From Isosphaera pallida ATCC 43644 (GTDB lineage: Bacteria; Planctomycetota; Planctomycetia; Isosphaerales; Isosphaeraceae), in contig NC_014962.1 in NCBI RefSeq assembly GCF_000186345.1, forward strand, positions 3,252,450 through 3,316,449: a stretch of DNA of 64,000 nt, in the 5' to 3' direction. This document shows positions 1-64,000 of this stretch, piece after piece. The notes beneath the pieces are model-generated. The model saw nothing but the letters and a program-made list of their open reading frames with translations. It had not been told where the DNA came from and did no database searches. The position numbers and the translations under genes were made by a program. Position 1 is the stretch's first letter, and each line of letters starts with the position of its first letter.

Positions 1-1477
1 GGCTGCTGTGGTCGCCCAGACTCGCGGCGATTCGCAAAATCCAGTCGGGGTCTCCAACACTGGGCGCAGCGTGGATTCCAGCGACTTGCAAGCGGTCGCG
101 GGTGAGGGTGCCGGTTTTATCGAAGGCTAGCAAACGCAGCTTCCCTAGCGCCTCCAGGGCGTCGCCGTCTTTGATCAGAATGCCACGGCGGGCCGCCAGG
201 GTCAGGCCGCGGACCACCGCCACCGGGGTGGCGATTACCAAAGCGCACGGACAAGCGACGATCAGGGCGACCAGACCCCGGAAGAACCAGTCGCTCCAGA
301 CTGGCACGCCGCCTTGGGCGAGGACCACCAACGGTGGCAGGAGCATGAGGGCCACGGCCACACCGAAGACCGCCGGCGTGTACCAGGAGGCGAACCGCTC
401 GACCGAGCGCTCCACGGGAGCGCGACGGACCCGCGCCGCACGGACCCGTTCGAGGATACCGGCCAGCAAGGTGTGGTGGTGGTCCCGCGACACCACCAGG
501 TCGATCGAACCCTCGCCGTTAATCGAGCCAGCGAAGACCTCATCGCCAGGATGCTTGGCAACCGGAACCGATTCGCCCGTCAACGCGCGCTGATCAACCT
601 GGGTGTAGCCCGCCACGATGCGTCCGTCCAGGGGAACCGCCTCCCCAGCGCGGACTCGTATCCGTTCGCCGGGACGGATCGACGCGGCGGGCACGGTTTC
701 GAGTTGGAACGCTGAATCAGGGGAAGAGTTGGAAGCCGACTCCGAAGCTGGCACGAGTCGATTGGCGGTGGTGGGAGTTTGCGCTAACAACGCCCGGATC
801 GAATCCCGAGCGCGTTGAAGCGTCAGGGTCTCAAGCGCTTCGGAAACCGCGAACAGCAAGGCGAGCGCGGCGGCCTCATTCCACTCTCCCAGGACCAAAG
901 CTCCGAGGATAGCGGCGACGACCAAAGCGTGGATGCCCAAGCGGCGTTGGCGAGTGGCCAGCCAGGCGGCGGGAGCGATCTCGACCAAACCCACCACGAT
1001 GGCGAAAGCCTGACCCAAACGTTGCCATGCCGGACTCGGAGCGAAAGCCGAGGCCACCAGCACCAACCCGCCGAGACCCGCTCGAATCAAACGCAGCTGG
1101 GCTCGGCGGGCGTGAGCGCGCTCGCCAACGCCGGGATCCACCGGCGGCGGGGTCACCACGTTCAAGCCCGGCAGCGCCCGAGGCGTGGCGGGAGGGGAAG
1201 CCGAGGAGGATTCAGCACGGCAGGCAACCGGCGGCGAAGACGACCAGGTGGACGGGCAAGGTGCGACCGAGTCGGCCATTTCCAGCTGATGACGCAAGCG
1301 GTCGGACCACGATGCCTCGCACGGATCGTCGAGATGGTCCACCCAAAGCCGCTGCGCTTCCCAATCAAACTCCACCGCCAGAACGCCGGGAAGCCGCTCG
1401 AGGTCATGTTTCAACGAGCCGATCCGCCGAGCGTCGAGCGGTTTCGGGAGCGTCAGTTGGGTCCGAGCGACGCCCAT
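1..1477 (-). CDS. P1B-type heavy-metal-translocating ATPase (Zn/Cd/Co-like), 3' part cut by window edge
   Basis: This is a membrane pump that uses ATP to move soft metal ions out of the cytoplasm. Read on the minus strand from the ATG at 1477, it shows the actuator motif TGES at residues 300-303, the intramembrane metal site CPC at 409-411 (in ACPCALVIATPVAVV) and the phosphorylated aspartate D453 in DKTGTLT. The CPCALVIATP context is closer to ZntA/CadA pumps than to copper pumps (CPCALGLATP). The N-terminus has a degenerate HMA-like fold (about residues 14-50) without a CxxC metal motif, then a long linker, then the first membrane segments. The frame is open from 1477 to the window edge; the ATP-binding N domain lies outside. 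A GGGAGCGGA stretch precedes the ATG. It is transcribed away from the TPR operon and shares a 20-bp upstream element with it. Metal specificity is inferred. Confidence 0.93.
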   Translation of the reverse strand, partial: MGVARTQLTLPKPLDARRIGSLKHDLERLPGVLAVEFDWEAQRLWVDHLDDPCEASWSDRLRHQLEMADSVAPCPSTWSSSPPVACRAESSSASPPATPRALPGLNVVTPPPVDPGVGERAHARRAQLRLIRAGLGGLVLVASAFAPSPAWQRLGQAFAIVVGLVEIAPAAWLATRQRRLGIHALVVAAILGALVLGEWNEAAALALLFAVSEALETLTLQRARDSIRALLAQTPTTANRLVPASESASNSSPDSAFQLETVPAASIRPGERIRVRAGEAVPLDGRIVAGYTQVDQRALTGESVPVAKHPGDEVFAGSINGEGSIDLVVSRDHHHTLLAGILERVRAARVRRAPVERSVERFASWYTPAVFGVAVALMLLPPLVVLAQGGVPVWSDWFFRGLVALIVACPCALVIATPVAVVRGLTLAARRGILIKDGDALEALGKLRLLAFDKTGTLTRDRLQVAGIHAAPSVGDPDWILRIAASLGDHSS

Positions 1478-1510
1478 CGTGCGATTCCGCTCCCTTTCCA
1501 CTTCAGCATT

Positions 1511-1530
1511 GGGACGGCCTTGATGGTAAC
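1511..1530 (-). repeat. 20-bp element, copy 1 (facing the ATPase gene)
   Basis: Read on the minus strand this is GTTACCATCAAGGCCGTCCC. It is identical to 1983-2002 on the plus strand. Its 3' end lies 33 nt before the ATPase ATG. It could be an operator, part of a promoter, or a mobile-repeat remnant. Confidence 0.85.
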
Positions 1531-1982
1531 AATCAAATATTGTTTCCCGCGCGACGGTTTCGTCAAGCCGATCGTATCCTCTGCGGACGCTGTGTCGTGA
1601 GAATCATCCCACCCTCTGAATCTGAAAAACGTGGTATGCGGACGCAGTGGAACGAATCCGGTACAATCGGGTTGGTATTCAATGGAACGGCTTGACTCAT
1701 CGGCTCGTCGTCCTAGTCGCCTCATTCGCAACCGCGATCGCGGGTCGCGGAGCAGGTCCCTTTGAGTGGTGCGCCCGAACGCGACCGTTCCCGGCGAAAC
1801 GACCCGACTTGACTCAAAGCCAGTGTGTCGGCTGGATTGAGACGTCAGCCGGATATTCTGCTGTGGGGTCTCGAATTGGGTCGAGGCTGGATCAAGGTCG
1901 CCGGCGTCGCCGTTGGGTCCTTGGGCTTGGCAACCGACCGTGGCCCGACCAATCAGGTTTGGCCGATCTCTCGTATCTAATC

Positions 1983-2002
1983 GTTACCATCAAGGCCGTC
2001 CC
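1983..2002 (+). repeat. 20-bp element, copy 2 (facing the TPR operon)
   Basis: This is an exact inverted copy of 1511-1530. Its 3' end lies 33 nt before a possible TTG start (2036) and 39 nt before the ATG (2042) of the first TPR gene. The near-equal spacing in both genes favours a regulatory role over chance. Confidence 0.85.
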
Positions 2003-2041
2003 GTTGTTTTGTCTTCCCGTTCGTAGCGAGAGCGTTTGGCG

Positions 2042-5000
2042 ATGGAACCCCATTCCCCCCCTGACTCGTCGCCGACTGAACATGCTCCGGCGTCGCCCGC
2101 TGCGGCGAATGAGAAACTCGCCGCGCCTTCGCCTCCTCGAACCGTCCCTGCGCCTCCGTTGCGGGGGCAACATCGCCGTCGAACCAAGAGACGGTCGGGG
2201 GGCTTCTGGCGGGTCGTGTCCCGGCCGTTGCGTCGGTTGGTGGGGCGTTCCTCCTCGTCGGGAGGTTCCGGTTCGCGCGGACGCCCCGGTTCAATGGCGG
2301 TCGAGGTGGAAGGAACCACCGCCGTCCGCGATCGGACCAACGCCGCGGCCACGGACTTCCCAAACCCCAACGAATCCTCCCGCGGGCGGTCGGGCGACGG
2401 TGTCAAGCTCGGCGGTTCCCGTTCCTCGTTGAAACTGGTTTTGGCCGTCCTAGCGGCCGGCGTCGCGCTGGCGTTGGGGCTGGGAGCGCTTTACGGCCCT
2501 GGCTTGGTCAAACGTTACCAGACCCGATCGGCCCGTCTCGCCGCCTTCGAGGTCGCCGACGCTCGGTTGAACTCCGCCAACTACAACGACGCCCTCGACC
2601 CTTTGGCCGAGTTTCTCAAAACCCATCCCAGCGATTTTCGCGGCGTTGAGAAGGTGGTCGCCATTCTGCAAACCCATCGGGACAAACTGACTCGCGCTAA
2701 GCGCCAAGAAGCCGATCGTTTGATCCGCGAGGGATTGCGTTACCACAGCGCTCAGGTGCCCTGGCGGGTTCTCCTGGTGGACAACGCGATGGAGACCCGC
2801 GACTTCGACATCGCGTTGGATCAGGCGTTGGCGATTTCCGAGATCAATGGAGTGCGGGTCGAGGTGTTGGAACGCATCGCCGAACAATTCAAAGAGATTC
2901 CCGAAGGCGGGATCCGCACCGTCAAACGCCTGGTCTTTGCCGAACGCGCTGCCAAGAAGGATCTGCGCAATCCGTTGTTTCTCAAGGAGGGAGCGCGGGC
3001 TTCGCTGTTGTTGGGTCGTCGAGAGCAGGCGGAGGCCAAGCTGAAACAACTGACCCCCGACCAGGGACCGGAAAAGAACGGCGAGGCGGCCTACTTGATG
3101 GGCATCTGCCGGGCGCTGACCAAGAACACCGAGGAGGCGCAACGACTCCTCGCGCAGGCCTATCGACTTCAACCCGACCTGATCGAAGCCTACGCCGCCC
3201 ATGCTGCGTTGTTGCGTGGCCAGATGTCGGATGAGGCATTCCACTCGCCCATTGAGCGCCGCCCTCTGGAGGAGGTGTTGGAGCGGGTGATCCGGGCCAA
3301 CCCTGGGCGGGCTCAGGCTTATCTGGTGCGGGCTTCGTTCGGGGTGGACGCGGCCCAAATCGCCGCCGATCTACGCAAGGCCGCCCAACTCGCCCCCAAC
3401 GACCCCGAAGTGGTCTTCGCCCTGGCGGCTCTGCTTCAACGCGAAGGACGAACCGAGGAGGCGATCGAGCGGGTTCGCCCGGTCTTCGATGCCCAACCCG
3501 ACCATCCGGTGCTGTCGCGCGCTCTGACTGGTTTGCTGCTGTCCCGTGGCGACACCGACGAGGCGGTGGCGGTCTTCCGCCGTCACCTCGACGCAGCCCC
3601 CGACCTCGTGGAGGACCGCCTGGCGATGGGTGAATTGTTGCTCGGGCTGGAACGCCTCGATGAGGTCCGAACCCTCCTCGAACAGTGGCCCGAGTCCAAG
3701 CTGTTGGCAGCCCGCAAGAGCTTCCTGCAAGCCCAGCTGCTGGTCGCCGAACGCAAGTTCGGCGAGGCAATCGACCTGTTGGAAACCCAGGTGCTGCCCG
3801 AATTGTCTAACGACAAGCCGGTGGCTATGCGGGCCGCACAACTCCTGGCCTCTTGCCATGAGGCGTTGGGTCATCCCGAGGATCAACTCAAAGCGCTGCG
3901 ACAAGCCATTGCGCTCAACCCCGAGGCCGATTCCGCCCGCGCCCAACTCGGACTGGCGTTGCTGCGCCGCGGCCAGTTCGAGGACGCGCAACGCCAGTTC
4001 AACACGCTGGTTGGCCGTCGCGACGACGCTCTGGTGACCATCGCGTCGCTCCACCTGATCAAGACCCTGCGCCAGCCTCCCGAGATCCGAGACTGGTCGG
4101 TGGTGGAACGATCCCTGGCCGAAGCCCGTGCTGCGGACCCCGACTCGCCCCGCCCCAGATTCATCCAAGCCCAGATGTGGGTGGCGCGCGACGAGCTGGA
4201 CCAAGCCGAACGGGAACTCACCCAGCTCCGTCAGAAGTTCCCCGAGTTCCCCGACGCCTGGCCCCTGTCGATCGCCTTGGCGCGGGGACGGAACAACCTC
4301 TCCCAGGTCCGGGCGCTTCTGGTTGAAGCCGGCAACGCGCTGAGCGACCCCGAAGTCCGGGCCCGCACCCTCATCGCTGGTTGGCTAGCGGCCCGTCTGC
4401 CCGAATCGAGCGACGAGCTGGAAAAGCTGGCCCGCTCCCTGATGGACGCCGAAGCCGCCACCGCCACGGTCTCCCGCACCAAGCTAACCGAGACCACCCC
4501 GTTCAAACCGATCTCGGGTGAAGCGCTGGCTCGCCTGGTCGATGCCGTCGCGGTCCTCTCCGGCGACGAACGCGCCTTGACGGTCTTCGAGACCCTCCGC
4601 CAGCGACGACCCGACGACGTGGCCCTCTGGCTGGCGGCGCTGCCCCTGGCGCTTCGTAACAGCGACCTCAAGCTGCTCGAGCGGTTCCGGGACGTGGTCC
4701 GAGTCGGCGAGGGCCAAACCGGGGTTTGGTGGCGTCTGGCCGAGGTCTCCCGCCTGCTGATCGAGGCCCGTCAACGCAAAACCACCGACCTGTCCACCGT
4801 GCCCGACCTGCTGAGCCAACTCGATCGGGAACGACCCGACTGGACCATCCTTCCCCTTCTCAAGGCGGAATACGCCGACCTGCGCGGCAACGAACCCGAG
4901 GTGATCCAGGCACTTCAGGCCGCCCTCAAGCTGGAACCCACCAACTTCGCCATCGCCCGCCGTCTGGTCGAACGGTTGCAACGCCGTCAACGCTGGAACG

Positions 5001-7051
5001 AACTGGACGAGGCGATCCGCTTGGTGGAAACCCAGGCGGGACTCCCCTCCGACCTGCTCCAGGCCGCCCTCGATTTAGCGCTGCGTCGCAACGACGCCAA
5101 ACGCGCGACCGAACTCACTCAACGGCTCAACCGCGCCCAAACCACTGCTCAGGCCAAACCCGAGGATCGCCTGCGGTTGGCCCGGGCCTTGGCGATGGCC
5201 GGACGCGACCAGGACGCCCGCGACGCCCTCAAGGAAGTGATCGACCAGGTTCAAGCCCACCCCGCCCGCGCGGCGGAAGCCTGGCTGGTGTTGGTAGAAC
5301 TGGCCCAACGCCAAGGGGAGGCGGCGGAAGCCGGGCGTATCCTGGAGGAGGCGGTCATGCGGCTGCCCGAGGCGGAACGCCCCTTATTCCGCGCCCGCGG
5401 CTTGGCCCTCATGGGGCGGGGCGACGAGGCGACCGCCGCCTACGACCACCTTCTGGAGACGCGCGCCGCCCAAGCCAAGGCCAACGGCGATGCCGAAGCC
5501 CCCCTGGCCGACCTCCTGTTGATCCGGCTGGAAAAGGCGCGGGTCCAGGTATCGCTCAAGCGGTTCGATCAGGCCGAGGCCGACCTTCGAACGCTGCTGG
5601 GCGAAGCCTCCTCCCGCCCCGCCAATCAGGACCGGGGCCGCCTGGTCGCCGAACTGATCCCCGAGATTCGCCGGTCGCTGGCCGAGGTGTTGGCCCTCTC
5701 CGAACGACCGCGAACCCTCGCTCTGATCGACGAGGCCGCCAGCCTTCTGGAGCAAAACCTTCAGGTGCGCGACGTTCTAGAGGATCGTCGGATGTTGGGT
5801 CTGGTCCTGACTCAGATTCCAGCCCGCCAGGCCCAGGCCAAGGAACTGCTCGACCAGGTCGCCGCGGTCGATCAATTGCGGCCCAACGAGCAATACGCCC
5901 TGATCGTCCTGCGCGAGGCGCGTTGCGACTGGCCCCAGGCGAGGCCGCTGATCCGCGAGATGGTCGCGGCCCGTCAGGCCAGTCCCGCCCAAATGCACTT
6001 CTTCATCGACATGGCCCTGATGCGCCAGGATCTCGACCTGGCCACCGAGGTTCTGGAGGGACTCAGAGCCGTGGCTCCCAAGGGGGATGCCAAAGCCCAA
6101 CGCTCGATTAAGGTGGCTGCTGCCCGGCTCGAACACGCGCGCGGAGCGACCGAGCAGGCCCGCAAGATGGTCGCGGATCTGGTTCGCGTCGATCAACTCG
6201 ACCCGGTCGCCACCGCCAACCTGCTGAAGGAAATGGGGGACTTCGTGGCCGCCGAAGCGGTGTTGAGACAAACCTTGGCCACGACCCCTCAGCCCCAGGC
6301 CCGAATCCCGCTGCGGGTCGCGCTGGCCCGCTTGGCGGCCCTCCAGCGTCGTCACGCCGAAACCCTCACGGCCGCCCGCGAACTCCTGGAAGAACGTGAC
6401 TGCCCTCCCCGCGTGGTGGGAGAACTGCTGGCCTCGTGGGCGCTCCAGGCCCAGCCGCCAGCCGAGTTCCGCAGTCAAGCGCTGGCCTGGATCGAGTCGC
6501 TGCCGGATCGGATCGACCCGGTTCCCTTCCTTACCCCCGCGGCGCTTCTGCTCGATGCCGAGGGGCGTCACGCCGAGGCGATCGCCAAGTATCGTCTTTT
6601 GCTCCGCAGTGAACCGCAAAACTTCCCCGCTCTCAACAACCTCGCCTATCTGCTGGCACTAACCGAGACCGATCTCGACGAGGCTTTGGAATTGATCAAC
6701 CGCGCCCTGGTGCTCAATCAGCGGATCTCGAGCGTTCTGGACACCCGCGCCGTGGTGCTGCTGGCGCGCCGGCAAACCTCGGAGGCCATCCGGGATCTGC
6801 TCAAAGTCGTGGAAGATCGTCCCAGCAAGTTCGCCCTCTTCCACCTGGCGCTGGCCTATGACCAGGAACGCAAGACAGACACTGCGCGGGACTTTCTCGA
6901 CCGCGCGCTGGCCGCCGGTCTGACCGCCGAGGACTTGCACCCCCTAGAACGTCCCAAACTAGCTCGATTGCTCCGAGGCGACGAGGAGGACGATCAGAAC
7001 CAGGATGGGCGGACCTCCTCAACCAGCCCCGCCGATCCAAACGCCCGTTGA
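2042..7051 (+). CDS. Giant membrane-anchored TPR protein 1
   Basis: This protein of about 1,669 residues has one hydrophobic segment (about residues 131-151, LKLVLAVLAAGVALALGLGAL) after a basic, proline/serine-rich cytoplasmic-type N-terminus. The rest is an Ala/Leu/Arg-rich run of tetratricopeptide-like helical pairs reaching the C-terminus. TPR scaffolds bind protein partners; no catalytic motif is seen. The C-terminal part carries LNNLAYLLAL, a DTRAV helix and the end signature LHPLERP. All recur in the two genes that follow, so the three are paralogues. The start could be TTG 2036 or ATG 2042; ATG is chosen. By analogy with PrsT-type TPR proteins of exosortase loci, a role in assembly or export at the membrane is inferred from the downstream exosortase. 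Confidence 0.85.
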   Translation: MEPHSPPDSSPTEHAPASPAAANEKLAAPSPPRTVPAPPLRGQHRRRTKRRSGGFWRVVSRPLRRLVGRSSSSGGSGSRGRPGSMAVEVEGTTAVRDRTNAAATDFPNPNESSRGRSGDGVKLGGSRSSLKLVLAVLAAGVALALGLGALYGPGLVKRYQTRSARLAAFEVADARLNSANYNDALDPLAEFLKTHPSDFRGVEKVVAILQTHRDKLTRAKRQEADRLIREGLRYHSAQVPWRVLLVDNAMETRDFDIALDQALAISEINGVRVEVLERIAEQFKEIPEGGIRTVKRLVFAERAAKKDLRNPLFLKEGARASLLLGRREQAEAKLKQLTPDQGPEKNGEAAYLMGICRALTKNTEEAQRLLAQAYRLQPDLIEAYAAHAALLRGQMSDEAFHSPIERRPLEEVLERVIRANPGRAQAYLVRASFGVDAAQIAADLRKAAQLAPNDPEVVFALAALLQREGRTEEAIERVRPVFDAQPDHPVLSRALTGLLLSRGDTDEAVAVFRRHLDAAPDLVEDRLAMGELLLGLERLDEVRTLLEQWPESKLLAARKSFLQAQLLVAERKFGEAIDLLETQVLPELSNDKPVAMRAAQLLASCHEALGHPEDQLKALRQAIALNPEADSARAQLGLALLRRGQFEDAQRQFNTLVGRRDDALVTIASLHLIKTLRQPPEIRDWSVVERSLAEARAADPDSPRPRFIQAQMWVARDELDQAERELTQLRQKFPEFPDAWPLSIALARGRNNLSQVRALLVEAGNALSDPEVRARTLIAGWLAARLPESSDELEKLARSLMDAEAATATVSRTKLTETTPFKPISGEALARLVDAVAVLSGDERALTVFETLRQRRPDDVALWLAALPLALRNSDLKLLERFRDVVRVGEGQTGVWWRLAEVSRLLIEARQRKTTDLSTVPDLLSQLDRERPDWTILPLLKAEYADLRGNEPEVIQALQAALKLEPTNFAIARRLVERLQRRQRWNELDEAIRLVETQAGLPSDLLQAALDLALRRNDAKRATELTQRLNRAQTTAQAKPEDRLRLARALAMAGRDQDARDALKEVIDQVQAHPARAAEAWLVLVELAQRQGEAAEAGRILEEAVMRLPEAERPLFRARGLALMGRGDEATAAYDHLLETRAAQAKANGDAEAPLADLLLIRLEKARVQVSLKRFDQAEADLRTLLGEASSRPANQDRGRLVAELIPEIRRSLAEVLALSERPRTLALIDEAASLLEQNLQVRDVLEDRRMLGLVLTQIPARQAQAKELLDQVAAVDQLRPNEQYALIVLREARCDWPQARPLIREMVAARQASPAQMHFFIDMALMRQDLDLATEVLEGLRAVAPKGDAKAQRSIKVAAARLEHARGATEQARKMVADLVRVDQLDPVATANLLKEMGDFVAAEAVLRQTLATTPQPQARIPLRVALARLAALQRRHAETLTAARELLEERDCPPRVVGELLASWALQAQPPAEFRSQALAWIESLPDRIDPVPFLTPAALLLDAEGRHAEAIAKYRLLLRSEPQNFPALNNLAYLLALTETDLDEALELINRALVLNQRISSVLDTRAVVLLARRQTSEAIRDLLKVVEDRPSKFALFHLALAYDQERKTDTARDFLDRALAAGLTAEDLHPLERPKLARLLRGDEEDDQNQDGRTSSTSPADPNAR

Positions 7052-7411
7052 CCCTCGCCACGCCCGTTCCGATCGCTTTCGGACTCCTCCCGGCCGCCAA
7101 GTCTCCACGCCGGGCCGTCATGGACCACGACAATGACGACAGCAAGGAAGGGAGGTCGGTTGAAAAATCCCTGACTCGATCACTTGGGAACGGAACCATC
7201 CCTCCCAGGTGTCGTTAACCCGGTTTCATCCGCCAGGCCGTTCACCAATCCCCACCCTGCTCCGAGCAGGACGTGGAGCCGTCCGCTTAGCGCAGGTTCT
7301 TTCCCAGACGTGTTCGGATCGATTCCGGCGTATTTGTCCCCCGCTACCCCGGATCGACACACTCTTGAATGGTTCGTTCTCCTTTCGTTTTTCCTCATCC
7401 AAACAAAATCC
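7052..7411 (+). other. Intergenic region between TPR genes 1 and 2
   Basis: This is 360 nt with no supported gene. The TPR2 frame stays open upstream to a TTG at 7184, but that stretch has no domain and the ATG at 7412 is the more plausible start. No clear terminator or promoter was seen. Confidence 0.5.
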
Positions 7412-10400
7412 ATGGACGCTTTCCATCCCAAGTCGCCGGACGGATCCCCGCCCCGTTCCTCCGTCACTCCCGGCTCGGTCGGGGGAGCCTCCTCGCAACC
7501 GGAAGAAGGTCCGCCTGTCGGGGGGGGGGGAATGGGCGCGTCTGGATCCCGTCCCTTGCCGCAACCACATCCCCTGCCGGGTCGGATGCCCCTGGGTGGT
7601 CGATCGACGTCCCCCCCGCCCACCTCCCCTTCCCAAGGGTTCCATAAGCTCGCCGGACGTTCCAAATCGTTAGGCAAAATCCTGGCCAAGGGAGACTTCA
7701 AACCGTCCGAAGCATCCGAGCAGGGACCACGGATGCCCCACCTCCCCCGCCATCCCCTCAACGAACCGGCTGGTCAGATCGAAGCGCGGCGGTTGATGGT
7801 GATCGTCGGAGTGGTGCTGCTGGTGGCGATCACAGGGGTCGGCGCGTTGGTGGGGCCGAGCTATTACCAACGCTTCCAAACCCGCCAGACCCGCATCAAT
7901 GCAATCGAGAAGATCCGGGAGAGTCTGACGCGCAAGGATTTCTCCCAAGCGATCGCCATCAGCGGTGAATTCCTCAAAGCCAATCCTGGCGACTTCCGAC
8001 TGCCTGCCGAACTCAACACGATCCTGTTGACCTCGCTGGACGAACTCAGCGACGATCAGGCCCGTGAGGCGATCGTTGTCCTCAACGAGGCGCTGAGGTA
8101 TCATCCCCAACAGGTGCCTTGGCGCGAAACGGTTCGGAAACTGGCGGTCAAGACGCGCGACTTCGAACAAGCCGCGACTCAGGCATTCCGGCTGGCGACG
8201 ACGCCCCGGGTCGATGTCAAGTTCATTGAGGACGCGCTAGACGATCTGGCCAAACTAGGCGACTCACCGTTTTGCCGCTACCAACGGTTTGCCATCGCAG
8301 AGGCAGCGGTCAAGAACACGCTCAACAACCCGACGATCACCCGTCGGGCAGTCAAGGCGGCGCTTGACGTGGGCCAATTCGAGACCGCCTCGAAATTGTT
8401 CGAGGGGATCCACAAAGGGAGCGACAACGACGCGGAACTCCTCTACTTCCAGGGGGTGTTGGCCTCGTCGCAACGGCGGTTGGAGCGCAGCCTGGAACTG
8501 TTGAACGCGGCGATCGCCAAGGATCCCGGCTTGCTCGACGCTCACGCCGCTCGTTTGGCGGTGCTGGCGTCGGACCCGACGACCCGCGGCCAGATCGACG
8601 AGGCAGTCTCGGCGATGCTGGCGGCCAACCCCGGCCAAGCCCGCGCGCATCTCATTGCCCATCAGATCTACCGGGGGATCAACCCGGATCGGGCCCAGAT
8701 CGAAATCGAGCGGGCCGGCGAACTCGAACCCCTCCATCCCGAAGTGGTTCTCACGCGGGCACGCGAAGCGATCAAAGCCAACCAAATCGCCTCGGCGATC
8801 GCGTTGATTCAGCAGGGTTGGAATGTTCAGCCGATGGACGACCGACTGCCAGTCCTGCTGGCCTCGCTCTACGTGAGCGAAGGCAAGCCGGAACTGGCCA
8901 TCGACGTCCTGGAACGGGCGATGAAGTCGCTGTCGTTCTCGATTCCGATCCGCGAAAGCCTGGCCGACACCTACCTCGTCGCCAACCGCCTGGACGATCT
9001 GGACAAGTTCCTCGCAGCCTGGCCCAAGAGCGACAACCCGCTCAACGAGTCGGCCAAGGACTACATGAAAGCCCTGGCCCTAGTGGCCCGGTCCCGACCC
9101 AGCGACGCCCTGCAAATCCTCGACCCGCTCATCACCCGCCTAAGCGACGAACCAGAGCGTCGCATCCGGGCGTTGCTGCTGGCCGCCCGCTGCCACGCCG
9201 AACTCGGACGTCTGGACGACCGCATCCGGGCTCTGTCCCAAGCGGTCGCCTCGCTGAACGAACCGCTCCGGAACCTGGTGGAGCGGGATCGCGGTCAGAA
9301 CCAAGTCAACGACTCGTTTGCGAACATGATCCGATCCGCGGCCCTCGAAGCGGCCGCCTTGAGCCTCAACCGAGCCACCATCCAAGACGAGTTGGCCCGC
9401 GACTGGGTCCAAATCGATCGAGCCATTTCGGAGGCAATCCGGCTCAACCCGGGCGACCCAGCGGCGGAATTGATGCGGGTCCAAGCGATGTTGCTGCGGG
9501 GCCAGGTCGAACAAGCCGACCAACTCCTCGCCTCGTTGCGCGGCCGTTATCCCCAAAACCCAGTGGTTTGGAGCTCCTCGGCGGTGCTGACCCATCGACG
9601 GGGCGACCCGGCTGGTGGGCGCGACCTGGTGCGTCTGGCCCGTCAAACCATCCTTGACCCCGTCGAATCCCTCCGCGCCCAAATCGACGCCTACGCCCTC
9701 ATGGGAGACAAGGAATCCCTCGCCGCCCTCAAACGCCTGGTGGGTGAAGTCTCAGGTCTTCCTCCCGAATCACGTCGGCCCCTCGCGTCGCGCATTCTAC
9801 AAATCCTCCTGGCCTCCGAAGGAGCCGATGCCGCTTCCGAAGCACTCGAGCAACTAGCCCAAGCCGATCCCGACAACCCCGAGTTGATGCGGTTCGACCT
9901 GGAACTGGCAATGGCCCGCCGGGACGAGGAGGCGTTGAGCCGTCTGCGCGACCAGTTCCGACGGGTTCAGGGGCCCGACAGTCGTGAGGCCAGCCTCGCT
10001 GATGCCGCTCGGTTGATGCTCCGCCACATCCAAGCCGTCAACCGAAGCCAGACCGGTCCCACGCCGTTGGCTGAGAACTCGGCCCCACCGCCAGCGGACG
10101 CGGCCTCTTCCCCGGAGTTGACCCAAGCCCGCGCGATTTTGGAGAAACTCGCCCGCTCCCAACCCGACTGGTACACCGTCTGGCTCTTCCTAGGGGATCT
10201 CGCAGTGCTGGAGCGCAAGTCCGACGAGGCGATCGCCCACGGCCGCAAAGCGCTCGAGTTGGCCCCCGACAACCTGCGGGCAGGTCGCTTTCTCGCCAAT
10301 CAGTACGCCCTAGCTGGACGTTGGAAGGATCTCGATGAACTGATCGCCCAGCTTGAAACGAAAATCCGGCTCACTGACGACCTGCGTGCTATGGCCGCTG

Positions 10401-12292
10401 AAGTGGCCATCCGACGCGGCAACCTGCAACGCGCCCAGGATATGTCCAAAGCACTGGACGACACCAGCCTCGCCGGTCTGGTCACCAAAGCGCGGATCGA
10501 ACAGGCGTCCGGTCAGGCGATCAACGCCATCGTTACCTACCGTAAAGCCCTCACCCTCTACCGCAAGCTGCTGCCCGAACAACGCGCGGCTCAGGCCGAG
10601 ATTGCTTCGGAAATCTATCCCCTTCTGGTCGAGCAGTTGCGTGTTACCAACGCTGCCCCTGAAGCTCGCGCCCTCATGAGGCAAATCGAACGCGATCTGC
10701 CCGACCCCGTGCTGCGCGAGTTCACCCTAGCCCGCTGTCACCATGTTCTGGAGGAATACGACCAGGCGCAAGCCCTCTACGACAAAGTGCTGGCCCAGCG
10801 TCCCGAGTTCGGCCGAGCGTTGATCTGTCGGGCGATTTTGGGAGCCAACCGTCGTCAACTCGACCAGGCCGAGGCCGACCTCAGACGCACCCTGGCCATC
10901 GCCAACCTGCCCGCGGCGATTCAAATCGAAGCCCGCCGCAAACTAGCCGAACTGATTCTGATCGGCCCCTCCTCCGATCCCGCCAAGCTGGCGGAGGCGC
11001 TCAAGTTGATCGAAGCCAACAGCCTGATCCTGGGAGAAACTCTGGAGGACAAACGGCTGCGGTCGATCGGCCTGATCCGCCTGCCCGATCAGGTGCCCGC
11101 GGCCATCGCGCTGCTGGAGGAGATCGCCCGGCTGGAGCCGCTCAAACCGATTGAGCGGTTCCTACTGGCCCTCGCCTACGAGGCCCGTTGCGATTGGCCC
11201 AAAGCGCGACCGATGTTCACACAATGGCTCAATGATCGCGACGCCGTGCCCGCGCAACTGGAAATCGCTGCCCGAGTTTTCCTGGATCGCAAGGATCGGG
11301 AACTCGCCTCGATCGCCCTAAGCCGCTTGACTGAGCCCCAGCCTGGCATGTCGTCAGAGACACCACCGGCCCCCTCCCCCCGGATCAAGGCGTTGCAGGC
11401 GCGGTTGGCCCACCTCAAGGGAGATGCTCGCACCGCGACGACGCAACTCGATCAACTCGAAAAGACCCGGGCCCTGCCTGACCTGGAGCTGGCCGCGCTC
11501 TGGGAGTCAATCAATCAACCCGAGCGTGCCGAATCCCTGCTGCGCCGAGCCGCCCAGGCCCGCGACGCCACCGGCCCGCTCGCCCGCGGCCAACTCGCCG
11601 GGTTCCTCGCCCGCCGGGGCCGGGCCGCCGAAGCGCTCGAACGCCTCAAGGCGGGCCTTGGCGAGTTTCCCAATCCGGTCATCACCGACCTGGTTGGCCA
11701 AATCCTCGACCCCCGCTCAGGAGTCAACGAAGCCATCCTCAGCGAATTGGAGTCGATCGTCGAAGCACGGATTAAGCAGGACGAACGGAACAACCTAGCC
11801 GACTTCGGCCTGGCGCTGGCTCTCATCCGCGACACCCGCGGCCACCACGCCGAAGCGGCCGCCACGTACCGCCAAGTCCTCGCCATCCAGCCGGACAACT
11901 TTGTGGTCCTCAACAACCTCGCCTTCCTCCAGGCTCTGGGAGCCGACGCCGAAGGCACCCTCGCCGAGGCCCGTCGCAATATCGATCGCGCGATGAACTT
12001 CACCCGTCGGGTCGGCGACTTGATGGACACCCGCGGGTTAGTCCTACTCAAACAAGGGGAGGCCGATTCAGCCATTCAGACCCTTCTCAAGGTCGTCGGC
12101 GATCGCGATGACCCCGTCGCCCTTTTCCATCTCGCCCGCGCCTGCGAGGTCGCCAACCGTTTGGAGGAGTCACGCAGCTGGCTCAAGGAGGCCGAGGCGA
12201 AGGGACTCAAGCCCGAGTTGCTCCACCCTTTGGAACGTCCCGATCTCAAGCAGCTTCGGGACCGCCTCCAAGCCAGTCTAGCGAATCGCTAA
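7412..12292 (+). CDS. Giant membrane-anchored TPR protein 2
   Basis: This is a paralogue of the preceding protein, about 1,626 residues from the ATG at 7412. The N-terminal 125 residues are Pro/Gly/Ser-rich. One hydrophobic segment follows (about 127-148, LMVIVGVVLLVAITGVGALV), then YYQRFQTRQTRINAIEK, which matches the post-membrane region of TPR1 (VKRYQTRSARLAAFE). The remainder is TPR-like to the end, with LNNLAFLQAL and the C-terminal signature LHPLERPDLKQL. A run of 11 G (7520-7530) lies inside the coding sequence around residue 37. An in-frame ATG follows directly at 7532 and could serve as an alternative start. Function is unknown; it is probably a scaffold working with its paralogues and the exosortase. 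Confidence 0.85.
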   Translation: MDAFHPKSPDGSPPRSSVTPGSVGGASSQPEEGPPVGGGGMGASGSRPLPQPHPLPGRMPLGGRSTSPPPTSPSQGFHKLAGRSKSLGKILAKGDFKPSEASEQGPRMPHLPRHPLNEPAGQIEARRLMVIVGVVLLVAITGVGALVGPSYYQRFQTRQTRINAIEKIRESLTRKDFSQAIAISGEFLKANPGDFRLPAELNTILLTSLDELSDDQAREAIVVLNEALRYHPQQVPWRETVRKLAVKTRDFEQAATQAFRLATTPRVDVKFIEDALDDLAKLGDSPFCRYQRFAIAEAAVKNTLNNPTITRRAVKAALDVGQFETASKLFEGIHKGSDNDAELLYFQGVLASSQRRLERSLELLNAAIAKDPGLLDAHAARLAVLASDPTTRGQIDEAVSAMLAANPGQARAHLIAHQIYRGINPDRAQIEIERAGELEPLHPEVVLTRAREAIKANQIASAIALIQQGWNVQPMDDRLPVLLASLYVSEGKPELAIDVLERAMKSLSFSIPIRESLADTYLVANRLDDLDKFLAAWPKSDNPLNESAKDYMKALALVARSRPSDALQILDPLITRLSDEPERRIRALLLAARCHAELGRLDDRIRALSQAVASLNEPLRNLVERDRGQNQVNDSFANMIRSAALEAAALSLNRATIQDELARDWVQIDRAISEAIRLNPGDPAAELMRVQAMLLRGQVEQADQLLASLRGRYPQNPVVWSSSAVLTHRRGDPAGGRDLVRLARQTILDPVESLRAQIDAYALMGDKESLAALKRLVGEVSGLPPESRRPLASRILQILLASEGADAASEALEQLAQADPDNPELMRFDLELAMARRDEEALSRLRDQFRRVQGPDSREASLADAARLMLRHIQAVNRSQTGPTPLAENSAPPPADAASSPELTQARAILEKLARSQPDWYTVWLFLGDLAVLERKSDEAIAHGRKALELAPDNLRAGRFLANQYALAGRWKDLDELIAQLETKIRLTDDLRAMAAEVAIRRGNLQRAQDMSKALDDTSLAGLVTKARIEQASGQAINAIVTYRKALTLYRKLLPEQRAAQAEIASEIYPLLVEQLRVTNAAPEARALMRQIERDLPDPVLREFTLARCHHVLEEYDQAQALYDKVLAQRPEFGRALICRAILGANRRQLDQAEADLRRTLAIANLPAAIQIEARRKLAELILIGPSSDPAKLAEALKLIEANSLILGETLEDKRLRSIGLIRLPDQVPAAIALLEEIARLEPLKPIERFLLALAYEARCDWPKARPMFTQWLNDRDAVPAQLEIAARVFLDRKDRELASIALSRLTEPQPGMSSETPPAPSPRIKALQARLAHLKGDARTATTQLDQLEKTRALPDLELAALWESINQPERAESLLRRAAQARDATGPLARGQLAGFLARRGRAAEALERLKAGLGEFPNPVITDLVGQILDPRSGVNEAILSELESIVEARIKQDERNNLADFGLALALIRDTRGHHAEAAATYRQVLAIQPDNFVVLNNLAFLQALGADAEGTLAEARRNIDRAMNFTRRVGDLMDTRGLVLLKQGEADSAIQTLLKVVGDRDDPVALFHLARACEVANRLEESRSWLKEAEAKGLKPELLHPLERPDLKQLRDRLQASLANR
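7520..7530 (+). repeat. Poly-G tract (11 G) inside coding sequence
   Basis: Eleven consecutive G residues lie near the 5' end of the second TPR gene, encoding part of a Gly run. Homopolymers of this length are prone to slippage, and an indel would take the ORF out of frame. Confidence 0.9.
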
Positions 12293-12716
12293 TCTAGTCC
12301 CGTCCCCAACGGTCGAATCGACGTTCGGATTCGAGGATTGCGTCGGACTGAATCGAAGCCCACACGTTCGGCGTGGATCGCGGGGGAAAACCGATCCCCT
12401 CACATCAACATCCACCCCGCCCGATCGACGCCCGGATCGGATCGGATCGGTTCGGATTAGATTGGATCAGATCAGAGTTGAACTCGACTCCAAGACCTCA
12501 AGGGATTCCAAACCGTCGATCACCTCGGCCAATGGCGACCGATTGAGGATGGTTCACCCCCGCCGTCATTCCCGTTACGGGGGTCGGTGGGGTGAACTCA
12601 AACCCTGCCGACCCCCGATCGTAGTCATTGTCCCTACACCAGGCGCGTCCCCACGCGCCGCGCCTGCGCTCCCTCAACCGTTTTTCCCCCGCGTTCCCAA
12701 CCACCCCCGCCGGTCC
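12293..12716 (+). other. Intergenic region between TPR genes 2 and 3, with short pentamer repeats
   Basis: No supported gene. A small tandem array of the pentamer CGGAT (five units, one being CGGTT) lies at 12433-12457 and continues as looser GGATC-type repeats to about 12475. The third TPR frame is open through the second half from a TTG at 12462, but the ATG at 12717 is preferred because the membrane segment then begins about 43 residues in. Confidence 0.5.
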
Positions 12717-15700
12717 ATGTCCAAACCTTCCCAAAGTCCCGCTGGTGGCCCTCCGCTCGGTCGGGGTTTCGGTTCCCTACCCCGTCTCGACGCGGTTCAA
12801 ACTGGACGGACCCGAGCCGAGATCCCCGAATGGGATTCCTCCTTCCTGCTCAAAGCCATTCTGGGCGGCCTGCTTCTGGTGATTTTGATCCTCGGCGCGA
12901 TCTTCGCGCCAGGCATCTACGACCGCTGGCGGATCCAGCGGGATCGCACGGCGGCCCTCGAAAGCTTTGACGCCGCTCTCGAACGCCGCGACTTCCAAGC
13001 CGCCCTGGAGGCTCTCAAGCCGTTTCTTACTCACCATCCCGAAGATTTCCGATCCCACGATCATCTCGCCGAGTTTCTGAACCAGCCTCCCGAATGGATG
13101 GAAACCGACCAGATTGCATCGTTGGACTCCCTGCTGCTCGACGGCTTGCGTTTCCACCCCGATCAGATCGATTGGCGTCGCGCTCTGATGACGAACGCGC
13201 TGCGACGCGGCGACATAGAAACCGCGCTGGATCAGGCCGAATGGATCGTCACCACCACAGGGGTTCCGATCGAGGTGGTGGTGGACGTGATCGACCGGCT
13301 GGAGGCTTTGGGGGACGCCCCCCTGGTTCAAGCGCGGCGACTGGCCATGCTCGAATATGCAGAGCGACAAAACCGTGAAGATCCCCAAATCCTAATCCGA
13401 CTGGTTCGATACAACGCCCGAGCGCGTCGTCCCGAGGCCATGATCCGCGACCTCAAGCCTCTAGTTCGCATGCGTCCGGACGATCCGGAGCTGATCTATC
13501 TGACCGGGGTGGTTCAAAAGCTCCAGGGCCGCGAAGCGGAGGCGGCCGAACTGTTTTCCCGCGCTCGTCAGGCCGACCCCAACCTCATCGCCGCCTGGCA
13601 GGGCGAACTCGAACATCTCTTGAAGTATCAAGCTACCCGCGAACGAGGATGGCGGTTGCTAGGTCAGTTCATACAAGCACACTCCTCCAATCCTGCGGCT
13701 CATCTTGCCGAGGCGCGGGTTTGCCAGCGTCTGGACCCGGAGCGCGCCGCCCGAGCCCTGCAACGCGCCCATGAACTGGATCCCACTTCGCCTGACCCGG
13801 CGCTGGGTTGGAGCGAGGCGCTGGTCAGCGATCAACGCTTCGAGGAGGCTCTAACGCTGTTGGCGCGTTTTTCCGACCGCGAGGTGTTCGATCCCCGCTT
13901 CGCCCTGCAACGCGCTCGGATTCTCAAACGCGCCGGACGCCCTCTGGAGGCGCTGGCCGTCTTGCGAACCGCCTGCGCCCGCTTTCCCGAAGCGCGTCGG
14001 CTCCGCTTCGATTTGGCCGACCTTCTCTTGGAGTTAGACCGCCGCGAGGAACTCGATGTCGAACTGGCCCAATGGCCCAACCTGCCAGCGCTCGAGCCGC
14101 TGCAGCAGTTCTTCAAAGGAATGATCCTCGCTCGCTCGAACCGACCGGGTGAGGCCGTCGCACCTCTGACAAACGCCTTAAACTCACTGAAAGACGACTC
14201 GGAAACGGCCGTGCGCGCCGGCCTGACCCTGGCCAACTGCTTACGGCTCTTGGATCGGTTCGACGAGCAAATCCGAGTTCTGAAGAACGTGCTGGACCTG
14301 GACCCCAAGCGTTCCACCGTTCGGGCCCGGTTGGCTGATCTCATGGGGTGGAAAGGGCGTTTGGACGACGCGCTGCTTGTGGCCGCTCCCCTGGGTTCGA
14401 CGTTTACCCGGGCCCGTCTTCTTCTGGCGTGGCTGGAATACGCCCGCCTGCTTGAGACCGATCCCAAGTCGCGCAGCTGGAATGGGTTCGATGCGATGTT
14501 GATTGACCTGCGCGAGGTGCTGCCAACTGATCCAGGCATGCGATTGCTCAGCATTCAGGGCCATTTGGCCCGTGGGCGTCCCGAAGCGGCCTCCGAACTT
14601 GACGAGGCGCTGCGGCGTCATCCCGATCAGGCCGCCTTCCTCGCGCTTTCCGCTGCGCTGGAGGCTCGAGCTGGACGGAGCGAATCGGCCCGCAACCGTT
14701 TGGCTCAACTGGCTCGCGCTCCCCTTGACCCGTTCGATCGCGCCTGGGGGCTAATTGCTGGGTGGTCCCAGGTGGGTGGTCCCGAGGCGGTCGCGGCCCT
14801 CAAGGACATGGTCGGGCCCGTCGAGCAACTCGCCGGCGATCGCGGCGACCGCGTACGCGCCTATTTGCTAGCGACCCTCAGCGGGTTGGGACAAGACGAG
14901 GAAGTCCGCCGGATTCTGGAACGCTGGTCCGACCAGTTCGCCGGCAACGCCCACTTGCGCCGCTTCGACCTGGCTTTCGCGTTGGAGCGGCGCGACTCCC
15001 CCCGTCTGGCTCAACTCCGCGACCACTGGCGTGCGATCGAGGGATCCGGGGGCGTTTGGTGGCGGTTGGCTGAAGCGGTTCGCCTGATCATTGAGGCCGA
15101 GACCCCGTCCTCCCCCTCGGACCAACGCGCAGAATCTCACACGGCTGGGGCCGTCGATCGGACGCCTGGTTCCCGCGTCGCCGCCGAGGCGACCGGGCTG
15201 GCTCAAGCCGACGCTCTCCTGGCCGACCTGACTCAACGTCAACCCGCCTGGTCGTTTGTGCTGACGCTCCGAGGCCGAATCGCCGCCCGCGTCCGACGTT
15301 GGGATCAGGCCATCGAGCACGCCAACCAGGCGTTGAAGATTGACCCGGATTCAGTGGCCGCCGCTGAACTGCTGCTTGGATCGTTGGCGGCTCAGGGCCG
15401 CTACGCCCAACTCGACGCCGCCCTTAACAAGTTAAGGCCCCAGATCGGCCAAACCTCTCTCATGCGGATTCTCGCCGTGGAGGCGGCCCTGGCCCGCGAC
15501 GACTTGAACCGCCTAGCCGACCTTCTGATCGAGGGCGGGTCCGAAGCATTGCACCGGCACGACTCGGCGGTGCCTCCCAAGGCAATCCCCATCGACCCGT
15601 CCGACGACATCGCTCCGCTCGTGCGGGAGGGTCGCGCCTTGGAGCGGTTGGGGTTGTACGCCTCCGCTGTGGACCGTTACCGCGAAGCGATCGTCCGCGC

Positions 15701-17522
15701 GCGCCGCACCCAACGCCCCGACGAGGCGCTGGACGCCTGGAGCGGTTGGGCCTCCACCCTGACTCGCTACTCGGGACGGGATCAAGACGTTGCCAAAGTG
15801 CGCGAGGCCGCCGCCAAGGCGCTGAGCCCTACGGCGTTGGCGGTCCTCGACGCCCGGCTCCATCGCAACGCCGGACGACTCGACGAAGCGTCCGCCGCCC
15901 TCGAACGGGCTCGCAAGACCGCCTCGGCAGCGGAACGCGCCGAGATTCGGCTGGAAGCCTCCGAAGTTCATCTCCAGGCCGGCCGGTTCGATCAGGCCGA
16001 GTTCGAGGTGCGGGCCGTTCTGGAAGCGAACCCCCAGGACCAACCCGCCACCGCCAGCCAACTCGAACGGGCCCGCCGCCGTTTGGCCGATCTGTTGGCG
16101 CTACGCGATCGTTCCAACCCCTCCGGGACCGATCCCCAACGCGGCGCGGGGTCCGAAGCGGCCGCGGTCGCTGAGTTCATAACCGGCGTGGACCCAGCGC
16201 GTTTGACCGAGGCCCTGGAGTTAATCGCCACCAACCTGGGGCGTCCCGGTGGTCCGCTGGCCGACGACCTACGGATCCAAGCCGCCATTCTGGGACGCTT
16301 TCGGGATGGCGAGCGTCGTCGTCAGGCGATCCAACTGATCGAACAGGCCGCCATGTTCGACCCCGGACGCTCGGAGGATTGGCTCCGGGTGGCGGAGTTG
16401 GCTCGGATCAATCTCGATTGGCCCTCCGCGCGTCGCGCCTACGAACGCTACTTGAAGGAAGACCGGATCGACCTCGATCGGGTCGCGTCGCTGGCGTGGG
16501 AGTTTCTGGAACGCGGCGACACCGCCAACGCCTCAACCGCCGTGAGAATCCTGGTTCAACGTCAGCCCGCAATGGGCCGCACCCGCTTGCTCCAAGCCCG
16601 TCTGGCCCACGCCGAGGACAAACGAGTGCTGGCGATGAACCTCACGAACGTAGCGCTGGCCGACGATTCGATCCCGTTGATCGACCGAGCTCGGTTGCTT
16701 GAGCAGACCGGACGGCTCAACGAGGCGATCCAGTTGCTGGAGCCAGAGAAGCTGGACGATCCGGCCGCCTGGCCCGATCCGGCGTTGCGTCGGGAATCGG
16801 CCCGCTTGCTTAGTCGGGCGGGTCGTCCCGAGCGACTGCTGGACCTGATCGACGAATACCTCGCCCAATTCGACCAGAGGGCCCAAGCTCCCCCCTCCAA
16901 CAAACCGTTGGTTGATCCCGCCCTCACCCGAACCCTGGCCGACCTGGCCGCCCAAGCGCTCGACCGCCGGATCGATCTGGACCCCTCTCAACTGCTTCGG
17001 TTCGATCGCACCCTCAATCGAGCCATCAGCGCGACCGCCCAAGATCCCCAGGGCATCGCCTTCTTCAACGCCTTGGGTCTGCTGAGAGATCGCCAGGAAC
17101 GCTACGACGAGGCGATCGAGTGCTTCCGCCGAGTCCGCGCCGCCCAACCTAGTCACCGCCAGGCCAGCAACAATTTGGCTTATTTGCTGGCACTGTCCCG
17201 CCGCGACCTGCGTGAAGCCTCCCAGGCCGTCAACGACGCGATCCAAAGCGGAGGGCCCCTTGGCAACCTATTGGACACCCGCGGACTCGTCGCGCTGGCC
17301 CAAGGTCGCCTGGATCAAGCGGTCAACGACTTCCAAGCCGCGCTGAACGACAAGAACGACCCGGTCATCCGCTTCCACCTGGCTTGGGCCTACTTCCTGT
17401 CGCGCAACTTCGACGAAGCCGGCGTCCGGCTCGCTCAAGCCCGCCGGGACGACCTCCTAGAAACCGACCTCCACCCCTTGGAACGTCCCATCTACCGCAA
17501 ACTCGTCGAGGATCTGCCATGA
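12717..17522 (+). CDS. Giant membrane-anchored TPR protein 3
   Basis: This is the third paralogue, about 1,601 residues. It has a short N-terminus, one hydrophobic segment at about residues 43-63 (LLKAILGGLLLVILILGAIF), then IYDRWRIQRDRTAALESF and continuous TPR-like helices. Shared with TPR1 and TPR2 are an early block RFHPDQIDWRRAL (RYHSAQVPWRVLL in TPR1, RYHPQQVPWRETV in TPR2), SNNLAYLLAL, LLDTRGLVAL and the end signature LHPLERPIYRKL. The stop codon overlaps the exosortase start (ATGA at 17519-17522). This indicates translational coupling and makes a shared function with the exosortase likely. Confidence 0.86.
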   Translation: MSKPSQSPAGGPPLGRGFGSLPRLDAVQTGRTRAEIPEWDSSFLLKAILGGLLLVILILGAIFAPGIYDRWRIQRDRTAALESFDAALERRDFQAALEALKPFLTHHPEDFRSHDHLAEFLNQPPEWMETDQIASLDSLLLDGLRFHPDQIDWRRALMTNALRRGDIETALDQAEWIVTTTGVPIEVVVDVIDRLEALGDAPLVQARRLAMLEYAERQNREDPQILIRLVRYNARARRPEAMIRDLKPLVRMRPDDPELIYLTGVVQKLQGREAEAAELFSRARQADPNLIAAWQGELEHLLKYQATRERGWRLLGQFIQAHSSNPAAHLAEARVCQRLDPERAARALQRAHELDPTSPDPALGWSEALVSDQRFEEALTLLARFSDREVFDPRFALQRARILKRAGRPLEALAVLRTACARFPEARRLRFDLADLLLELDRREELDVELAQWPNLPALEPLQQFFKGMILARSNRPGEAVAPLTNALNSLKDDSETAVRAGLTLANCLRLLDRFDEQIRVLKNVLDLDPKRSTVRARLADLMGWKGRLDDALLVAAPLGSTFTRARLLLAWLEYARLLETDPKSRSWNGFDAMLIDLREVLPTDPGMRLLSIQGHLARGRPEAASELDEALRRHPDQAAFLALSAALEARAGRSESARNRLAQLARAPLDPFDRAWGLIAGWSQVGGPEAVAALKDMVGPVEQLAGDRGDRVRAYLLATLSGLGQDEEVRRILERWSDQFAGNAHLRRFDLAFALERRDSPRLAQLRDHWRAIEGSGGVWWRLAEAVRLIIEAETPSSPSDQRAESHTAGAVDRTPGSRVAAEATGLAQADALLADLTQRQPAWSFVLTLRGRIAARVRRWDQAIEHANQALKIDPDSVAAAELLLGSLAAQGRYAQLDAALNKLRPQIGQTSLMRILAVEAALARDDLNRLADLLIEGGSEALHRHDSAVPPKAIPIDPSDDIAPLVREGRALERLGLYASAVDRYREAIVRARRTQRPDEALDAWSGWASTLTRYSGRDQDVAKVREAAAKALSPTALAVLDARLHRNAGRLDEASAALERARKTASAAERAEIRLEASEVHLQAGRFDQAEFEVRAVLEANPQDQPATASQLERARRRLADLLALRDRSNPSGTDPQRGAGSEAAAVAEFITGVDPARLTEALELIATNLGRPGGPLADDLRIQAAILGRFRDGERRRQAIQLIEQAAMFDPGRSEDWLRVAELARINLDWPSARRAYERYLKEDRIDLDRVASLAWEFLERGDTANASTAVRILVQRQPAMGRTRLLQARLAHAEDKRVLAMNLTNVALADDSIPLIDRARLLEQTGRLNEAIQLLEPEKLDDPAAWPDPALRRESARLLSRAGRPERLLDLIDEYLAQFDQRAQAPPSNKPLVDPALTRTLADLAAQALDRRIDLDPSQLLRFDRTLNRAISATAQDPQGIAFFNALGLLRDRQERYDEAIECFRRVRAAQPSHRQASNNLAYLLALSRRDLREASQAVNDAIQSGGPLGNLLDTRGLVALAQGRLDQAVNDFQAALNDKNDPVIRFHLAWAYFLSRNFDEAGVRLAQARRDDLLETDLHPLERPIYRKLVEDLP

Positions 17523-18577
17523 CCTCTTCCACGTGGCCCGACCCGCCGCCCGACCCCGCCGGCGCGGTCCGCTCGACCTTCCCCTGGGGGATCTGGAGCC
17601 TGGGGGCGCTGGCTTCGCTGCCGTGGTTGGCCGCCTTGGTTCAACACTTGTGGAATCGTCCGTTTTCGGAGCATTTCCCCTTAGTGTTCGTGGGGATTGG
17701 CCTGTTGGCTTGGCGTAACCTGGGATGGACGCGGTTGGAGATGCCGGGTCGAGCGGTTCGTTGGCTAGGGGGATTCGTGCTGGCTCTCTCCTGGCTGGGT
17801 CTGGCGTTGTCCTGCTGGTTGTCGGCCACCCGGTTCGCGCTTTGGCTAGCCTGTTTGTCCACCGGACTGATGGCTTTGGGGGCGGCGCTACGGGTAGGTG
17901 GACTGCGCGCGGCCAAGGCGCTGGGACCCAGCCTGTGCATGGCCGCCTTGATCGTGCCGCCGCCGTTTGGTCTGGACACCCGCCTGCTTCTGTTCCTTCA
18001 AGGAATCGCCGCCAGGGGCAGCGGCTTCCTGCTGGACCAGTTCCAGATGATTCACCGGGTTTCGGGCAACGTCATTGAAACCCCCGGGCGTCGTCTCATG
18101 GTCGAACAAGCTTGCTCGGGCATCGAATCGTTGATGACCGTGTTGCCTGCGGTGCTGTTTTTCGGCTCCTGGCTGAGGCGGCCCGCCTGGCACCTGACCG
18201 CCCTGACCGCCCTGGCGGTCGCCTTCGACCTGATTGCCAACATCCTGCGCATCGTGGCCTGCGCGTTAGCCTACGCTTGGTTCGACGTGGATTTGTTCAG
18301 CGGCGCGTCGCACACTGTCTTGGGCATCGTCCTGTTCATCTTCACGCTGGGGCTCACTGCCAGCGGCGACCAGGTGTTGCTCCAGCTTGGCGTGGTGATG
18401 AAGCGACTGAGACCAGCCTCGACTCCTCGCTACGTGCAAAATGCTCCCGCGCTGTTTCATCAACCCCAACGGTTGGTCCGTGGTGGTCGCGTCGTCCGGT
18501 TTCCCTCCCGGTCGCGGCCCTGTTTGCTGTGCTTGGAGTCGTCGCCGTGTTGCAACCGTCGGTCCGAGGCTCTCTAG
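17519..18577 (+). CDS. Exosortase, planctomycete type, frame-broken C-terminus
   Basis: Exosortases are polytopic membrane cysteine proteases or transpeptidases that process C-terminal sorting signals of surface proteins. Several hydrophobic segments are present from residue 20 on. The predicted catalytic triad is visible: Cys in VEQACSGIESL, Arg in NILRIVACA and His in SGASHTVLGIV. The start is the ATG of the ATGA overlap with TPR3; the longer open frame upstream lies inside that gene. The frame makes sense up to about VVMKRLRP (near 18415). The last 50 or so residues are low-complexity Arg/Ser/Cys-rich and look out of frame, while an EpsI-like domain continues in the -1 frame. The family is probably the planctomycete exosortase U group; that assignment is from memory and not certain. 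Confidence 0.88.
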   Translation: MTSSTWPDPPPDPAGAVRSTFPWGIWSLGALASLPWLAALVQHLWNRPFSEHFPLVFVGIGLLAWRNLGWTRLEMPGRAVRWLGGFVLALSWLGLALSCWLSATRFALWLACLSTGLMALGAALRVGGLRAAKALGPSLCMAALIVPPPFGLDTRLLLFLQGIAARGSGFLLDQFQMIHRVSGNVIETPGRRLMVEQACSGIESLMTVLPAVLFFGSWLRRPAWHLTALTALAVAFDLIANILRIVACALAYAWFDVDLFSGASHTVLGIVLFIFTLGLTASGDQVLLQLGVVMKRLRPASTPRYVQNAPALFHQPQRLVRGGRVVRFPSRSRPCLLCLESSPCCNRRSEAL

Positions 18578-19335
18578 ACGCCTCGGCCCCCTGGTGGAAA
18601 CCCGCCCTAGGCGAACTCCTCAAAACCGCCTATCACCCCCCCGACAGCCTCGACTCGGGCCGCTGGCGCAGAGTCAATCCCGAAGAGGCGTCACAAGTCG
18701 CTGTCCGCTCGGCCGAATCGTCCAGCGACTCTGGAGAGATCCAGCGGCCCGACCTAGTTCGTCGGGAAAGCACCCACCACCTGGGCGAATGGTCTCGTGT
18801 CTTTACCTATCACAATGGACGGTTCGCCGCGACCGTCTCCATCGATTTTCCCTTCCAGGGCTGGCACGATCTGGGCGTCTGCTACACCAGTAGCGGATGG
18901 CGGATCGAACGTCAGGATCTTCAAGGAATCCCAGAGAAGATCATAGGGCAAGGCGCGGATCCCAGCGTGGGTTCCGAACCGGAGATGCCAGCGATTCCCC
19001 GAATGCGGGTCATGCTCAACAAGCTGGGGATCTCTCGGGGAGTGCTGATCTTTGGTCTGGCCGACGACAACGGCTCCTGGCTGGAACCACCCCGCTCCGC
19101 ACGGGGATTGGCCCAACTGTTCGCGCAACGGGCCAGCCTACCGCGTTCGTGGTATCAGGTGCAGGTCATGGTGGCCAGCGGCACCCCCTTCAACGACGCC
19201 GATATCGCCGAGATCGAAGCCTTGTTCCTGGCCATCGCCACTGACCTGGAAACTCAGATATTCGCCCCCCATCGTGCTGGTGCGCCGGTTTCAAATCCCC
19301 CCGCTGCCAGCGTGGCCGCTCGTCAACCTCGATGA
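18421..19335 (+). CDS. EpsI-like domain, probably the C-terminal half of the exosortase gene
   Basis: This frame (-1 relative to the exosortase) gives a hydrophobic segment (LPVAALFAVLGVVAVL), then a soluble domain with FPFQGWHDLGVCYTSSGW. That WHD...CY...GW pattern is characteristic of EpsI/exosortase-associated domains. No ATG or good ribosome-binding site precedes the membrane segment. The only near candidates are GTG codons inside it, so the left boundary given is approximate. The simplest reading is one exosortase-EpsI fusion of about 600 residues interrupted by a frame change near 18400-18430, either a real mutation, a sequencing error or recoding. The C-terminus (after LETQIFAPH) is a short Pro/Ala tail. 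Confidence 0.75.
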   Translation, partial: DSSLRAKCSRAVSSTPTVGPWWSRRPVSLPVAALFAVLGVVAVLQPSVRGSLDASAPWWKPALGELLKTAYHPPDSLDSGRWRRVNPEEASQVAVRSAESSSDSGEIQRPDLVRRESTHHLGEWSRVFTYHNGRFAATVSIDFPFQGWHDLGVCYTSSGWRIERQDLQGIPEKIIGQGADPSVGSEPEMPAIPRMRVMLNKLGISRGVLIFGLADDNGSWLEPPRSARGLAQLFAQRASLPRSWYQVQVMVASGTPFNDADIAEIEALFLAIATDLETQIFAPHRAGAPVSNPPAASVAARQPR

Positions 19336-19458
19336 CCAAGCCATGCCGCCTTGCCCCAAGGCGGACCTCCAAGACCTCGACCCGGCTTGCGCGAGAACGG
19401 GTCCACGCCTTGGATTTCTCCTTGCTTGTTGACCCCTTCCTGGAACCCTTGGCACGCC

Positions 19459-20730
19459 ATGACCCTCCCCGCCCAACCAGTCGATGGATCCAACCCACCG
19501 ATGAGTGTCGAGATTGACCCGGAACCGCTCCCGTCCTCCCCACCGAATCCCAACCCGAATCCACTAGAATCCACCAAGGTGGATTCCAACTCACCCCTTT
19601 CCAGTCCCGCTCCCGCCGCCGTTGCGACCGAGGCCAACGATAGGGAGGAGCCGGTTGTGTCGGTTTGGGGGATGATGCCCGCGCTGATTGTGTTGACGCT
19701 GGCCGCGGCGGCCTGGATCGGCGCGGAGGCGGGTTGGTTCGACGATCGTTCGGTTGAGTATGTGAGGCTGGCTGAACAGGCGATGGCCGACGGAGATTAC
19801 AATCTCGCGCGGTTGTGCTACACCCGTTTAGTCGAACAACGCGGCAACATGCCCGATGACCTCCGAGGGTTGGCGCTGGCGCTGCTGCGCCAGGGAGACG
19901 TTCAGGCCGCCGGCGCGCTGAGGGATTACCTGACCCCCTCGGACCTGGCCGAACTCATAGCGCGTGATTCGTCCCACCGTTCCCCTAACGACGACCAAGG
20001 CACCCACGCCAACGCGGGCGACCCCCGCGACGATCCCCAGACCTGGAACCACGCGGCACGGCTGGAACTCGCCCGGGTGCAAATCGAGACCGACGATTTT
20101 GAGAAAGCCGCCCGCACCCTTGAACCAGGTTGGCGGGTCACTCGATTGGAAGAATATCGTCAGATGCTGGCACGTTTGTATCTTGCCTGGTTCGATCGGG
20201 CTCAGCGTCTGAACTTACCTTTGCCTTTAGACTTTTGGGAGCGTGTGGTGGTTCATTTGGCCGACCACGAGGATTTGCAACCGATTGTTTGGCGACGTCT
20301 GACTCAAGGTGAATCGTCCAGTTCCCCTTCCTCTCCATCCTCTGCCGAAGGTCGCCAGACCAAGGTGATGGAGGCCGAAGCCCAGACCAACTCCACATCC
20401 TCGGCGACTGGGTTGTGGGAACGTCTGACACGGTTGGCCCGAGGTGCCAATCTTGACGAACGGGAATTCGACGCCCAGCTTGTGGTCCGAGTGGCCGCGC
20501 TTGGTCTAGGAGCGGCCCGTTGCGACGACCTCAACGACATTTGGCCGACCGCCCGTGTCATGGTCGAGGCGGTTCCAAATTCGTGGGACCAGGTGACGCC
20601 CAGCCTCAAGGCCGCGCGACTCTGGTTGCGCCAACGTCTGGAACCAGATTCGGCTGCCGACCTTCAAGAGCAGCTCGACCATCTCCTCAACACGCTGGAG
20701 GGGCCGCGTGGCAACCCCTCCCAACCATGA
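19459..20730 (+). CDS. Membrane-anchored TPR-like protein, last gene of the TPR/exosortase operon
   Basis: This product of about 423 residues starts at the ATG at 19459 (MTLPAQPVDG). It has a Pro/Asn/Ser-rich N-terminus, one hydrophobic segment (MMPALIVLTLAAAAWIGAEAGWF), then a TPR-like pair (LAEQAMADGDYNLARLCYTRLV) and further helical repeats interrupted by low-complexity linkers. It lacks the LHPLERP signature, so it is not a fourth close paralogue. It lies 123 nt after the EpsI-like stop in the same direction. Function is unknown; membrane topology and context suggest a partner of the giant TPR proteins. Confidence 0.75.
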   Translation: MTLPAQPVDGSNPPMSVEIDPEPLPSSPPNPNPNPLESTKVDSNSPLSSPAPAAVATEANDREEPVVSVWGMMPALIVLTLAAAAWIGAEAGWFDDRSVEYVRLAEQAMADGDYNLARLCYTRLVEQRGNMPDDLRGLALALLRQGDVQAAGALRDYLTPSDLAELIARDSSHRSPNDDQGTHANAGDPRDDPQTWNHAARLELARVQIETDDFEKAARTLEPGWRVTRLEEYRQMLARLYLAWFDRAQRLNLPLPLDFWERVVVHLADHEDLQPIVWRRLTQGESSSSPSSPSSAEGRQTKVMEAEAQTNSTSSATGLWERLTRLARGANLDEREFDAQLVVRVAALGLGAARCDDLNDIWPTARVMVEAVPNSWDQVTPSLKAARLWLRQRLEPDSAADLQEQLDHLLNTLEGPRGNPSQP

Positions 20731-20801
20731 TGGAGATGATTGGTTCGCCAAGCGCTAAGAGATCGATCGGTTTAAGTCTGGTCTGGTCTGGTTTGGTTTG
20801 G

Positions 20802-21815
20802 TCAGAGGGTTCGGTCGACCGCTTGGGCGATCCGGCGGGCGTTGGCCATCAGGTCGGCGAACAAAGCGGGAGTGATGGTTTGGGAGCCGTCGGAAACAGC
20901 GCGTTCGGGGTCGTCGTGAACCTCGACCATCAAACCGTCGGCACCCGCGGCGATCGCCGCCAGCGCCATGGGGGGCACCAAGCGGGCCTTGCCGGTGCCG
21001 TGCGAGGGATCGACCACCACCGGCAAATGGCTTTTCTCCTTGAGGAACGGCACGCTCGCCAAGGGCAGGGTAAACCGGGTGTGGTCCTCAAAGGTGCGGA
21101 TCCCTCGTTCGCAGAGCATCACATGCGGATTACCGCGATCTAAAATATATTCGGCGGCCAGCAGAAATTCATCCATTGTGGCGCTCATGCCACGTTTGAG
21201 CATAGCGGGCTTGCCCGAATCGCCCACGGCCTGCAACAAGTTGTAGTTCTGCATGTTGCGTGCGCCAATTTGCAACACGTCGGCGTACTCAGCGACCATC
21301 GGCACCTGATCCGGGGCCATGACTTCGGTGACGATCGCCAGTCCCGAGGCGTCGCGGGCGGCGGCCAACATTTTGAGACCGTCCTCTTTGTGACCTTGGA
21401 AGCTGTAGGGACTGGTGCGGGGCTTAAACGCGCCGCCGCGCAAGCCCGTGGCCCCGAGCTTAGCGAGCTTGATCGCCAGCCCGACGATCTGCGACTCGCT
21501 CTCGACCGAGCACGGCCCAGCAATCACACCGATCGCCACGCCGCCCATCTCCAGACGCCCCGCCTTGACCACGGTGCGCTCTGGCTTGAGTTCCCGCGAG
21601 GCCCGTTTGTAGGGAGCCAGGATCGGCAAGACCTTCTCGACTCCCTCGCCCGGCTCCAGGGTCTCGACCATGCCGGGCCGCTCTTCACCAATGGCAGCGA
21701 TGACCACCCGCTGCGTCCCGTGAAGCACCTGGGGCGACAATCCCAACTCACGAACGTGGGCGATCATATGATCGATCTGATCCTGCGTCGCCTCCGGCTT
21801 CATCACCACGATCAC
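20802..21815 (-). CDS. aroF: 3-deoxy-7-phosphoheptulonate (DAHP) synthase, KDO8P-synthase-like type
   Basis: This enzyme catalyses the first step of the shikimate pathway, condensing phosphoenolpyruvate with erythrose 4-phosphate. Residues 1-70 form the small N-terminal regulatory domain typical of the Thermotoga/Bacillus type. The barrel follows with IAGPCSVES (metal-binding Cys102), [11 protein letters not shown], the IGARNMQNY segment, KRGMSAT and DPSHGTGK. The length of 337 is normal. It starts at a GTG (21815) preceded by GGGAG at proper spacing. It is convergent with the TPR operon and alone in its transcription unit. Confidence 0.96.
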
Positions 21816-22637
21816 GGTTCACTCCCATCTCATCCCACGCCAAGCGATTTCGTCCCACCACCAAGACCAGGGAGGGCCATGTCGTCAAAGGGTCTCACCG
21901 CGCCCCAGAGGCGTCGCGTTGCATTGCGTTGGTCCGCCACCACCTCCCGCCGGTTGAATCCCTCCCGCAGTCACCAAGTTGGAGTCGGAATCAATGAATT
22001 CTAGTCCGCCGCGCCACTCTCCGGCCCCTTCGCATTGTTCCGCCAGCATGACGCATCGCGTCCCCAAAGAAAAGAGATGAGCGGAGACGGTGGGGAAAAC
22101 AAACAAGGCAAGGCCGAACAAGACAAGAACGGCCGAGCCGATCGTCCGAGGAGACCGACCCGACCGTTCCACATGCCCCAGAGGGGCTGCGGCTGCCCAA
22201 TGGCAACCCGTCAGATGCGCTCAGGCGAGCCGCCTCTGGTTGTCGCTGCTACACACGCGATCACCTCCTTTCGGTAAAGGACCTCTTGGCTCACGGGAGT
22301 CCAGCCTCGAGTGAGTCCAAGCCTGTTCCTGCCACGCCACGTTCGCGCGGCCCGAACGCCGACTAGACCGTGTGCCGAATCCAATCGACTCAGGAAGCAT
22401 AGCCGGTCGTCACCCCCCAATCAACCATGTTTTTTCCCAAGTGGCCAAACCCCTTCCACGCACCGCCAGCGCGTCTGTCCGACACGATGACGCCAATTGA
22501 TAGATCGTCTTCAATCGTGTCTTGACGAACCCTGGGCTCAGCCCTCAAGATGAAAGGATGAACCCGTTCGAGGAGTCGAAAGAACCGCGAAAACGACACG
22601 TTCGAACTCATCGATAAGCGAAAGGTTGAGGCGTCTC
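21816..22637. other. Intergenic region, no supported gene
   Basis: This 822 nt lies between aroF (leftward) and the pectate-lyase-like gene (rightward). Short open frames exist, including a 95-codon minus-strand frame with one hydrophobic stretch, but none has a proper ribosome site or recognisable family. A perfect Shine-Dalgarno-like sequence is present on the minus strand at 22261-22271; it could serve only a very short peptide (see next entry). Confidence 0.5.
22221..22256 (-). CDS. Possible 11-codon peptide behind a perfect Shine-Dalgarno sequence
   Basis: On the minus strand AAAGGAGGTGATC is followed, at ideal spacing, by a GTG at 22256 that opens an 11-residue frame (MCSSDNQRRLA) ending in TGA at 22221. 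It lies about 400 nt upstream of aroF on the same strand. It has no aromatic residue, which argues against a classical attenuation leader. The same bases on the plus strand resemble the 3' tail of 16S rRNA (GATCACCTCCTTTC). Weak call. Confidence 0.15.
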   Translation of the reverse strand: MCSSDNQRRLA

Positions 22638-24581
22638 ATGTGCGAGGCAACTGTGGAATTTTCTCGATCGCCGCGAGTGGGCTCGGGGAGGATCGCCTTG
22701 GCGACAGCGTTGGCGTTGGTTTGGAGCGGTGGTTCATCGTGGGCGGCCGAGCCGCCAGGCGCGGTGATCGCTCCGGACATCAACCATCGTTTCCCCAAGG
22801 TCGAGGCGGTCATCGACGTCACGCAACCCCCCTACAACGCTAAAGGGGACGGCCGAACTGACGACACCGCCGCGATCCAACGCGCCCTCGACGCGATGAT
22901 GGGGCAACATCGCATTTTATGGTTTCCCCAAGGTATATACCTAATCTCAGCGACCTTGACTTGGTCCAACCGCGACTCCCAGGGCCGCAACGCCTATGGC
23001 TTCAACTGGATTCAAGGCCAAAACCCCGCGAAAACCATCCTCCGACTCAAGCAGGGAACCTTCACCCAACCTGACCGACCTCAGGCGATGATGTGGTGCG
23101 GCGGGTTCGGCTCGGCTGACTGGTTTCATAACTATGTTCAGGATCTCACCTTCGAGGTTGGCCCCGACAATCCCGGCGCGATTGGCCTCCAGTTCTACAC
23201 CAACAACACCGGCGCGGCGCGGCGGTTGATGATCCGCTCGACCGACGGCCAGGGTAGGATTGGTTTAGACCTAGCGCATCGGGACATGAACGGCCCCTTG
23301 CTGGTCCGCGACGTGCGGATCGAGGGCTTCGAGGTGGGGATTCAGACCGGGGCCACGGTCAATAGTCAGACCTTCGAGGCAATCGACTTCATCGGCCAGA
23401 CCCGTTGCGGTTTGCTCAACCAGGGTCAGCATGTGGCGATCCGTCGAGCGCGGTTCGAGGGATCGGCAACGCCGGTTCGAGTCGAATCGCCCACGGTATT
23501 GCTGGAATGCCACGCGGCGTTTGTCCAAGGGCGACAACCTCGGGGCGGCCGACCATCCCCGGTGTCGCGGGAGTCGGCGGTGATCGAGGCAACCACCAAG
23601 GCGTTGTTCGTGAGGGACCTCGAGTCGCGGGGTTGGCGTCATCCCGTCGCGCTGGTCACGGCTGAGGCACCGTGGGGCCGGCCGCGACTCGAACGCGGCG
23701 AGTTGGCCGCTACCAAGGCGACTCGTCCCTTCGCCGAAGGTTCGGCCGCGTCGTTGCGATTGCCGATTGAGGAGACCCCCGACGTGCCCTGGGACGATCC
23801 CGAAACCTGGGCGATCGTCGATCGGTTCGGGGCCGATCCCACCGGCCAACGCGACTCCTCCCAGGCGATTCAAAAAGCGATCGACTCCGGTGCCTCGACC
23901 GTCTTTCTGCCCGGATTTTACGCCCTCGACCAGCCGGTGGTGATTCGCGGCAAGACCCGGCGGTTTCTCGGGTGCGGCGCGTGGATTGACTATAACGGAC
24001 GATCGCAGCCTGACCTGATCATCGCAGATGGCGATCCCCAGGCTCCCGTCGTAGTGGTGGAGCATTTCGCGCCGATCAACGGCGGGATGCGCATCGAGAC
24101 GAATCGTTGCGTGGTACTGCGCGGGGTAGAAAGCCGTCGGATCGAGCTCGTTCGTACCAATGGGCTTTTCCTTGAGGATGTCTGCACCGACGACCTGCGC
24201 TTAGGTGCCAAGGATCGGGTCTGGGCGCGGCAACTCAACATCGAGAACGAGGGGACCCACCTGACCAACGCGGGGGGAACCTTGTGGGTGCTGGGCTACA
24301 AGACCGAGCGGGGTGGGACCCTTCTTGAGACCACCGACGGCGGGCAAAGCGAGATCTTCGGCACCTTCAGCTACACCACCACCGTTGGCAAACTCGCGCC
24401 GATGTTCGTCACTCGGGACGCCGATGTGTTCGCGTTTCTCGGCGAGGTCTGCTACAATGGTGACCCCTTCGAGACTCTGATCCGCGAAACCCGCCGAGGC
24501 CAGGTTCGGGAGGTGAAACGTGGACAAGGACAGACGCTGCCTTATCGCTCGGCCTCGATTGTCTCTTCTCGAAAGGATTGA
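22638..24581 (+). CDS. Secreted protein with two pectate-lyase-like (right-handed beta-helix) regions
   Basis: This protein of about 647 residues has an N-terminal signal peptide (IALATALALVWSGGSSWAAEP). Two blocks open with the typical start of the pectate-lyase_3 / GH55-like beta-helix: YNAKGDGRTDDTAAIQRALD with LWFPQGIYLIS near the N-terminus, and FGADPTGQRDSSQAIQKAID with TVFLPGFYAL around residue 400. It is probably an extracellular polysaccharide-binding or -cleaving enzyme; catalytic residues could not be assigned. The ATG at 22638 with GAGG six bases upstream is chosen over the TTG at 22626. It stands alone. Confidence 0.85.
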   Translation: MCEATVEFSRSPRVGSGRIALATALALVWSGGSSWAAEPPGAVIAPDINHRFPKVEAVIDVTQPPYNAKGDGRTDDTAAIQRALDAMMGQHRILWFPQGIYLISATLTWSNRDSQGRNAYGFNWIQGQNPAKTILRLKQGTFTQPDRPQAMMWCGGFGSADWFHNYVQDLTFEVGPDNPGAIGLQFYTNNTGAARRLMIRSTDGQGRIGLDLAHRDMNGPLLVRDVRIEGFEVGIQTGATVNSQTFEAIDFIGQTRCGLLNQGQHVAIRRARFEGSATPVRVESPTVLLECHAAFVQGRQPRGGRPSPVSRESAVIEATTKALFVRDLESRGWRHPVALVTAEAPWGRPRLERGELAATKATRPFAEGSAASLRLPIEETPDVPWDDPETWAIVDRFGADPTGQRDSSQAIQKAIDSGASTVFLPGFYALDQPVVIRGKTRRFLGCGAWIDYNGRSQPDLIIADGDPQAPVVVVEHFAPINGGMRIETNRCVVLRGVESRRIELVRTNGLFLEDVCTDDLRLGAKDRVWARQLNIENEGTHLTNAGGTLWVLGYKTERGGTLLETTDGGQSEIFGTFSYTTTVGKLAPMFVTRDADVFAFLGEVCYNGDPFETLIRETRRGQVREVKRGQGQTLPYRSASIVSSRKD

Positions 24582-24792
24582 ATGGCGTTCGAGACGACCG
24601 GGCCTCTAGCTGGTTTCAACGCATCCAAACTGATTGGGTCGGGTATTGGCCTACCTTAGGTCCAGCCGTTGGTCGAAGACGACGCCATGAACCCCGGCGC
24701 GGAGGTGGGGTTGTCCGAATTCGGCCGGCCTCCCTTGGGATGGCGAGCGACGCGGCGCATCGTCCAGCAGAGGAGGCCGGTGAAAATCGGGT

Positions 24793-25674
24793 TCAAACGA
24801 ACCGTACCGGGTCGTTGAGACAGTCGGCGACCCGGTGGGCGATCGGGCCGGGGTGGGTCAGGAACCCGATGTGGCCCGCGTCGGGGATGACGGCGAAGTC
24901 GGCTCCGTCGATCGCCTGGGCCAACAGCTTTTGCCGCGAGGGCGGCACGATCACGTCCCGTGCACCGGCCAAGACCAGAGTGGGCGCGTCGATGCGGTCC
25001 AGACGGTCGCTGACGTCAAACGCCTCCAAAGCCGCCAGACGGTTGACCAATTCTGCCTGCTCCACCGACCAGCAGCGCTCGACCACGAACTCCCACAATG
25101 GTCCGGCCTCAACCGCTTTGCCGAACAACAGACGCAAAAACTGGTTGACAAACGGGTTGTCTTGAGGCAACGGATAACGCTCCAGAATCCCCCGAGCCAG
25201 CCGCGCCCCCAATGGTTGAGTAAACCGAGCCTCGGTCCCCTGCAGGATCAAGCCTCTCAAACGCTCCGGCCAGGTCACGGCGTACTCCAGCACCACCGCG
25301 CCCCCAAAGGAAACTCCGAAGATCGTGGGCCGCTCCAATCCCAGACGGTTCAAGACCGTCGCCAGGTCCCCGGCGTAGTCGCTCATCGAACGCCGAGACG
25401 ATCCTCCCAACCAGCCTTGGGCTTGGCTGTCGTCGCCTCGAAGACTGGTCACCCAAACCTCCAACCCACGCCGCCGCGCTAGACGATCGGCCAACGGTGC
25501 GAGCCACTCCCAACCTCCCGAGAGTCCGGCCACCATCACCAACGGACGCCCCTGGCCCATCCGCGCTACCGTCACCCGGCTGCCGTCGGACAACTCCACC
25601 ACCCGCTCTTCAAACCCACGCGCCTCAAACGGCGAAAGATTCCAGAGATCCCGGCGGGACGGGTTGATCCTCAT
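24793..25674 (-). CDS. Alpha/beta-fold hydrolase
   Basis: This protein of about 293 residues has a complete catalytic triad: nucleophile Ser in GVSFGGAV (about residue 122 from the chosen start), Asp in LVLAGARDVIVPP and His in IPDAGHIGFLTHP. The oxyanion region is MVAGLSGGWEW. The closest general type is the haloperoxidase/esterase/lactonase group; the substrate cannot be read from the sequence. The ATG at 25674, with GAAGGAG seven bases ahead, is preferred to the longer frame starting at 25752. It is convergent with the pectate-lyase-like gene. Confidence 0.9.
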   Translation of the reverse strand: MRINPSRRDLWNLSPFEARGFEERVVELSDGSRVTVARMGQGRPLVMVAGLSGGWEWLAPLADRLARRRGLEVWVTSLRGDDSQAQGWLGGSSRRSMSDYAGDLATVLNRLGLERPTIFGVSFGGAVVLEYAVTWPERLRGLILQGTEARFTQPLGARLARGILERYPLPQDNPFVNQFLRLLFGKAVEAGPLWEFVVERCWSVEQAELVNRLAALEAFDVSDRLDRIDAPTLVLAGARDVIVPPSRQKLLAQAIDGADFAVIPDAGHIGFLTHPGPIAHRVADCLNDPVRFV

Positions 25675-26032
25675 CGAAGACGCTCCTTCAACACGCTCGG
25701 TCAACCTCAATCGAGAGCGAGACATCATCTGCGGCTTGTCTGACAAGGGCAAAAGTCATGCCGTTTACCGACAACGAATTGTCGTCAGCACACGCCACCA
25801 AGTCCTCAGAATGGCGCAATGGATGGAAAGTCGCTTGCGATAACCCATTAGGAGAAACGACTAGGTTGAGGGGCCAAGTGAGTGACCGTGGTGATTTCTA
25901 GGAGGGGTGTCGAAAAATCGTCATTGAGTTCGGCGGCGACTTTTCGATGACCTTGTCGAGATCTCGGCGATCGGTGATGATATCGGATCGAGGATTGGCG
26001 AAGGTGTCTTGAAGAGGGGATGACAGGGGAGA
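25675..26032. promoter_or_regulatory. Divergent intergenic region
   Basis: This 358-nt spacer lies between the hydrolase (leftward) and the membrane sigma-54 activator (rightward). No gene, repeat or clear -24/-12 promoter was seen. Confidence 0.4.
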
Positions 26033-29000
26033 ATGGGTGAGCCGAGGATAAGGGAAGCGTTAGCTTGGGGATGCCGGGCGATGCGCTGCGGGATCGCGGC
26101 GGCGACGGCGGGGGTGACGGTCTACGCGCTGGTGGTGCTGTATGTGGTGGCGACCGAGGCCGATATTGGGCTGCGCTGCGTTTTTGGGGTTGAGGTCGGG
26201 CAGCCGATCGACCCGCGGTTTCCCTGGCGTTCCGAGACCCCTGACGGACCAGATCGGCCCGAGGTGGGCGCGCGGATCGAAGTGATTGAAGCGCCTGGGA
26301 TGGGATCAGCGCGGATTGGGCACTACGGCGATTTGGTGCGGGCTCAGCGTTCGATGCGTGAGTGGCGTGACCGGGGAGTGTCCGAAGTAAGGGTGGGCTG
26401 GAGTCGTCCCGAGTCTCCCGGCGAATTGATTTGGAGTTGGGCGACCTTGCGCTCCCGCCCGCCCGACTCCTGGCTGCGGTCGCTTACCTGGCTGGGGTTG
26501 GTGTTGGGGATTCTGGTATTGGGGGCGCGAGTGGCTTGGAAGCGTCCCGACGACGACGCCTCGCGGTTGTTTTTTGCCATCTGCGTCATCACGGTAGGGG
26601 CCTACAGCGCGGGTTACCACTGGTCAGAGATTGTGGGGTATGCCCCGCTGATCTACCTCTTCGCCTTCTTCGCGGTGTTCGTACCGGTGGCGAGTTTGCA
26701 TTTCTACCTGATCTTTCCCAGTCCCCTACCCTGGTACACACGCCACCAACGGTGGGCTCTGGGAGTGCTGTATGGAGTTCCTCTGACCTATGTGACGCTG
26801 CTATGGTCCCACATGATCGTGCTGGGGGCGGTTCAGCAGCCTTGGGAATGGGTGGGGTCGATTTGGCCCGAAGCGGTTTTGAAGGAGTGGGCGGTCTTTC
26901 TCATCGAGCGGATTCGGCTGTTGGCGCTAGGATACGTCGGTCTAGCCGGGGTGGTGTACGCCGCCTGCGTGGCGCTGCTGATCGCGCGGGCGCGTTGGGC
27001 GGCGGATCCCCGCGAGGCTCGTCAGATCAAGTGGATCCTCTGGGCCTCGCTGATGTCGGTTCCGCTGGTGACGATTCTCTTGGTCCGGGCGGTGTGGGAC
27101 ACCACCAGCCTCAACCGCGATCCTACCGCGTGGCTCATGTTCGCGGTTTCTCTTTTGTACATGATCGCCTACGCGATGAGCATCACGCGATCGAAGCTAA
27201 TGCAAGTTGATGAGATCATCAACCGAAGCGTGGCCTATATGGCCGCAAGCGTGGCGGTGGGGGTGCTGTATTCGACCTTTCTGGTGGTCGGCGGTCTGAT
27301 GATTGGCGAGGCGATGGCCAACCAGACCTCGCGGTTGGCAGTGTTGGCCGGATTCACCGCGATTGTGGCCTTGATCCTCACCGGAGCGGCACGGGATTGG
27401 TTTCATCGCCTGATTGACCGACGCTTTCGCCCCGAGCGCTATCAATTGGATCAGGCGTTGGATCGAATCAGCGCCGCAGTGGGCACCATGATCGACCGCC
27501 CTGCCTTGGCCCGCCGCTTATTGGAGGCGGCTGGCGACGTGCTTCGGATCGACTGGGGAGCGCTCTATCTGGCCGAGGATCCCGACATGCCCGTGTCAGG
27601 TTCGACGGGAAGCGGTTTGGTTGGTCCGAAGCCGTCCCCTTTGACGTTGGCGGCCAGCCTGGGACCGTCGCCTGAAACCGCCCTGTTGCGGCCCGATCAT
27701 CCTCTGGTTCAACGTCTCGGTCGCGACCCGTCTCAACGCTTGACCATTCCACGCGCCTTCGCCCATCGGGACGAGGCGACCGATGCCATGATCGCGCTGG
27801 GAGGTGAGGTCGCTTTGGCCTTGCCCGGTCCCGATTCCGGCGATGCGCCGGCCTCTTGCGGGGCGCTGTCGGGGGTTCTGATTTTGGGACCCAAGCAAAG
27901 CGGTCTTCCCTACGCCGAGGAGGAACTCGCTTTTCTGGGAGCGTTGGCCTCGTTTGCTGCCCTCGCGTTGAGGTCGGCGGCCACCCAACGCAGCCTCGCC
28001 CAACTCGATGCCGAGCTCAATCGCAAAGCGGAGGAGATTCTTCGTCAGCGGCGACGCATCGAAGACCTTGAACGCTGGTTGGCCACGCAAACCGACGTAT
28101 CCTCACTTCAGCATGCTCTGGCTGGTGACATGGTTGGTCCGCATCGGCCCGTTTCGGGCGAGACCGAGGCTGGTCCCTCCCCCGTCACCCACAGCGACGG
28201 GACTTCCACCTCAGCGGGGTTGCTCCCCTTCGGAGTTACCGAACGTTCCATCGACTCGCCGATTGTGGGGTCCAGCCCCGCGGTGCGCCGAATGTTGCGG
28301 ATCGCCTCCAAGGTGGCCCAAGGGGACGCCGCGGTGTTGATCACCGGCGAGAGCGGCACCGGCAAGGAACTGCTGGCCGAGACGATCCACAACGCTGGTC
28401 CGCGACGCCACGGGCCGCTGGTAAAGGTCCACTGCGCTGCCTTGCCGCCCACGTTGTTGGAAAGCGAACTCTTCGGCCACGTCAAGGGTGCCTTCACCGG
28501 CGCGGACCGCGATCGGATTGGGCGTTTTCAGCAGGCCGAGGGTGGCACCCTCTTCCTCGACGAAATCGGGGACATTAACCTCGACGTTCAGGTCAAATTG
28601 CTTCGCGTCCTTCAGGAGAAGGCGTTCGAGCCGGTCGGCTCGTCGCGTACCCACAAGGTCAACGTGCGGATCGTGGCCGCGACCCACCAGGACCTCCGCG
28701 ACTTGATTCGCCAGGGACGATTCCGTGAAGACCTGTATTACCGTCTCAACGTGGTGCCGATTCGAACCCCGCCGCTGCGGGAACGTTTGGAGGACCTGCC
28801 CGAACTAGCGGCGCGGTTCCTGGCCAAGCACGCCCGACGTTTGGGCAAGCCGGTCCTCTCGATCGAACCGGACGCTCTAGCCGCGATGCTCGATTACCAC
28901 TGGCCCGGCAATATCCGAGAACTGGAAAACACCATCGAACGCGCGGTGGTGTTGGCGGAGCGTTCCTCGCTGAGCTTGGCCGACCTTCCCGAGGAGTGGG

Positions 29001-29395
29001 CCTGGTCCTCCGCCTCGACGCGCCGCGTTGAACTGGCTACCCTGTTGGCCAACCCGTCCGAAGGGAACTCGACTCTCCCCGGAACGTCACGGGTCGCCTC
29101 CACCTCCCGCTTTCTGACCGCCAACTCCAATCCGACACCACGCGTTGACTCATCCACGCAAGCTAAGTCGTGCTCCATTGCAGGCGAGTTCCCTCCATCT
29201 TCATCGCCGCGCGGCTGGTCCAGCGCGATGGTGCCGATGGAACAGGTGCTGCGAACCGATCCCCGCGACTGGCAACGTCTCCGATTAGAGGAGGCCCTCA
29301 AACGCGCTGGCGGCAACAAGAGCCAGGCGGCTCGAATGTTGGGGATTCCCCGCAGCACCCTTTTGAGTCAATTGCGGAAACATCGCCTCGCCTGA
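26033..29395 (+). CDS. Polytopic membrane sigma-54-dependent transcriptional activator (TM sensor, GAF, AAA+, Fis HTH)
   Basis: This enhancer-binding protein activates RNA polymerase carrying sigma-54. From the N-terminus: one membrane helix, an external domain of about 100 residues, then roughly nine further hydrophobic helices up to residue 460; a GAF-like domain (about 490-660); a coiled-coil linker; the AAA+ domain (about 742-980) with Walker A GESGTGKE (near 771), the sigma-54 contact loop GAFTGA (near 819) and Walker B GGTLFLDEIGD; a variable linker; and a Fis-type helix-turn-helix at the end (NKSQAARMLGIPRSTLLSQL). With 1,120 residues it is far longer than usual for the family. There is no receiver domain, so the membrane part is probably the sensor itself. 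Target genes are unknown. Confidence 0.92.
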   Translation: MGEPRIREALAWGCRAMRCGIAAATAGVTVYALVVLYVVATEADIGLRCVFGVEVGQPIDPRFPWRSETPDGPDRPEVGARIEVIEAPGMGSARIGHYGDLVRAQRSMREWRDRGVSEVRVGWSRPESPGELIWSWATLRSRPPDSWLRSLTWLGLVLGILVLGARVAWKRPDDDASRLFFAICVITVGAYSAGYHWSEIVGYAPLIYLFAFFAVFVPVASLHFYLIFPSPLPWYTRHQRWALGVLYGVPLTYVTLLWSHMIVLGAVQQPWEWVGSIWPEAVLKEWAVFLIERIRLLALGYVGLAGVVYAACVALLIARARWAADPREARQIKWILWASLMSVPLVTILLVRAVWDTTSLNRDPTAWLMFAVSLLYMIAYAMSITRSKLMQVDEIINRSVAYMAASVAVGVLYSTFLVVGGLMIGEAMANQTSRLAVLAGFTAIVALILTGAARDWFHRLIDRRFRPERYQLDQALDRISAAVGTMIDRPALARRLLEAAGDVLRIDWGALYLAEDPDMPVSGSTGSGLVGPKPSPLTLAASLGPSPETALLRPDHPLVQRLGRDPSQRLTIPRAFAHRDEATDAMIALGGEVALALPGPDSGDAPASCGALSGVLILGPKQSGLPYAEEELAFLGALASFAALALRSAATQRSLAQLDAELNRKAEEILRQRRRIEDLERWLATQTDVSSLQHALAGDMVGPHRPVSGETEAGPSPVTHSDGTSTSAGLLPFGVTERSIDSPIVGSSPAVRRMLRIASKVAQGDAAVLITGESGTGKELLAETIHNAGPRRHGPLVKVHCAALPPTLLESELFGHVKGAFTGADRDRIGRFQQAEGGTLFLDEIGDINLDVQVKLLRVLQEKAFEPVGSSRTHKVNVRIVAATHQDLRDLIRQGRFREDLYYRLNVVPIRTPPLRERLEDLPELAARFLAKHARRLGKPVLSIEPDALAAMLDYHWPGNIRELENTIERAVVLAERSSLSLADLPEEWAWSSASTRRVELATLLANPSEGNSTLPGTSRVASTSRFLTANSNPTPRVDSSTQAKSCSIAGEFPPSSSPRGWSSAMVPMEQVLRTDPRDWQRLRLEEALKRAGGNKSQAARMLGIPRSTLLSQLRKHRLA

Positions 29396-29409
29396 ACGAG
29401 TTTGCTGCC

Positions 29410-30867
29410 ATGACCTCGGCCGATCCATTCAACCACGCTCCCGCCACGACCTCCTGGATGTGGGAACGTCGCGCTTTGGAGGATCCCCGCGCCCTGGCCG
29501 AACTGGAACAACTCGCCGCAGGCGACCCGACGGCCGCCGCGTCGTCGCGTCTCCAGCCGACCGCCGCCCAACTGCAACGCACCCGGGCTCGCCTTGGTTC
29601 GCCTGAATTGGCCTCGGCGGTTTGGCGGTTGGCGTTGGCTCGCCGCAAAGGGCGAACCAAGTTCGCCGACGCCGATCGCCTCTGGCTGGATCTGGTGGCC
29701 GTAGAACAGGCCACCGCCCCGGCGGTGGCCCTGTGGAAAGCCTCGCGTTTGGTCTCGGCTGCCGGGGGCTCTTACGGTTCGAGGCCAACTGTGATTCTCG
29801 ACCTGTGTTGTGGCGTCGGTTCCGACGCCCTGGCTTTGGCTCAGATGGGAGCGAACCTCGTGGCGTTGGACCGGGACGCCGGGATGATCCAACGTGTGAC
29901 CTGGAACGCCCGGGTTCGGGGTGTGGACAAATATCTCAGAGGGGTGGTCGGAAATGCGGCTCATCCCCCGTGTCGTCTGATTGGCGGATGGTTACATGTG
30001 GACCCTGACCGAAGACCTGGTCAAGACCACCGACGCGCTCGCCAACGGCGCGCGGTGACCATCGCGGGTTACCAACCCGGCCCGGATGTGCTAGAGCGTT
30101 TGATTGAGCGGACCCAAGGAGGAGCGGTTAAGTTCTCGCCCGCCGACGACTGGCCCGACTTCGCCGCCCGTCTCGAAGCGCGGGGAATCGCGGTCGAGGT
30201 GGAGGTGGTTTCCTGGATGCGGGAATGCAAGGAGGCCACCCTTTGGTACGGTGCCGCGGCAGAGGTCGCGGGAGCCAGGCGGCGGGCCACCGCGTTGCCC
30301 TCGGGACGGACCTGGACCGATCGCGACGCGCGGCGAGTCGCGGACGGGATGCTTTGGCCTTCGAGCCCGTCGAGGGAAAGTTGCCCACGAGGAGCGTTCC
30401 TATTCGATCCCGATCCATGTTTGGAGCGGGCCGGGCTGCTCGATGAGTTCGCCCGCGCTTGGGGATTGACCCGTCTCGAACCAGCGTTAGGATGTGATTG
30501 GTTGATGATTCATGGCGATGAGGCCGAGACGATGGAACGCGACCGGCTTGCCTCCTTGAACGGCTGGGGCGGGCTTTACCGGGTCGAAAGCGAGGGCCCG
30601 GCCGACCTCAAATTCTGGCGCGCCAGGCTGCGGGAGATGGGAGTGGGGCGGGTGGTGGTCAAAACCCAACGCTGGCCCGAGCCCGCCGAAGCGGTTCAGC
30701 GACGTTTGACGTGGGACGCCACCGCGCGTCTGGAGGGATGGACCCTGTTCCTCCAAGGGGGAATGACTCGAAGGGCGCGGGCGATCCTGGCGTGGGGACC
30801 GATGGATGAGAGCGATCACGTCGCTCATCCCGACTTCAACTCTGCTCGTGGCGGGACGGGGACTTGA
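29410..30867 (+). CDS. Class I SAM-dependent methyltransferase with THUMP-like C-terminal domain
   Basis: This protein of about 485 residues has a Rossmann motif I, VILDLCCGVGSDALALAQMG, followed by VALDRDAGMI and a DPDRR motif typical of this family. The C-terminal part (LKFWRARLREMGVGRVVVKTQRWP) matches the THUMP-like domain. Family members are presumed RNA methyltransferases; the substrate is unproven. The ATG at 29410 lies 14 nt after the activator stop codon, so cotranscription is likely. The open frame extends upstream to 29170, but that part overlaps the activator and is not credible. Confidence 0.87.
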   Translation: MTSADPFNHAPATTSWMWERRALEDPRALAELEQLAAGDPTAAASSRLQPTAAQLQRTRARLGSPELASAVWRLALARRKGRTKFADADRLWLDLVAVEQATAPAVALWKASRLVSAAGGSYGSRPTVILDLCCGVGSDALALAQMGANLVALDRDAGMIQRVTWNARVRGVDKYLRGVVGNAAHPPCRLIGGWLHVDPDRRPGQDHRRARQRRAVTIAGYQPGPDVLERLIERTQGGAVKFSPADDWPDFAARLEARGIAVEVEVVSWMRECKEATLWYGAAAEVAGARRRATALPSGRTWTDRDARRVADGMLWPSSPSRESCPRGAFLFDPDPCLERAGLLDEFARAWGLTRLEPALGCDWLMIHGDEAETMERDRLASLNGWGGLYRVESEGPADLKFWRARLREMGVGRVVVKTQRWPEPAEAVQRRLTWDATARLEGWTLFLQGGMTRRARAILAWGPMDESDHVAHPDFNSARGGTGT

Positions 30868-31048
30868 CGCCAATGCCGAAACGACCCACCATGACTCAAG
30901 CGCGTCGCCAACCCCGTCAATCCGTTGCTCGTGGCGCGGCGATCCCAGGGCGGTCGCCGTCTCCGGTGATCCCGGATCGAGGTGGATTTCCGGGACGGCT
31001 CGGGCAAACGCCAACCTGTTGGGAAGATGAACCGACACGGAGCAACGC

Positions 31049-31909
31049 ATGAGTAACGCCGGGACAAATCCGTTCGTGATTGAAACCACGTCGCAAACCT
31101 TCGAGGCTGACGTCATCGAACGTTCGTATCATCAGGTCGTGGTGCTTGACTTTTACGCAACCTGGTGCGCTCCTTGCCGCATTCTTTCGCCGGTGCTTGA
31201 GAAGCTGGCCGCCGAGGCGGGCGGCGAGTTCGTCCTGGTCAAGGCCGACAGCGACCGTTTGCCCGACTATGCGTCGGCGTTCCAGATCCGCTCGTTGCCC
31301 ACGGTGCTGGCGCTGCGGGACGGCCAGGTGATCGACGCCTTTCAAGGGGCCTTGCCCGAGTCGTCGGTGCGAGCTTGGCTGGAGAGGATCGTTCCTCGTC
31401 CCGGTCAACGGCTGTCGCGGCAGGCTCTGGCTTTGGAGGCGGAGGATCCCCAACAGGCCGAGGCGATTCATCGTCAAGCCCTGGCCTTGGAGCCGGACGA
31501 CCCGGAGGTGGTCACCCGCGCGGCCGGGTTCTTGTTGACACGCGGTCATGTCGAAGAGTGTCGAAACCTTGTCAAAGGGTTGCGGTCCCGGGGCTTTCAA
31601 GGACGCGACCTGGACGCGCTTGAAGCCCGGCTGGACCTCCAAGCCCACTTCGGCGACCTAAGCCAGGCCGAAGCCGAGGCCCGCCAACGCCCCGACGATC
31701 CTGAAGCCCGTCGCCGGCTGGCCCTGGCGCTGGCCGCCTCCGGTCAGCATCGTCGCGCCCTCGACCTACTGCTGGAAGCGGTCGAACGTGACCGCGGCGA
31801 GCAACGGGATGCCGATCGTCGTCATATGGTCGAACTCTTTCAGGTCCTCGGGGACGCTCATCCGCTCACTCAAGAATATCGTCGAAAACTCTCCTCCGCC
31901 CTCTTTTGA
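31049..31909 (+). CDS. Thioredoxin-like protein with TPR domain (CnoX/YbbN-like)
   Basis: This is a cytoplasmic redox chaperone-like protein of 286 residues. The thioredoxin fold occupies residues 10-115, with active site WCAPC (Cys40, Cys43) and the cis-Pro segment IRSLPTVL. TPR-like helices fill the rest (EAIHRQALALEPDDPEVVTRAAG). Unlike E. coli CnoX it keeps both cysteines, so it should be redox-active. The ATG at 31049 lies in a short spacer after the methyltransferase. The gene ends 3 nt before the converging propeller gene. Confidence 0.92.
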   Translation: MSNAGTNPFVIETTSQTFEADVIERSYHQVVVLDFYATWCAPCRILSPVLEKLAAEAGGEFVLVKADSDRLPDYASAFQIRSLPTVLALRDGQVIDAFQGALPESSVRAWLERIVPRPGQRLSRQALALEAEDPQQAEAIHRQALALEPDDPEVVTRAAGFLLTRGHVEECRNLVKGLRSRGFQGRDLDALEARLDLQAHFGDLSQAEAEARQRPDDPEARRRLALALAASGQHRRALDLLLEAVERDRGEQRDADRRHMVELFQVLGDAHPLTQEYRRKLSSALF

Positions 31910-31912
31910 TGA

Positions 31913-32716
31913 TCAGCGGCTCTCGGGATTCGCATCTGAGGCGATGGGTTGGGCGAACAGGACGCGATGGGTTGGCCGGTCGATTCCCACAAGGCCCCCC
32001 CCGACGGGATCGACCGCGATTCCCTGGCCGGGAAAGGGACTGGCCAGCGCTTCAATGAACCTAAGCGTCCCGGGCTGATCGGGGATCGCCAAACGATAAA
32101 GCACTTGAAAATGGTGATGGCTTACGAGCAGCGTCGCGCCGTCGAAAACGGCCCCCGAAGCGCTCATACCGTCCCAATCCTCGACGACCTCCTTAGGAAA
32201 GGTCCAGCGTCCGGTTTCCTTCCAGTCCGCCTCGTAGCGAATCAACACGGTTTGGTCGTTCTCCCGACCGTAGCGGGCAAAGCAGCACCACCAAACGCCG
32301 TCCCGAGGCAGACACCAAGTGAGGCTGCCAGGGGGTTGCTCGAAGCGGTGAAACAGGGTCAGCGTGTTAGTCTCGGGATCATATTGGCGAATGTCCGACT
32401 CCTCAGGTTGAAGCGGATAGTTCGAATGGGCGCAATACACCCGGCCTTCGTGAAGCACTGCGCTGTTGAGATGACGAAGATCCGGAGCAGTGGCGCGGGC
32501 GAGCTCGGCACCGGTGAGTCGGTCCACCCGCACGATGGTGGTGTTGGAAATTGCGTAAACGCTTTTCAGGTCGGCCGCGGCCGCTTGCGTCGCTTCACGA
32601 ACCGGCAGGAACCTGGTGGCCTGGTAGCCTGGCTTGAGCGTCAACCTCGATTCGGGAGGCTCGACGCTCAATCCACCCAGCAAAATCACCGTGAGCAAAC
32701 CGGCAGAACCAGTCAT
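31913..32716 (-). CDS. Secreted beta-propeller-like protein, unknown function
   Basis: This protein of 267 residues has a short signal peptide (MTGSAGLLTVILLGGLSVEP). The mature part has alternating short strands and WxxP/DG turns (YAISNTTIVRVDRLTGAEL, RYEADWKETGRWTFP, FDGATLLVSHHHFQVLYRL) as in NHL or six-bladed propellers. No catalytic motif was identified. A GAGGAT ribosome site lies seven bases before the ATG. It is downstream of the isochorismatase-type gene (22-nt gap) and may be cotranscribed with it. Confidence 0.7.
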   Translation of the reverse strand: MTGSAGLLTVILLGGLSVEPPESRLTLKPGYQATRFLPVREATQAAAADLKSVYAISNTTIVRVDRLTGAELARATAPDLRHLNSAVLHEGRVYCAHSNYPLQPEESDIRQYDPETNTLTLFHRFEQPPGSLTWCLPRDGVWWCCFARYGRENDQTVLIRYEADWKETGRWTFPKEVVEDWDGMSASGAVFDGATLLVSHHHFQVLYRLAIPDQPGTLRFIEALASPFPGQGIAVDPVGGGLVGIDRPTHRVLFAQPIASDANPESR

Positions 32717-32738
32717 TGCCTATCCTCAAGGTTGGTTG

Positions 32739-33368
32739 TCAATCAAAGCACATGAAAAGGTGATCTGACAAGATCAAGACCGCGCCCTGGGCGATCAGGT
32801 CGCTCAGAACCTCCGCCTCGTGGTCGGCGAACACAGCGCGAACGGCATCGATCACGATTTCAACCGGAACACCGCGTTGGAGCAACCCTGCCACGGCGCA
32901 CCGCACGCAATAATCGGTGGCCACGCCGTAAACCACGAACCGGGGTTGGCCGAATCGGCGACGCAAATCAGCCACGGCCTGATCGGCGGCGGGTTGGGTG
33001 AACACGTCGTAGCGGTTCTTTTGGATCGTTAAGTGCGTCCACCAACGGACGTGATCGGGTGGTGTTGGAAAGGCTCCACCTGGCTCGACCACGCGGGCCA
33101 GCGAGTCGTTCAAATCCCACTGAGTAGCGGCAACGCGCTGCGCTCCAGGGCGACCAATCAGACAATGGGGCGGGAAGGGTTCGGGGTCTAGCTCGTCCAA
33201 GGTGTGGGCGCAGGCGGTCGCCAGAATCGGAATCCCTCGGCAACGCGCCAGATGAGTCAAACGGCCCAGGATCGGCGTCAGTTCCCGCGAACCAGGCACA
33301 TAAAGCGCACCATTAGGATCAAGAAAATCCACCTGTGTGTCAACGTCCACAAAAATGACGTCGCTCAT
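32739..33368 (-). CDS. Isochorismatase-family cysteine hydrolase, nicotinamidase-like
   Basis: This is an amidohydrolase of 209 residues. The catalytic triad is visible: Asp10 in VDTQVDF, Lys117 in TIQKNRYDVF and Cys154 in GVATDYCVRCAV, the last matching nicotinamidases (PncA). PncA-like enzymes convert nicotinamide to nicotinate in NAD salvage; substrate assignment stays tentative because the metal-binding histidines are not all clear. The ATG at 33368 is chosen because the extra N-terminus of the longer frame is not conserved-looking. Confidence 0.87.
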   Translation of the reverse strand: MSDVIFVDVDTQVDFLDPNGALYVPGSRELTPILGRLTHLARCRGIPILATACAHTLDELDPEPFPPHCLIGRPGAQRVAATQWDLNDSLARVVEPGGAFPTPPDHVRWWTHLTIQKNRYDVFTQPAADQAVADLRRRFGQPRFVVYGVATDYCVRCAVAGLLQRGVPVEIVIDAVRAVFADHEAEVLSDLIAQGAVLILSDHLFMCFD

Positions 33369-34454
33369 CGACCACTCTCCACACCTTACCATTGATTGGT
33401 CAAGACGACCTGCTTGCCCTCACCCTCATCCTACACCCGCAAGCGATGGATTCGCAACTTGAGAATCAACAGGCAATTTCATTTCGACTCCGTTCGACGA
33501 TTTTTTCCAAACCCCTCTTGAACAGGGTTCGGGTGCGGCCGATAATCTCAGTGCAGTGCCAACGCCTGCGTGCGTCCGGTTCGATGGCCACTGGTCCGAG
33601 GTTGGAATCAAACGAGGTGAGAAAAGCGTGAAGGTCGGAGCGATCTGGGTCACCATCTGGGCAGTGACGTTCTGTCCGGTGCGTTGCGCCATCGGAGGAA
33701 CGTGTCAGGGAAAGGGTTTCCCCTGCTGCCTGTCCGACTCCGCGCCCGTGCTTGCTTCCCAACCTATTGGCCTGGCTGTTCCTGAATCGCTTTGCGATTG
33801 CGGACACCTCCATGACCCCACCGATCACCTGTCCGCGTGGACGGGTGACGAACTCAGGAGGGCCGAACCCGTCTCCGATCCGCGGCACACGCATCCACCT
33901 CACCCGCGTTGTTTCGCCTCCTGCGTGTGCGGCGGCGCGTTGACATTGGGTTTGGTGCCACCCTCGTTGGTGCAGGTCGCCACGTTGGGAATTCCTCCGA
34001 TTGATTGCGCTGAACTTCTCATCACTCAAAACCACCACGACTCAAACCGGGTTGCGATCCCGACCCATTCTCCCCCTCCTCGAACACCTCCACAAATCTG
34101 CGCTATGTTGTCGCGCTTTCTGTTTTAACGCTGAGAAAAGATCGATCATCGGAAAAGTCGGAAAAACGCCGAGCGTCCAAGGATTGAGTCGTCTCTTCCC
34201 ATCTCCAGGACCATTCATCGCGTCGATGGTTAGGTGAGATGTGGATCACCTTTTCCGGACTCTCACCCGGCGTTTGAACATGATTTCCGGCATAGTTATA
34301 AAGCGCGGTCTCTTCAACTCGCGCGACCCTGTCGACTGGCCTGGTTGTATCCAGGACCGGAGCGAACTCCATTTCGCCTGACGAAACCGAAGGCGACTAG
34401 CAAAGGTGTTCACAATCAATAATGTCTACGTTCCTATGTTGATGGAGTGCAGCA
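33369..34454. other. Long region without a supported gene, ending in the leader of the cysteine-repeat gene
   Basis: This is 1,086 nt. Two overlapping 190-codon frames on opposite strands (33466-34038 minus, 33556-34128 plus) are open, but neither shows a family motif, signal peptide or ribosome site. The lack of stops may only reflect high GC. The right part, from about 34100, is richer in A+T and holds a good promoter (34274-34302). Confidence 0.5.
34274..34302 (+). promoter_or_regulatory. Sigma-70-type promoter of the cysteine-repeat gene
   Basis: TTGAAC (34274-34279), a 17-nt spacer and TATAAA (34297-34302) give a near-consensus housekeeping promoter. The predicted transcription start near 34309 leaves a 5' leader of about 145 nt before the ATG at 34455. 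Confidence 0.6.
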
Positions 34455-34982
34455 ATGCGAACGATGCAATGGGTGGCCGTTCTGGCCGCCGTGGCGCTGC
34501 TGGCAGCGGGATCTTCGATGGTTTGGGCTTCGGGAGGGGTGGGAGTCGGTCAAGACGACTCGCTTACCCTCGTCTCAACCTTGGTGATGCCAACCTTCTC
34601 GGACTCGACCTCCCGCGGCCAATCGGTGTGCGATGCTCAGGGGAGCGTCAATGAAGCTCAAGTCAACGCCTGGGGTTGCGTTTGCCCCTGCGCGCCTTGC
34701 GATTTGGGCTGCGATTGCGGCGACTGCGTGACGGGAGCGGCCAAGGAATCGTGCTGTGCTTGCCCCTGCGCGCCTTGCGATTTGGGCTGCGATTGCGGCG
34801 ACTGCGTGACGGGAGTGGCCAAGGAGTCGTGCTGTGCTTGCCCCTGCGCACCTTGCGATTTGGGCTGTGACTGCGGCGACTGCGTGACGGGAGTGGCCAA
34901 GGAGTCGTGCTGTGCTTGCCCCTGCGCACCTTGCGATTTGGGCTGTGACTGCGGCGACTGCGTGACGACTCACGCGAGCTGA
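34455..34982 (+). CDS. Secreted cysteine-repeat protein (metallothionein-like composition)
   Basis: This protein of 175 residues has a clear signal peptide (MRTMQWVAVLAAVALLAAGSS, cleavage near VWA-SG), then about 50 unremarkable residues, then nearly four copies of a 26-residue unit starting at residue 75. Each full unit holds eight cysteines in the order CxCxCxxCxxxCxCxxC plus one more, with two or three Asp and one Glu. Unit boundaries are 34677, 34755, 34833 and 34911 (the last unit is partial). No family is recognised. The composition suggests metal binding or extensive disulfide bonding outside the cytoplasm. GGAG lies seven bases before the ATG, and a strong promoter lies upstream. The almost identical DNA units indicate recent expansion. 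Confidence 0.85.
   Translation: MRTMQWVAVLAAVALLAAGSSMVWASGGVGVGQDDSLTLVSTLVMPTFSDSTSRGQSVCDAQGSVNEAQVNAWGCVCPCAPCDLGCDCGDCVTGAAKESCCACPCAPCDLGCDCGDCVTGVAKESCCACPCAPCDLGCDCGDCVTGVAKESCCACPCAPCDLGCDCGDCVTTHAS
34677..34967 (+). repeat. 78-bp in-frame tandem repeat, 3.7 copies
   Basis: Units at 34677-34754, 34755-34832, 34833-34910 and a partial one at 34911-34967 differ by only a few bases. Units 3 and 4 share the same third-base changes (gcacct, ggctgtgac), which points to stepwise duplication. Confidence 0.95.
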
Positions 34983-35044
34983 TGTCACATCGAACTTGAT
35001 CGTGTCACATCTCAACTCTGCCAAGGTGTTCACTCGCCGTTTCT

Positions 35045-35358
35045 TCACGGTTTGCGAATCTCCTTGACGGAGAGGCAAGCGTCCTTGTGGCGGTCGAGCG
35101 TCCTCTCGACCGCCACAAGGACATGCGTTTGTACTCCAACCGAAAGATCGGTCGAATTGACGGTCAGCGTCGAAAGGAAAAATTCGATCCCCTTCTGGCC
35201 GTCCTTGAACTGTCTCTCGGGGTCACGGTTGGGTCCGACGGAGTCAATCCGCCAACCGCGGGGAATGTCTTTTGGGGCCGTTGGTCTCCAGAACGTAACG
35301 AATGGGGGAATCATTGTAAGGATCGTTCCAGAGAGGCAGAGGCAGTTGGTCAGGAAGG
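35045..35358 (-). pseudogene. Frame-broken C-terminal remainder of the following gene
   Basis: Downstream of the stop at 35359 a second minus-strand frame continues sensibly (AGKPIPDLPDQLPLPLWNDP, then YNDSPIRYVLETNG) until a stop at 35244. A third frame then gives PRGWRIDSVGPNRD and KGIEFFLSTLTV, ending at 35045. The order (DPYNDSPIRY then WRIDSVGPN) is the usual C-terminal pattern of planctomycete proteins of this sort, so two frame changes appear to have truncated the gene. Confidence 0.6.
35081..35122. repeat. Perfect 18-bp inverted repeat (hairpin)
   Basis: Arms GTCCTTGTGGCGGTCGAG (35081-35098) and its exact complement (35105-35122) enclose a 6-nt loop. There is no T-run on either side. 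It lies about 100 nt after the cysteine-repeat gene and inside the decayed tail of the converging gene. It may act as a bidirectional terminator or be a mobile-repeat remnant. Confidence 0.85.
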
Positions 35359-36543
35359 TCAGGGATCGGTTTGCCGGCCAGTTTGAGGCTTTTGGAGCCG
35401 AAGTGCGGTCTGGGCGACCCGAACCTGCGCGATTCGCCGCACGTCGGCCTCGACGACAGAACGACAGGGAGCCAAGTTCAACAACCCCATTGACGAGGCG
35501 GCCTGAAAAGGTCCAATTCCACCTGACTCGACCGCGATGTTGTCCAGCAACGATTGGGTGTCCTCAATCCATGAAGAGGGGGGCGTGTTTTGGATCAGAT
35601 CAATGATCTGAGTCAATCCATTCATGACGATCCACTGAGACTGTCTTAGAAATGGGCGGAAAGTCAGGCCGCTGAGCGCGTTCAAGGGAGAGTTGGACGG
35701 GATTTGACCCGACTCAATCAGGTTAAGGCGCTCAAATGCCATGGCGCGTTCAGCCTTGAAGGCGACTTCCGCCAAACGATAAGCGCCCTCGCGTTCCAGC
35801 AGGGCGTTGAGTCGGTCGAGTTGGGATTGATCAAGCGGACACAGCGCCAGGAGGTGTTGCGTTGCCTCCACGACGATTTGCACCAGGGCAATTCGGACCA
35901 GTTGGACCATCATCGAGGGAGCGTGGTCCAACATCCGTGTGAGGTTCATCAGGGCAACGAGGGAATCCATCGCCTCCGCGCTTCGACCCTGATGGGCGTG
36001 GTCGAGGATGTCGAGGAACAGGAGGCGGGCCACCACACGCACCGAGTTGGTTGCCAGATCGTCGGCCATCAGGTCCACAAGTTCGGCGACCGGGTCGAGT
36101 TCAATTGGCGCGGGTGGTTCGACTCGGGCGAGTTCCCGAGCCGATTTGAGTGGTTCGTCCGCCTTGGCGAGTTCGGCGCGAAGGGCGTCGAGTTGGGTGT
36201 CGTTGAGACGCTGGCCGGGTTCCAGGTTGGCGATCTGTTCCCAAAGGTTCTCCCGACCTGGTTGAGGTTTGAGGAAGCTGGTCGGGATGGTCTTGGCGAT
36301 GACGCGCAGGCTGGAAGGTTCCAACGACGCTTTGGGAAACGGCTTGATCAGATCGGCGTATCGCCACGGTTGACCCGCTCGATCGAGTTGGGCCGCGAGG
36401 TCGGCTATGCGTTGGGCGAGAGTTGAGGACCACCAGGACCATCCGACCAGCGGAAGCCCTAACAGCAGCGTCAGGCCTGCAACCAGCCAAACTTTCCACC
36501 GACGCCGTCGATTGGTTGAGATTGTCACATCGTTGCGGCTCAT
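35359..36543 (-). CDS. Membrane-anchored planctomycete protein of unknown function, C-terminally truncated
   Basis: This frame has about 394 residues. The start is the ATG at 36543 behind GGAGCGACGT; the longer frame to 36591 is not needed. An N-terminal basic stretch and one hydrophobic helix (WKVWLVAGLTLLLGLPLVGWSW) are followed by a helical soluble domain (LVALMNLTRMLDHAPSMMVQLVRIALVQIVVEA). The last residues (LRLQKPQTGRQTDP) look out of frame; the expected C-terminus continues in other frames (see the remnant at 35045-35358). No enzymatic motif was identified. Confidence 0.72.
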   Translation of the reverse strand: MSRNDVTISTNRRRRWKVWLVAGLTLLLGLPLVGWSWWSSTLAQRIADLAAQLDRAGQPWRYADLIKPFPKASLEPSSLRVIAKTIPTSFLKPQPGRENLWEQIANLEPGQRLNDTQLDALRAELAKADEPLKSARELARVEPPAPIELDPVAELVDLMADDLATNSVRVVARLLFLDILDHAHQGRSAEAMDSLVALMNLTRMLDHAPSMMVQLVRIALVQIVVEATQHLLALCPLDQSQLDRLNALLEREGAYRLAEVAFKAERAMAFERLNLIESGQIPSNSPLNALSGLTFRPFLRQSQWIVMNGLTQIIDLIQNTPPSSWIEDTQSLLDNIAVESGGIGPFQAASSMGLLNLAPCRSVVEADVRRIAQVRVAQTALRLQKPQTGRQTDP

Positions 36544-36773
36544 ACGTCGCTCCGTTTGGAATGCGGAATGGATGATGGGTCGTTGGACCAAAGGACGCGA
36601 CGGCCATTCGCTTTGGACGAGTGTATCCTATTGTCGGCGGCTTCACTGGGGGAATTTCGGCGAAGTCGTGTCGTCCAGTGGCACGCGGCGTGTGGTTCGG
36701 GTTGTCGTCTGGGGCGATTGACGGTAAGGACGAGGCTTAAAGAGGAGGCCACCCGGACGCGGAGGAGGTGGTG

Positions 36774-38156
36774 ATGAAGCGTGGGCGTGTCAAGGCGGCG
36801 ATCGTGGCGCTGGCGGTTCTGGCGCGGGTGGCGGCGATCGTGGTGCTGGATTCGCCTTCAACTCCGCGTTCTACCTACGAGCACGGCGAGATCGCCGCTC
36901 ATCTGGTGCGGGGCGAAGGGTTTTCCATTCGCTTTTTGGGGGCGGAGGGGCCGACTTCCCAGCAGGCACCAGTGTATCCGGTGTTGGTGGCGTTTTGGTA
37001 CGCCGTGGCGGGGATTGACACAACCCAAGCGCTTTGGGGATTGCAACTGACCCAGGCGTTGCTGGGCGGCTTGCTGGCGTTGGGCACCTGGCGTCTGACC
37101 GAGGAACTTGTGGCTCGGATGCCGGAACCAATCCGCAACTGCGTCGGCATGCGCCGCGCGCCTGCGCTGGCGGCATTGGGAGCAGCGTTGCATCCGCCGT
37201 TGGTGTACAGCGCGACTCATGTTCAGGTGGCCGGTTTAGCCGCCACGCTGCTGGTGTGGGCGTTAGTTGGGTCGGGTCGGGTTGGGCGGACGGGTTCGGA
37301 CCGCGACGCAGCCGGGTGCGGTCTGATGTGGGGCATCCTGGCGTTGACCGATCCGATTCTGGTCTTAGGGGGACTGGGTGGTTTGCTGCTGATTGGCTCG
37401 GGAGGGCGGGACTGGCGGAGCGTTGCGCGGTCCGCTCTGATCACTGGCTTGACCGCCGCGCTGACCTTGGCTCCGTGGACGGCGCGCAATTACTACGTCC
37501 ACGGCGAGTGGGTCTTCGTCAAAACCACCTTTGGTTACGCCTTCTGGCAGGGCAATTGTCGTTTCAGTCAAGGCACCGACAAGGTGGCGCGTCCCGAGGT
37601 TGAAACCGTTCTCAACGCCGATTCAAGCGCGGAGGTTTCGGAACGGGAACATAGCGGTCTCGCCAGTCTGCATCGAAGATTGTTCGAGGCACGTCACGTT
37701 GCGGGCTATATCGACGACATTGCCCTGACCCGAGCCGAAATTGATCAACTCGGACAATGCCCCGAGCCCGAACGAGGCCGTCGGCTGTTCGCCCGCGCGC
37801 TGGAAGATCTCCACGCCCAACCAGGACGTTATCTCACACTTTGCATTCAACGCGCATCGTTTTTTTTCCTTTTTGACGAAACCAACCCGAAAACCCGCAC
37901 CCTCTTCTATCGGATTCCCCACCTAGGGTTGACGACGGCGGCGTTGGCCGGCCTGGTTCTGGCGCGCCCAACCGCGCGCGGCCGCCTCGCGCCTCTGGTC
38001 TTGGTGATTCTCGTTGTCGCACTGTTTCATGTTCTAACCATCACTTCGGTTCGCTTCCATCTACCACTCGACCCCCTCTTTGCCATCGTCGCTGCCCTAG
38101 GTGTCATGTCACTCGACGAACGATCTTCATCGCGATTATGTTCAATATGTCATTAA
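36774..38156 (+). CDS. Polytopic membrane protein, GT-C glycosyltransferase-like
   Basis: This protein of about 460 residues has multiple hydrophobic helices and resembles the PMT/ArnT-type GT-C fold: an N-terminal helix, an acidic-containing first loop (YEHGEIAAHLVRGEGFS), repeated membrane segments (LLGGLLALGTWRL, LTAALTLAPWTARNYYVHGEW) and a late FHLPLDPLFAIVAALG helix. Members transfer sugars from polyprenyl-phosphate donors on the outer face of the membrane; the substrate is unknown. GGAGGAGG lies just ahead of clustered GTG/GTG/ATG codons; the ATG at 36774 is taken. Confidence 0.75.
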   Translation: MKRGRVKAAIVALAVLARVAAIVVLDSPSTPRSTYEHGEIAAHLVRGEGFSIRFLGAEGPTSQQAPVYPVLVAFWYAVAGIDTTQALWGLQLTQALLGGLLALGTWRLTEELVARMPEPIRNCVGMRRAPALAALGAALHPPLVYSATHVQVAGLAATLLVWALVGSGRVGRTGSDRDAAGCGLMWGILALTDPILVLGGLGGLLLIGSGGRDWRSVARSALITGLTAALTLAPWTARNYYVHGEWVFVKTTFGYAFWQGNCRFSQGTDKVARPEVETVLNADSSAEVSEREHSGLASLHRRLFEARHVAGYIDDIALTRAEIDQLGQCPEPERGRRLFARALEDLHAQPGRYLTLCIQRASFFFLFDETNPKTRTLFYRIPHLGLTTAALAGLVLARPTARGRLAPLVLVILVVALFHVLTITSVRFHLPLDPLFAIVAALGVMSLDERSSSRLCSICH

Positions 38157-38430
38157 ATTATTCTGGTTTGGCTCGAATTGGGCAATTTTGGTTTCGTTCC
38201 GCGCATCATTTGACAAAAACCGGGATGGAACCTAACCCATAGGATAGAGGTCAAAAGGCAGCCGACCGTTGCGAACTGGTTGGTTGTCGGGCGTTCTTGG
38301 CGTGTGGACTTTCGACTCCGGCGATTGCAGGGTTGGGGTCGGCGCGATCCAATGTTCGGGAGGAAAGGGGTTGCCGCGGTCGGCGCGACGAGGGCCGCGG
38401 CGACGCCGGGAGGTGAAGGAGCCGCGCGAA

Positions 38431-39162
38431 ATGGCGACGATCGTTCCTTGGGACGTGCCGGCGGGAGAAGGTAGAGGCGGTGGAGGGGATTCGTCGCGGT
38501 CGCTGGTCAAACGACCGGGGACCGGGACCGGGTCGTCCTCTGCTTTGAAGAGCGTGGCAGGGATGGCCGAGCCTTCCCACCCGTTCGCGCGTTTAGAGCG
38601 AGCGGTAGCCGATCGAGGCGAGCGCCCCGCCTGGGCTCGGACTCTCCTGGGAGTAGGCTTTGACCTTCACCAATTGCGGATCCGTCTGGAGAAGTTGCGA
38701 GTTCGCTGGTCAGGAGCGATTGATCCCCCGCCGTCGTTAGTGCTGCTGGGGTTTGGTTTGGAACGGTTGGCCAAGGAGATCGACCGCCTGACCGAATTGC
38801 TTCAACGGTTGGTGGAAGTGGGGTTGGAGGCCGAGGTTTCCAACAGCTTAGGCACCGATGAACTCGAACTCGTGATGACCGACGTTCAAACAGCGGTCAT
38901 CACGCTTCAAGATCGCATGGTGCGTCTTGAAGCGCGGTTGGCTCAGACCACAGGGCGGCGAACGCATGAGAACCGTCCAGTTGTGGTGTGGCCGTGGAGA
39001 CGCGCCGATCCGGGAGCCGATTCCAAGTCGGAAACGAAAACCAAGTCCGCTCCCTCTAATAAGCGAACAACCACGCGATCACGCGAAGTGGGGGAAATCT
39101 CACGGTGGTTGACCGTGATGAACTGGACGACCCCTGCTCCATTGACTGGTCGAGGTCTGTAA
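38431..39162 (+). CDS. Unknown protein with predicted coiled-coil helices
   Basis: I do not recognise this product of about 243 residues. The first 40 residues are Gly/Ser-rich. Then helices rich in Leu, Arg and Glu follow (LHQLRIRLEKLRVRWSG, FGLERLAKEIDRLTELLQRL, VMTDVQTAVITLQDRMVRLE) with heptad-like spacing, ending in a basic, Ser/Thr-rich tail. GAAGGAG precedes the ATG at 38431; the open frame reaches back to 38269. It lies 274 nt after the GT-C-like gene. Confidence 0.55.
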   Translation: MATIVPWDVPAGEGRGGGGDSSRSLVKRPGTGTGSSSALKSVAGMAEPSHPFARLERAVADRGERPAWARTLLGVGFDLHQLRIRLEKLRVRWSGAIDPPPSLVLLGFGLERLAKEIDRLTELLQRLVEVGLEAEVSNSLGTDELELVMTDVQTAVITLQDRMVRLEARLAQTTGRRTHENRPVVVWPWRRADPGADSKSETKTKSAPSNKRTTTRSREVGEISRWLTVMNWTTPAPLTGRGL

Positions 39163-39327
39163 CGATGATCAGTTCAAGAAGAGAAACCCAAGGGGACTTG
39201 GAGACAACCGGCGACGAACGATGAGTGAGGTCCACCCAACCCCATTGCGTGTTGAGTGGACCCAGCCTGGGCGGAAGGCGGATGAGCGTCGGGGACGGGG
39301 GAAGACAACCGGCGGGGCGGCCCAGGA

Positions 39328-40836
39328 TCAGTGTCGGATGCCTTCGAACTCGAACGTGGAGCTCAAAGTGTCGTCGGACGCGGCGTCGGTGTTGGGTTGA
39401 GCGTTCGGCTCGATCACCTTGTCATCCACGCCTTCAATGAAGCCGAATGGTTTCTCGGAGGGGGAGCGAAGGGGACGTGGTTGAAGGTTGGTGATTTCGC
39501 GCAGACAGATCACGAGACCCGTCGGCGTGGCCAGATAGAGGCGGTCGTTTTCCGAGTTGACCACCGCCAGTTGGAATGGTCTAAGGTCCAGACCGACCGA
39601 GCGGAGAATTTCGCTGGGAGTTCGCAGCACTGAGCCATCGTCGCGGTTGAGAATAAACAGAGAGCCGTTGCGGTCGCGTCCGTAAATCCGCTTCTGGCTC
39701 AGCGCCAGCAGTTCACCCTCAACTTTGCTGCTCGTCCACTTGGGGCGCGACACGACGATGAACGTCTGACCGGTTTGACGGATCAACGCGCTGGCACGTT
39801 GTTCTGCCTGACGACGTTGATCCATCGGGAAAACGGCCATCGCTCGGCCTTCGGATGTTTCCACGTACCAGAACTTGTCAATGTCCAACGAGGTCACCAC
39901 GCCGGAGTCGTCCTGGAAGTACACCCCGCGTTCGGTGACCAACGGCCCTTGTGAGATGGGGGCTTGGGCGGCGAACGACCAAATCAGGTCGCCGGTGAAC
40001 AGATCCAAGGCATAGAGGTTATTGTCGGTGGAGGGAACCAACAGGGTACGGGTTCCCAAAGCCCCAAGCGCTCCGAGGATTGGGCCGCCGGTGGCGAAGC
40101 GGTAAAGAATCTGGGGTGGACCGGTTTTGTTGGCGACCACCACAAGCTTGCCGTCCTGACCGCCGACGGCGACCACATGCTTGGTCAAGATGGGGCGGGA
40201 CTGGAGCGAGTTGCCGGTTTGCAGATTCCAGACGTTGCGCAGGGGGGGGCGTAAGACCGTCTCGCCGTCGGGCTTGACCATCACATAACGTTCTTTGGGA
40301 TCGAGGAACAGGTCGTAGGTGGCGATCTTGCCGTCGATCTCGCCCACGATCAACCGCTCATCGTCGGCCACCGGGGTGATTGACAGCGGCGCGGCCAGGT
40401 TGTAGGTGAAGGCGGGGCGTCCGGTCTTGCGATCCAGGCCGATGATGTTGGATTCGTTGCCAACGAAAACCAGGGTCGAGTTGACCGAAGCCGGACGGCT
40501 GAATGAGGTCACCGGACCCAGCGTCACGCTCCACTGAAGCCCGCCGGTCTCGGCGTCGAAAGCATGAAAACGCCCACGGTTGGTCTGCGCGAAGACTTGG
40601 TTTTCGGTGAAGCTCAATTGAACCGTCTTCTCCGACAGTTCCATCGGCACCACCGCCGACCAGTGGCGCTCTAGCCCCACCCGTTCCAACGCGGTGCGGG
40701 GCGGCACCAGCGAGCCGGAAAACGGGGGCTCCGCCCAGACCGGCGCGAAACCGGAACCCACGGCCAGCGTAGCAGCCAGCCCTCCGAAAACCAACGCGGC
40801 CGTCGATCCGCCGACCGCGACGAAGTGGCGCAACAT
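39328..40836 (-). CDS. Secreted PQQ-like beta-propeller protein
   Basis: This protein of about 502 residues has a signal peptide (VAVGGSTAALVFGGLAATLA, cleaved near VWA-EP). The mature part carries propeller blades with the W/A-x-D-x-x-x-G-x-x-x-W pattern: FHAFDAETGGLQWSV, IIGLDRKTGRPAFTYN, LYALDLFTGDLIWSF, LFILNRDDGSVLRTP. It is similar to BamB/PQQ-repeat proteins but lacks dehydrogenase metal and cofactor residues that I could identify. It probably acts as an outer-compartment scaffold or binding protein. The ATG at 40836 is chosen over the GTG at 40848. Confidence 0.85.
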   Translation of the reverse strand: MLRHFVAVGGSTAALVFGGLAATLAVGSGFAPVWAEPPFSGSLVPPRTALERVGLERHWSAVVPMELSEKTVQLSFTENQVFAQTNRGRFHAFDAETGGLQWSVTLGPVTSFSRPASVNSTLVFVGNESNIIGLDRKTGRPAFTYNLAAPLSITPVADDERLIVGEIDGKIATYDLFLDPKERYVMVKPDGETVLRPPLRNVWNLQTGNSLQSRPILTKHVVAVGGQDGKLVVVANKTGPPQILYRFATGGPILGALGALGTRTLLVPSTDNNLYALDLFTGDLIWSFAAQAPISQGPLVTERGVYFQDDSGVVTSLDIDKFWYVETSEGRAMAVFPMDQRRQAEQRASALIRQTGQTFIVVSRPKWTSSKVEGELLALSQKRIYGRDRNGSLFILNRDDGSVLRTPSEILRSVGLDLRPFQLAVVNSENDRLYLATPTGLVICLREITNLQPRPLRSPSEKPFGFIEGVDDKVIEPNAQPNTDAASDDTLSSTFEFEGIRH

Positions 40837-41600
40837 GGAATCCAGCACTCCCGCTCAAGTCAAGGTTGGATCAACGGCGACGCCGCGTCAATAATCGCGT
40901 GGGAAGGGAACCATCTGGAAAGGAACCGCATTTGGAGTGGAACCGCGAGTTGAACGAAGCTGGGGTTTCGCTTCTATCTAAAGGATTTGAGGATACCTCG
41001 TCGCTAACCCCGTCAAGCGATTGGAGACCAATTGGACCTTCACCCACACGCGACCACCGCCCTGACACGCGATCAACACGCTCCATTATGCGCCCCGGAA
41101 CTCGCGTGGGCGAACCTCACGCCGGTTCCCCACGCAGCGGATCGGTTGAACAACCTGTACTCCCTTGTGAAACGGCTGCGGCGACGCTTCCACACGACCA
41201 ACCAGGTCGATTGGTTTGGTCGCTTTCTAGGTTGCGACTGCGCGGATGAGACTCCGCCGACAATCCATCTCCTGGATCACTCAAGAGCGATATCACGCGA
41301 TTCCAGCTGACCTCTTGATCACGCCTCGTCGCCCTCCTCACCCAACACCGCCAGGATCGGAGAAAGAAGTTGTTCCTCGCTAAAGCTCGGCCTTCCCCGA
41401 CCCCGTCGGAGTCGAGGAGGAAGCATGATGGAACGGTCAACGTTGATGGAACGCACCTGATCGCCCATTTTCCGGGGTTTCACTCGGGGCGATGAGACCG
41501 ACCCCGTTGGGGGCGGGGAATGATGGGGAAGGTGAGGGAGCGAGTCGCTTCCGCCACCGCGATCCTTGATAGGAACGACCTGTCTGATGGCTAGCAGAGC
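40837..41600. other. Intergenic region, no supported gene
   Basis: This 764 nt lies between hisE and the propeller gene, both on the minus strand. Open frames (for example 41117-41440 minus) are short and featureless. No tRNA, strong hairpin or repeat was recognised. Confidence 0.5.
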
Positions 41601-42005
41601 CTAGTTGGGCGGTTGAGGATCCGGCATGGTCGAGTCAGAGTCGGTGGCTGCTGTTGAACCCGCGCGGGCCGCTTTCTCAACCAGGCCGCCGACGCCGAAG
41701 CGTCGGGCCAGTTCTTGCTCGACCGCTCGCCAGGAACTGTCGCGGGCCGACAACAGCACCATGCAGTGAAACGTCAGGTCGGCCACCTCGCGGACCAGGT
41801 GCGCCACCCCTTGCTCGCCTGGTTCCTGCGCTGCCTCGACCACCTCGCCCGCTTCTTCGATCACTTTGGCGTTGATCCCCTCGACCCCTTGATTAAGCAA
41901 CGAGGCGACATACGAGTTACGGTTAGACCGTTCACGCTTGCGCTCCTCGATCACCTCGGTGAGACGTTGCCAAATCAAAAAGTCTTTGTGGGTATCAATA
42001 CTCAT
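41601..42005 (-). CDS. hisE: Phosphoribosyl-ATP pyrophosphohydrolase
   Basis: This is the second step of histidine synthesis, hydrolysing phosphoribosyl-ATP to phosphoribosyl-AMP. The 134 residues show the MazG-like helical core with metal-binding acidic residues (NAKVIEEAGEVVEAAQEPGE and LVREVADLTFHCMVLLSAR). It is a stand-alone HisE, not fused to HisI. The C-terminus carries a 25-residue Ser/Thr/Pro tail of no known role. It is not within a his operon in this window. Confidence 0.9.
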   Translation of the reverse strand: MSIDTHKDFLIWQRLTEVIEERKRERSNRNSYVASLLNQGVEGINAKVIEEAGEVVEAAQEPGEQGVAHLVREVADLTFHCMVLLSARDSSWRAVEQELARRFGVGGLVEKAARAGSTAATDSDSTMPDPQPPN

Positions 42006-42065
42006 GAGAGTGGTTCTCTTTGATTGGGAAACAAAAAATCATATAAAACATGATGCTATGTTGAA

Positions 42066-43838
42066 TCAAGGTTGACGATGACGAAGAAAAACAGTCTCAC
42101 CGTCGATCATGGTGCGTAGGACACGGGTGTGGCGGATTTGTTCGGGGGTGACGGCGGGGTCGAAGAAGTCGCGGTCGAAGACGACGAGGTCGGCGCGGAA
42201 GCCGGGTTTGAGGCGTCCCAGGCGGTCCTCGTCGAACGAGGCGTAAGCCGCGCCCGAGGTGAAACCTTGGAGGGTGGTTTCCAGGTCGAGGCGGTGTTCA
42301 GGACGCCAGCCATCGGGTGGTTGACCTCGCTCGTTTTTGCGGGTCAGCGCGGCGTAGATCCCCCAGAGGGGGTCGGCGATTTCGACCGGGAAGTCGGACC
42401 CGAAGGCGAGATGGACCTGTTCCTCGACGAACCAGCTCCAGGCGTAGGCTCCCTGGGCGCGGGCCTCTCCCAAGCGAAGGTCGGCCCAACGTTGGTCGGT
42501 GCCGGCGTGGGCCGGTTGCATCGAGGCGATGATCCCGCTTTGGCGGAACCGGGGCACGTCGGCGCGGCGGACGACCTGGGCGTGTTCGACCCGCAAGCGG
42601 GGGTCGCGGGCTTGAGGAACGGCGCGGAGGCCGTTCTCGAAGGCGTCGAGCAACTCGGCGTTGGCCCGGTCGCCAATAGCATGAACGCAGACCTGCCAGC
42701 CATGTTTGAGTGCTTCGGTTACGGTAGCGTCCAGCACGTCGAGCGTCACCAGACGCAAGCCGACGTTGCCGGGGTCGTCGGCGTACTCCTCGAACATCAG
42801 CGCGCCCCGCGAACCCATCGCCCCATCCATGAAGAGTTTGACGGCTCGGAGGCGGAACCGCGCGTTGGGGTTGGTGCGGGTCGGCGGCCGGGTGACGAAC
42901 TCGACCTCGCCCCCCTCAGGGGGACTGGCCATGCCGTAAACCCGCAGCTTGAGGTCGCCGCGCCGTTCTAAGCGGTCGAAGGCCGCCTCCATTTCCGAAG
43001 TGACCCGGGCGTCATGAACTCCGGTGAGTCCAAAGGAGACAACATGGTCCTGGGCGCGAAGGATGGCGCGTTCCAGGTCGGCTTCGCTGCGGGGAGGGAT
43101 GATCCGCTCGACCAGGTCCATTGCGCCGTCGATGAACACGCCGGTGGGTTCGCCATGTTCGTCGCGGAGGATTTGGCCATCGGGAGGCGGCTGGGTGTCG
43201 CGGGTGATCCCGGCGAGCTTCAAGGCGTGCGAGTTGCCCCAAGCGGCGTGGGCGTCCACCCGTCGCAGCCAGACCGGACGATCGGGGGCGACCGCGTCGA
43301 GCATCTGCGCGGTGGGGAAGGCCATCCCCTCCCAAAGCGATTGGTCCCAGTTGCGTCCCAGAATCCAGTGGTCGCGGCGATCGGGCGGAATTTCGCCGCG
43401 CTCACGGAGGCGTTGAGCGACCCGTCGCGCCACCTCCTCAGGGCTGGCGGCGTCGCGCAGGTCGATCTCCTCAAGACTCTCGCCCAGCATGACGAGATGG
43501 GCGTGGGCGTCGATCAAGCCGGGGACCACGAAGCCTTCGGGGTGGTCGAGCCGCAACGTCTTAGGACCAGCCAGGGCCTCTACTTCAGCGCGCGTCCCCA
43601 CCGCGACGATCGCGCCAGAGCGAATCGCCAGCGCCTCGGCAAAGCGTTGATCTGGGTCATTGGTCCAGATACGTTGAGCCGTGACGATCGCATCGGCGGG
43701 AGGATTGGCGACGGGGCAACTCATGGCGAACGCTTCCCAGGAAGTGAGGCGGAACCAGGCGAAACCAAGAAGAACAATGAGAGGACCAGCAAAAGGTCGA
43801 AATAGGATTTGAGACAAGTTCGATGTCGATGATGGCAT
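42066..43838 (-). CDS. Secreted or membrane-anchored amidohydrolase (YtcJ-like)
   Basis: This protein of 590 residues has an N-terminal hydrophobic helix (PLIVLLGFAWFRLTSWEAF). The metal-dependent amidohydrolase domain follows with HxH at residues 112/114 (PGLIDAHAHLVMLG), a VHAIGDRAN motif, SDFPVE and the C-terminal composite-domain strand (LGRLKPGFRADLVVFDRD). The family hydrolyses N-acyl or cyclic amide bonds; the substrate is unknown. It ends 60 nt upstream of hisE on the same strand. An in-frame Met at residue 39 is an alternative start for a cytoplasmic form. Confidence 0.88.
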   Translation of the reverse strand: MPSSTSNLSQILFRPFAGPLIVLLGFAWFRLTSWEAFAMSCPVANPPADAIVTAQRIWTNDPDQRFAEALAIRSGAIVAVGTRAEVEALAGPKTLRLDHPEGFVVPGLIDAHAHLVMLGESLEEIDLRDAASPEEVARRVAQRLRERGEIPPDRRDHWILGRNWDQSLWEGMAFPTAQMLDAVAPDRPVWLRRVDAHAAWGNSHALKLAGITRDTQPPPDGQILRDEHGEPTGVFIDGAMDLVERIIPPRSEADLERAILRAQDHVVSFGLTGVHDARVTSEMEAAFDRLERRGDLKLRVYGMASPPEGGEVEFVTRPPTRTNPNARFRLRAVKLFMDGAMGSRGALMFEEYADDPGNVGLRLVTLDVLDATVTEALKHGWQVCVHAIGDRANAELLDAFENGLRAVPQARDPRLRVEHAQVVRRADVPRFRQSGIIASMQPAHAGTDQRWADLRLGEARAQGAYAWSWFVEEQVHLAFGSDFPVEIADPLWGIYAALTRKNERGQPPDGWRPEHRLDLETTLQGFTSGAAYASFDEDRLGRLKPGFRADLVVFDRDFFDPAVTPEQIRHTRVLRTMIDGETVFLRHRQP

Positions 43839-44083
43839 GTCAGACTCACTCCCTGGTATTCACGGGTCGCGTGACCAACGCGGCCATAGGACTGACTGCT
43901 TCGATCCCTTGCCCCTACTCTACTCCACCTCTCCCTTTTTTGATTGTCTTTTCAGAATCACTCCCTGAGTTCACGTTTTCTCGGATCGTCTCTTCCAGAT
44001 GACCCCCTGACGTCACCTCTCCTCCAATCGTCTTCTCTGAATCACCCCACTCTCCACACCCCACACCCCACACCCTACTTGCC
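43839..44083. repeat. Intergenic spacer with a short heptanucleotide tract
   Basis: This 245-nt spacer between two minus-strand genes is pyrimidine-rich. Near 44043-44078 it contains CACTCTCC, then ACACCCC units, the same heptamer type found in the large repeat elements at 46705 and 55140. It is probably a minimal or decayed relative. Confidence 0.6.
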
Positions 44084-45493
44084 TCAACGAGGCGACTGGG
44101 CGGGAATCTCGGCGTTGCGGCGACGAGCTCCTTCGGCCAGGCGTTGGAGCAGACGCTCGCGGATCTGAGGGCGTCGTTCGGGGTTGCGAGGCGATTCGGC
44201 CCGGACCTGAGCGTTAGCGTCAGCGTCGGCGGGGTTGGGATCGTCAGAGCGGACGAGAAGATAATCAAGATAGCCGATCATCATTTCATCGTCGGTTTGT
44301 TCACCCCAGCGGACGGTGGCGTTGGGATCGGGGTTGGCGGGGTTGTTTTCGGAGTTGTCGAAGTGTGCGACGCATTCGATGACGGTCCCGGCGGGGATCA
44401 ACCGGGGCTCCTTGAGTTGATAAACGGTCTGCCAGGCGAAGTCGTAGGACGGCACGTCGAGCAGGATTTCCTCCCGGCCGTCAGGGAAGCGGAAGGTGAA
44501 GCGGAAATCCTTGCCACGCAGGTGCATGTGTGGCCAGAGGCTCAACAGCTTGACATCAGCCGGGACGCGATAGGTTTTGACAACTTCATGGTTGGAGGCG
44601 TGGGGCGGAATTTCAAAGCGGGTCTGAAAGATGCCGTGAGTTTTGGCCTCGTACTTGGGCGGCTGCTTGGCGAAGATCAGGCCGACCGAGGTTTGATCGG
44701 TCGTCGCCTTGCCGTTGGGGGTGTAGTGAAGTTGGAGCAGCAGGGTGGACCCGGCCGGAATCTTCTTGGCGACCCCTTCGGGAAACCGGATGTTCACATC
44801 GCCAGGAACGTAGCCGCCGAGTTGGCGGGAGGTGGGGTCGCGTCCTTGGTCGCGTAGGGCTCCGGGACGGCCGACGAAGACCAAAACGTGGTGGACGACC
44901 GCTTTGTTGCCGGGCTTGACTTCGATGGATTCGATCCAGCGATCCTCGGTGAAGCCGGTGGGAATGGCGGCCCACTGGTAGGGCATGGTGCCGTTGGCCT
45001 TGATTTTATAGGGTTCGGGCATCGTCAGCACCAGGTCGGGGGTGCCGATCGACCACTCCCCGGGAAACACGGGGTTGGGCGGGGCCTGGTCGAGGTCGCC
45101 TGGCGCACATCCCTGTTTGATCCAGGAGAGCAGCGTTCTTTTCTGGTCGGCGGTCAAACTGCGGTCGTTGGCGAACGAGCCATAGGCGGGGTTGGCGTGC
45201 CAGGGAGGCATTCGTCCTTGCTCGACCACCTCGGCGATCATAGCCGACCATCGCTTGACCTGGGCGAAACTGGTCAAGCCGAACGGCGCGACGCCGCCGG
45301 TTCGGTGACAGGTTTGACATTTCGCCTGAACAATCGGCGCGATGTCATTCGCGTAGGTGAGACTCGCTACCGTGGTTGTCGTTGTCGATGGTGGGGGGGG
45401 GGCCGGTTCGTCCGCCCGCGTGGCGTGAACCATGCCCAACCATCCCAAAGCCACCGCCCAACCAATGCCACCCACGCCGAGCGTCCACGACAT
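44084..45493 (-). CDS. Secreted copper type II monooxygenase-like protein with haem-c site
   Basis: This protein of 469 residues has a signal peptide followed by Pro/Thr linkers. A cytochrome-c-type site CQTCH (Cys59, Cys62, His63) begins a haem domain with the distal Met in GRMPPWH. The C-terminal half resembles ascorbate-dependent copper monooxygenases (peptidylglycine hydroxylase fold), with the His-rich motifs AVVHHVLVFV, LLQLHYTPNG and LWPHMHLRGKDF. Such planctomycete proteins are presumed periplasmic redox enzymes; the reaction is unproven. AAGGAGG lies eight bases before the ATG. A run of ten G/C (45393-45402) lies just after the signal peptide. Confidence 0.88.
   Translation of the reverse strand: MSWTLGVGGIGWAVALGWLGMVHATRADEPAPPPPSTTTTTVASLTYANDIAPIVQAKCQTCHRTGGVAPFGLTSFAQVKRWSAMIAEVVEQGRMPPWHANPAYGSFANDRSLTADQKRTLLSWIKQGCAPGDLDQAPPNPVFPGEWSIGTPDLVLTMPEPYKIKANGTMPYQWAAIPTGFTEDRWIESIEVKPGNKAVVHHVLVFVGRPGALRDQGRDPTSRQLGGYVPGDVNIRFPEGVAKKIPAGSTLLLQLHYTPNGKATTDQTSVGLIFAKQPPKYEAKTHGIFQTRFEIPPHASNHEVVKTYRVPADVKLLSLWPHMHLRGKDFRFTFRFPDGREEILLDVPSYDFAWQTVYQLKEPRLIPAGTVIECVAHFDNSENNPANPDPNATVRWGEQTDDEMMIGYLDYLLVRSDDPNPADADANAQVRAESPRNPERRPQIRERLLQRLAEGARRRNAEIPAQSPR
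45393..45402 (-). repeat. Homopolymer of 10 inside coding sequence
   Basis: Ten consecutive G on the plus strand (C in the gene) encode the Pro run after the signal peptide of the copper monooxygenase-like protein. An indel here would remove the whole mature protein. Confidence 0.85.
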
Positions 45494-45792
45494 GACGAAC
45501 CCTCCTTCGAATAAGAACCGAACCCGCCTAGCTGATCGTTCTCACCGCGGTAGCGCGAGGAGACCATCGTGTTTGCTTAGGAGAGGCGTCGAAGCGGCAA
45601 CCGCCGTCCTGAATCCGGTCGGCGTGACGATTGAATTGATGGTGGCCAATCCTCTCCCCCCGATGGTACCCCGCGGGTTGGAAAAGGTGTCGTTGAGTGG
45701 AAAGCAGATGGGGTTCGTGGAGTTGGTTCGATGTGAAAGCGCCTTCGAAAGAATGGGGTGAATGGGGGCGGGTGGAAGTGATACCGATCCGG

Positions 45793-46704
45793 TCACATGG
45801 TTGGTGTCGGTTTGGGGTGACTGGCAAGGGGCGCAACGCCGTGTCGGAGGGTGCCCAGACCGTCGGCGGTGATTTCGACGCGATCACCGGGGGCGAGGTG
45901 GAAGTCGTCGGGCGGGACGATGCCGGTCCCGGTGAACAGCAGGACGCCCTGGGGGAAGGTTTGGTCGCGGAAGAGCCAGGCGACCAGGTCTTCTAAAGGA
46001 CGGACCAAACGCGCGACTGGAGCCTCGCCCTGGAAAACGGGCGTGCCGTCGCGCACGATGGTCAGCGAGAGGGTCAGCGTTTTGGGGTCGGCGAGACTCC
46101 AGGCGGGCACGATCGCCGGGCCGATCACGCATGCCCCGTCGTATACCTTGGCCTGGGGCAAGTAAAGCGGGTTGGCTCCTTCGATGTCGCGGGCGGAGAC
46201 GTCGTCTCCCAGGGTGTAGCCCACGATTTTGCCGGCGGGGGTGATCACCAGGACTAGTTCCGGCTCCGGGACAGTCCAGCGCGAGTCGCTTCGCACCCGG
46301 GCTAGGCTGTTGGGACCGATCACCCGTCGCGCGGTGGCTTTGAAGAACAGTTCGGGACGCTCGGCGGCGTACACCAGATCATAGAAATACGCGCCGCGTT
46401 CTGACTCCTCCTCGCGGGCCACCTTGCTACGCAGGTAAGTGACCCCTGCGCCCCAAACCTCCTGCTCGTCCACCGGCGGCAACAGGCTGACATCCTCCAA
46501 GGCGAACGACTCAACCTCCAGTTGCATAGCCTGAGCGAGAATCGCCTGGGGATTGGGGGCGTGCAGCACCTCGGCCAGACTGGAGGCGCGGAACGCCGAC
46601 CCCACATCGAGCGGCCGAACACGATCGCCCGCCTCTGTCTGCTCCCAGAGGCCGAATCGGGACCGACCGGAATCACCCACGCGGAACTTGATGAGCCGTG
46701 TCAT
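45793..46704 (-). CDS. Fumarylacetoacetate (FAA) hydrolase family protein
   Basis: This protein of 303 residues has the FAH fold: VWGAGVTYLRSK, the metal-binding acidic residues in PEPELVLVI and the GYTLGDDVSARDIE segment, and GVLLFTGTGIVPP near the end. Relatives act on 2-oxo-acid or acylpyruvate substrates in catabolic pathways; the specific substrate is not evident. AAGGA lies seven bases before the ATG. The upstream side abuts the large repeat element. Confidence 0.9.
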   Translation of the reverse strand: MTRLIKFRVGDSGRSRFGLWEQTEAGDRVRPLDVGSAFRASSLAEVLHAPNPQAILAQAMQLEVESFALEDVSLLPPVDEQEVWGAGVTYLRSKVAREEESERGAYFYDLVYAAERPELFFKATARRVIGPNSLARVRSDSRWTVPEPELVLVITPAGKIVGYTLGDDVSARDIEGANPLYLPQAKVYDGACVIGPAIVPAWSLADPKTLTLSLTIVRDGTPVFQGEAPVARLVRPLEDLVAWLFRDQTFPQGVLLFTGTGIVPPDDFHLAPGDRVEITADGLGTLRHGVAPLASHPKPTPTM

Positions 46705-47638
46705 GATGGAATCCTTAGAGTGTGGGGAGTGGGGAGTGGGGTGTGGGGTGTAGGGTGTGGGGAGAGTGGGAGGTCCGGTGCGGAGTGGGGAGAGTGAGAA
46801 GTTCAGTGAAGAAGTTTGGAATGGAGTGGGAGATTGAGAAGTTTGAAGTGGAGGAGAGGAGTAGAACGTCTGGAGTGGAGCGGAGGGGGATGAAGCTTTG
46901 TCGTGCGGGGGGAGGTGGAGAGTGTGAGGCGATCGCAGGAAGAGGGTGGAGTGTGGAGCCTATGGTGATTGGAGGAAAAGGAGATGGGGGCCTTGTCGTG
47001 TGAAGTGTGTGGGTGAGCTAGCGGAAGAGAATGGAGTGCGGAGGATCGGAAGAAAGAGTAGTGAGGCCTCAGGCAGGAAATGGTTTGGTTGTCCATCCCA
47101 AATGCGACAGCGCAGATCTGCGAATCACGAACAGAACGATCTACGATGTTAACAACAAAGCTGAATAACAGATCAACTTCATCGATTCTTTTGGCCATAC
47201 TTACCATGCTTAGTACCCTATGCTCTGGGAAGTATCTCGCTCTTAGACACTTCTCCCTCCGGAGACCCCTCTGGAACTCCTGGGCGTTCCGGGCGGCCTG
47301 GAAAGTGTCTCGCTTTTGACACTTCTCCCTCCGATCCCCCACATGTCACACCCCACACCTCACTCTCCCCGTGACGGCTTCTCTCCCTTTTCCTCCAGTC
47401 ACCATAAGCTCCACACTCCACCCTCTTCCTGCGATCGCCTCACACTCTCCACCTCCCCCCGCACGACAAAGCTTCATCCCCCTCCGCTCCACTCCAGACG
47501 TTCTACTCCTCTCCTCCACTTCAAACTTCTTAATCTCCCACTCCATTCCAAACTTCTTCACCGAACTTTCTATTCTCTCCACTCCACAACGGACCTCTCA
47601 CTCTTCCCACACCCCACACCCCACTCCCCACTCCCCAC
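46705..47638 (+). repeat. Intergenic repeat element, copy A: inverted arms, heptamer tracts and AT-richer core
   Basis: This 934-nt stretch fills the gap between the FAA hydrolase start and the gamma-glutamyltransferase stop. Its left arm (about 46717-46983) and right arm (about 47380-47640) are inverted copies. The inner 170 nt or so (46806-46981 against 47383-47560) differ at only a few positions. The outer ends are tracts of AGTGGGG/TGTGGGG heptamers. The core (about 47030-47380) is AT-richer, is shared with copy B at 55140-56214 in opposite orientation, and contains two hairpins of the form AAGTGTC-loop-GACACTT. Frames through the arms are repeat-encoded and not credible proteins. No transposase is present, so it resembles a non-autonomous element. 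Confidence 0.85.
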
Positions 47639-49441
47639 TCATTCGGCGGCGGCGTGACGACCAGCGCGGGGGTCGCCGGCGGCGCGAAGTAGACCGGTCC
47701 GGGGGTCGCGGGTGAGCATGACGGGAGCCAGCGAGAGCGGAGGAGGTGCCACGACGATCTGGTGGCCGCCGGCTTCGAGCGCAGCGCGGGTGGCCTCGGG
47801 CCAGTCGGGAGTCATGCGAAGTTGGCCGAGTCGGGGGGGAGTCTGGCAAAATGAACCGACGTGGTGATCCGACAGCCAACGGGGAGCAACAACCGCTTGG
47901 GCGGGCGTCAACTCATGAACGAAGGTGTCGATGAGCAGTTGCAACGTCATCTGATCCTGACCGTCCCCGCCAGCCACCGAAATGGCAGCGATTGGTTGGC
48001 TGTCTGAATCGAGAACGAGCGTGGGTGTCAGGGTGATCCTGGGACGTTTGCCGGGGGCCAGTTGGTTGGGGTGTCCGTCGAACAGGTTGAGCGATTGCAA
48101 ACGGGTCCCTAACCACACGCCGGTGTCGCCCGCTACTACCCCTTTCCAGCCGCTGGGCGTGGCCGCCACCATGTTGCCTTCGGCGTCGGCGGCGACGCAG
48201 GTGGTGGTGTCGCGCGGCTTGGTCTCGTCGGCGACGCGTAAACGCGAGGCCGCTTGGTCGGCTGGCAGGAGCAAACGATCGGCCAACCCTTCGGCTAACG
48301 GATTGCCTGGGCGCTGGATCAACGAGGCGGTCGGTTCGATGAGCGTGCGGCGCAAGCGGGCGTATTCGGGGTCGAGCAGACGTTCCAGCGGGACATTCTC
48401 GACCAGGGGATCGGCGTAAAAGGCGTCGCGGTCGGCGAAGGCGAGTTTGAGACTTTCTACCAGACGGTGGGTTTCCTCGACCGATTTGAACCCCCGCGCT
48501 TGAGGGTCGGTGCCGTCGTCGAAGAGCTGTAGGGTTTGGATCAACGCTGGTCCCTGGGTCCACACGCCGCACTTGTGGATGACATGACCGCGATAGGTGA
48601 ACGTCACAGTCGATTCGATCGGGGTGGTGTGGGCGGCGAAGTCCTCGGCGCGGAGCAGGCCGTCGTTAGCCTCACACCAGCGAGCAATCCGTTGGGCGAT
48701 TGGTCCGCGATAGAAATGATCGGAGACTGCCCTAAGCGCAGCAACGCGGTCGGCTCCCGCGGCGCGGGCGTTGGCTTCGGCCTGGGCCATGCTTCGAAGG
48801 GTCGCGGCGAAATCGGCGTGCCAGGGGGCGCGATGTTGGTCGAGGATCGCCAAAGTCGGCTCGATGATTTGGCCGAAGGTTCGGTGGCCGTGACGCGCCA
48901 GCAGGGTCACGATGGCGTCGGGGGCACCGGGGACGGCGGCGGAGCGCAAGCCCGATTCAGGAATGGCTTTGAAGCCGCGCGCGGTGAACGCCTCAGGGAC
49001 TGCCAGGCGGGGGGCGACGCCTTGACCGGCGATGACCTCGACCTGGTGGGAGTCGGCCCGTTTGATCAAGATGGGGATTTCGCCGCCGAAGCAGTAATCG
49101 CGGGCGTCGGTGACGGCCAGAGCCACCAGGGTGGCTGCAGCGGCGTCGGCGGCGTTACCGCCCTGGCGCAGTTGGTCGATGCCGGCGGCGACCGCGGCGC
49201 GTCCCCCGGCGGCGACCGCTCCCTTAAACCCTTCAGCCTGCCAATCATCGTAGGGATGATTCGGCACTCGGTGATCCTGGGCGCGGGCCGCGCCGTCGAA
49301 TTGGTTCCAGTCGAAGACCAAGAAAGGCATGAGGGTGATGGTGATCAGCGAAAGGGATCCCCTAACGGTCGCGGGGCGGCGTGGGGAGAGCGAAGCGAAC
49401 CGAATTGGACGCGCCGGTGGGATGGGTGGAGGGGAAGGCAT
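47639..49441 (-). CDS. Gamma-glutamyltransferase family protein
   Basis: This is an N-terminal nucleophile hydrolase of about 600 residues. A hydrophobic N-terminus (LSLITITLMPFLVFDW) suggests export. The large-subunit part shows GGRAAVAAGIDQLRQGGNAA and the DYCFGGEIPILI segment. The catalytic Thr that starts the small subunit lies at about residue 410 in KPRDTTTCVAADAEGNMVA, followed by ATPSGWKG and the late SVAGGDGQDQ motif. Family members cleave gamma-glutamyl bonds of glutathione-type substrates; some act on other amides. The ATG at 49441 is taken; the open frame extends to 49663 with non-credible sequence. The 3' end abuts repeat copy A. Confidence 0.88.
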   Translation of the reverse strand: MPSPPPIPPARPIRFASLSPRRPATVRGSLSLITITLMPFLVFDWNQFDGAARAQDHRVPNHPYDDWQAEGFKGAVAAGGRAAVAAGIDQLRQGGNAADAAAATLVALAVTDARDYCFGGEIPILIKRADSHQVEVIAGQGVAPRLAVPEAFTARGFKAIPESGLRSAAVPGAPDAIVTLLARHGHRTFGQIIEPTLAILDQHRAPWHADFAATLRSMAQAEANARAAGADRVAALRAVSDHFYRGPIAQRIARWCEANDGLLRAEDFAAHTTPIESTVTFTYRGHVIHKCGVWTQGPALIQTLQLFDDGTDPQARGFKSVEETHRLVESLKLAFADRDAFYADPLVENVPLERLLDPEYARLRRTLIEPTASLIQRPGNPLAEGLADRLLLPADQAASRLRVADETKPRDTTTCVAADAEGNMVAATPSGWKGVVAGDTGVWLGTRLQSLNLFDGHPNQLAPGKRPRITLTPTLVLDSDSQPIAAISVAGGDGQDQMTLQLLIDTFVHELTPAQAVVAPRWLSDHHVGSFCQTPPRLGQLRMTPDWPEATRAALEAGGHQIVVAPPPLSLAPVMLTRDPRTGLLRAAGDPRAGRHAAAE

Positions 49442-49567
49442 GGGACCACTCGCTTCTGAGTTGGGGCGAGGAGGTCCACGCCCGGAACGGTGCAAATCGG
49501 TTGATCGCCAAGTTTGCGGCGGAGTGGCATGGTCGTCAAGCGGTTGGTCGTCGTAGCGTCGCCTTTG

Positions 49568-49597
49568 CGGCTTCAGCGTTGCGCGACGCTGAAGCCG
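49568..49597. terminator. Hairpin between two minus-strand genes
   Basis: Exact 12-bp arms (CGGCTTCAGCGT, 49568-49579, and its complement, 49586-49597) enclose a 6-nt loop. It lies downstream of the glucose/sorbosone dehydrogenase stop (49724). It has no strong T-run, so it is a hairpin with possible termination function. Confidence 0.5.
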
Positions 49598-49723
49598 TTG
49601 CCGAGCGCTCAGCGTCGCGGGTCGGGATTTGTGGTCCAGCGTGCCGCTTCCCCGCTCATGCACAGCACAGCACGGCAGGGACGGGGAAGAGGAGCCGGTC
49701 CGAGCGAATGTTACGAGGGGCGA

Positions 49724-51001
49724 TCAAAGACGGCGGAGGGTGTGGATTTGACCGTCGAAGCCGAGGATGTAGACCTCGCCGGCCTGATCCTGACCAAACG
49801 CGGAGATTTGCCGCGCGCCGCCGGAGGCGCGAAGATCAACGATCTCAGCGGTTTGTTGGGCCTGACCGTCGCGGACATCGCCGATCGCCCAGACCCGTCC
49901 GGTGTTGAAGTCGCCGCAAAGATATTGGCCGACCAGTTCCGGAAACGCCCGACCGCGGTAGACGTAGCCGCCGGTGATGCTCTGACCGACCGAGTGGGGA
50001 TACTCGAAGATCGCCTTGGTGATCGGCGCGGCCGGATCTTTGCGTTGCCGGGCCTTAGGCTTGAACACATGCCGACCTTCGTAGAGGCTCCAACCGTAGT
50101 TGCCGCCGTTTTCAATCAAATGAACCATTTCCCAGAGGTTTTGGCCCACGTCGCCGGCCCAGAGGGTGTGGGGCGCTTCGCGGTCGAAGGTGAACTTCCA
50201 GACATTGCGCAAGCCAATCGCGTAGACCTCAGGAGCCCAATGGGCGTGGGTGGGCTTGGCGCGGGCAGGGTTGTCGGCGGGGATGGCGTAGTTGCGGCCC
50301 TCCTCGACGCGATCCACGTCGATCCGCAAAATCGAGCCCCACCAATCCTTGGGGTTCTGGCCGGTCAGGAGGGGATCGTCGGCGGCTCCGCTGTCGCCCA
50401 ACGAGATGTAGAGATAGCCGTCGGCGGGACCAAACTCGATGCAACCGCCGTTGTGATTGCCAAAGGGGTCCTTGTCGGAGACCCAGACCTGTTCCTCGCT
50501 GGCCGGATCGGCGCTGAGGCGGTCGGATGCTTGGACGCGGAACCGGGAGACAATCGAACGGCGGGGATTTTTCGCCGAATAGTAGACGAAGAACTGGCCA
50601 TTGTCCTGGAACTTGGGATGGAACGCGAGTCCCAGCAGCCCTTCCTCGTTGTCGGCGCGGCTGACCTGGCCGCTGGGGGTCATGTCGAGGAACAGACGGG
50701 TCGAGGAAACCTGCGGGTCGTTGGGAAAGACGTGGATCCGTCCGACCTGTTCCACGATGAAGACGAACTCGCGGCCGTCCACCATCAGGGTTTGCATGAC
50801 CACCGGACGGTCGAATCTCAGGTTGGGAAAGGCGTTGACAGTCTTGTAGCGGGGAGCCGCGTCGGCGGTGCCTACCGCGGCCGCCGCTTGAGTCAGCGCG
50901 GGAAGTGGCGTCGGACACGGTTCCAATCCGACCATCCCGACGGCCAGCGAACCAACCAGGACGAGAAACACGCCCAGCGGTAAACTGACTCGGATCATCA
51001 T
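49724..51001 (-). CDS. Soluble glucose/sorbosone dehydrogenase-like protein (PQQ family), secreted
   Basis: This six-bladed propeller of about 425 residues has a signal peptide (VSLPLGVFLVLVGSLAVGMVG). Motifs of the GSDH family are present: FIVEQVGRIHVF, EEGLLGLAFHPKF with the catalytic His, NHNGGCIEFGPADGYLYIS (calcium/cofactor region), WGSILRIDVD, YAIGLRNVWKFTFD and YGWSLYEG. Members oxidise aldoses or sorbosone using PQQ; cofactor use here is inferred. AAGGAAC lies about nine bases before the ATG pair at 51001. Confidence 0.9.
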   Translation of the reverse strand: MMIRVSLPLGVFLVLVGSLAVGMVGLEPCPTPLPALTQAAAAVGTADAAPRYKTVNAFPNLRFDRPVVMQTLMVDGREFVFIVEQVGRIHVFPNDPQVSSTRLFLDMTPSGQVSRADNEEGLLGLAFHPKFQDNGQFFVYYSAKNPRRSIVSRFRVQASDRLSADPASEEQVWVSDKDPFGNHNGGCIEFGPADGYLYISLGDSGAADDPLLTGQNPKDWWGSILRIDVDRVEEGRNYAIPADNPARAKPTHAHWAPEVYAIGLRNVWKFTFDREAPHTLWAGDVGQNLWEMVHLIENGGNYGWSLYEGRHVFKPKARQRKDPAAPITKAIFEYPHSVGQSITGGYVYRGRAFPELVGQYLCGDFNTGRVWAIGDVRDGQAQQTAEIVDLRASGGARQISAFGQDQAGEVYILGFDGQIHTLRRL

Positions 51002-51051
51002 GCTGAAAGTTCCTTGTTGTTTGGATGGTAAAGGCGACCCGACTTCACGTG

Positions 51052-51447
51052 TCATTGTGGTGTGGTGGAAGTCGGTGGGCGGTGATCCGCGACGTGATTC
51101 GCAGCGCGTTCGGCCTCGCCGACGCGACGGGGTCTGCTCCGCGTAGGCCCAAACCTATCAGGAAGCCGCGGCCGTTGGCGTTGGCGTTGGCGTTGGCGTT
51201 TCAGTCGCGGTTGTTGTTGTGGTCGCCTTTGAACTTGCGGGAAGGGGGTTGGATCGTGTTTGGTGGGGGGGAATGCCGCAGCGCGTCGGTCGTGGGGCGG
51301 TTCGGAGGAAACGACGATCAGCGTGATCAGAACGGCGATCCAGACGAGAAAGAGCGTCAGGGCCGCGCCGAAGCAAAGGCGCGGTGCTATTGAAGAGGAG
51401 GAGGCGACGAGCGCGGGGGTGATCGGCGCGGGCGAAGCGTCGGCCAT
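51052..51447 (-). CDS. Small single-pass membrane protein with a repetitive basic tail
   Basis: This is a 131-residue frame. Residues 22-48 form a strong hydrophobic helix (LCFGAALTLFLVWIAVLITL), flanked by a short Ala/Ser-rich N-terminus and a long Arg/Gln/Pro-rich C-terminal tail. The tail is partly encoded by a hexamer microsatellite (51173-51200). No family was recognised. The hydrophobic segment is well formed and the ATG at 51447 lies 62 nt after the Minf_1886-type gene stop. This supports a real gene, though the C-terminal boundary is doubtful. Confidence 0.5.
   Translation of the reverse strand: MADASPAPITPALVASSSSIAPRLCFGAALTLFLVWIAVLITLIVVSSEPPHDRRAAAFPPTKHDPTPFPQVQRRPQQQPRLKRQRQRQRQRPRLPDRFGPTRSRPRRVGEAERAANHVADHRPPTSTTPQ
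51173..51200. repeat. Hexamer microsatellite (GTTGGC, about 4.5 units)
   Basis: Consecutive GTTGGC units on the plus strand encode Arg-Gln repeats in the tail of the small membrane protein on the minus strand. Confidence 0.85.
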
Positions 51448-51509
51448 TGGCGGACCTTCGACGAGGGGAACCGAGCGAGGTCAGGGTGCGGCTCGTGGGT
51501 AGACATCCC

Positions 51510-51944
51510 TCACGATTCGACCGCGGCGGGGAGTTCGATGATACCAAACACCTCGTCAAAGTCGAAGACATTGTCGAAGTCTTCGCGGCGGTCGCGCTCT
51601 GACTTCTTGAGGTTGCCCGAGGCGATCAGGTTATACACGATTTCGCCCAGGTCGGAGGTGGTGTAAACCCCCCAGTGGTTCAAGACGGTGCGGGCCATCA
51701 CCCCAAATTGACGGTTGGCTAGGTCGCGCACCGCTTCGCACAACATTGCGCCGCTGACGTGGGGGGAGGCCAGTTCCGGCGCGATCGGTTTGACCCGTCC
51801 AGTTGGGCTGCGTCGGGCTTGAATTCGTTTGCGGCGCCGTTGGCGCTCCAGGTCGTCCAGCGCCTCCATGACGAACTGATAGGCGGGCAGGGCGTAACGA
51901 GTGTCGCGGGCCAGGATCGCGGCCAACTCGGGGCGGAGACTCAT
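51510..51944 (-). CDS. Minf_1886 family protein
   Basis: This protein of 144 residues matches the family pattern: LAAILARDTRYALPAYQFVMEAL at the start, HVSGAMLCEAVRDLANRQFG in the middle, NHWGVYTTSDLGEIVYNLI, and EDFDNVFDFDEVFGI near the end. The family is common in Planctomycetes and Verrucomicrobia and has no established function. The ATG at 51944 fits the family start; upstream residues in the longer frame do not. It lies in the same direction as the small membrane protein downstream. Confidence 0.88.
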   Translation of the reverse strand: MSLRPELAAILARDTRYALPAYQFVMEALDDLERQRRRKRIQARRSPTGRVKPIAPELASPHVSGAMLCEAVRDLANRQFGVMARTVLNHWGVYTTSDLGEIVYNLIASGNLKKSERDRREDFDNVFDFDEVFGIIELPAAVES

Positions 51945-52248
51945 GGCGTGGGGCCTCCCCTGGACGGAACCGTGGTTGATCGATCGTGTGGACCAGCTTG
52001 TGGGACGGGACAACCCAGACTCGATGGAATCCAAGTCTGTCGGCGGGTTGGTTTCCACCTGAAATCCGGGTTTGGTGGACTCCGTCACAAGAATACACCC
52101 CAAACCGCTCACCTTCCCTAACCGAGGGGTGGAACCCACCGCGCTTCAAGGTGGCGTCGCCAGGATTGACGGACTCGTTGCGACCGCGACGATCGTAAGG
52201 TGCGGGTGGGGGGGAGTCGGACGGCGTGGAGAAAAATGGGAACTCAAC

Positions 52249-53088
52249 CTAGGAGGTGATACCCAAAACGTCGCTCATCGCATAATGGCCTGGGGGCTTG
52301 CCGACGAGGAAGCGGGCGGCCTCCAGAGCGCCTCGGGCAAAGCCGTCGCGATTGGAGGCGCGATGAGTCAGTTCGATCACGTCGCCCTCCATGCCGAAAA
52401 CGATGGTGTGTTCGCCGGGGTTGTCACCGCAGCGGATCGCGTGAATTGCGAGTTCCGAACGCGGACGCGCTCCAACCTGGCCGTGGCGGCCATGAATGAC
52501 GCTGGACAAGCCAGCCGCCTCGGCAACGATCTCGCCCAGCTTCAACGCGGTACCGCTCGGAGCGTCGGCCTTATGGCGGTGGTGGCGTTCGAGGATTTCG
52601 ATGTCCACGTCGCCGCGGAGCAACCGCGCGGCCTCAGCGGCCAGACGCATCAACACGTTGACCGCCCGGTTCATGTTGGGCGAGACCAGCACGGGAATCA
52701 CCCGCGCGGCGCGATCCAGCGCCTCCCGGTGGGTGGCGTCGAGTCCGGTGGTTCCGACGACCAGGGCGGCTCCTCGCTGAGCGCAGGTTTCAGCGAGTTC
52801 GACTAGGGCCTCGGGCCGCGAGAAGTCGATCACCACCTCGACCGCCCGGCCTTCGCCGCCGTCGAGGGGCTGATCGGGCCAACGGTCGTTGTAGGTGGTT
52901 CCGGCGACAGGATGACCAAGCAATGGGTGGTTGGGATGTTCCAGGGCCGCGGCCAGCGTCAGGTCTGGGAACTCGTCGAGCAAGGCGATGAGCCGTTGGC
53001 CCATTCGTCCCGCCGCGCCGTGGATGGCCACCCGGCGCGGTCGTGCGATTCGTCCAACCGCCTTGGCCACTGTGGAAAGGGTCGTCAT
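52249..53088 (-). CDS. dapB: 4-hydroxy-tetrahydrodipicolinate reductase
   Basis: This enzyme reduces 4-hydroxy-tetrahydrodipicolinate in lysine and diaminopimelate synthesis. It has 279 residues. The NAD(P)-binding motif is AIHGAAGRMGQ (residues 21-31), followed by VVIDFSRPEA, VVGTTGLD, PNMNRAVNVL and the substrate-binding ILERHHRHKADAPSGTALKL. The start is the ATG at 53088, close to the family N-terminus; the long upstream extension of the frame reads through the transglutaminase poly-Gln region out of frame. It lies 64 nt downstream of the transglutaminase. Confidence 0.95.
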   Translation of the reverse strand: MTTLSTVAKAVGRIARPRRVAIHGAAGRMGQRLIALLDEFPDLTLAAALEHPNHPLLGHPVAGTTYNDRWPDQPLDGGEGRAVEVVIDFSRPEALVELAETCAQRGAALVVGTTGLDATHREALDRAARVIPVLVSPNMNRAVNVLMRLAAEAARLLRGDVDIEILERHHRHKADAPSGTALKLGEIVAEAAGLSSVIHGRHGQVGARPRSELAIHAIRCGDNPGEHTIVFGMEGDVIELTHRASNRDGFARGALEAARFLVGKPPGHYAMSDVLGITS

Positions 53089-53152
53089 AGTTGGTTTCCA
53101 GTTTCGGAAAGCGGAGTGGGTGCGGAGCGGAGAGGGTGATCGAGAGGCGTGG

Positions 53153-54121
53153 TTATTGTTGTTGCTGTTGCTGTTGCTGTTGCTGTTGTGGAGGGGGCTC
53201 GTGCAGAGGGAGGGGGGGATTGTCGCTGTTGAGCAAATCGTACTCGTCGGCCAGCGAGATGGCTTCGGAGGGTTCGACCTTGACGATGACCTTGATCGTG
53301 CCTTGAGCTTCGCCGCGATAGACGCCGCGGGTGGGGGGAACGTCGGCGTAGTCACGGCCGATGGCGACTCGAATGTGGCGGTCGGTCACGATCAGATCGT
53401 TGGTGGGGTCGAAGCCGACCCAATCGAGGCCGGGCAACCAGGCTTCGGCCCAGGCGTGGGTGGCGTCGGCCTGGGAGCGGTCGTGATCCTGCTCCCGATG
53501 GTAGAGGTAGCCGCTGACGTAGCGGGCCGGGATGCCAGCGCGGCGCGCTAAGGCGATCCAAATGTGGGCGAAGTCCTGGCAGACGCCCGCGCGTAACGAC
53601 AGCGCTTCGTCAATCGGCGAATCGACCTTGGTGCTGTTGGGAACGTATTCGAACTCGTTGACAATCGTGGTGGTGAGTTGTCGAAGCGCCGAAAGCGGGT
53701 CGCACGCGGGCCGTTCGGCCCAACCGACGCGACGGGCGAATTCCTCCAGAGCGGGGGTGGGTTTGGAAAACTTGCTGGGGGCCAGGTCGTCCCAAAAGTC
53801 CAAAGTCTGAGTCGCCTGGTCCAGCCGTTGCCAGTCGCCCAGGTCCAGGGCTTCTGGCAGGGGAGTCCCGGCTTCGACCTGGACTAGCGACTCGGCCGTG
53901 ATGGTCAGACGGTTATGTTTCGCCGGAACGCTGAAATGATGGATGATGTTGCCACGGTGGTCGTCGTGCGACAACACCCTGGAGCGCGGAGAGGTTTGGA
54001 GCCGGAACCGCCAGCAACGCTGACGGCCCTCGCTGCGCGGCATCATCCGCACTTCCATCAGGCTCTCGCTGATGGGGGCCGAATAGATGTATTCAGTCAA
54101 GTGGTGGATCAGATATTGCAT
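53153..54121 (-). CDS. Transglutaminase-like protein with C-terminal poly-glutamine
   Basis: This protein of 322 residues has the bacterial transglutaminase-like N-terminal domain (residues 1-85) and then the protease-type core with triad Cys181 (AGVCQDFAH), His222 (ATHAWAEAW) and Asp238 (VGFDPTND). It ends in a run of 11 Gln directly before the stop. In many bacteria it sits with alpha-E and circularly permuted ATP-grasp proteins; the trio is thought to make or process a peptide-like compound, though its product is not established. It lies 61 nt downstream of the alpha-E gene. Confidence 0.92.
   Translation of the reverse strand: MQYLIHHLTEYIYSAPISESLMEVRMMPRSEGRQRCWRFRLQTSPRSRVLSHDDHRGNIIHHFSVPAKHNRLTITAESLVQVEAGTPLPEALDLGDWQRLDQATQTLDFWDDLAPSKFSKPTPALEEFARRVGWAERPACDPLSALRQLTTTIVNEFEYVPNSTKVDSPIDEALSLRAGVCQDFAHIWIALARRAGIPARYVSGYLYHREQDHDRSQADATHAWAEAWLPGLDWVGFDPTNDLIVTDRHIRVAIGRDYADVPPTRGVYRGEAQGTIKVIVKVEPSEAISLADEYDLLNSDNPPLPLHEPPPQQQQQQQQQQQ
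53156..53188. repeat. Gln-codon microsatellite at the gene end
   Basis: Eleven CAA/CAG codons (read as TTG/CTG on the plus strand) lie directly before the TAA of the transglutaminase gene. The repeat can change length without loss of frame. Confidence 0.9.
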
Positions 54122-54182
54122 GAGTGAACCGATCGGGGAAAAACACAGCGCGGGTCAATCGGCGAAAGGGTGAGGTTGGATT

Positions 54183-55139
54183 TCAGACGGTTGGCGCGGT
54201 TTCGACGGGATATTGGATGTAGTGTTGATGGAGAGCGGTGTGAATCAAGGCGCATTGACGTTGGGCGTCCAAGAGGTAGTCGCGATAGCCGGCGGCGACA
54301 ATCTCGTCGATTTGACCAAACGAGAGGGTCGCTTCAAGCCGGCCAGCCATCCGCTCCAGACGCAGGGGACGGCGGTTGGGGGTGGTCAAGGCGATGCCGA
54401 TAATGGCCTGTTTGACCGCCTCGACCGAGAACCTCACCGAGTAGGGGAACTCTGGGTTGAGCAACAGGAACTCGGCGATCCGTTCAATTTTGGGGTCGGC
54501 CGTGTAGAAACGGCAATACGCCTCGAAGGCGTTGCAACAGCGTAACAGACCGATCCAATCGAGGTCCCCGGGGGTTCTGGCCGCGCGCACAACCTGGTCG
54601 GCGTGGGCGTCCAGAAACGCCAGGACCGCTCCAGCTCGTTCCAGCGAGCGCCCCAGGCGGATGAACTGCCAGCCCTCGTCGTGGCAAATGCTCGACTCGG
54701 TGACACCATGAAAAAGTTGAGCTCCTTCCATGACCGCCTGAAAAAAGTCGTGCGGTTGCGATTCGACGAGCGACTCCAGGCGGGCGAGCTTGACTTTCAA
54801 GTAAAGTCGATTGATCTGTTCCCACATGTCGGACGAGATGCGGTCGCGGGCCTGGCGAGCGTTTTCACGAGCCAAAGCGATGTTTCGGACGATCGAGGCT
54901 GGATGTTGGGGGTCGAGGGTGAGCATCCGCATCACCGTACCCGCGTTGACCGCCGACCCCGCGGAGGGAGCCACCCGCAGAGCCGCCAGCAGACGACGCC
55001 AGTGGGTGTCCTCTCCTTCGGCATCGGAAGGGGGTTCGAGATCCTCGTCGAGATGCGCGTCAATCAAACGGGCGGTGAAGTCGGCCCGCTCCAGGTAGCG
55101 GCTCATCCAGTACAGCGTGTCGGCCACTCTCGAAAGCAT
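54183..55139 (-). CDS. Alpha-E domain protein
   Basis: This protein of 318 residues begins with the family signature MLSRVADTLYWMSRYLERAD. It is all-helical, with FFQAVMEGAQLFHGVTESSICHDEGWQFIRLGR in the middle. It has no known enzymatic activity. It is almost always encoded beside a circularly permuted ATP-grasp protein, which here lies upstream but is separated by 1.07 kb of repeat element. It is probably cotranscribed with the transglutaminase downstream. Confidence 0.92.
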   Translation of the reverse strand: MLSRVADTLYWMSRYLERADFTARLIDAHLDEDLEPPSDAEGEDTHWRRLLAALRVAPSAGSAVNAGTVMRMLTLDPQHPASIVRNIALARENARQARDRISSDMWEQINRLYLKVKLARLESLVESQPHDFFQAVMEGAQLFHGVTESSICHDEGWQFIRLGRSLERAGAVLAFLDAHADQVVRAARTPGDLDWIGLLRCCNAFEAYCRFYTADPKIERIAEFLLLNPEFPYSVRFSVEAVKQAIIGIALTTPNRRPLRLERMAGRLEATLSFGQIDEIVAAGYRDYLLDAQRQCALIHTALHQHYIQYPVETAPTV

Positions 55140-56214
55140 GGTGGGTCGCTCCGTTGTGTGGGATGTGGGGAGTGGGGTGTGGGGAGTGGGGAGTGGGGTG
55201 TGGGGAGTGGGGAGTGGGGTGTGGGGAGTGGGGAGTGGGGTGTGGGGTGTGGGGTGTGGGGTGTGGGGTGTGGGGTGAGTGGGAGGTTCGGTATGGAAGT
55301 TTGGAGTGCGGGGAATGAGGCTTTGTTGTGCGGGAAGGGTGTAGAGTGGGAGGCAATCGCAGGAAGAGGGTGGAGGGTGGAGCCTATGGTGACTGGAGGA
55401 AACGGGAGAGGAGCCCGTCGTGGGGAGAGTGAGGTGTGGGGTGTGACATGTGGGGGATCGGAGGGAGAAGTGTCAAGAGCGAGACACTTTCCAGAGCGTA
55501 GAGGACTAAGCATAGTAAGTATGGCTAAAAGAATAAGTGAAGCTAATCTGTGACTTAGTTTTGTTGTTAACATCGTAGATCGCTCTGTTCGTGATTTGCC
55601 GATCTGCGTCATCGTGGTTGGGGGGACACCCAAGCCATTTCCTGCCCGAGGCCTCACCACGTTTTCCCCCTTTTGATTCTCCGCACTCCACCTTCTTCCT
55701 CTGGTCGCCTCCCACTCGATTCCTCAATCCGAACGTCTCACCCCCGCATGATAAGGCCCTAGTCCCCCACTCCAAACTTTTCACTGACGTTCCCACATCC
55801 CACACCGACCTTCTCACTTTTTCTTGCTCTATTCCAAGCTTCTCACTGAACTCCCTAAATCCCACGTTCCACTCATCACACCCCTGTCCCTACTCCGAAT
55901 ACCCAGATCCCACTGCCTGTCCAAACTTTCACACTGAACTTCCTACACCCCACTCCACCCCACCCCCCGCACGACAGGGTCGCATTTCCCCACTCCAAAC
56001 TTCCAAATCGAACCTCCCACTCTCCTGTTCCACTCCAAGACTTCTTCACCGAACTTCCTATTCTCTCCACTCCACGACGGACCTCTCACTCTCCCCACAC
56101 CCCACTGCCCACTGCCCACTGCCCACACCCCACACCCCACTGCCCACTGCCCACTCCCCACTCCCCACACCCCACACCCCACACCCCACACCCCACTCCC
56201 CACTCCCCACACTC
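55140..56214 (-). repeat. Intergenic repeat element, copy B (opposite orientation to copy A)
   Basis: This 1,075-nt stretch fills the gap between the alpha-E start and the ATP-grasp stop. It has heptamer tracts at both ends (about 55158-55280, and 56093-56214 on the complementary strand) and arms with the same words as copy A, including a variant of GATCGCAGGAAGAGGGTGG and CTATGGTGACTGGAGGAAA. The core at about 55425-55705 matches 47030-47380 in reverse. Its arms have diverged more from each other than those of copy A, and the core has one AAGTGTC hairpin instead of two. The frames seen here are repeat-encoded. Confidence 0.85.
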
Positions 56215-57741
56215 TCACTCATCGGCTAGCACCCAAGTATCCTTGGAGCCGCCGCCCTGGGAGGAATTGACCACGAGCGAGCCGCGCTGCAGAGCCACCC
56301 GGGTCAGTCCGCCGGGGACGATCGTAATGGTGCGACCATTGAGAATGAAAGGACGTAAATCGACGTGGCGTGATTCCACTCGTCCTTCAACCAGGCAGGG
56401 GGCGCGGGAGAGGGACAAGGTGGGTTGCGCGATGTAGTTGCGAGGATTCTCCTGGATGCGACGGCGAAACTCCTCGCGTTGTTCGGCGGTGGAGTGGGGA
56501 CCGATCAACATGCCGTAGCCGCCCGACTCGCCCACCGCTTTGACCACCAGACGCTCCAAATTGGCCAGCACGTGCGAACGCTGCGCTGGGTCTTCCAACA
56601 GATAAGTTTCGACGTTGGGCAGAATGGGGTCTTCGCCTAGATAGTAGCGAATCATCTTAGGAACATAGGCATACACGGCCTTGTCGTCGGCCACTCCGGT
56701 GCCGATCGTGTTGCCCAGCGCCACGTTACCGGCGCGATAGGCGTTGAACAGGCCGGGCACGCCCAGGGTCGAGTCGGGTCGGAACACCAAGGGGTCGAGA
56801 AAGTCGTCGTCGATGCGTCGATAGATAACATCCACCCGCCGCAGGCCGGCGGTGGTGCGCATCGACACGACATTGTCGTGGCAGATCAGGTCGCGGCCTT
56901 CGACCAGTTCGATGCCCATTTGCCGGGCGAGGAAGGTGTGTTCGAAGTAGGCGGAGTTGTACACGCCGGGAGTCAACAGCACGATCGTCGGGTCAGGCCG
57001 ACCGCTGGGGGCCAAATCGCGCAGAGTGGCCAAAAGCGCTTGGGCGTAATGGTCGATCGAGCGGACGTCATGATCGTGAAACCAAGAGGGGAAGACTCGT
57101 TTCATGACGGTGCGGTTGGCCAGCATGTAGGAGACGCCGCTAGGGACGCGCAGGTTGTCCTCCAGCACGGCGAATTCGCCGCTGGGCAACCGGATCAAGT
57201 CGGTGCCGACCACCGAAACATAAATGTCGCGGGGCACATGGACCCGTTTCATCTCCCGCACATAATGCTTGCAGGAATAAATTAGGTCGCGTGGGACCAC
57301 CTTGTCCTGAAGAATCCGACCGTCGTGGTAAATGTCCCGCAAAAACAGATTCAACGCGGTGATGCGTTGAGTCAGACCCCGCTCGATGACTGCCCAATCG
57401 GATGCTGGCACAATTCGGGGTAAAATGTCGTAGGGAAAAATCCGCTCAGTTCCTTCCTCGCGGCCGTAAACCGTGAAGGTGATTCCTTGTTGCAGCAGGG
57501 ACAGGTCGGCAGCTTGCTGCTGCTTCTTGAGGGTCTCTGGGGGAAGATGGAGCAAGCGTTGATAAAGGGCGTTGTAGCTGGGTCGGGGAAGATGGGGGGC
57601 GACGAACATTTCGTCGTGAACGCCGGCGTCCCATTGGTAGTGGGCGAAGAGATCGGTCGGGTTGCGTGGTTCGCGGTCGCGGTCCCGATCCGTCGCGGGG
57701 TTGGATGTGAGGGTCGAAGCTGGTGGAGGTGGTGAGGACAT
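56215..57741 (-). CDS. Circularly permuted type 2 ATP-grasp protein
   Basis: This ligase-type protein of about 508 residues has [18 protein letters not shown] near the start, then [73 protein letters not shown] and the C-terminal [17 protein letters not shown] nucleotide-binding block. The family joins carboxylates to amines using ATP; its substrate in this context is not established. The ATG at 57741 gives a normal family length. It is first in the cluster ahead of alpha-E and transglutaminase, but separated by the repeat. Confidence 0.93.
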
Positions 57742-58076
57742 CGCGGCAGGTCTTCCCCAAACAATCACGGAAGAGGTTCCGGCGAAGATGACACATTCCC
57801 CCCCGCCACGCAAGACGGCTGGCCTTGCTTCAAGAGGACCCCTTTTTGAGCTTGATCGACGAACCACTGGTGCCGGTGTTTCGGATCGCCTAAACTAAGG
57901 CTAAGGTGGCACGAAGGCACCACGTTTTCGTCACGATCTCGTCCACCGCGTCCATACTCGTCCGCCAGGGAGGCCAACGCCGCCAGGATTGGCGTGTTTT
58001 CCGTGGTTTCGAGACGGCTCCACGGTCCACCATCCGCACGCTCGTTTCCGTGACGCGCCGGCCCCTGAGTTTGTCT
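57742..58076. promoter_or_regulatory. Divergent intergenic region
   Basis: This 335-nt spacer lies between the ATP-grasp gene and the large surface protein. A short direct repeat (CTAA.CTAAGGCTAAGG) occurs near 57890. No confident promoter boxes were assigned. Confidence 0.4.
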
Positions 58077-60827
58077 ATGAATATTTGTTTTAGTTTTCAT
58101 TCTCAAGCGTCTGATTCCCTCACGTCCTCGTTGCGCCGCGGCCGGTCGGATCGCCGTTTGGCTCCCTGGTTCGAGTCCTTGGAGTGCCGCCGGGTTCTCT
58201 CCAGTTTGACCATGACCTCGCCCACCCAGGGCGGTCCGCTACCCACGGACGTGACGCCCGTGGGTGGGGTGGTATTGGATCTCGTTGGAATCAACGGCCT
58301 GCGGATCGTCACCCAGGTGCCCGCCTCGCAACTCTTCCGCGGGTTCTTCGACCGGGGCGAACCCGCCGCGTTTCAAGGCCATCCTGGAACCATCGGCATC
58401 CAGACCGGCTTGACCCCGGCGATCGTCAACGCCCTGGGTGGAGGTTTGGCCGAGGTGGCCGTCCGCTTGACCGTCTTCGACGGCGACACCGGGCCCGGCG
58501 AGTTCGACCGCTTTCAGAATCGCTTGTTGCTCAACGGCGTCCTCGTGGGCGACTTCTCCGAGGTCCACACCTGGGAGACCGTCGCCGATGGACTCACCAT
58601 CCTCTCGGACAACCCCCAGGGAGGATTCCGCGACGGACGCCTCGACACCGGGTTTTTCCACCTCACTGGGGCCGACCGCCTAGCGGCGCTTCATCGCTCG
58701 TTGCTCGACACCGGCGCGGTCCGCTTCCAACTGGCCGACGACGACCCGTTCGACAACCTCTTCGACTTCACCCAGGGGGTCGATGCCGGTCTGATCGACG
58801 TGGGACGGCTTCCCTCGCTGCCGCCGACGCTCGAAGGTTGGGAATGGCTCGGAGCTGACGGCACCCCTCTGGAGACGGTTCCCGAAGGAACCCCGGTGAG
58901 GTTGCGGCCCCTGGTCCGTGATCCCGACACCCCGCGCGACCAACTCCGGTTCGACTTCGATCCCAATGGCGACGGGGTCTTCGACCTGATTGGCGTGCTG
59001 GATTCCGTGGTGGTTCGTTTCCCCAACGACGGACCCCGCCGCATGGGCGTGCGGGTGGTCGATCCCGAGGGCAACGCGGCCACCCTTTCCGCCGTCGTGC
59101 CAGTGGTCAACGTCCCCCCGCGACTCGTTCCAGCACCCCCCGCGACGATTCAAGCCGACGAGGGCCAACCGATCCGCCTGGACCTCGGCGAACTCGTCGA
59201 TCCCGGCGACGAGGAGCGCTGGACTTTGGAAATCGACTGGGGCGACGGTTCCTTTCCCTTGACCCAGATCATCGACCAGACCGGCCCCCTCGGCATGGTC
59301 GTACATCATTACGAACGTCGGGGCGATTATGTGATTACCCTTCGGCTTGACGATGGCACGGATGCCGCGGTGATCCTCACCCACGCCACGGTCAAGAATG
59401 TCCCACCGCAATTCAGCCTGGGGCCGGCAATCGATCCCGACGCGCCGATTCCCACCCTACTGCCTTTGATCGTCGAGGAAGGGACGCTGGTGTCTTTGCC
59501 CCTCCTGCGTTTCGACGATCCGGGAGAGGACCAGTCCTGGACCCTGACCGTTGATTGGGGCGATGGCACGCCGCCGCTGAACTTGTGGCTGGAGGCCCCG
59601 GGAGCCCTACCCCTTGCGACCCACGAGTACGCCCGAGGCGCATGGGTCGCCACCCTGACCCTCAGTGACGGCATGGACCAGACGGTGGTTCGGGTCCCGG
59701 TGACGGCTCGCAACCTGCCTCCGGTCTGGCGTCCGCCCCTCTTCGACTTCATGGATGATCAAGGCGGGCAGGACGGGACGGTCGAGCCACTGTCCCTCGC
59801 CGAAGGGCAGACCATCCGCTTGCCTTTGGGACGTTTCGAGGATCGCGGCCGTGACCAGACCTGGACGGTCGGCGTCTTCGACCTGGGTTCGGGCAAGCCG
59901 TCCTCGCCGGTTCAAGTCCGGGAGTTCGACCAACCCGGCGACCTGGGAACGCTCGACCTGACCCTGGAACAGGATGGCGAGCGGGTCGTGCTGGTCCGCA
60001 TCGACGACGGCGAGGCGATCGTTGAGGGCCGGGTCGTGCTGAGGGTGGAGAATGTCAAGCCCCAAGTCGAATTGAGCCTAGATCATGTCGTCAACCCCAA
60101 CGCCAGCGGCGGCGACACCATCCTGACCCTCACGGTTGGCGATCCAGGACGGCGCGACGTGCTGCGAGTGCGGATCGTCTGGAGCGACGGGGTGGTGGAG
60201 GAGTTCGAATTGACCGACGGCGGGGGCGCGATCGAAACCCGTCGCGACGATCTTCAGACACGGGCCGACGAGGCCGGCGAGGCGCTGGAGGTTGAAGCCC
60301 TCGTCAAGGTGGACGACGGTTCGGGTCCAGTCGTTGCGGCGGCCATGATCACCATTGAACCCAGGCCGATCGAACCGTCCCCGCCGCCTGAGAACACGGA
60401 GGTCGAACCCCCCCTGCCGATCAGTCCTCTGACGGTTCCTCAGGCCGAAGAGGAGGAGCAAGACCGCGAGACCAACGCTAGCGAGCCAGAGCGTTCGATT
60501 GCCGCCGACGCCCAGGTGGCCCAGGCGATGCGTGCTGCGTTCAACGAGTTGAAACTCCCTACGTTCGACCCTACTCCTGCGCCGTTGGTGTCGGCTCCGT
60601 CGGCCCCAATGGTCGCTGCGCCGCCCGCTCAGGCCAATGCGCCTGGTACCGTGGAGCCGCCAACGCCTCCCACTCACGACGATGCAGCGCCGCCCCCGCC
60701 GCCTACTCGTACCGGGATAAGCGCTGGGGTGGTCGCCCGAACCACCATCGTCGTTCTCACGGTGCTCAACTTCAATCGACCCGCCGCCGTTCGATCGTGG
60801 GCGACGGGCGGGCGTCGTTCGTGGTAA
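58077..60827 (+). CDS. Large surface protein with planctomycete export motif and PKD-like domains
   Basis: This protein of about 916 residues starts at the ATG at 58077 (MNICFSFHSQ). It has the planctomycete-specific N-terminal motif LAPWFESLECRRVLSS, found on many exported proteins of the phylum. A domain ending near residue 240 (FDNLFDFTQGVDAGLID) is followed by several PKD/cadherin-like blocks with IDWGDGS and VDWGDGT signatures and NVPPR/NLPPV linkers. A Pro/Ala-rich stretch leads to a C-terminal hydrophobic segment (ISAGVVARTTIVVLTVLNF) and a short basic tail. That tripartite end resembles a sorting signal or anchor, so it is a possible exosortase substrate. Function is unknown. Confidence 0.82.
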   Translation: MNICFSFHSQASDSLTSSLRRGRSDRRLAPWFESLECRRVLSSLTMTSPTQGGPLPTDVTPVGGVVLDLVGINGLRIVTQVPASQLFRGFFDRGEPAAFQGHPGTIGIQTGLTPAIVNALGGGLAEVAVRLTVFDGDTGPGEFDRFQNRLLLNGVLVGDFSEVHTWETVADGLTILSDNPQGGFRDGRLDTGFFHLTGADRLAALHRSLLDTGAVRFQLADDDPFDNLFDFTQGVDAGLIDVGRLPSLPPTLEGWEWLGADGTPLETVPEGTPVRLRPLVRDPDTPRDQLRFDFDPNGDGVFDLIGVLDSVVVRFPNDGPRRMGVRVVDPEGNAATLSAVVPVVNVPPRLVPAPPATIQADEGQPIRLDLGELVDPGDEERWTLEIDWGDGSFPLTQIIDQTGPLGMVVHHYERRGDYVITLRLDDGTDAAVILTHATVKNVPPQFSLGPAIDPDAPIPTLLPLIVEEGTLVSLPLLRFDDPGEDQSWTLTVDWGDGTPPLNLWLEAPGALPLATHEYARGAWVATLTLSDGMDQTVVRVPVTARNLPPVWRPPLFDFMDDQGGQDGTVEPLSLAEGQTIRLPLGRFEDRGRDQTWTVGVFDLGSGKPSSPVQVREFDQPGDLGTLDLTLEQDGERVVLVRIDDGEAIVEGRVVLRVENVKPQVELSLDHVVNPNASGGDTILTLTVGDPGRRDVLRVRIVWSDGVVEEFELTDGGGAIETRRDDLQTRADEAGEALEVEALVKVDDGSGPVVAAAMITIEPRPIEPSPPPENTEVEPPLPISPLTVPQAEEEEQDRETNASEPERSIAADAQVAQAMRAAFNELKLPTFDPTPAPLVSAPSAPMVAAPPAQANAPGTVEPPTPPTHDDAAPPPPPTRTGISAGVVARTTIVVLTVLNFNRPAAVRSWATGGRRSW

Positions 60828-61048
60828 ACTCGCACAGACCCGCCCTTTCGTTGTTTCACATTCGCTCGTCTTCTCCCACTCGAATCCGATCCCATCCGGT
60901 TGAGGTTCCAAGACCAAACGGCCCCGTCGTCTCAGCTTTGAACCTCACTCACGTAGTTGGCGGGGTGGCGGGATTCGAGACGAAGTGGGTCGGTTTGGTG
61001 AGCGAAGAAGACGTGACCGACCCCATTGTCAGGCAAGGCGTTGTTGTG

Positions 61049-61456
61049 ATGTTGTGGTGTCGTGTTGGAACGAGCGTCCCTCCAAGGCTGGCCAGACTTC
61101 GCGGCGTGGGCGTGGTCCTCGTCATGGGAGGGCTGATCGGGCTTGGCGAAGGCACCATCTCCACGCTGGGCGCGGCGGCGGTTGTCGCTCAGGACGCAGG
61201 GGCCATCGCGGTCGAGGAGCAGACCGGCAGGGCGGACAGGGAGACGCTGCCGACCTCGGCGGCTCGTCCTGGCCACTTGGGAGGAGGCCGCGACCGTCTG
61301 GACTCGCCCGTCGAGTGGATCGCCATTGGGTCGTTGTGCCTGGCGGTTGTCGCCGGAGCTTATGTGGCAATCCGCGCCGCGCGGGACTCTTCCGAGGAGG
61401 ACGAAGAGGACATGCCCGAGGATCGACCGGGCATCGCTGAAACCGAGCATCGCTGA
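61049..61456 (+). CDS. Small membrane protein, unknown function
   Basis: This product of about 135 residues starts at the ATG at 61049. It has an N-terminal signal-like helix (VGVVLVMGGLIGLGEGTIST) and a C-terminal membrane helix (WIAIGSLCLAVVAGAYVAI), with an acidic end (DSSEEDEEDMPED). The open frame extends upstream to 60797 through non-credible sequence. It lies about 220 nt after the surface protein in the same direction and may be cotranscribed. No family was recognised. Confidence 0.55.
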   Translation: MLWCRVGTSVPPRLARLRGVGVVLVMGGLIGLGEGTISTLGAAAVVAQDAGAIAVEEQTGRADRETLPTSAARPGHLGGGRDRLDSPVEWIAIGSLCLAVVAGAYVAIRAARDSSEEDEEDMPEDRPGIAETEHR

Positions 61457-61683
61457 CACGGAGAATCCCAACCCCTCCCCGGCCCATCGTTCGGGGACCG
61501 TGTGACGTGTCGTCAATGATTCACAAGGGATGTGATGATGGACGATTGATGGGGATTGGTCGGCTCTCCACCACTACGCCTCGTCGCTGCTTCTGTTGAT
61601 TCGGCTCGCGCCGTGTTGTCGTACCTCCTCTCGTGACCTTCCTAGCCCGTCGGATCCAACCAATTAACCCAAGGAGTCGAGCC

Positions 61684-62547
61684 ATGCCCAACCCGAGCTC
61701 GTTCCTGATGCCGATGCCGGGAGGGTCGGAGGATCACGACCGTCCACCGTTGTCGCCACCGTCGCTTCAAACCACTCTCCCTTCGGCTCAACCCTCCTCG
61801 GTGGGCGACTCGAGGCCGACCCCGCCCGCGCGGGCCGACGCGATCGCGCTGCCCACCGCCTCGGCCATCGCCGTTGCCTCCGAGTCGCCACCCGCGCCGT
61901 TGGTTGCCCTGTCCCCCGCCCCAGATCCGCAACCATCCCCCGACCGTGAGCGTGAGAAAGACGCGGAAGCCTGGGGCCATGAGTTGATGCTCTACGGCCA
62001 CGAACAACTCATGCGCGCCTCGGACCACAGCACACTGGTCGCCTTCGCCGCCATTGCCTTTCAGGAGATCCGAGGCGACAGCGGCGATGGACCCGGCCCC
62101 AAGGTCGGATGCGCCCTGTTGCTTCTAAGCGTGCTGATGTGCGCGTTTGTCCATTTTGCGATGGGCCATGCTTTTATGGGCCGAGCGCGGCGTTTGATTC
62201 GTCGTCGGCGTCGCAGTTGGGGGTCGGAGTTACGTCATGGTCTGCACGTGACGTTGGCTTGGCTGGCGGCGCTGACCCAGTTCGGCTTGGTGATTGTGGG
62301 CACCATGTTGGTGTTGATGGACAACCCACCCGCGCCGTTGCCCAACTTGGTGACCTGGTGGGAGCAAGGGGTCGGCAAGTCGGTCAAGGCCGAAGCCGAG
62401 GGCGAATCCCAACCACCGTCCAAGGCCAAGAGTCCGCAGTCGGCCCCGGCGGGCGATGCCAACCCGTCGCCGCCCCCGCCCAACGACGCGCTCCTCCTCA
62501 TCCCTCCTGACCAGGGGTCCGCCCCCGCCCTCAAAGCGTCCTCATGA
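61684..62547 (+). CDS. Membrane protein with Pro/Ala-rich ends, unknown function
   Basis: This protein of about 287 residues starts at the ATG at 61684, with GGAG eight bases upstream. The first 95 residues are low-complexity Pro/Ser/Ala. A helical segment (WGHELMLYGHEQLMRASDHS) is followed by two hydrophobic helices (VGCALLLLSVLMCAFVHFAM and LTQFGLVIVGTMLVLM) separated by a strongly basic stretch (ARRLIRRRRRSWG). The C-terminus is Pro/Ser/Ala-rich. No family was recognised. Confidence 0.68.
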   Translation: MPNPSSFLMPMPGGSEDHDRPPLSPPSLQTTLPSAQPSSVGDSRPTPPARADAIALPTASAIAVASESPPAPLVALSPAPDPQPSPDREREKDAEAWGHELMLYGHEQLMRASDHSTLVAFAAIAFQEIRGDSGDGPGPKVGCALLLLSVLMCAFVHFAMGHAFMGRARRLIRRRRRSWGSELRHGLHVTLAWLAALTQFGLVIVGTMLVLMDNPPAPLPNLVTWWEQGVGKSVKAEAEGESQPPSKAKSPQSAPAGDANPSPPPPNDALLLIPPDQGSAPALKASS

Positions 62548-62939
62548 GGTCGAGTCGAAGTCCCTCCCTGTGGTTGAGTCGCCGTGAGCAATCGGCCTGA
62601 TTCCACCAAGCCAAACGACCCGCGCCACCTGAGCCCGACCCGGCTCGAAGTGGGGATGGACCCAAGGGAATCGGTTCAAGGGAGGCAATGGGTAAGTCGA
62701 TAACATGGGTGGCTCGCGGAGGATGGTGAAGTTGAATACGGAACCGACCTTCGCGGGGATTCGGGAAACACCGTTGGGGGATGTCGGTTGTGGTTGAGGC
62801 CCCTGGGTCTCCGAGCTTCGGGAACGGCTCGCCGCGGCTTCGACATCATCAGTACGGACTTACAACCAGGAGGGTGGCGCGGTCTTCCAACGAGATCGTG
62901 TGCCCTTAGCACGACGGAACGTTCAAGGAGTTGAACTCC
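62548..62939 (+). other. Intergenic region, no gene seen
   Basis: This 392-nt spacer ahead of the small secreted protein gene has no credible frame. Its end carries a strong AAGGAG ribosome site (62925-62930). Confidence 0.5.
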
Positions 62940-63371
62940 ATGTCGATGTTCAAGACGATGGCCCTGAGCCTGGCTCTGGTCTTGGCTTCCACTGCCTCGG
63001 CCCAAGCCAACATTGGCGTCGGCAAGAGCCTGCCCGCCGCCCAGTGCCCGACCCCTCAGTACTATGATCCCGGTTGCGGTGGCGGCTCGTTGTGTGGTCC
63101 TAAGCAGCGCTGCTTCAGCATGCCCAAGATTTGCCTGCCTAAGATCACCATGCCCAAGCTGCGTCTAGAGAAGTATCAGGTCGTCAAGACCCGGTACCGT
63201 CTGGTCTGCGAAAAGCCGGCTTGCCCGCCGCCTGTCTGCTACCCCTACCCCACCGCTCAAGGTGGTGTGATCCACGCTGCTCCTCAGTTCGGCCCCGCGA
63301 TGGGCGCTCCCCAAGGTCTCGCCGCTCCGGCTCCAGCTTTCCAAGGCCCCATCCCGGGTCCTCAACAGTGA
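62940..63371 (+). CDS. Small secreted Cys/Pro-rich protein
   Basis: This protein of 143 residues starts at ATG 62940, nine bases after AAGGAG. It has a clean signal peptide (TMALSLALVLASTASAQA), then a Cys-containing domain (YYDPGCGGGSLCGPKQRCFS, KICLPKITMPKLRLEKYQVV, RLVCEKPACPPPVCYPYP) and a Pro/Ala/Gly tail. No family was recognised; similar small secreted proteins are frequent in Planctomycetes. A strong ribosome site and a terminator behind it indicate a monocistronic, well-expressed gene. Confidence 0.78.
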   Translation: MSMFKTMALSLALVLASTASAQANIGVGKSLPAAQCPTPQYYDPGCGGGSLCGPKQRCFSMPKICLPKITMPKLRLEKYQVVKTRYRLVCEKPACPPPVCYPYPTAQGGVIHAAPQFGPAMGAPQGLAAPAPAFQGPIPGPQQ

Positions 63372-63466
63372 GTTTGGCGAACCTCAGCTGGTCCGAAACC
63401 CAAGGTTGTTTCTCCGATTGAGTCCCGCCGCGCTTCGATGTGACCTCCCTCAATCGGATCTCCTAT

Positions 63467-63515
63467 CGGCTCGGCTCGTCCACCCCTCGCGGTGTGCGGG
63501 CCGAGCCGTATTTTG
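63467..63515 (+). terminator. Rho-independent terminator of the small secreted protein gene
   Basis: Stem CGGCTCGGC (63467-63475) pairs with GCCGAGCCG (63500-63508). An inner CACC/GGTG pair shortens the loop, and TATTTTGC follows. It lies about 95 nt after the stop at 63371. Confidence 0.65.
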
Positions 63516-63764
63516 CTTTGGAGAGGGGACCTCACAAACTCGGAGCGAGCATGGGACTTGCCGTTGACCACCTGGGGTTGGCATGATGAAAATCGGTAGC
63601 GGGAACTGGAGCTGGCCGGAAGGTTCCCCTCGACGTAACGTAAGCGGCTCGATCGACCAACCCGACCCGGACCGCTCCATTCAACGACGAAACACCATGC
63701 TAATGCGACCTCATCAGGCGACGCCTCAAGCCCCTCGGATCACCTCTGAAAGGATACGCAACAC

Positions 63765-64000
63765 GTGAGGACGGTCATCACCGGCGGAGCGGGCTTCATC
63801 GGCTCCCATCTTTGCGAACGGTTTCTCCAGGACGGCGAGGTGATCTGTGTGGACAACCTCCTGACCGGCAACCTCCGCAACATCGAACATCTCAAAAGCC
63901 ATCCCAAATTTCACTTCCTCGACCACAACATCTCCAAGCCCCTGGAGATCGACGGCCCGATCGACAACGTGCTGCACTTCGCCAGTCCGGCCAGTCCGGC
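63765..64000 (+). CDS. UDP-glucuronate decarboxylase-like SDR epimerase, 5' part only
   Basis: This is an NAD-dependent extended short-chain dehydrogenase. It starts at a GTG (63765) behind GAAAGGA (63748-63754) and reads RTVITGGAGFIGSHLCERFL, the Rossmann glycine motif, then VDNLLTGN and LHFASPASP. The ASPASP segment is typical of UDP-xylose synthase (UDP-glucuronate decarboxylase) and distinguishes it from most dTDP-glucose dehydratases. The product would be UDP-xylose for surface polysaccharide. The gene runs off the window end; the catalytic YxxxK lies outside. Confidence 0.88.
   Translation, partial: MRTVITGGAGFIGSHLCERFLQDGEVICVDNLLTGNLRNIEHLKSHPKFHFLDHNISKPLEIDGPIDNVLHFASPASP

Follow-up and report, generated by a model that had tools for sequence, protein, structure and literature searches.

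The closest described counterparts of the proteins treated here are LbcA and PrsT. LbcA is the spiral TPR adaptor of the protease CtpA, an enzyme not known to be related to exosortases. PrsT is a TPR protein of exosortase systems; Table 1 of Haft 2006 (PMC1569441) gives several PrsT genes per genome, including some with consecutive locus tags, and Aquincola was described as needing PrsT to form flocs (PMC9850573). Although exosortase systems occur widely, a literature search turned up no more than this floc phenotype for their TPR companions, and a search on 'XrtU', the exosortase type concerned here, returned no paper on the subject.

The locus described below belongs to Isosphaera pallida, a hot-spring planctomycete, and lies at the beginning of the window, that is, the whole stretch of 64,000 nucleotides that was analysed. 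Its features are as follows.

1511 to 1539, minus strand: one arm of a 29-nt inverted repeat, about 10 bp upstream of a divergent P-type ATPase open frame
1974 to 2002, plus strand: the other arm of the 29-nt inverted repeat, about 40 bp upstream of TPR1
2042 to 7051, plus strand: TPR1, giant one-helix TPR protein with a basic, proline-rich N-terminus, 1669 aa from ATG; open frame from 2036
7412 to 12292, plus strand: TPR2, a paralogue, 1626 aa from ATG; open frame from 7184
12717 to 17522, plus strand: TPR3, a paralogue, 1601 aa from ATG; open frame from 12462, with a further in-frame ATG at 12549
17519 to 18577, plus strand: XrtU exosortase domain, 352 aa (PF09721, 121.7 bits)
18496 to 19335, plus strand: linker membrane helix and XrtU C-terminal domain (NF033780), in a frame displaced by -1 from that of the exosortase
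19459 to 20730, plus strand: smaller anchored TPR protein (P0006), 423 aa from ATG, placed where XrtU partners usually lie; open frame from 19351

A trio of paralogous giant TPR proteins

An earlier note on this DNA had described three consecutive paralogues of about 1,600 residues with one membrane helix and a TPR array, sharing several sequence blocks, the last of them overlapping the exosortase by ATGA, and a further anchored TPR protein behind it. All of this was borne out. Pairwise BLASTP identities within the trio are 30%, 27% and 29% over 1578, 1605 and 1566 columns (E 1e-137 to 7e-88), the stop of TPR3 and the start of the exosortase share ATGA at 17519-17522, and the further TPR protein occupies the open frame 19351-20730. 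Assuming that the ATG starts are right, spacers of 360 bp and 424 bp separate TPR1 from TPR2 and TPR2 from TPR3. The single helix predicted in each giant is N-terminal, starting at residues 127, 122 and 39 of TPR1, TPR2 and TPR3 as counted from the ATGs, and a TPR array was recognized on all three by NCBIfam models and, on TPR1, by Pfam TPR families. AlphaFold models of TPR1 were all-helical, with some 80 helices, both for open-frame residues 130-1129 (pLDDT 81.1, pTM 0.50) and for residues 1000-1671 (pLDDT 86.9, pTM 0.74). The PDB fold matches were mostly eukaryotic TPR superhelices with low TM-scores and are thus evidence of fold, not of job; LbcA was found among both the fold and the sequence matches.

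All the shared blocks were located: a membrane-proximal one (RYHSAQVPWR, RYHPQQVPWR and RFHPDQIDWR in TPR1 to TPR3), an NNLA block (NNLAYLLAL, NNLAFLQAL and NNLAYLLAL), a DTR block (DTRAVV, DTRGLV and DTRGLV) and the LHPLERP end, present in each. Of 41 giants compared, 29 contain NNLA[YFWM] and 37 have [DR]T[RL][GA] close to the end, which makes these two blocks general to giants; 12 have HPLE close to the end, and [YF]HxxQ[VI]xW is confined to TPR1-TPR3.

The best NCBIfam match of TPR1, TPR2 and TPR3 is PrsT (TIGR02917), at 174.2, 174.1 and 122.3 bits, respectively, none of which reaches the curated cut-off of 312 bits. As expected of PrsT, the trio carries TPR arrays and the genome combines exosortases, three in number, with PEP-CTERM proteins, of which 10 matches among the 11 listed exceeded the cut-off, none of those listed falling in the window. 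No PrsT-type lipoprotein signal was seen on inspection, as TPR1, TPR2 and TPR3, counted from the assumed ATGs, all lack cysteine up to residue 180.

The split XrtU gene and its usual TPR partner

The enzyme of the locus is an exosortase of type XrtU, whose XrtU_C domain had been missed in the earlier reading. PF09721 matched the exosortase domain at 121.7 bits (cut-off 25.7), which identifies it as an exosortase/EpsH domain; TIGR02602 scored 93.8, under its cut-off of 105.55. ACSG, NILR and SHTVLG are readable in it, which we take to be the Cys/Arg/His catalytic pattern. XrtU_C (NF033780) scored 113.4 bits against a cut-off of 40 in a different frame, 18112-19335, and the gene is therefore split. 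Most relatives have one continuous XrtU protein, and 11 of 12 relatives' XrtU-region proteins match the window DNA in frame 1 and then in frame 3, the twelfth, a contig-edge fragment, in frame 3 only. Elsewhere in the class, 78 of the 92 other XrtU_C rows lie in frames of at least 500 aa; another 13 fall below 320 aa, in some cases at the edge of a contig, and one of these has an N-terminal hydrophobic stretch of its own.

Codon-usage scores weakly favour a frame switch near 18478-18514 (29.8 at 18496 vs 25.2 at 18526). A programmed frameshift was dropped because no X_XXY_YYZ heptamer occurs in the exosortase frame at 18380-18577. Independent initiation of XrtU_C was also considered; the candidate starts are placed deep within the exosortase gene (TTG 18112 and TTG 18277, around which codon usage favours the exosortase frame) or within the helix (GTG 18529), with no start codon between 18277 and 18529. 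The C-terminal domain may have been lost or may be made separately; a sequence error may also account for the split. This is a warning that the enzyme of the I. pallida locus may not be whole.

Elsewhere XrtU usually has a TPR partner. Of 36 other regions, from 28 genomes, 26 have XrtU together with a TPR gene, according to a model seeded by 8 of the 26 partners counted; in a clustering that did not use this model, 25 of 37 XrtU regions, the window included, showed a TPR family. The partner gene is directly downstream on the same strand in 25 of the 26, with gaps of -78 to +110 bp, and upstream in one; 24 of the partners measure 491-604 aa and the other two 201 and 803 aa. The model search of the stretches around the 36 regions, some of them short, found no partner-type TPR gene at all in 10, and in none of the 36 did it find a TPR protein as long as 1,000 aa. 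P0006 has the partner position, the helix and the TPRs, scores 47 bits on the partner model, on which the giants score 36-100 bits, and is devoid of the C-terminal NNLA/DTRG block.

These data bear on the proposal that the exosortase is a decaying pseudogene or holds a sequence error and the giants are general envelope TPR scaffolds, their neighbourhood being historical. Such a history would agree with the frame-shifted XrtU_C and linker helix, with candidate starts so poorly placed, and with no giants having been found in the stretches around the other XrtU regions. It is nevertheless considered unlikely, given that the exosortase domain is open with its presumed catalytic pattern legible, that the ATGA coupling to TPR3 is kept, and that short XrtU_C frames, one with a hydrophobic stretch of its own, recur in other genomes; against a sequence error stands the rate of less than 1 in 100,000 claimed in the I. 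pallida genome paper (PMC3072084).

Giant TPR proteins and exosortases across Isosphaeraceae

Giant TPR proteins were found in at least 33 of 45 Isosphaeraceae genomes, and exosortases in all 45. With match pieces of one frame merged and the I. pallida genome left out, giants occur at 47 places, 23 of which lie within 60 kb of an exosortase on the same contig (2.4 expected) and 8 within 10 kb (0.4 expected); the exosortases of these eight closest pairs are single-domain. No exosortase was present on the same, often short, contig at 21 places, and at 3 more it lay beyond 60 kb, so that homologues regularly lacking a nearby exosortase, a finding that would have contradicted the earlier note, are neither cleanly established nor excluded. 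As at most 11 candidates per genome were scored (E <= 1e-30), counts of giants are lower bounds. A giant on the I. pallida plasmid was missed by the homology survey and found only through its neighbourhood, a row of a DUF3485 gene, a ParA-type ATPase gene, an exosortase and the giant TPR gene.

Large repeat proteins near exosortases are thus common in relatives; the back-to-back trio was seen only in I. pallida, no other tandem of giants occurring among the matches listed for the 45 genomes. The idea of a planctomycete exosortase-linked machine with triplicated scaffolds survives in part. A counterpart of the exosortase-PrsT association is upheld by the enrichment of giants near exosortases and by the TPR gene that usually follows XrtU; triplication as a general companion of exosortases gained no support from these matches or from the stretches around the other XrtU regions; and polymer export at the locus found no support.

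Initial gene calls at a few giant loci (e.g. G052 and G014) were antisense frames, hence giants were re-extracted by homology; of 46 candidate frames and a further one from the plasmid, 38 were retained at >40 bits, making 41 with the window trio. In a tree of 40 rows, one partial row having been dropped, the trio grouped together with SH-aLRT 100, and the giant next to the plasmid exosortase fell outside this clade; the branches are long, about 1.1-1.4 changes per column. The best pairs between relatives' giants and TPR1 had 27-28% identity over ~1,220-1,310 residues. Three relatives' giants and the single XrtU-partner TPR scanned also had PrsT (TIGR02917) as best NCBIfam match. Against 297 genomes of the class, the membrane-proximal block A2 gave strong matches in its own genome only, and its matches in 26 others (E 5e-6 to 8e-4, several within giants) are weak, so no clear orthologues emerge from it. 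A scan of genome contigs with A1 gave 25 stretches matching the pattern, none of them confirmed.

The long branches and the spacers might reflect an ordinary tandem duplication without joint function, whose members act in unrelated complexes. The retention of both the membrane-proximal [YF]HxxQ[VI]xW block and the LHPLERP end in all three copies makes this quite improbable.

Flanking genes identified encode a P-type ATPase, a DAHP synthase, a pectate-lyase-like protein and a sigma-54 activator, and the scanned ORFs between 2 and 40,848 yielded no glycosyltransferase, chain-length kinase or export gene; a local export machine is therefore unsupported. Weak NCBIfam matches to BcsC and PgaA were obtained for the giants. 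All 6 of the relatives' giant loci that were scanned have, next to the exosortase, a polysaccharide tyrosine autokinase scoring over the TIGR01007 cut-off; one of the six also has WecA-like and glycosyltransferase genes. Near 13 of 37 XrtU regions there is a protein family of which the single member scanned is also an autokinase of this kind. Together with the plasmid row and the flocculation lost in prsT mutants (PMC9850573), these neighbours would suit giants that serve as polysaccharide-export scaffolds, like the TPR parts of BcsC, PgaA or AlgK, rather than exosortase adaptors, exosortases being close because EPS loci carry both. This alternative is rated as rather doubtful, considering that no polysaccharide gene was identified among the scanned ORFs beside the window locus itself.

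A possible scaffold role and comparison with known systems

The sequence itself establishes that the three giants are paralogues built of one helix plus TPRs, that they form a clade of their own, that they are linked to XrtU and that the exosortase gene is split. A slightly better than even chance is given to the explanation that a lineage-specific expansion of PrsT-like scaffolds took place in an XrtU-type exosortase unit, beside the usual TPR partner, the scaffolds having an adaptor role. The giants are probably substrate or assembly adaptors of the exosortase system. The usual single partner gene would thus be accompanied by a lineage-specific trio of membrane-anchored PrsT-like giants, whose TPR superhelices may stand outside the cytoplasmic membrane as arms. 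The arms might capture proteins with a C-terminal tag (PEP-CTERM-type), envelope partners or both, and carry these to the exosortase or to a final destination, in the manner proposed for LbcA and the substrates of CtpA; the three diverged copies could have different clients.

Points that speak against a PrsT-like scaffold are the scores below 312, the failure to find giants in the stretches around the 36 other XrtU regions, 10 of which also lack the partner-type TPR gene, the broken XrtU frame, the 24 of 47 giant places without an exosortase within 60 kb on the same contig, the low TM-scores of the mostly eukaryotic fold matches and the location of all listed PEP-CTERM matches outside the window.

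A more far-reaching proposal, rated as improbable, is that Planctomycetia have a dedicated sorting module made up of two genes, XrtU and its TPR, the spiral selecting tagged clients and delivering them to the exosortase, and that the I. pallida giants are long membrane-anchored arms able to span a wide periplasm, with a separate set of clients for each to pass on from the exosortase to the outer envelope; that reach would follow from the geometry of TPR superhelices. The recurrent XrtU-TPR pair offers a small two-gene unit for probing the adaptor idea, and the trio indicates that the TPR side is able to expand independently of the exosortase.

Compared with PrsT, the trio shares the best NCBIfam match, the TPR array, the genomic link to exosortase/PEP-CTERM systems and the multiplicity of genes, some PrsT genes also having consecutive locus tags (PMC1569441). 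It differs in its 1,600 residues, against a model of 899 positions, in the score under the cut-off, in anchoring by a membrane helix instead of the described lipoprotein signal, and in being three in tandem linked to XrtU. LbcA (PDB 7rqf/8sxe) has a TPR superhelix like the giants; it is a lipoprotein of ~540 aa, and the likeness is one of work by analogy only. Like XrtU-TPR pairs elsewhere, the window has an exosortase domain, an XrtU_C domain and a downstream TPR gene, whereas its split frame, a fourth TPR protein without the NNLA/DTRG end and three giants upstream set it apart. The giants of other planctomycete exosortase loci resemble the trio in their 1,400-1,600 aa and, for most of the proteins examined, in a single N-terminal helix; the window trio differs from them in forming its own clade, having a private membrane-proximal block and sitting with XrtU.

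The TPR trio and its surroundings

The window, located on the chromosome at G000:C2:3252450-3316449 in a genome of 5,472,964 + 56,340 bp, contains a trio of consecutive, very large TPR proteins ("giants"), a known type of gene whose local expansion here is real and unusual. The host species, Isosphaera pallida, is described in PMC3072084 (strain IS1B) as a filamentous, gliding planctomycete from a hot spring. The features of the locus are:

upstream of TPR1, divergent: P-type ATPase gene
2042-7051, + strand: TPR1
7412-12292, + strand: TPR2
12717-17522, + strand: TPR3
17519-18577: exosortase frame (PF09721 match)
19459-20730: fourth, smaller TPR protein, 423 aa
downstream of the locus, opposite strand: DAHP synthase gene
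downstream of the locus: pectate-lyase-like protein gene
26033-29395, downstream of the locus: sigma-54 activator of 1,120 aa, about nine predicted membrane helices

The earlier note had described three giant paralogues with one helix and a TPR array each, and this was borne out: pairwise identities are 30, 27 and 29%, the paralogy spans nearly the full length from the membrane helix onward, TPR matches were found in all three, and the single N-terminal hydrophobic helix begins, counting from the assumed ATGs, at residue 127 (TPR1), 122 (TPR2) or 39 (TPR3). The sequence blocks named for the trio were all recovered in TPR1-3, the ATGA overlap of TPR3 with the exosortase was confirmed on the sequence, and the further TPR protein after the exosortase is indeed present, with anchor and repeats. 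Two blocks are general to giants: of the 41 compared, 29 have NNLA[YFWM] and 37 have [DR]T[RL][GA] towards the C-terminal end. HPLE near the end occurs in 12, and the [YF]HxxQ[VI]xW block only in TPR1-3. A rapidly built tree of 40 giants, in which branches are long and several entries have an unusual make-up, places the trio in one clade (SH-aLRT 100), with TPR2 and TPR3 grouping together (92).

AlphaFold was run on the three window sequences with TPR1 as target. Residues 1000-1671 were modelled with pLDDT 86.9 and pTM 0.74, and residues 130-1129 with pLDDT 81.1 and a pTM of 0.50, which leaves the overall bend of this second model unsure. Both models are wholly helical, with about 80 helices together when their overlap is allowed for. 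In fold comparison with the PDB, the C-terminal model matched long TPR superhelices, chiefly eukaryotic and with low TM-scores, including LbcA.

The two arms of a 29-nt inverted repeat (1511-1539 and 1974-2002; 90% complementary, with an identical 20-nt core) lie directly 5' of TPR1 and of the divergent P-type ATPase gene; no further copy of a 19-nt core was found in the genome with up to two mismatches. Scans for promoters (3 against a mean of 1.7 by chance) and terminators (14 against 18.2) gave no clear excess. The sigma-54 activator scored 304.5 bits as a PEP-CTERM-box regulator, under the cut-off of 502.6.

Giants and exosortases in the Isosphaeraceae

A model of the trio (E <= 1e-30) matched in 33 of 45 Isosphaeraceae genomes, own included. 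With exosortases present in all 45 and no second tandem of giants among the matches listed, a general co-occurrence of triplication and exosortases was not supported. Giants are enriched near exosortases: of 47 giant places (among the matches listed, pieces merged, own genome left out), 8 were within 10 kb and 23 within 60 kb of one, where 0.4 and 2.4 would be expected on uniform positions and unbroken contigs; 3 were farther than 60 kb on the same contig, and 21 had no exosortase on their contig. The exosortase frames at the eight closest places (315-375 aa) leave no room for XrtU_C (NF033780), the extra C-terminal domain of XrtU exosortases, which was found in only 7 of the 45 genomes. A polysaccharide tyrosine autokinase, over cut-off, is the large gene beside the exosortase in all six giant and exosortase loci scanned (five from Isosphaeraceae, one from another family), indicating that these are polysaccharide loci. 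In contrast, no polysaccharide gene was identified among the ORFs scanned around the window locus, and the polymer export tentatively suggested there found no support.

The 56-kb plasmid of the same strain (L033 14985-19901, L034) carries a DUF3485 gene, a ParA-type ATPase gene, an exosortase and an anchored giant of 1,634 aa, an arrangement resembling the relatives' loci. In the tree this giant falls outside the trio clade, with five relatives' giants, four of them at most 6 kb from an exosortase. The third exosortase of the genome (L031/L032, around G000:C2:4443910) follows a 1,129-aa protein with a putative FHA-like N-terminus, a long proline-rich region and one helix.

An XrtU in two frames, and the TPR genes beside XrtU

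XrtU_C was detected in the window (113 bits, cut-off 40) in frame 18112-19335, shifted by -1 relative to the exosortase frame. Against the window DNA, 11 of 12 relatives' XrtU-region proteins gave an exosortase match in frame 1 followed by an XrtU_C match in frame 3, and the remaining one, a fragment at a contig edge, gave the XrtU_C match alone. Of 93 XrtU_C matches in the Planctomycetia, a few being pieces of one frame, at contig ends or under cut-off, 78 lie in frames of 500 aa or more, 13 in frames under 320 aa, and two are intermediate (442 aa, and 418 aa in the window). A stand-alone XrtU_C protein, a short frame with its own N-terminal hydrophobic stretch, occurs in another genome, G099 (L148, - strand), and no second match to the XrtU model was found beside it in that stretch. 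A hydrophobic linker helix follows the C[SNT]G cysteine by 125-170 residues in 24 of 29 other XrtU frames (36 minus 7 lacking the motif in range). The window exosortase frame has none in that range (0.14); such a helix instead lies at 127.7 codons in the shifted frame. Possible starts of the shifted frame lie deep within the exosortase gene (TTG 18112 and TTG 18277, around which codon usage favours the exosortase frame) or within the helix (GTG 18529). Given the frame shift, the helix placement and these starts, the window XrtU gene is disrupted, is a split gene or contains a sequence error. This is a caveat on the locus, most relatives carrying XrtU in one frame.

The recurrent pairing of XrtU with a TPR gene is a small new result. 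A model seeded with eight TPR proteins encoded next to XrtU detected a TPR gene adjoining XrtU in 26 of 36 other XrtU regions (28 genomes), and in 18 of 28 with the eight seed regions excluded; none was found in the remaining 10 of the 36, some stretches being short. It lies directly downstream on the same strand in 25 of the 26 (gap -78 to +110 bp) and upstream in one, and measures 491-604 aa in 24, the others being 201 and 803 aa; none of the TPR proteins detected by the model in these 36 regions reaches 1,000 aa. An all-against-all clustering independent of this model (37 regions, the window's among them) recovered a TPR family in 25 regions. Its third family was present in 13 regions, always within 6 kb, and the one member scanned proved to be a polysaccharide tyrosine autokinase carrying a chain-length-determinant region. 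In controls (503 kb, 23 regions, mainly around giants and non-XrtU exosortases) the model matched 18 giants (36-100 bits) and otherwise just two ORFs, of 439 aa (33.6 bits) and 689 aa (14.7 bits). The window's fourth TPR protein, a candidate partner, has the expected position, an anchor and repeats, but its 47 bits fall inside the giants' range.

Comparison with known TPR systems

No paper on planctomycete TPR-exosortase loci stood among those listed in literature searches that covered few subscription papers, and the name XrtU returned unrelated papers only. In the accessible text of the planctomycete papers found, exosortases appear only in references or next to N-acyl amino acid synthases, and the main text of an Isosphaeraceae genome comparison contains neither exosortase nor TPR or tetratricopeptide (PMC5352709). 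PrsT, the TPR protein of exosortase loci, was named by Haft (2006), who also lists genomes with several PrsT, some at consecutive locus tags (PMC1569441). LbcA, also among the sequence matches to query A1, is described in PMC8764530 as a spiral TPR adaptor of the protease CtpA. By analogy with PrsT and LbcA, the TPR arms may deliver substrates, or may deliver to the envelope.
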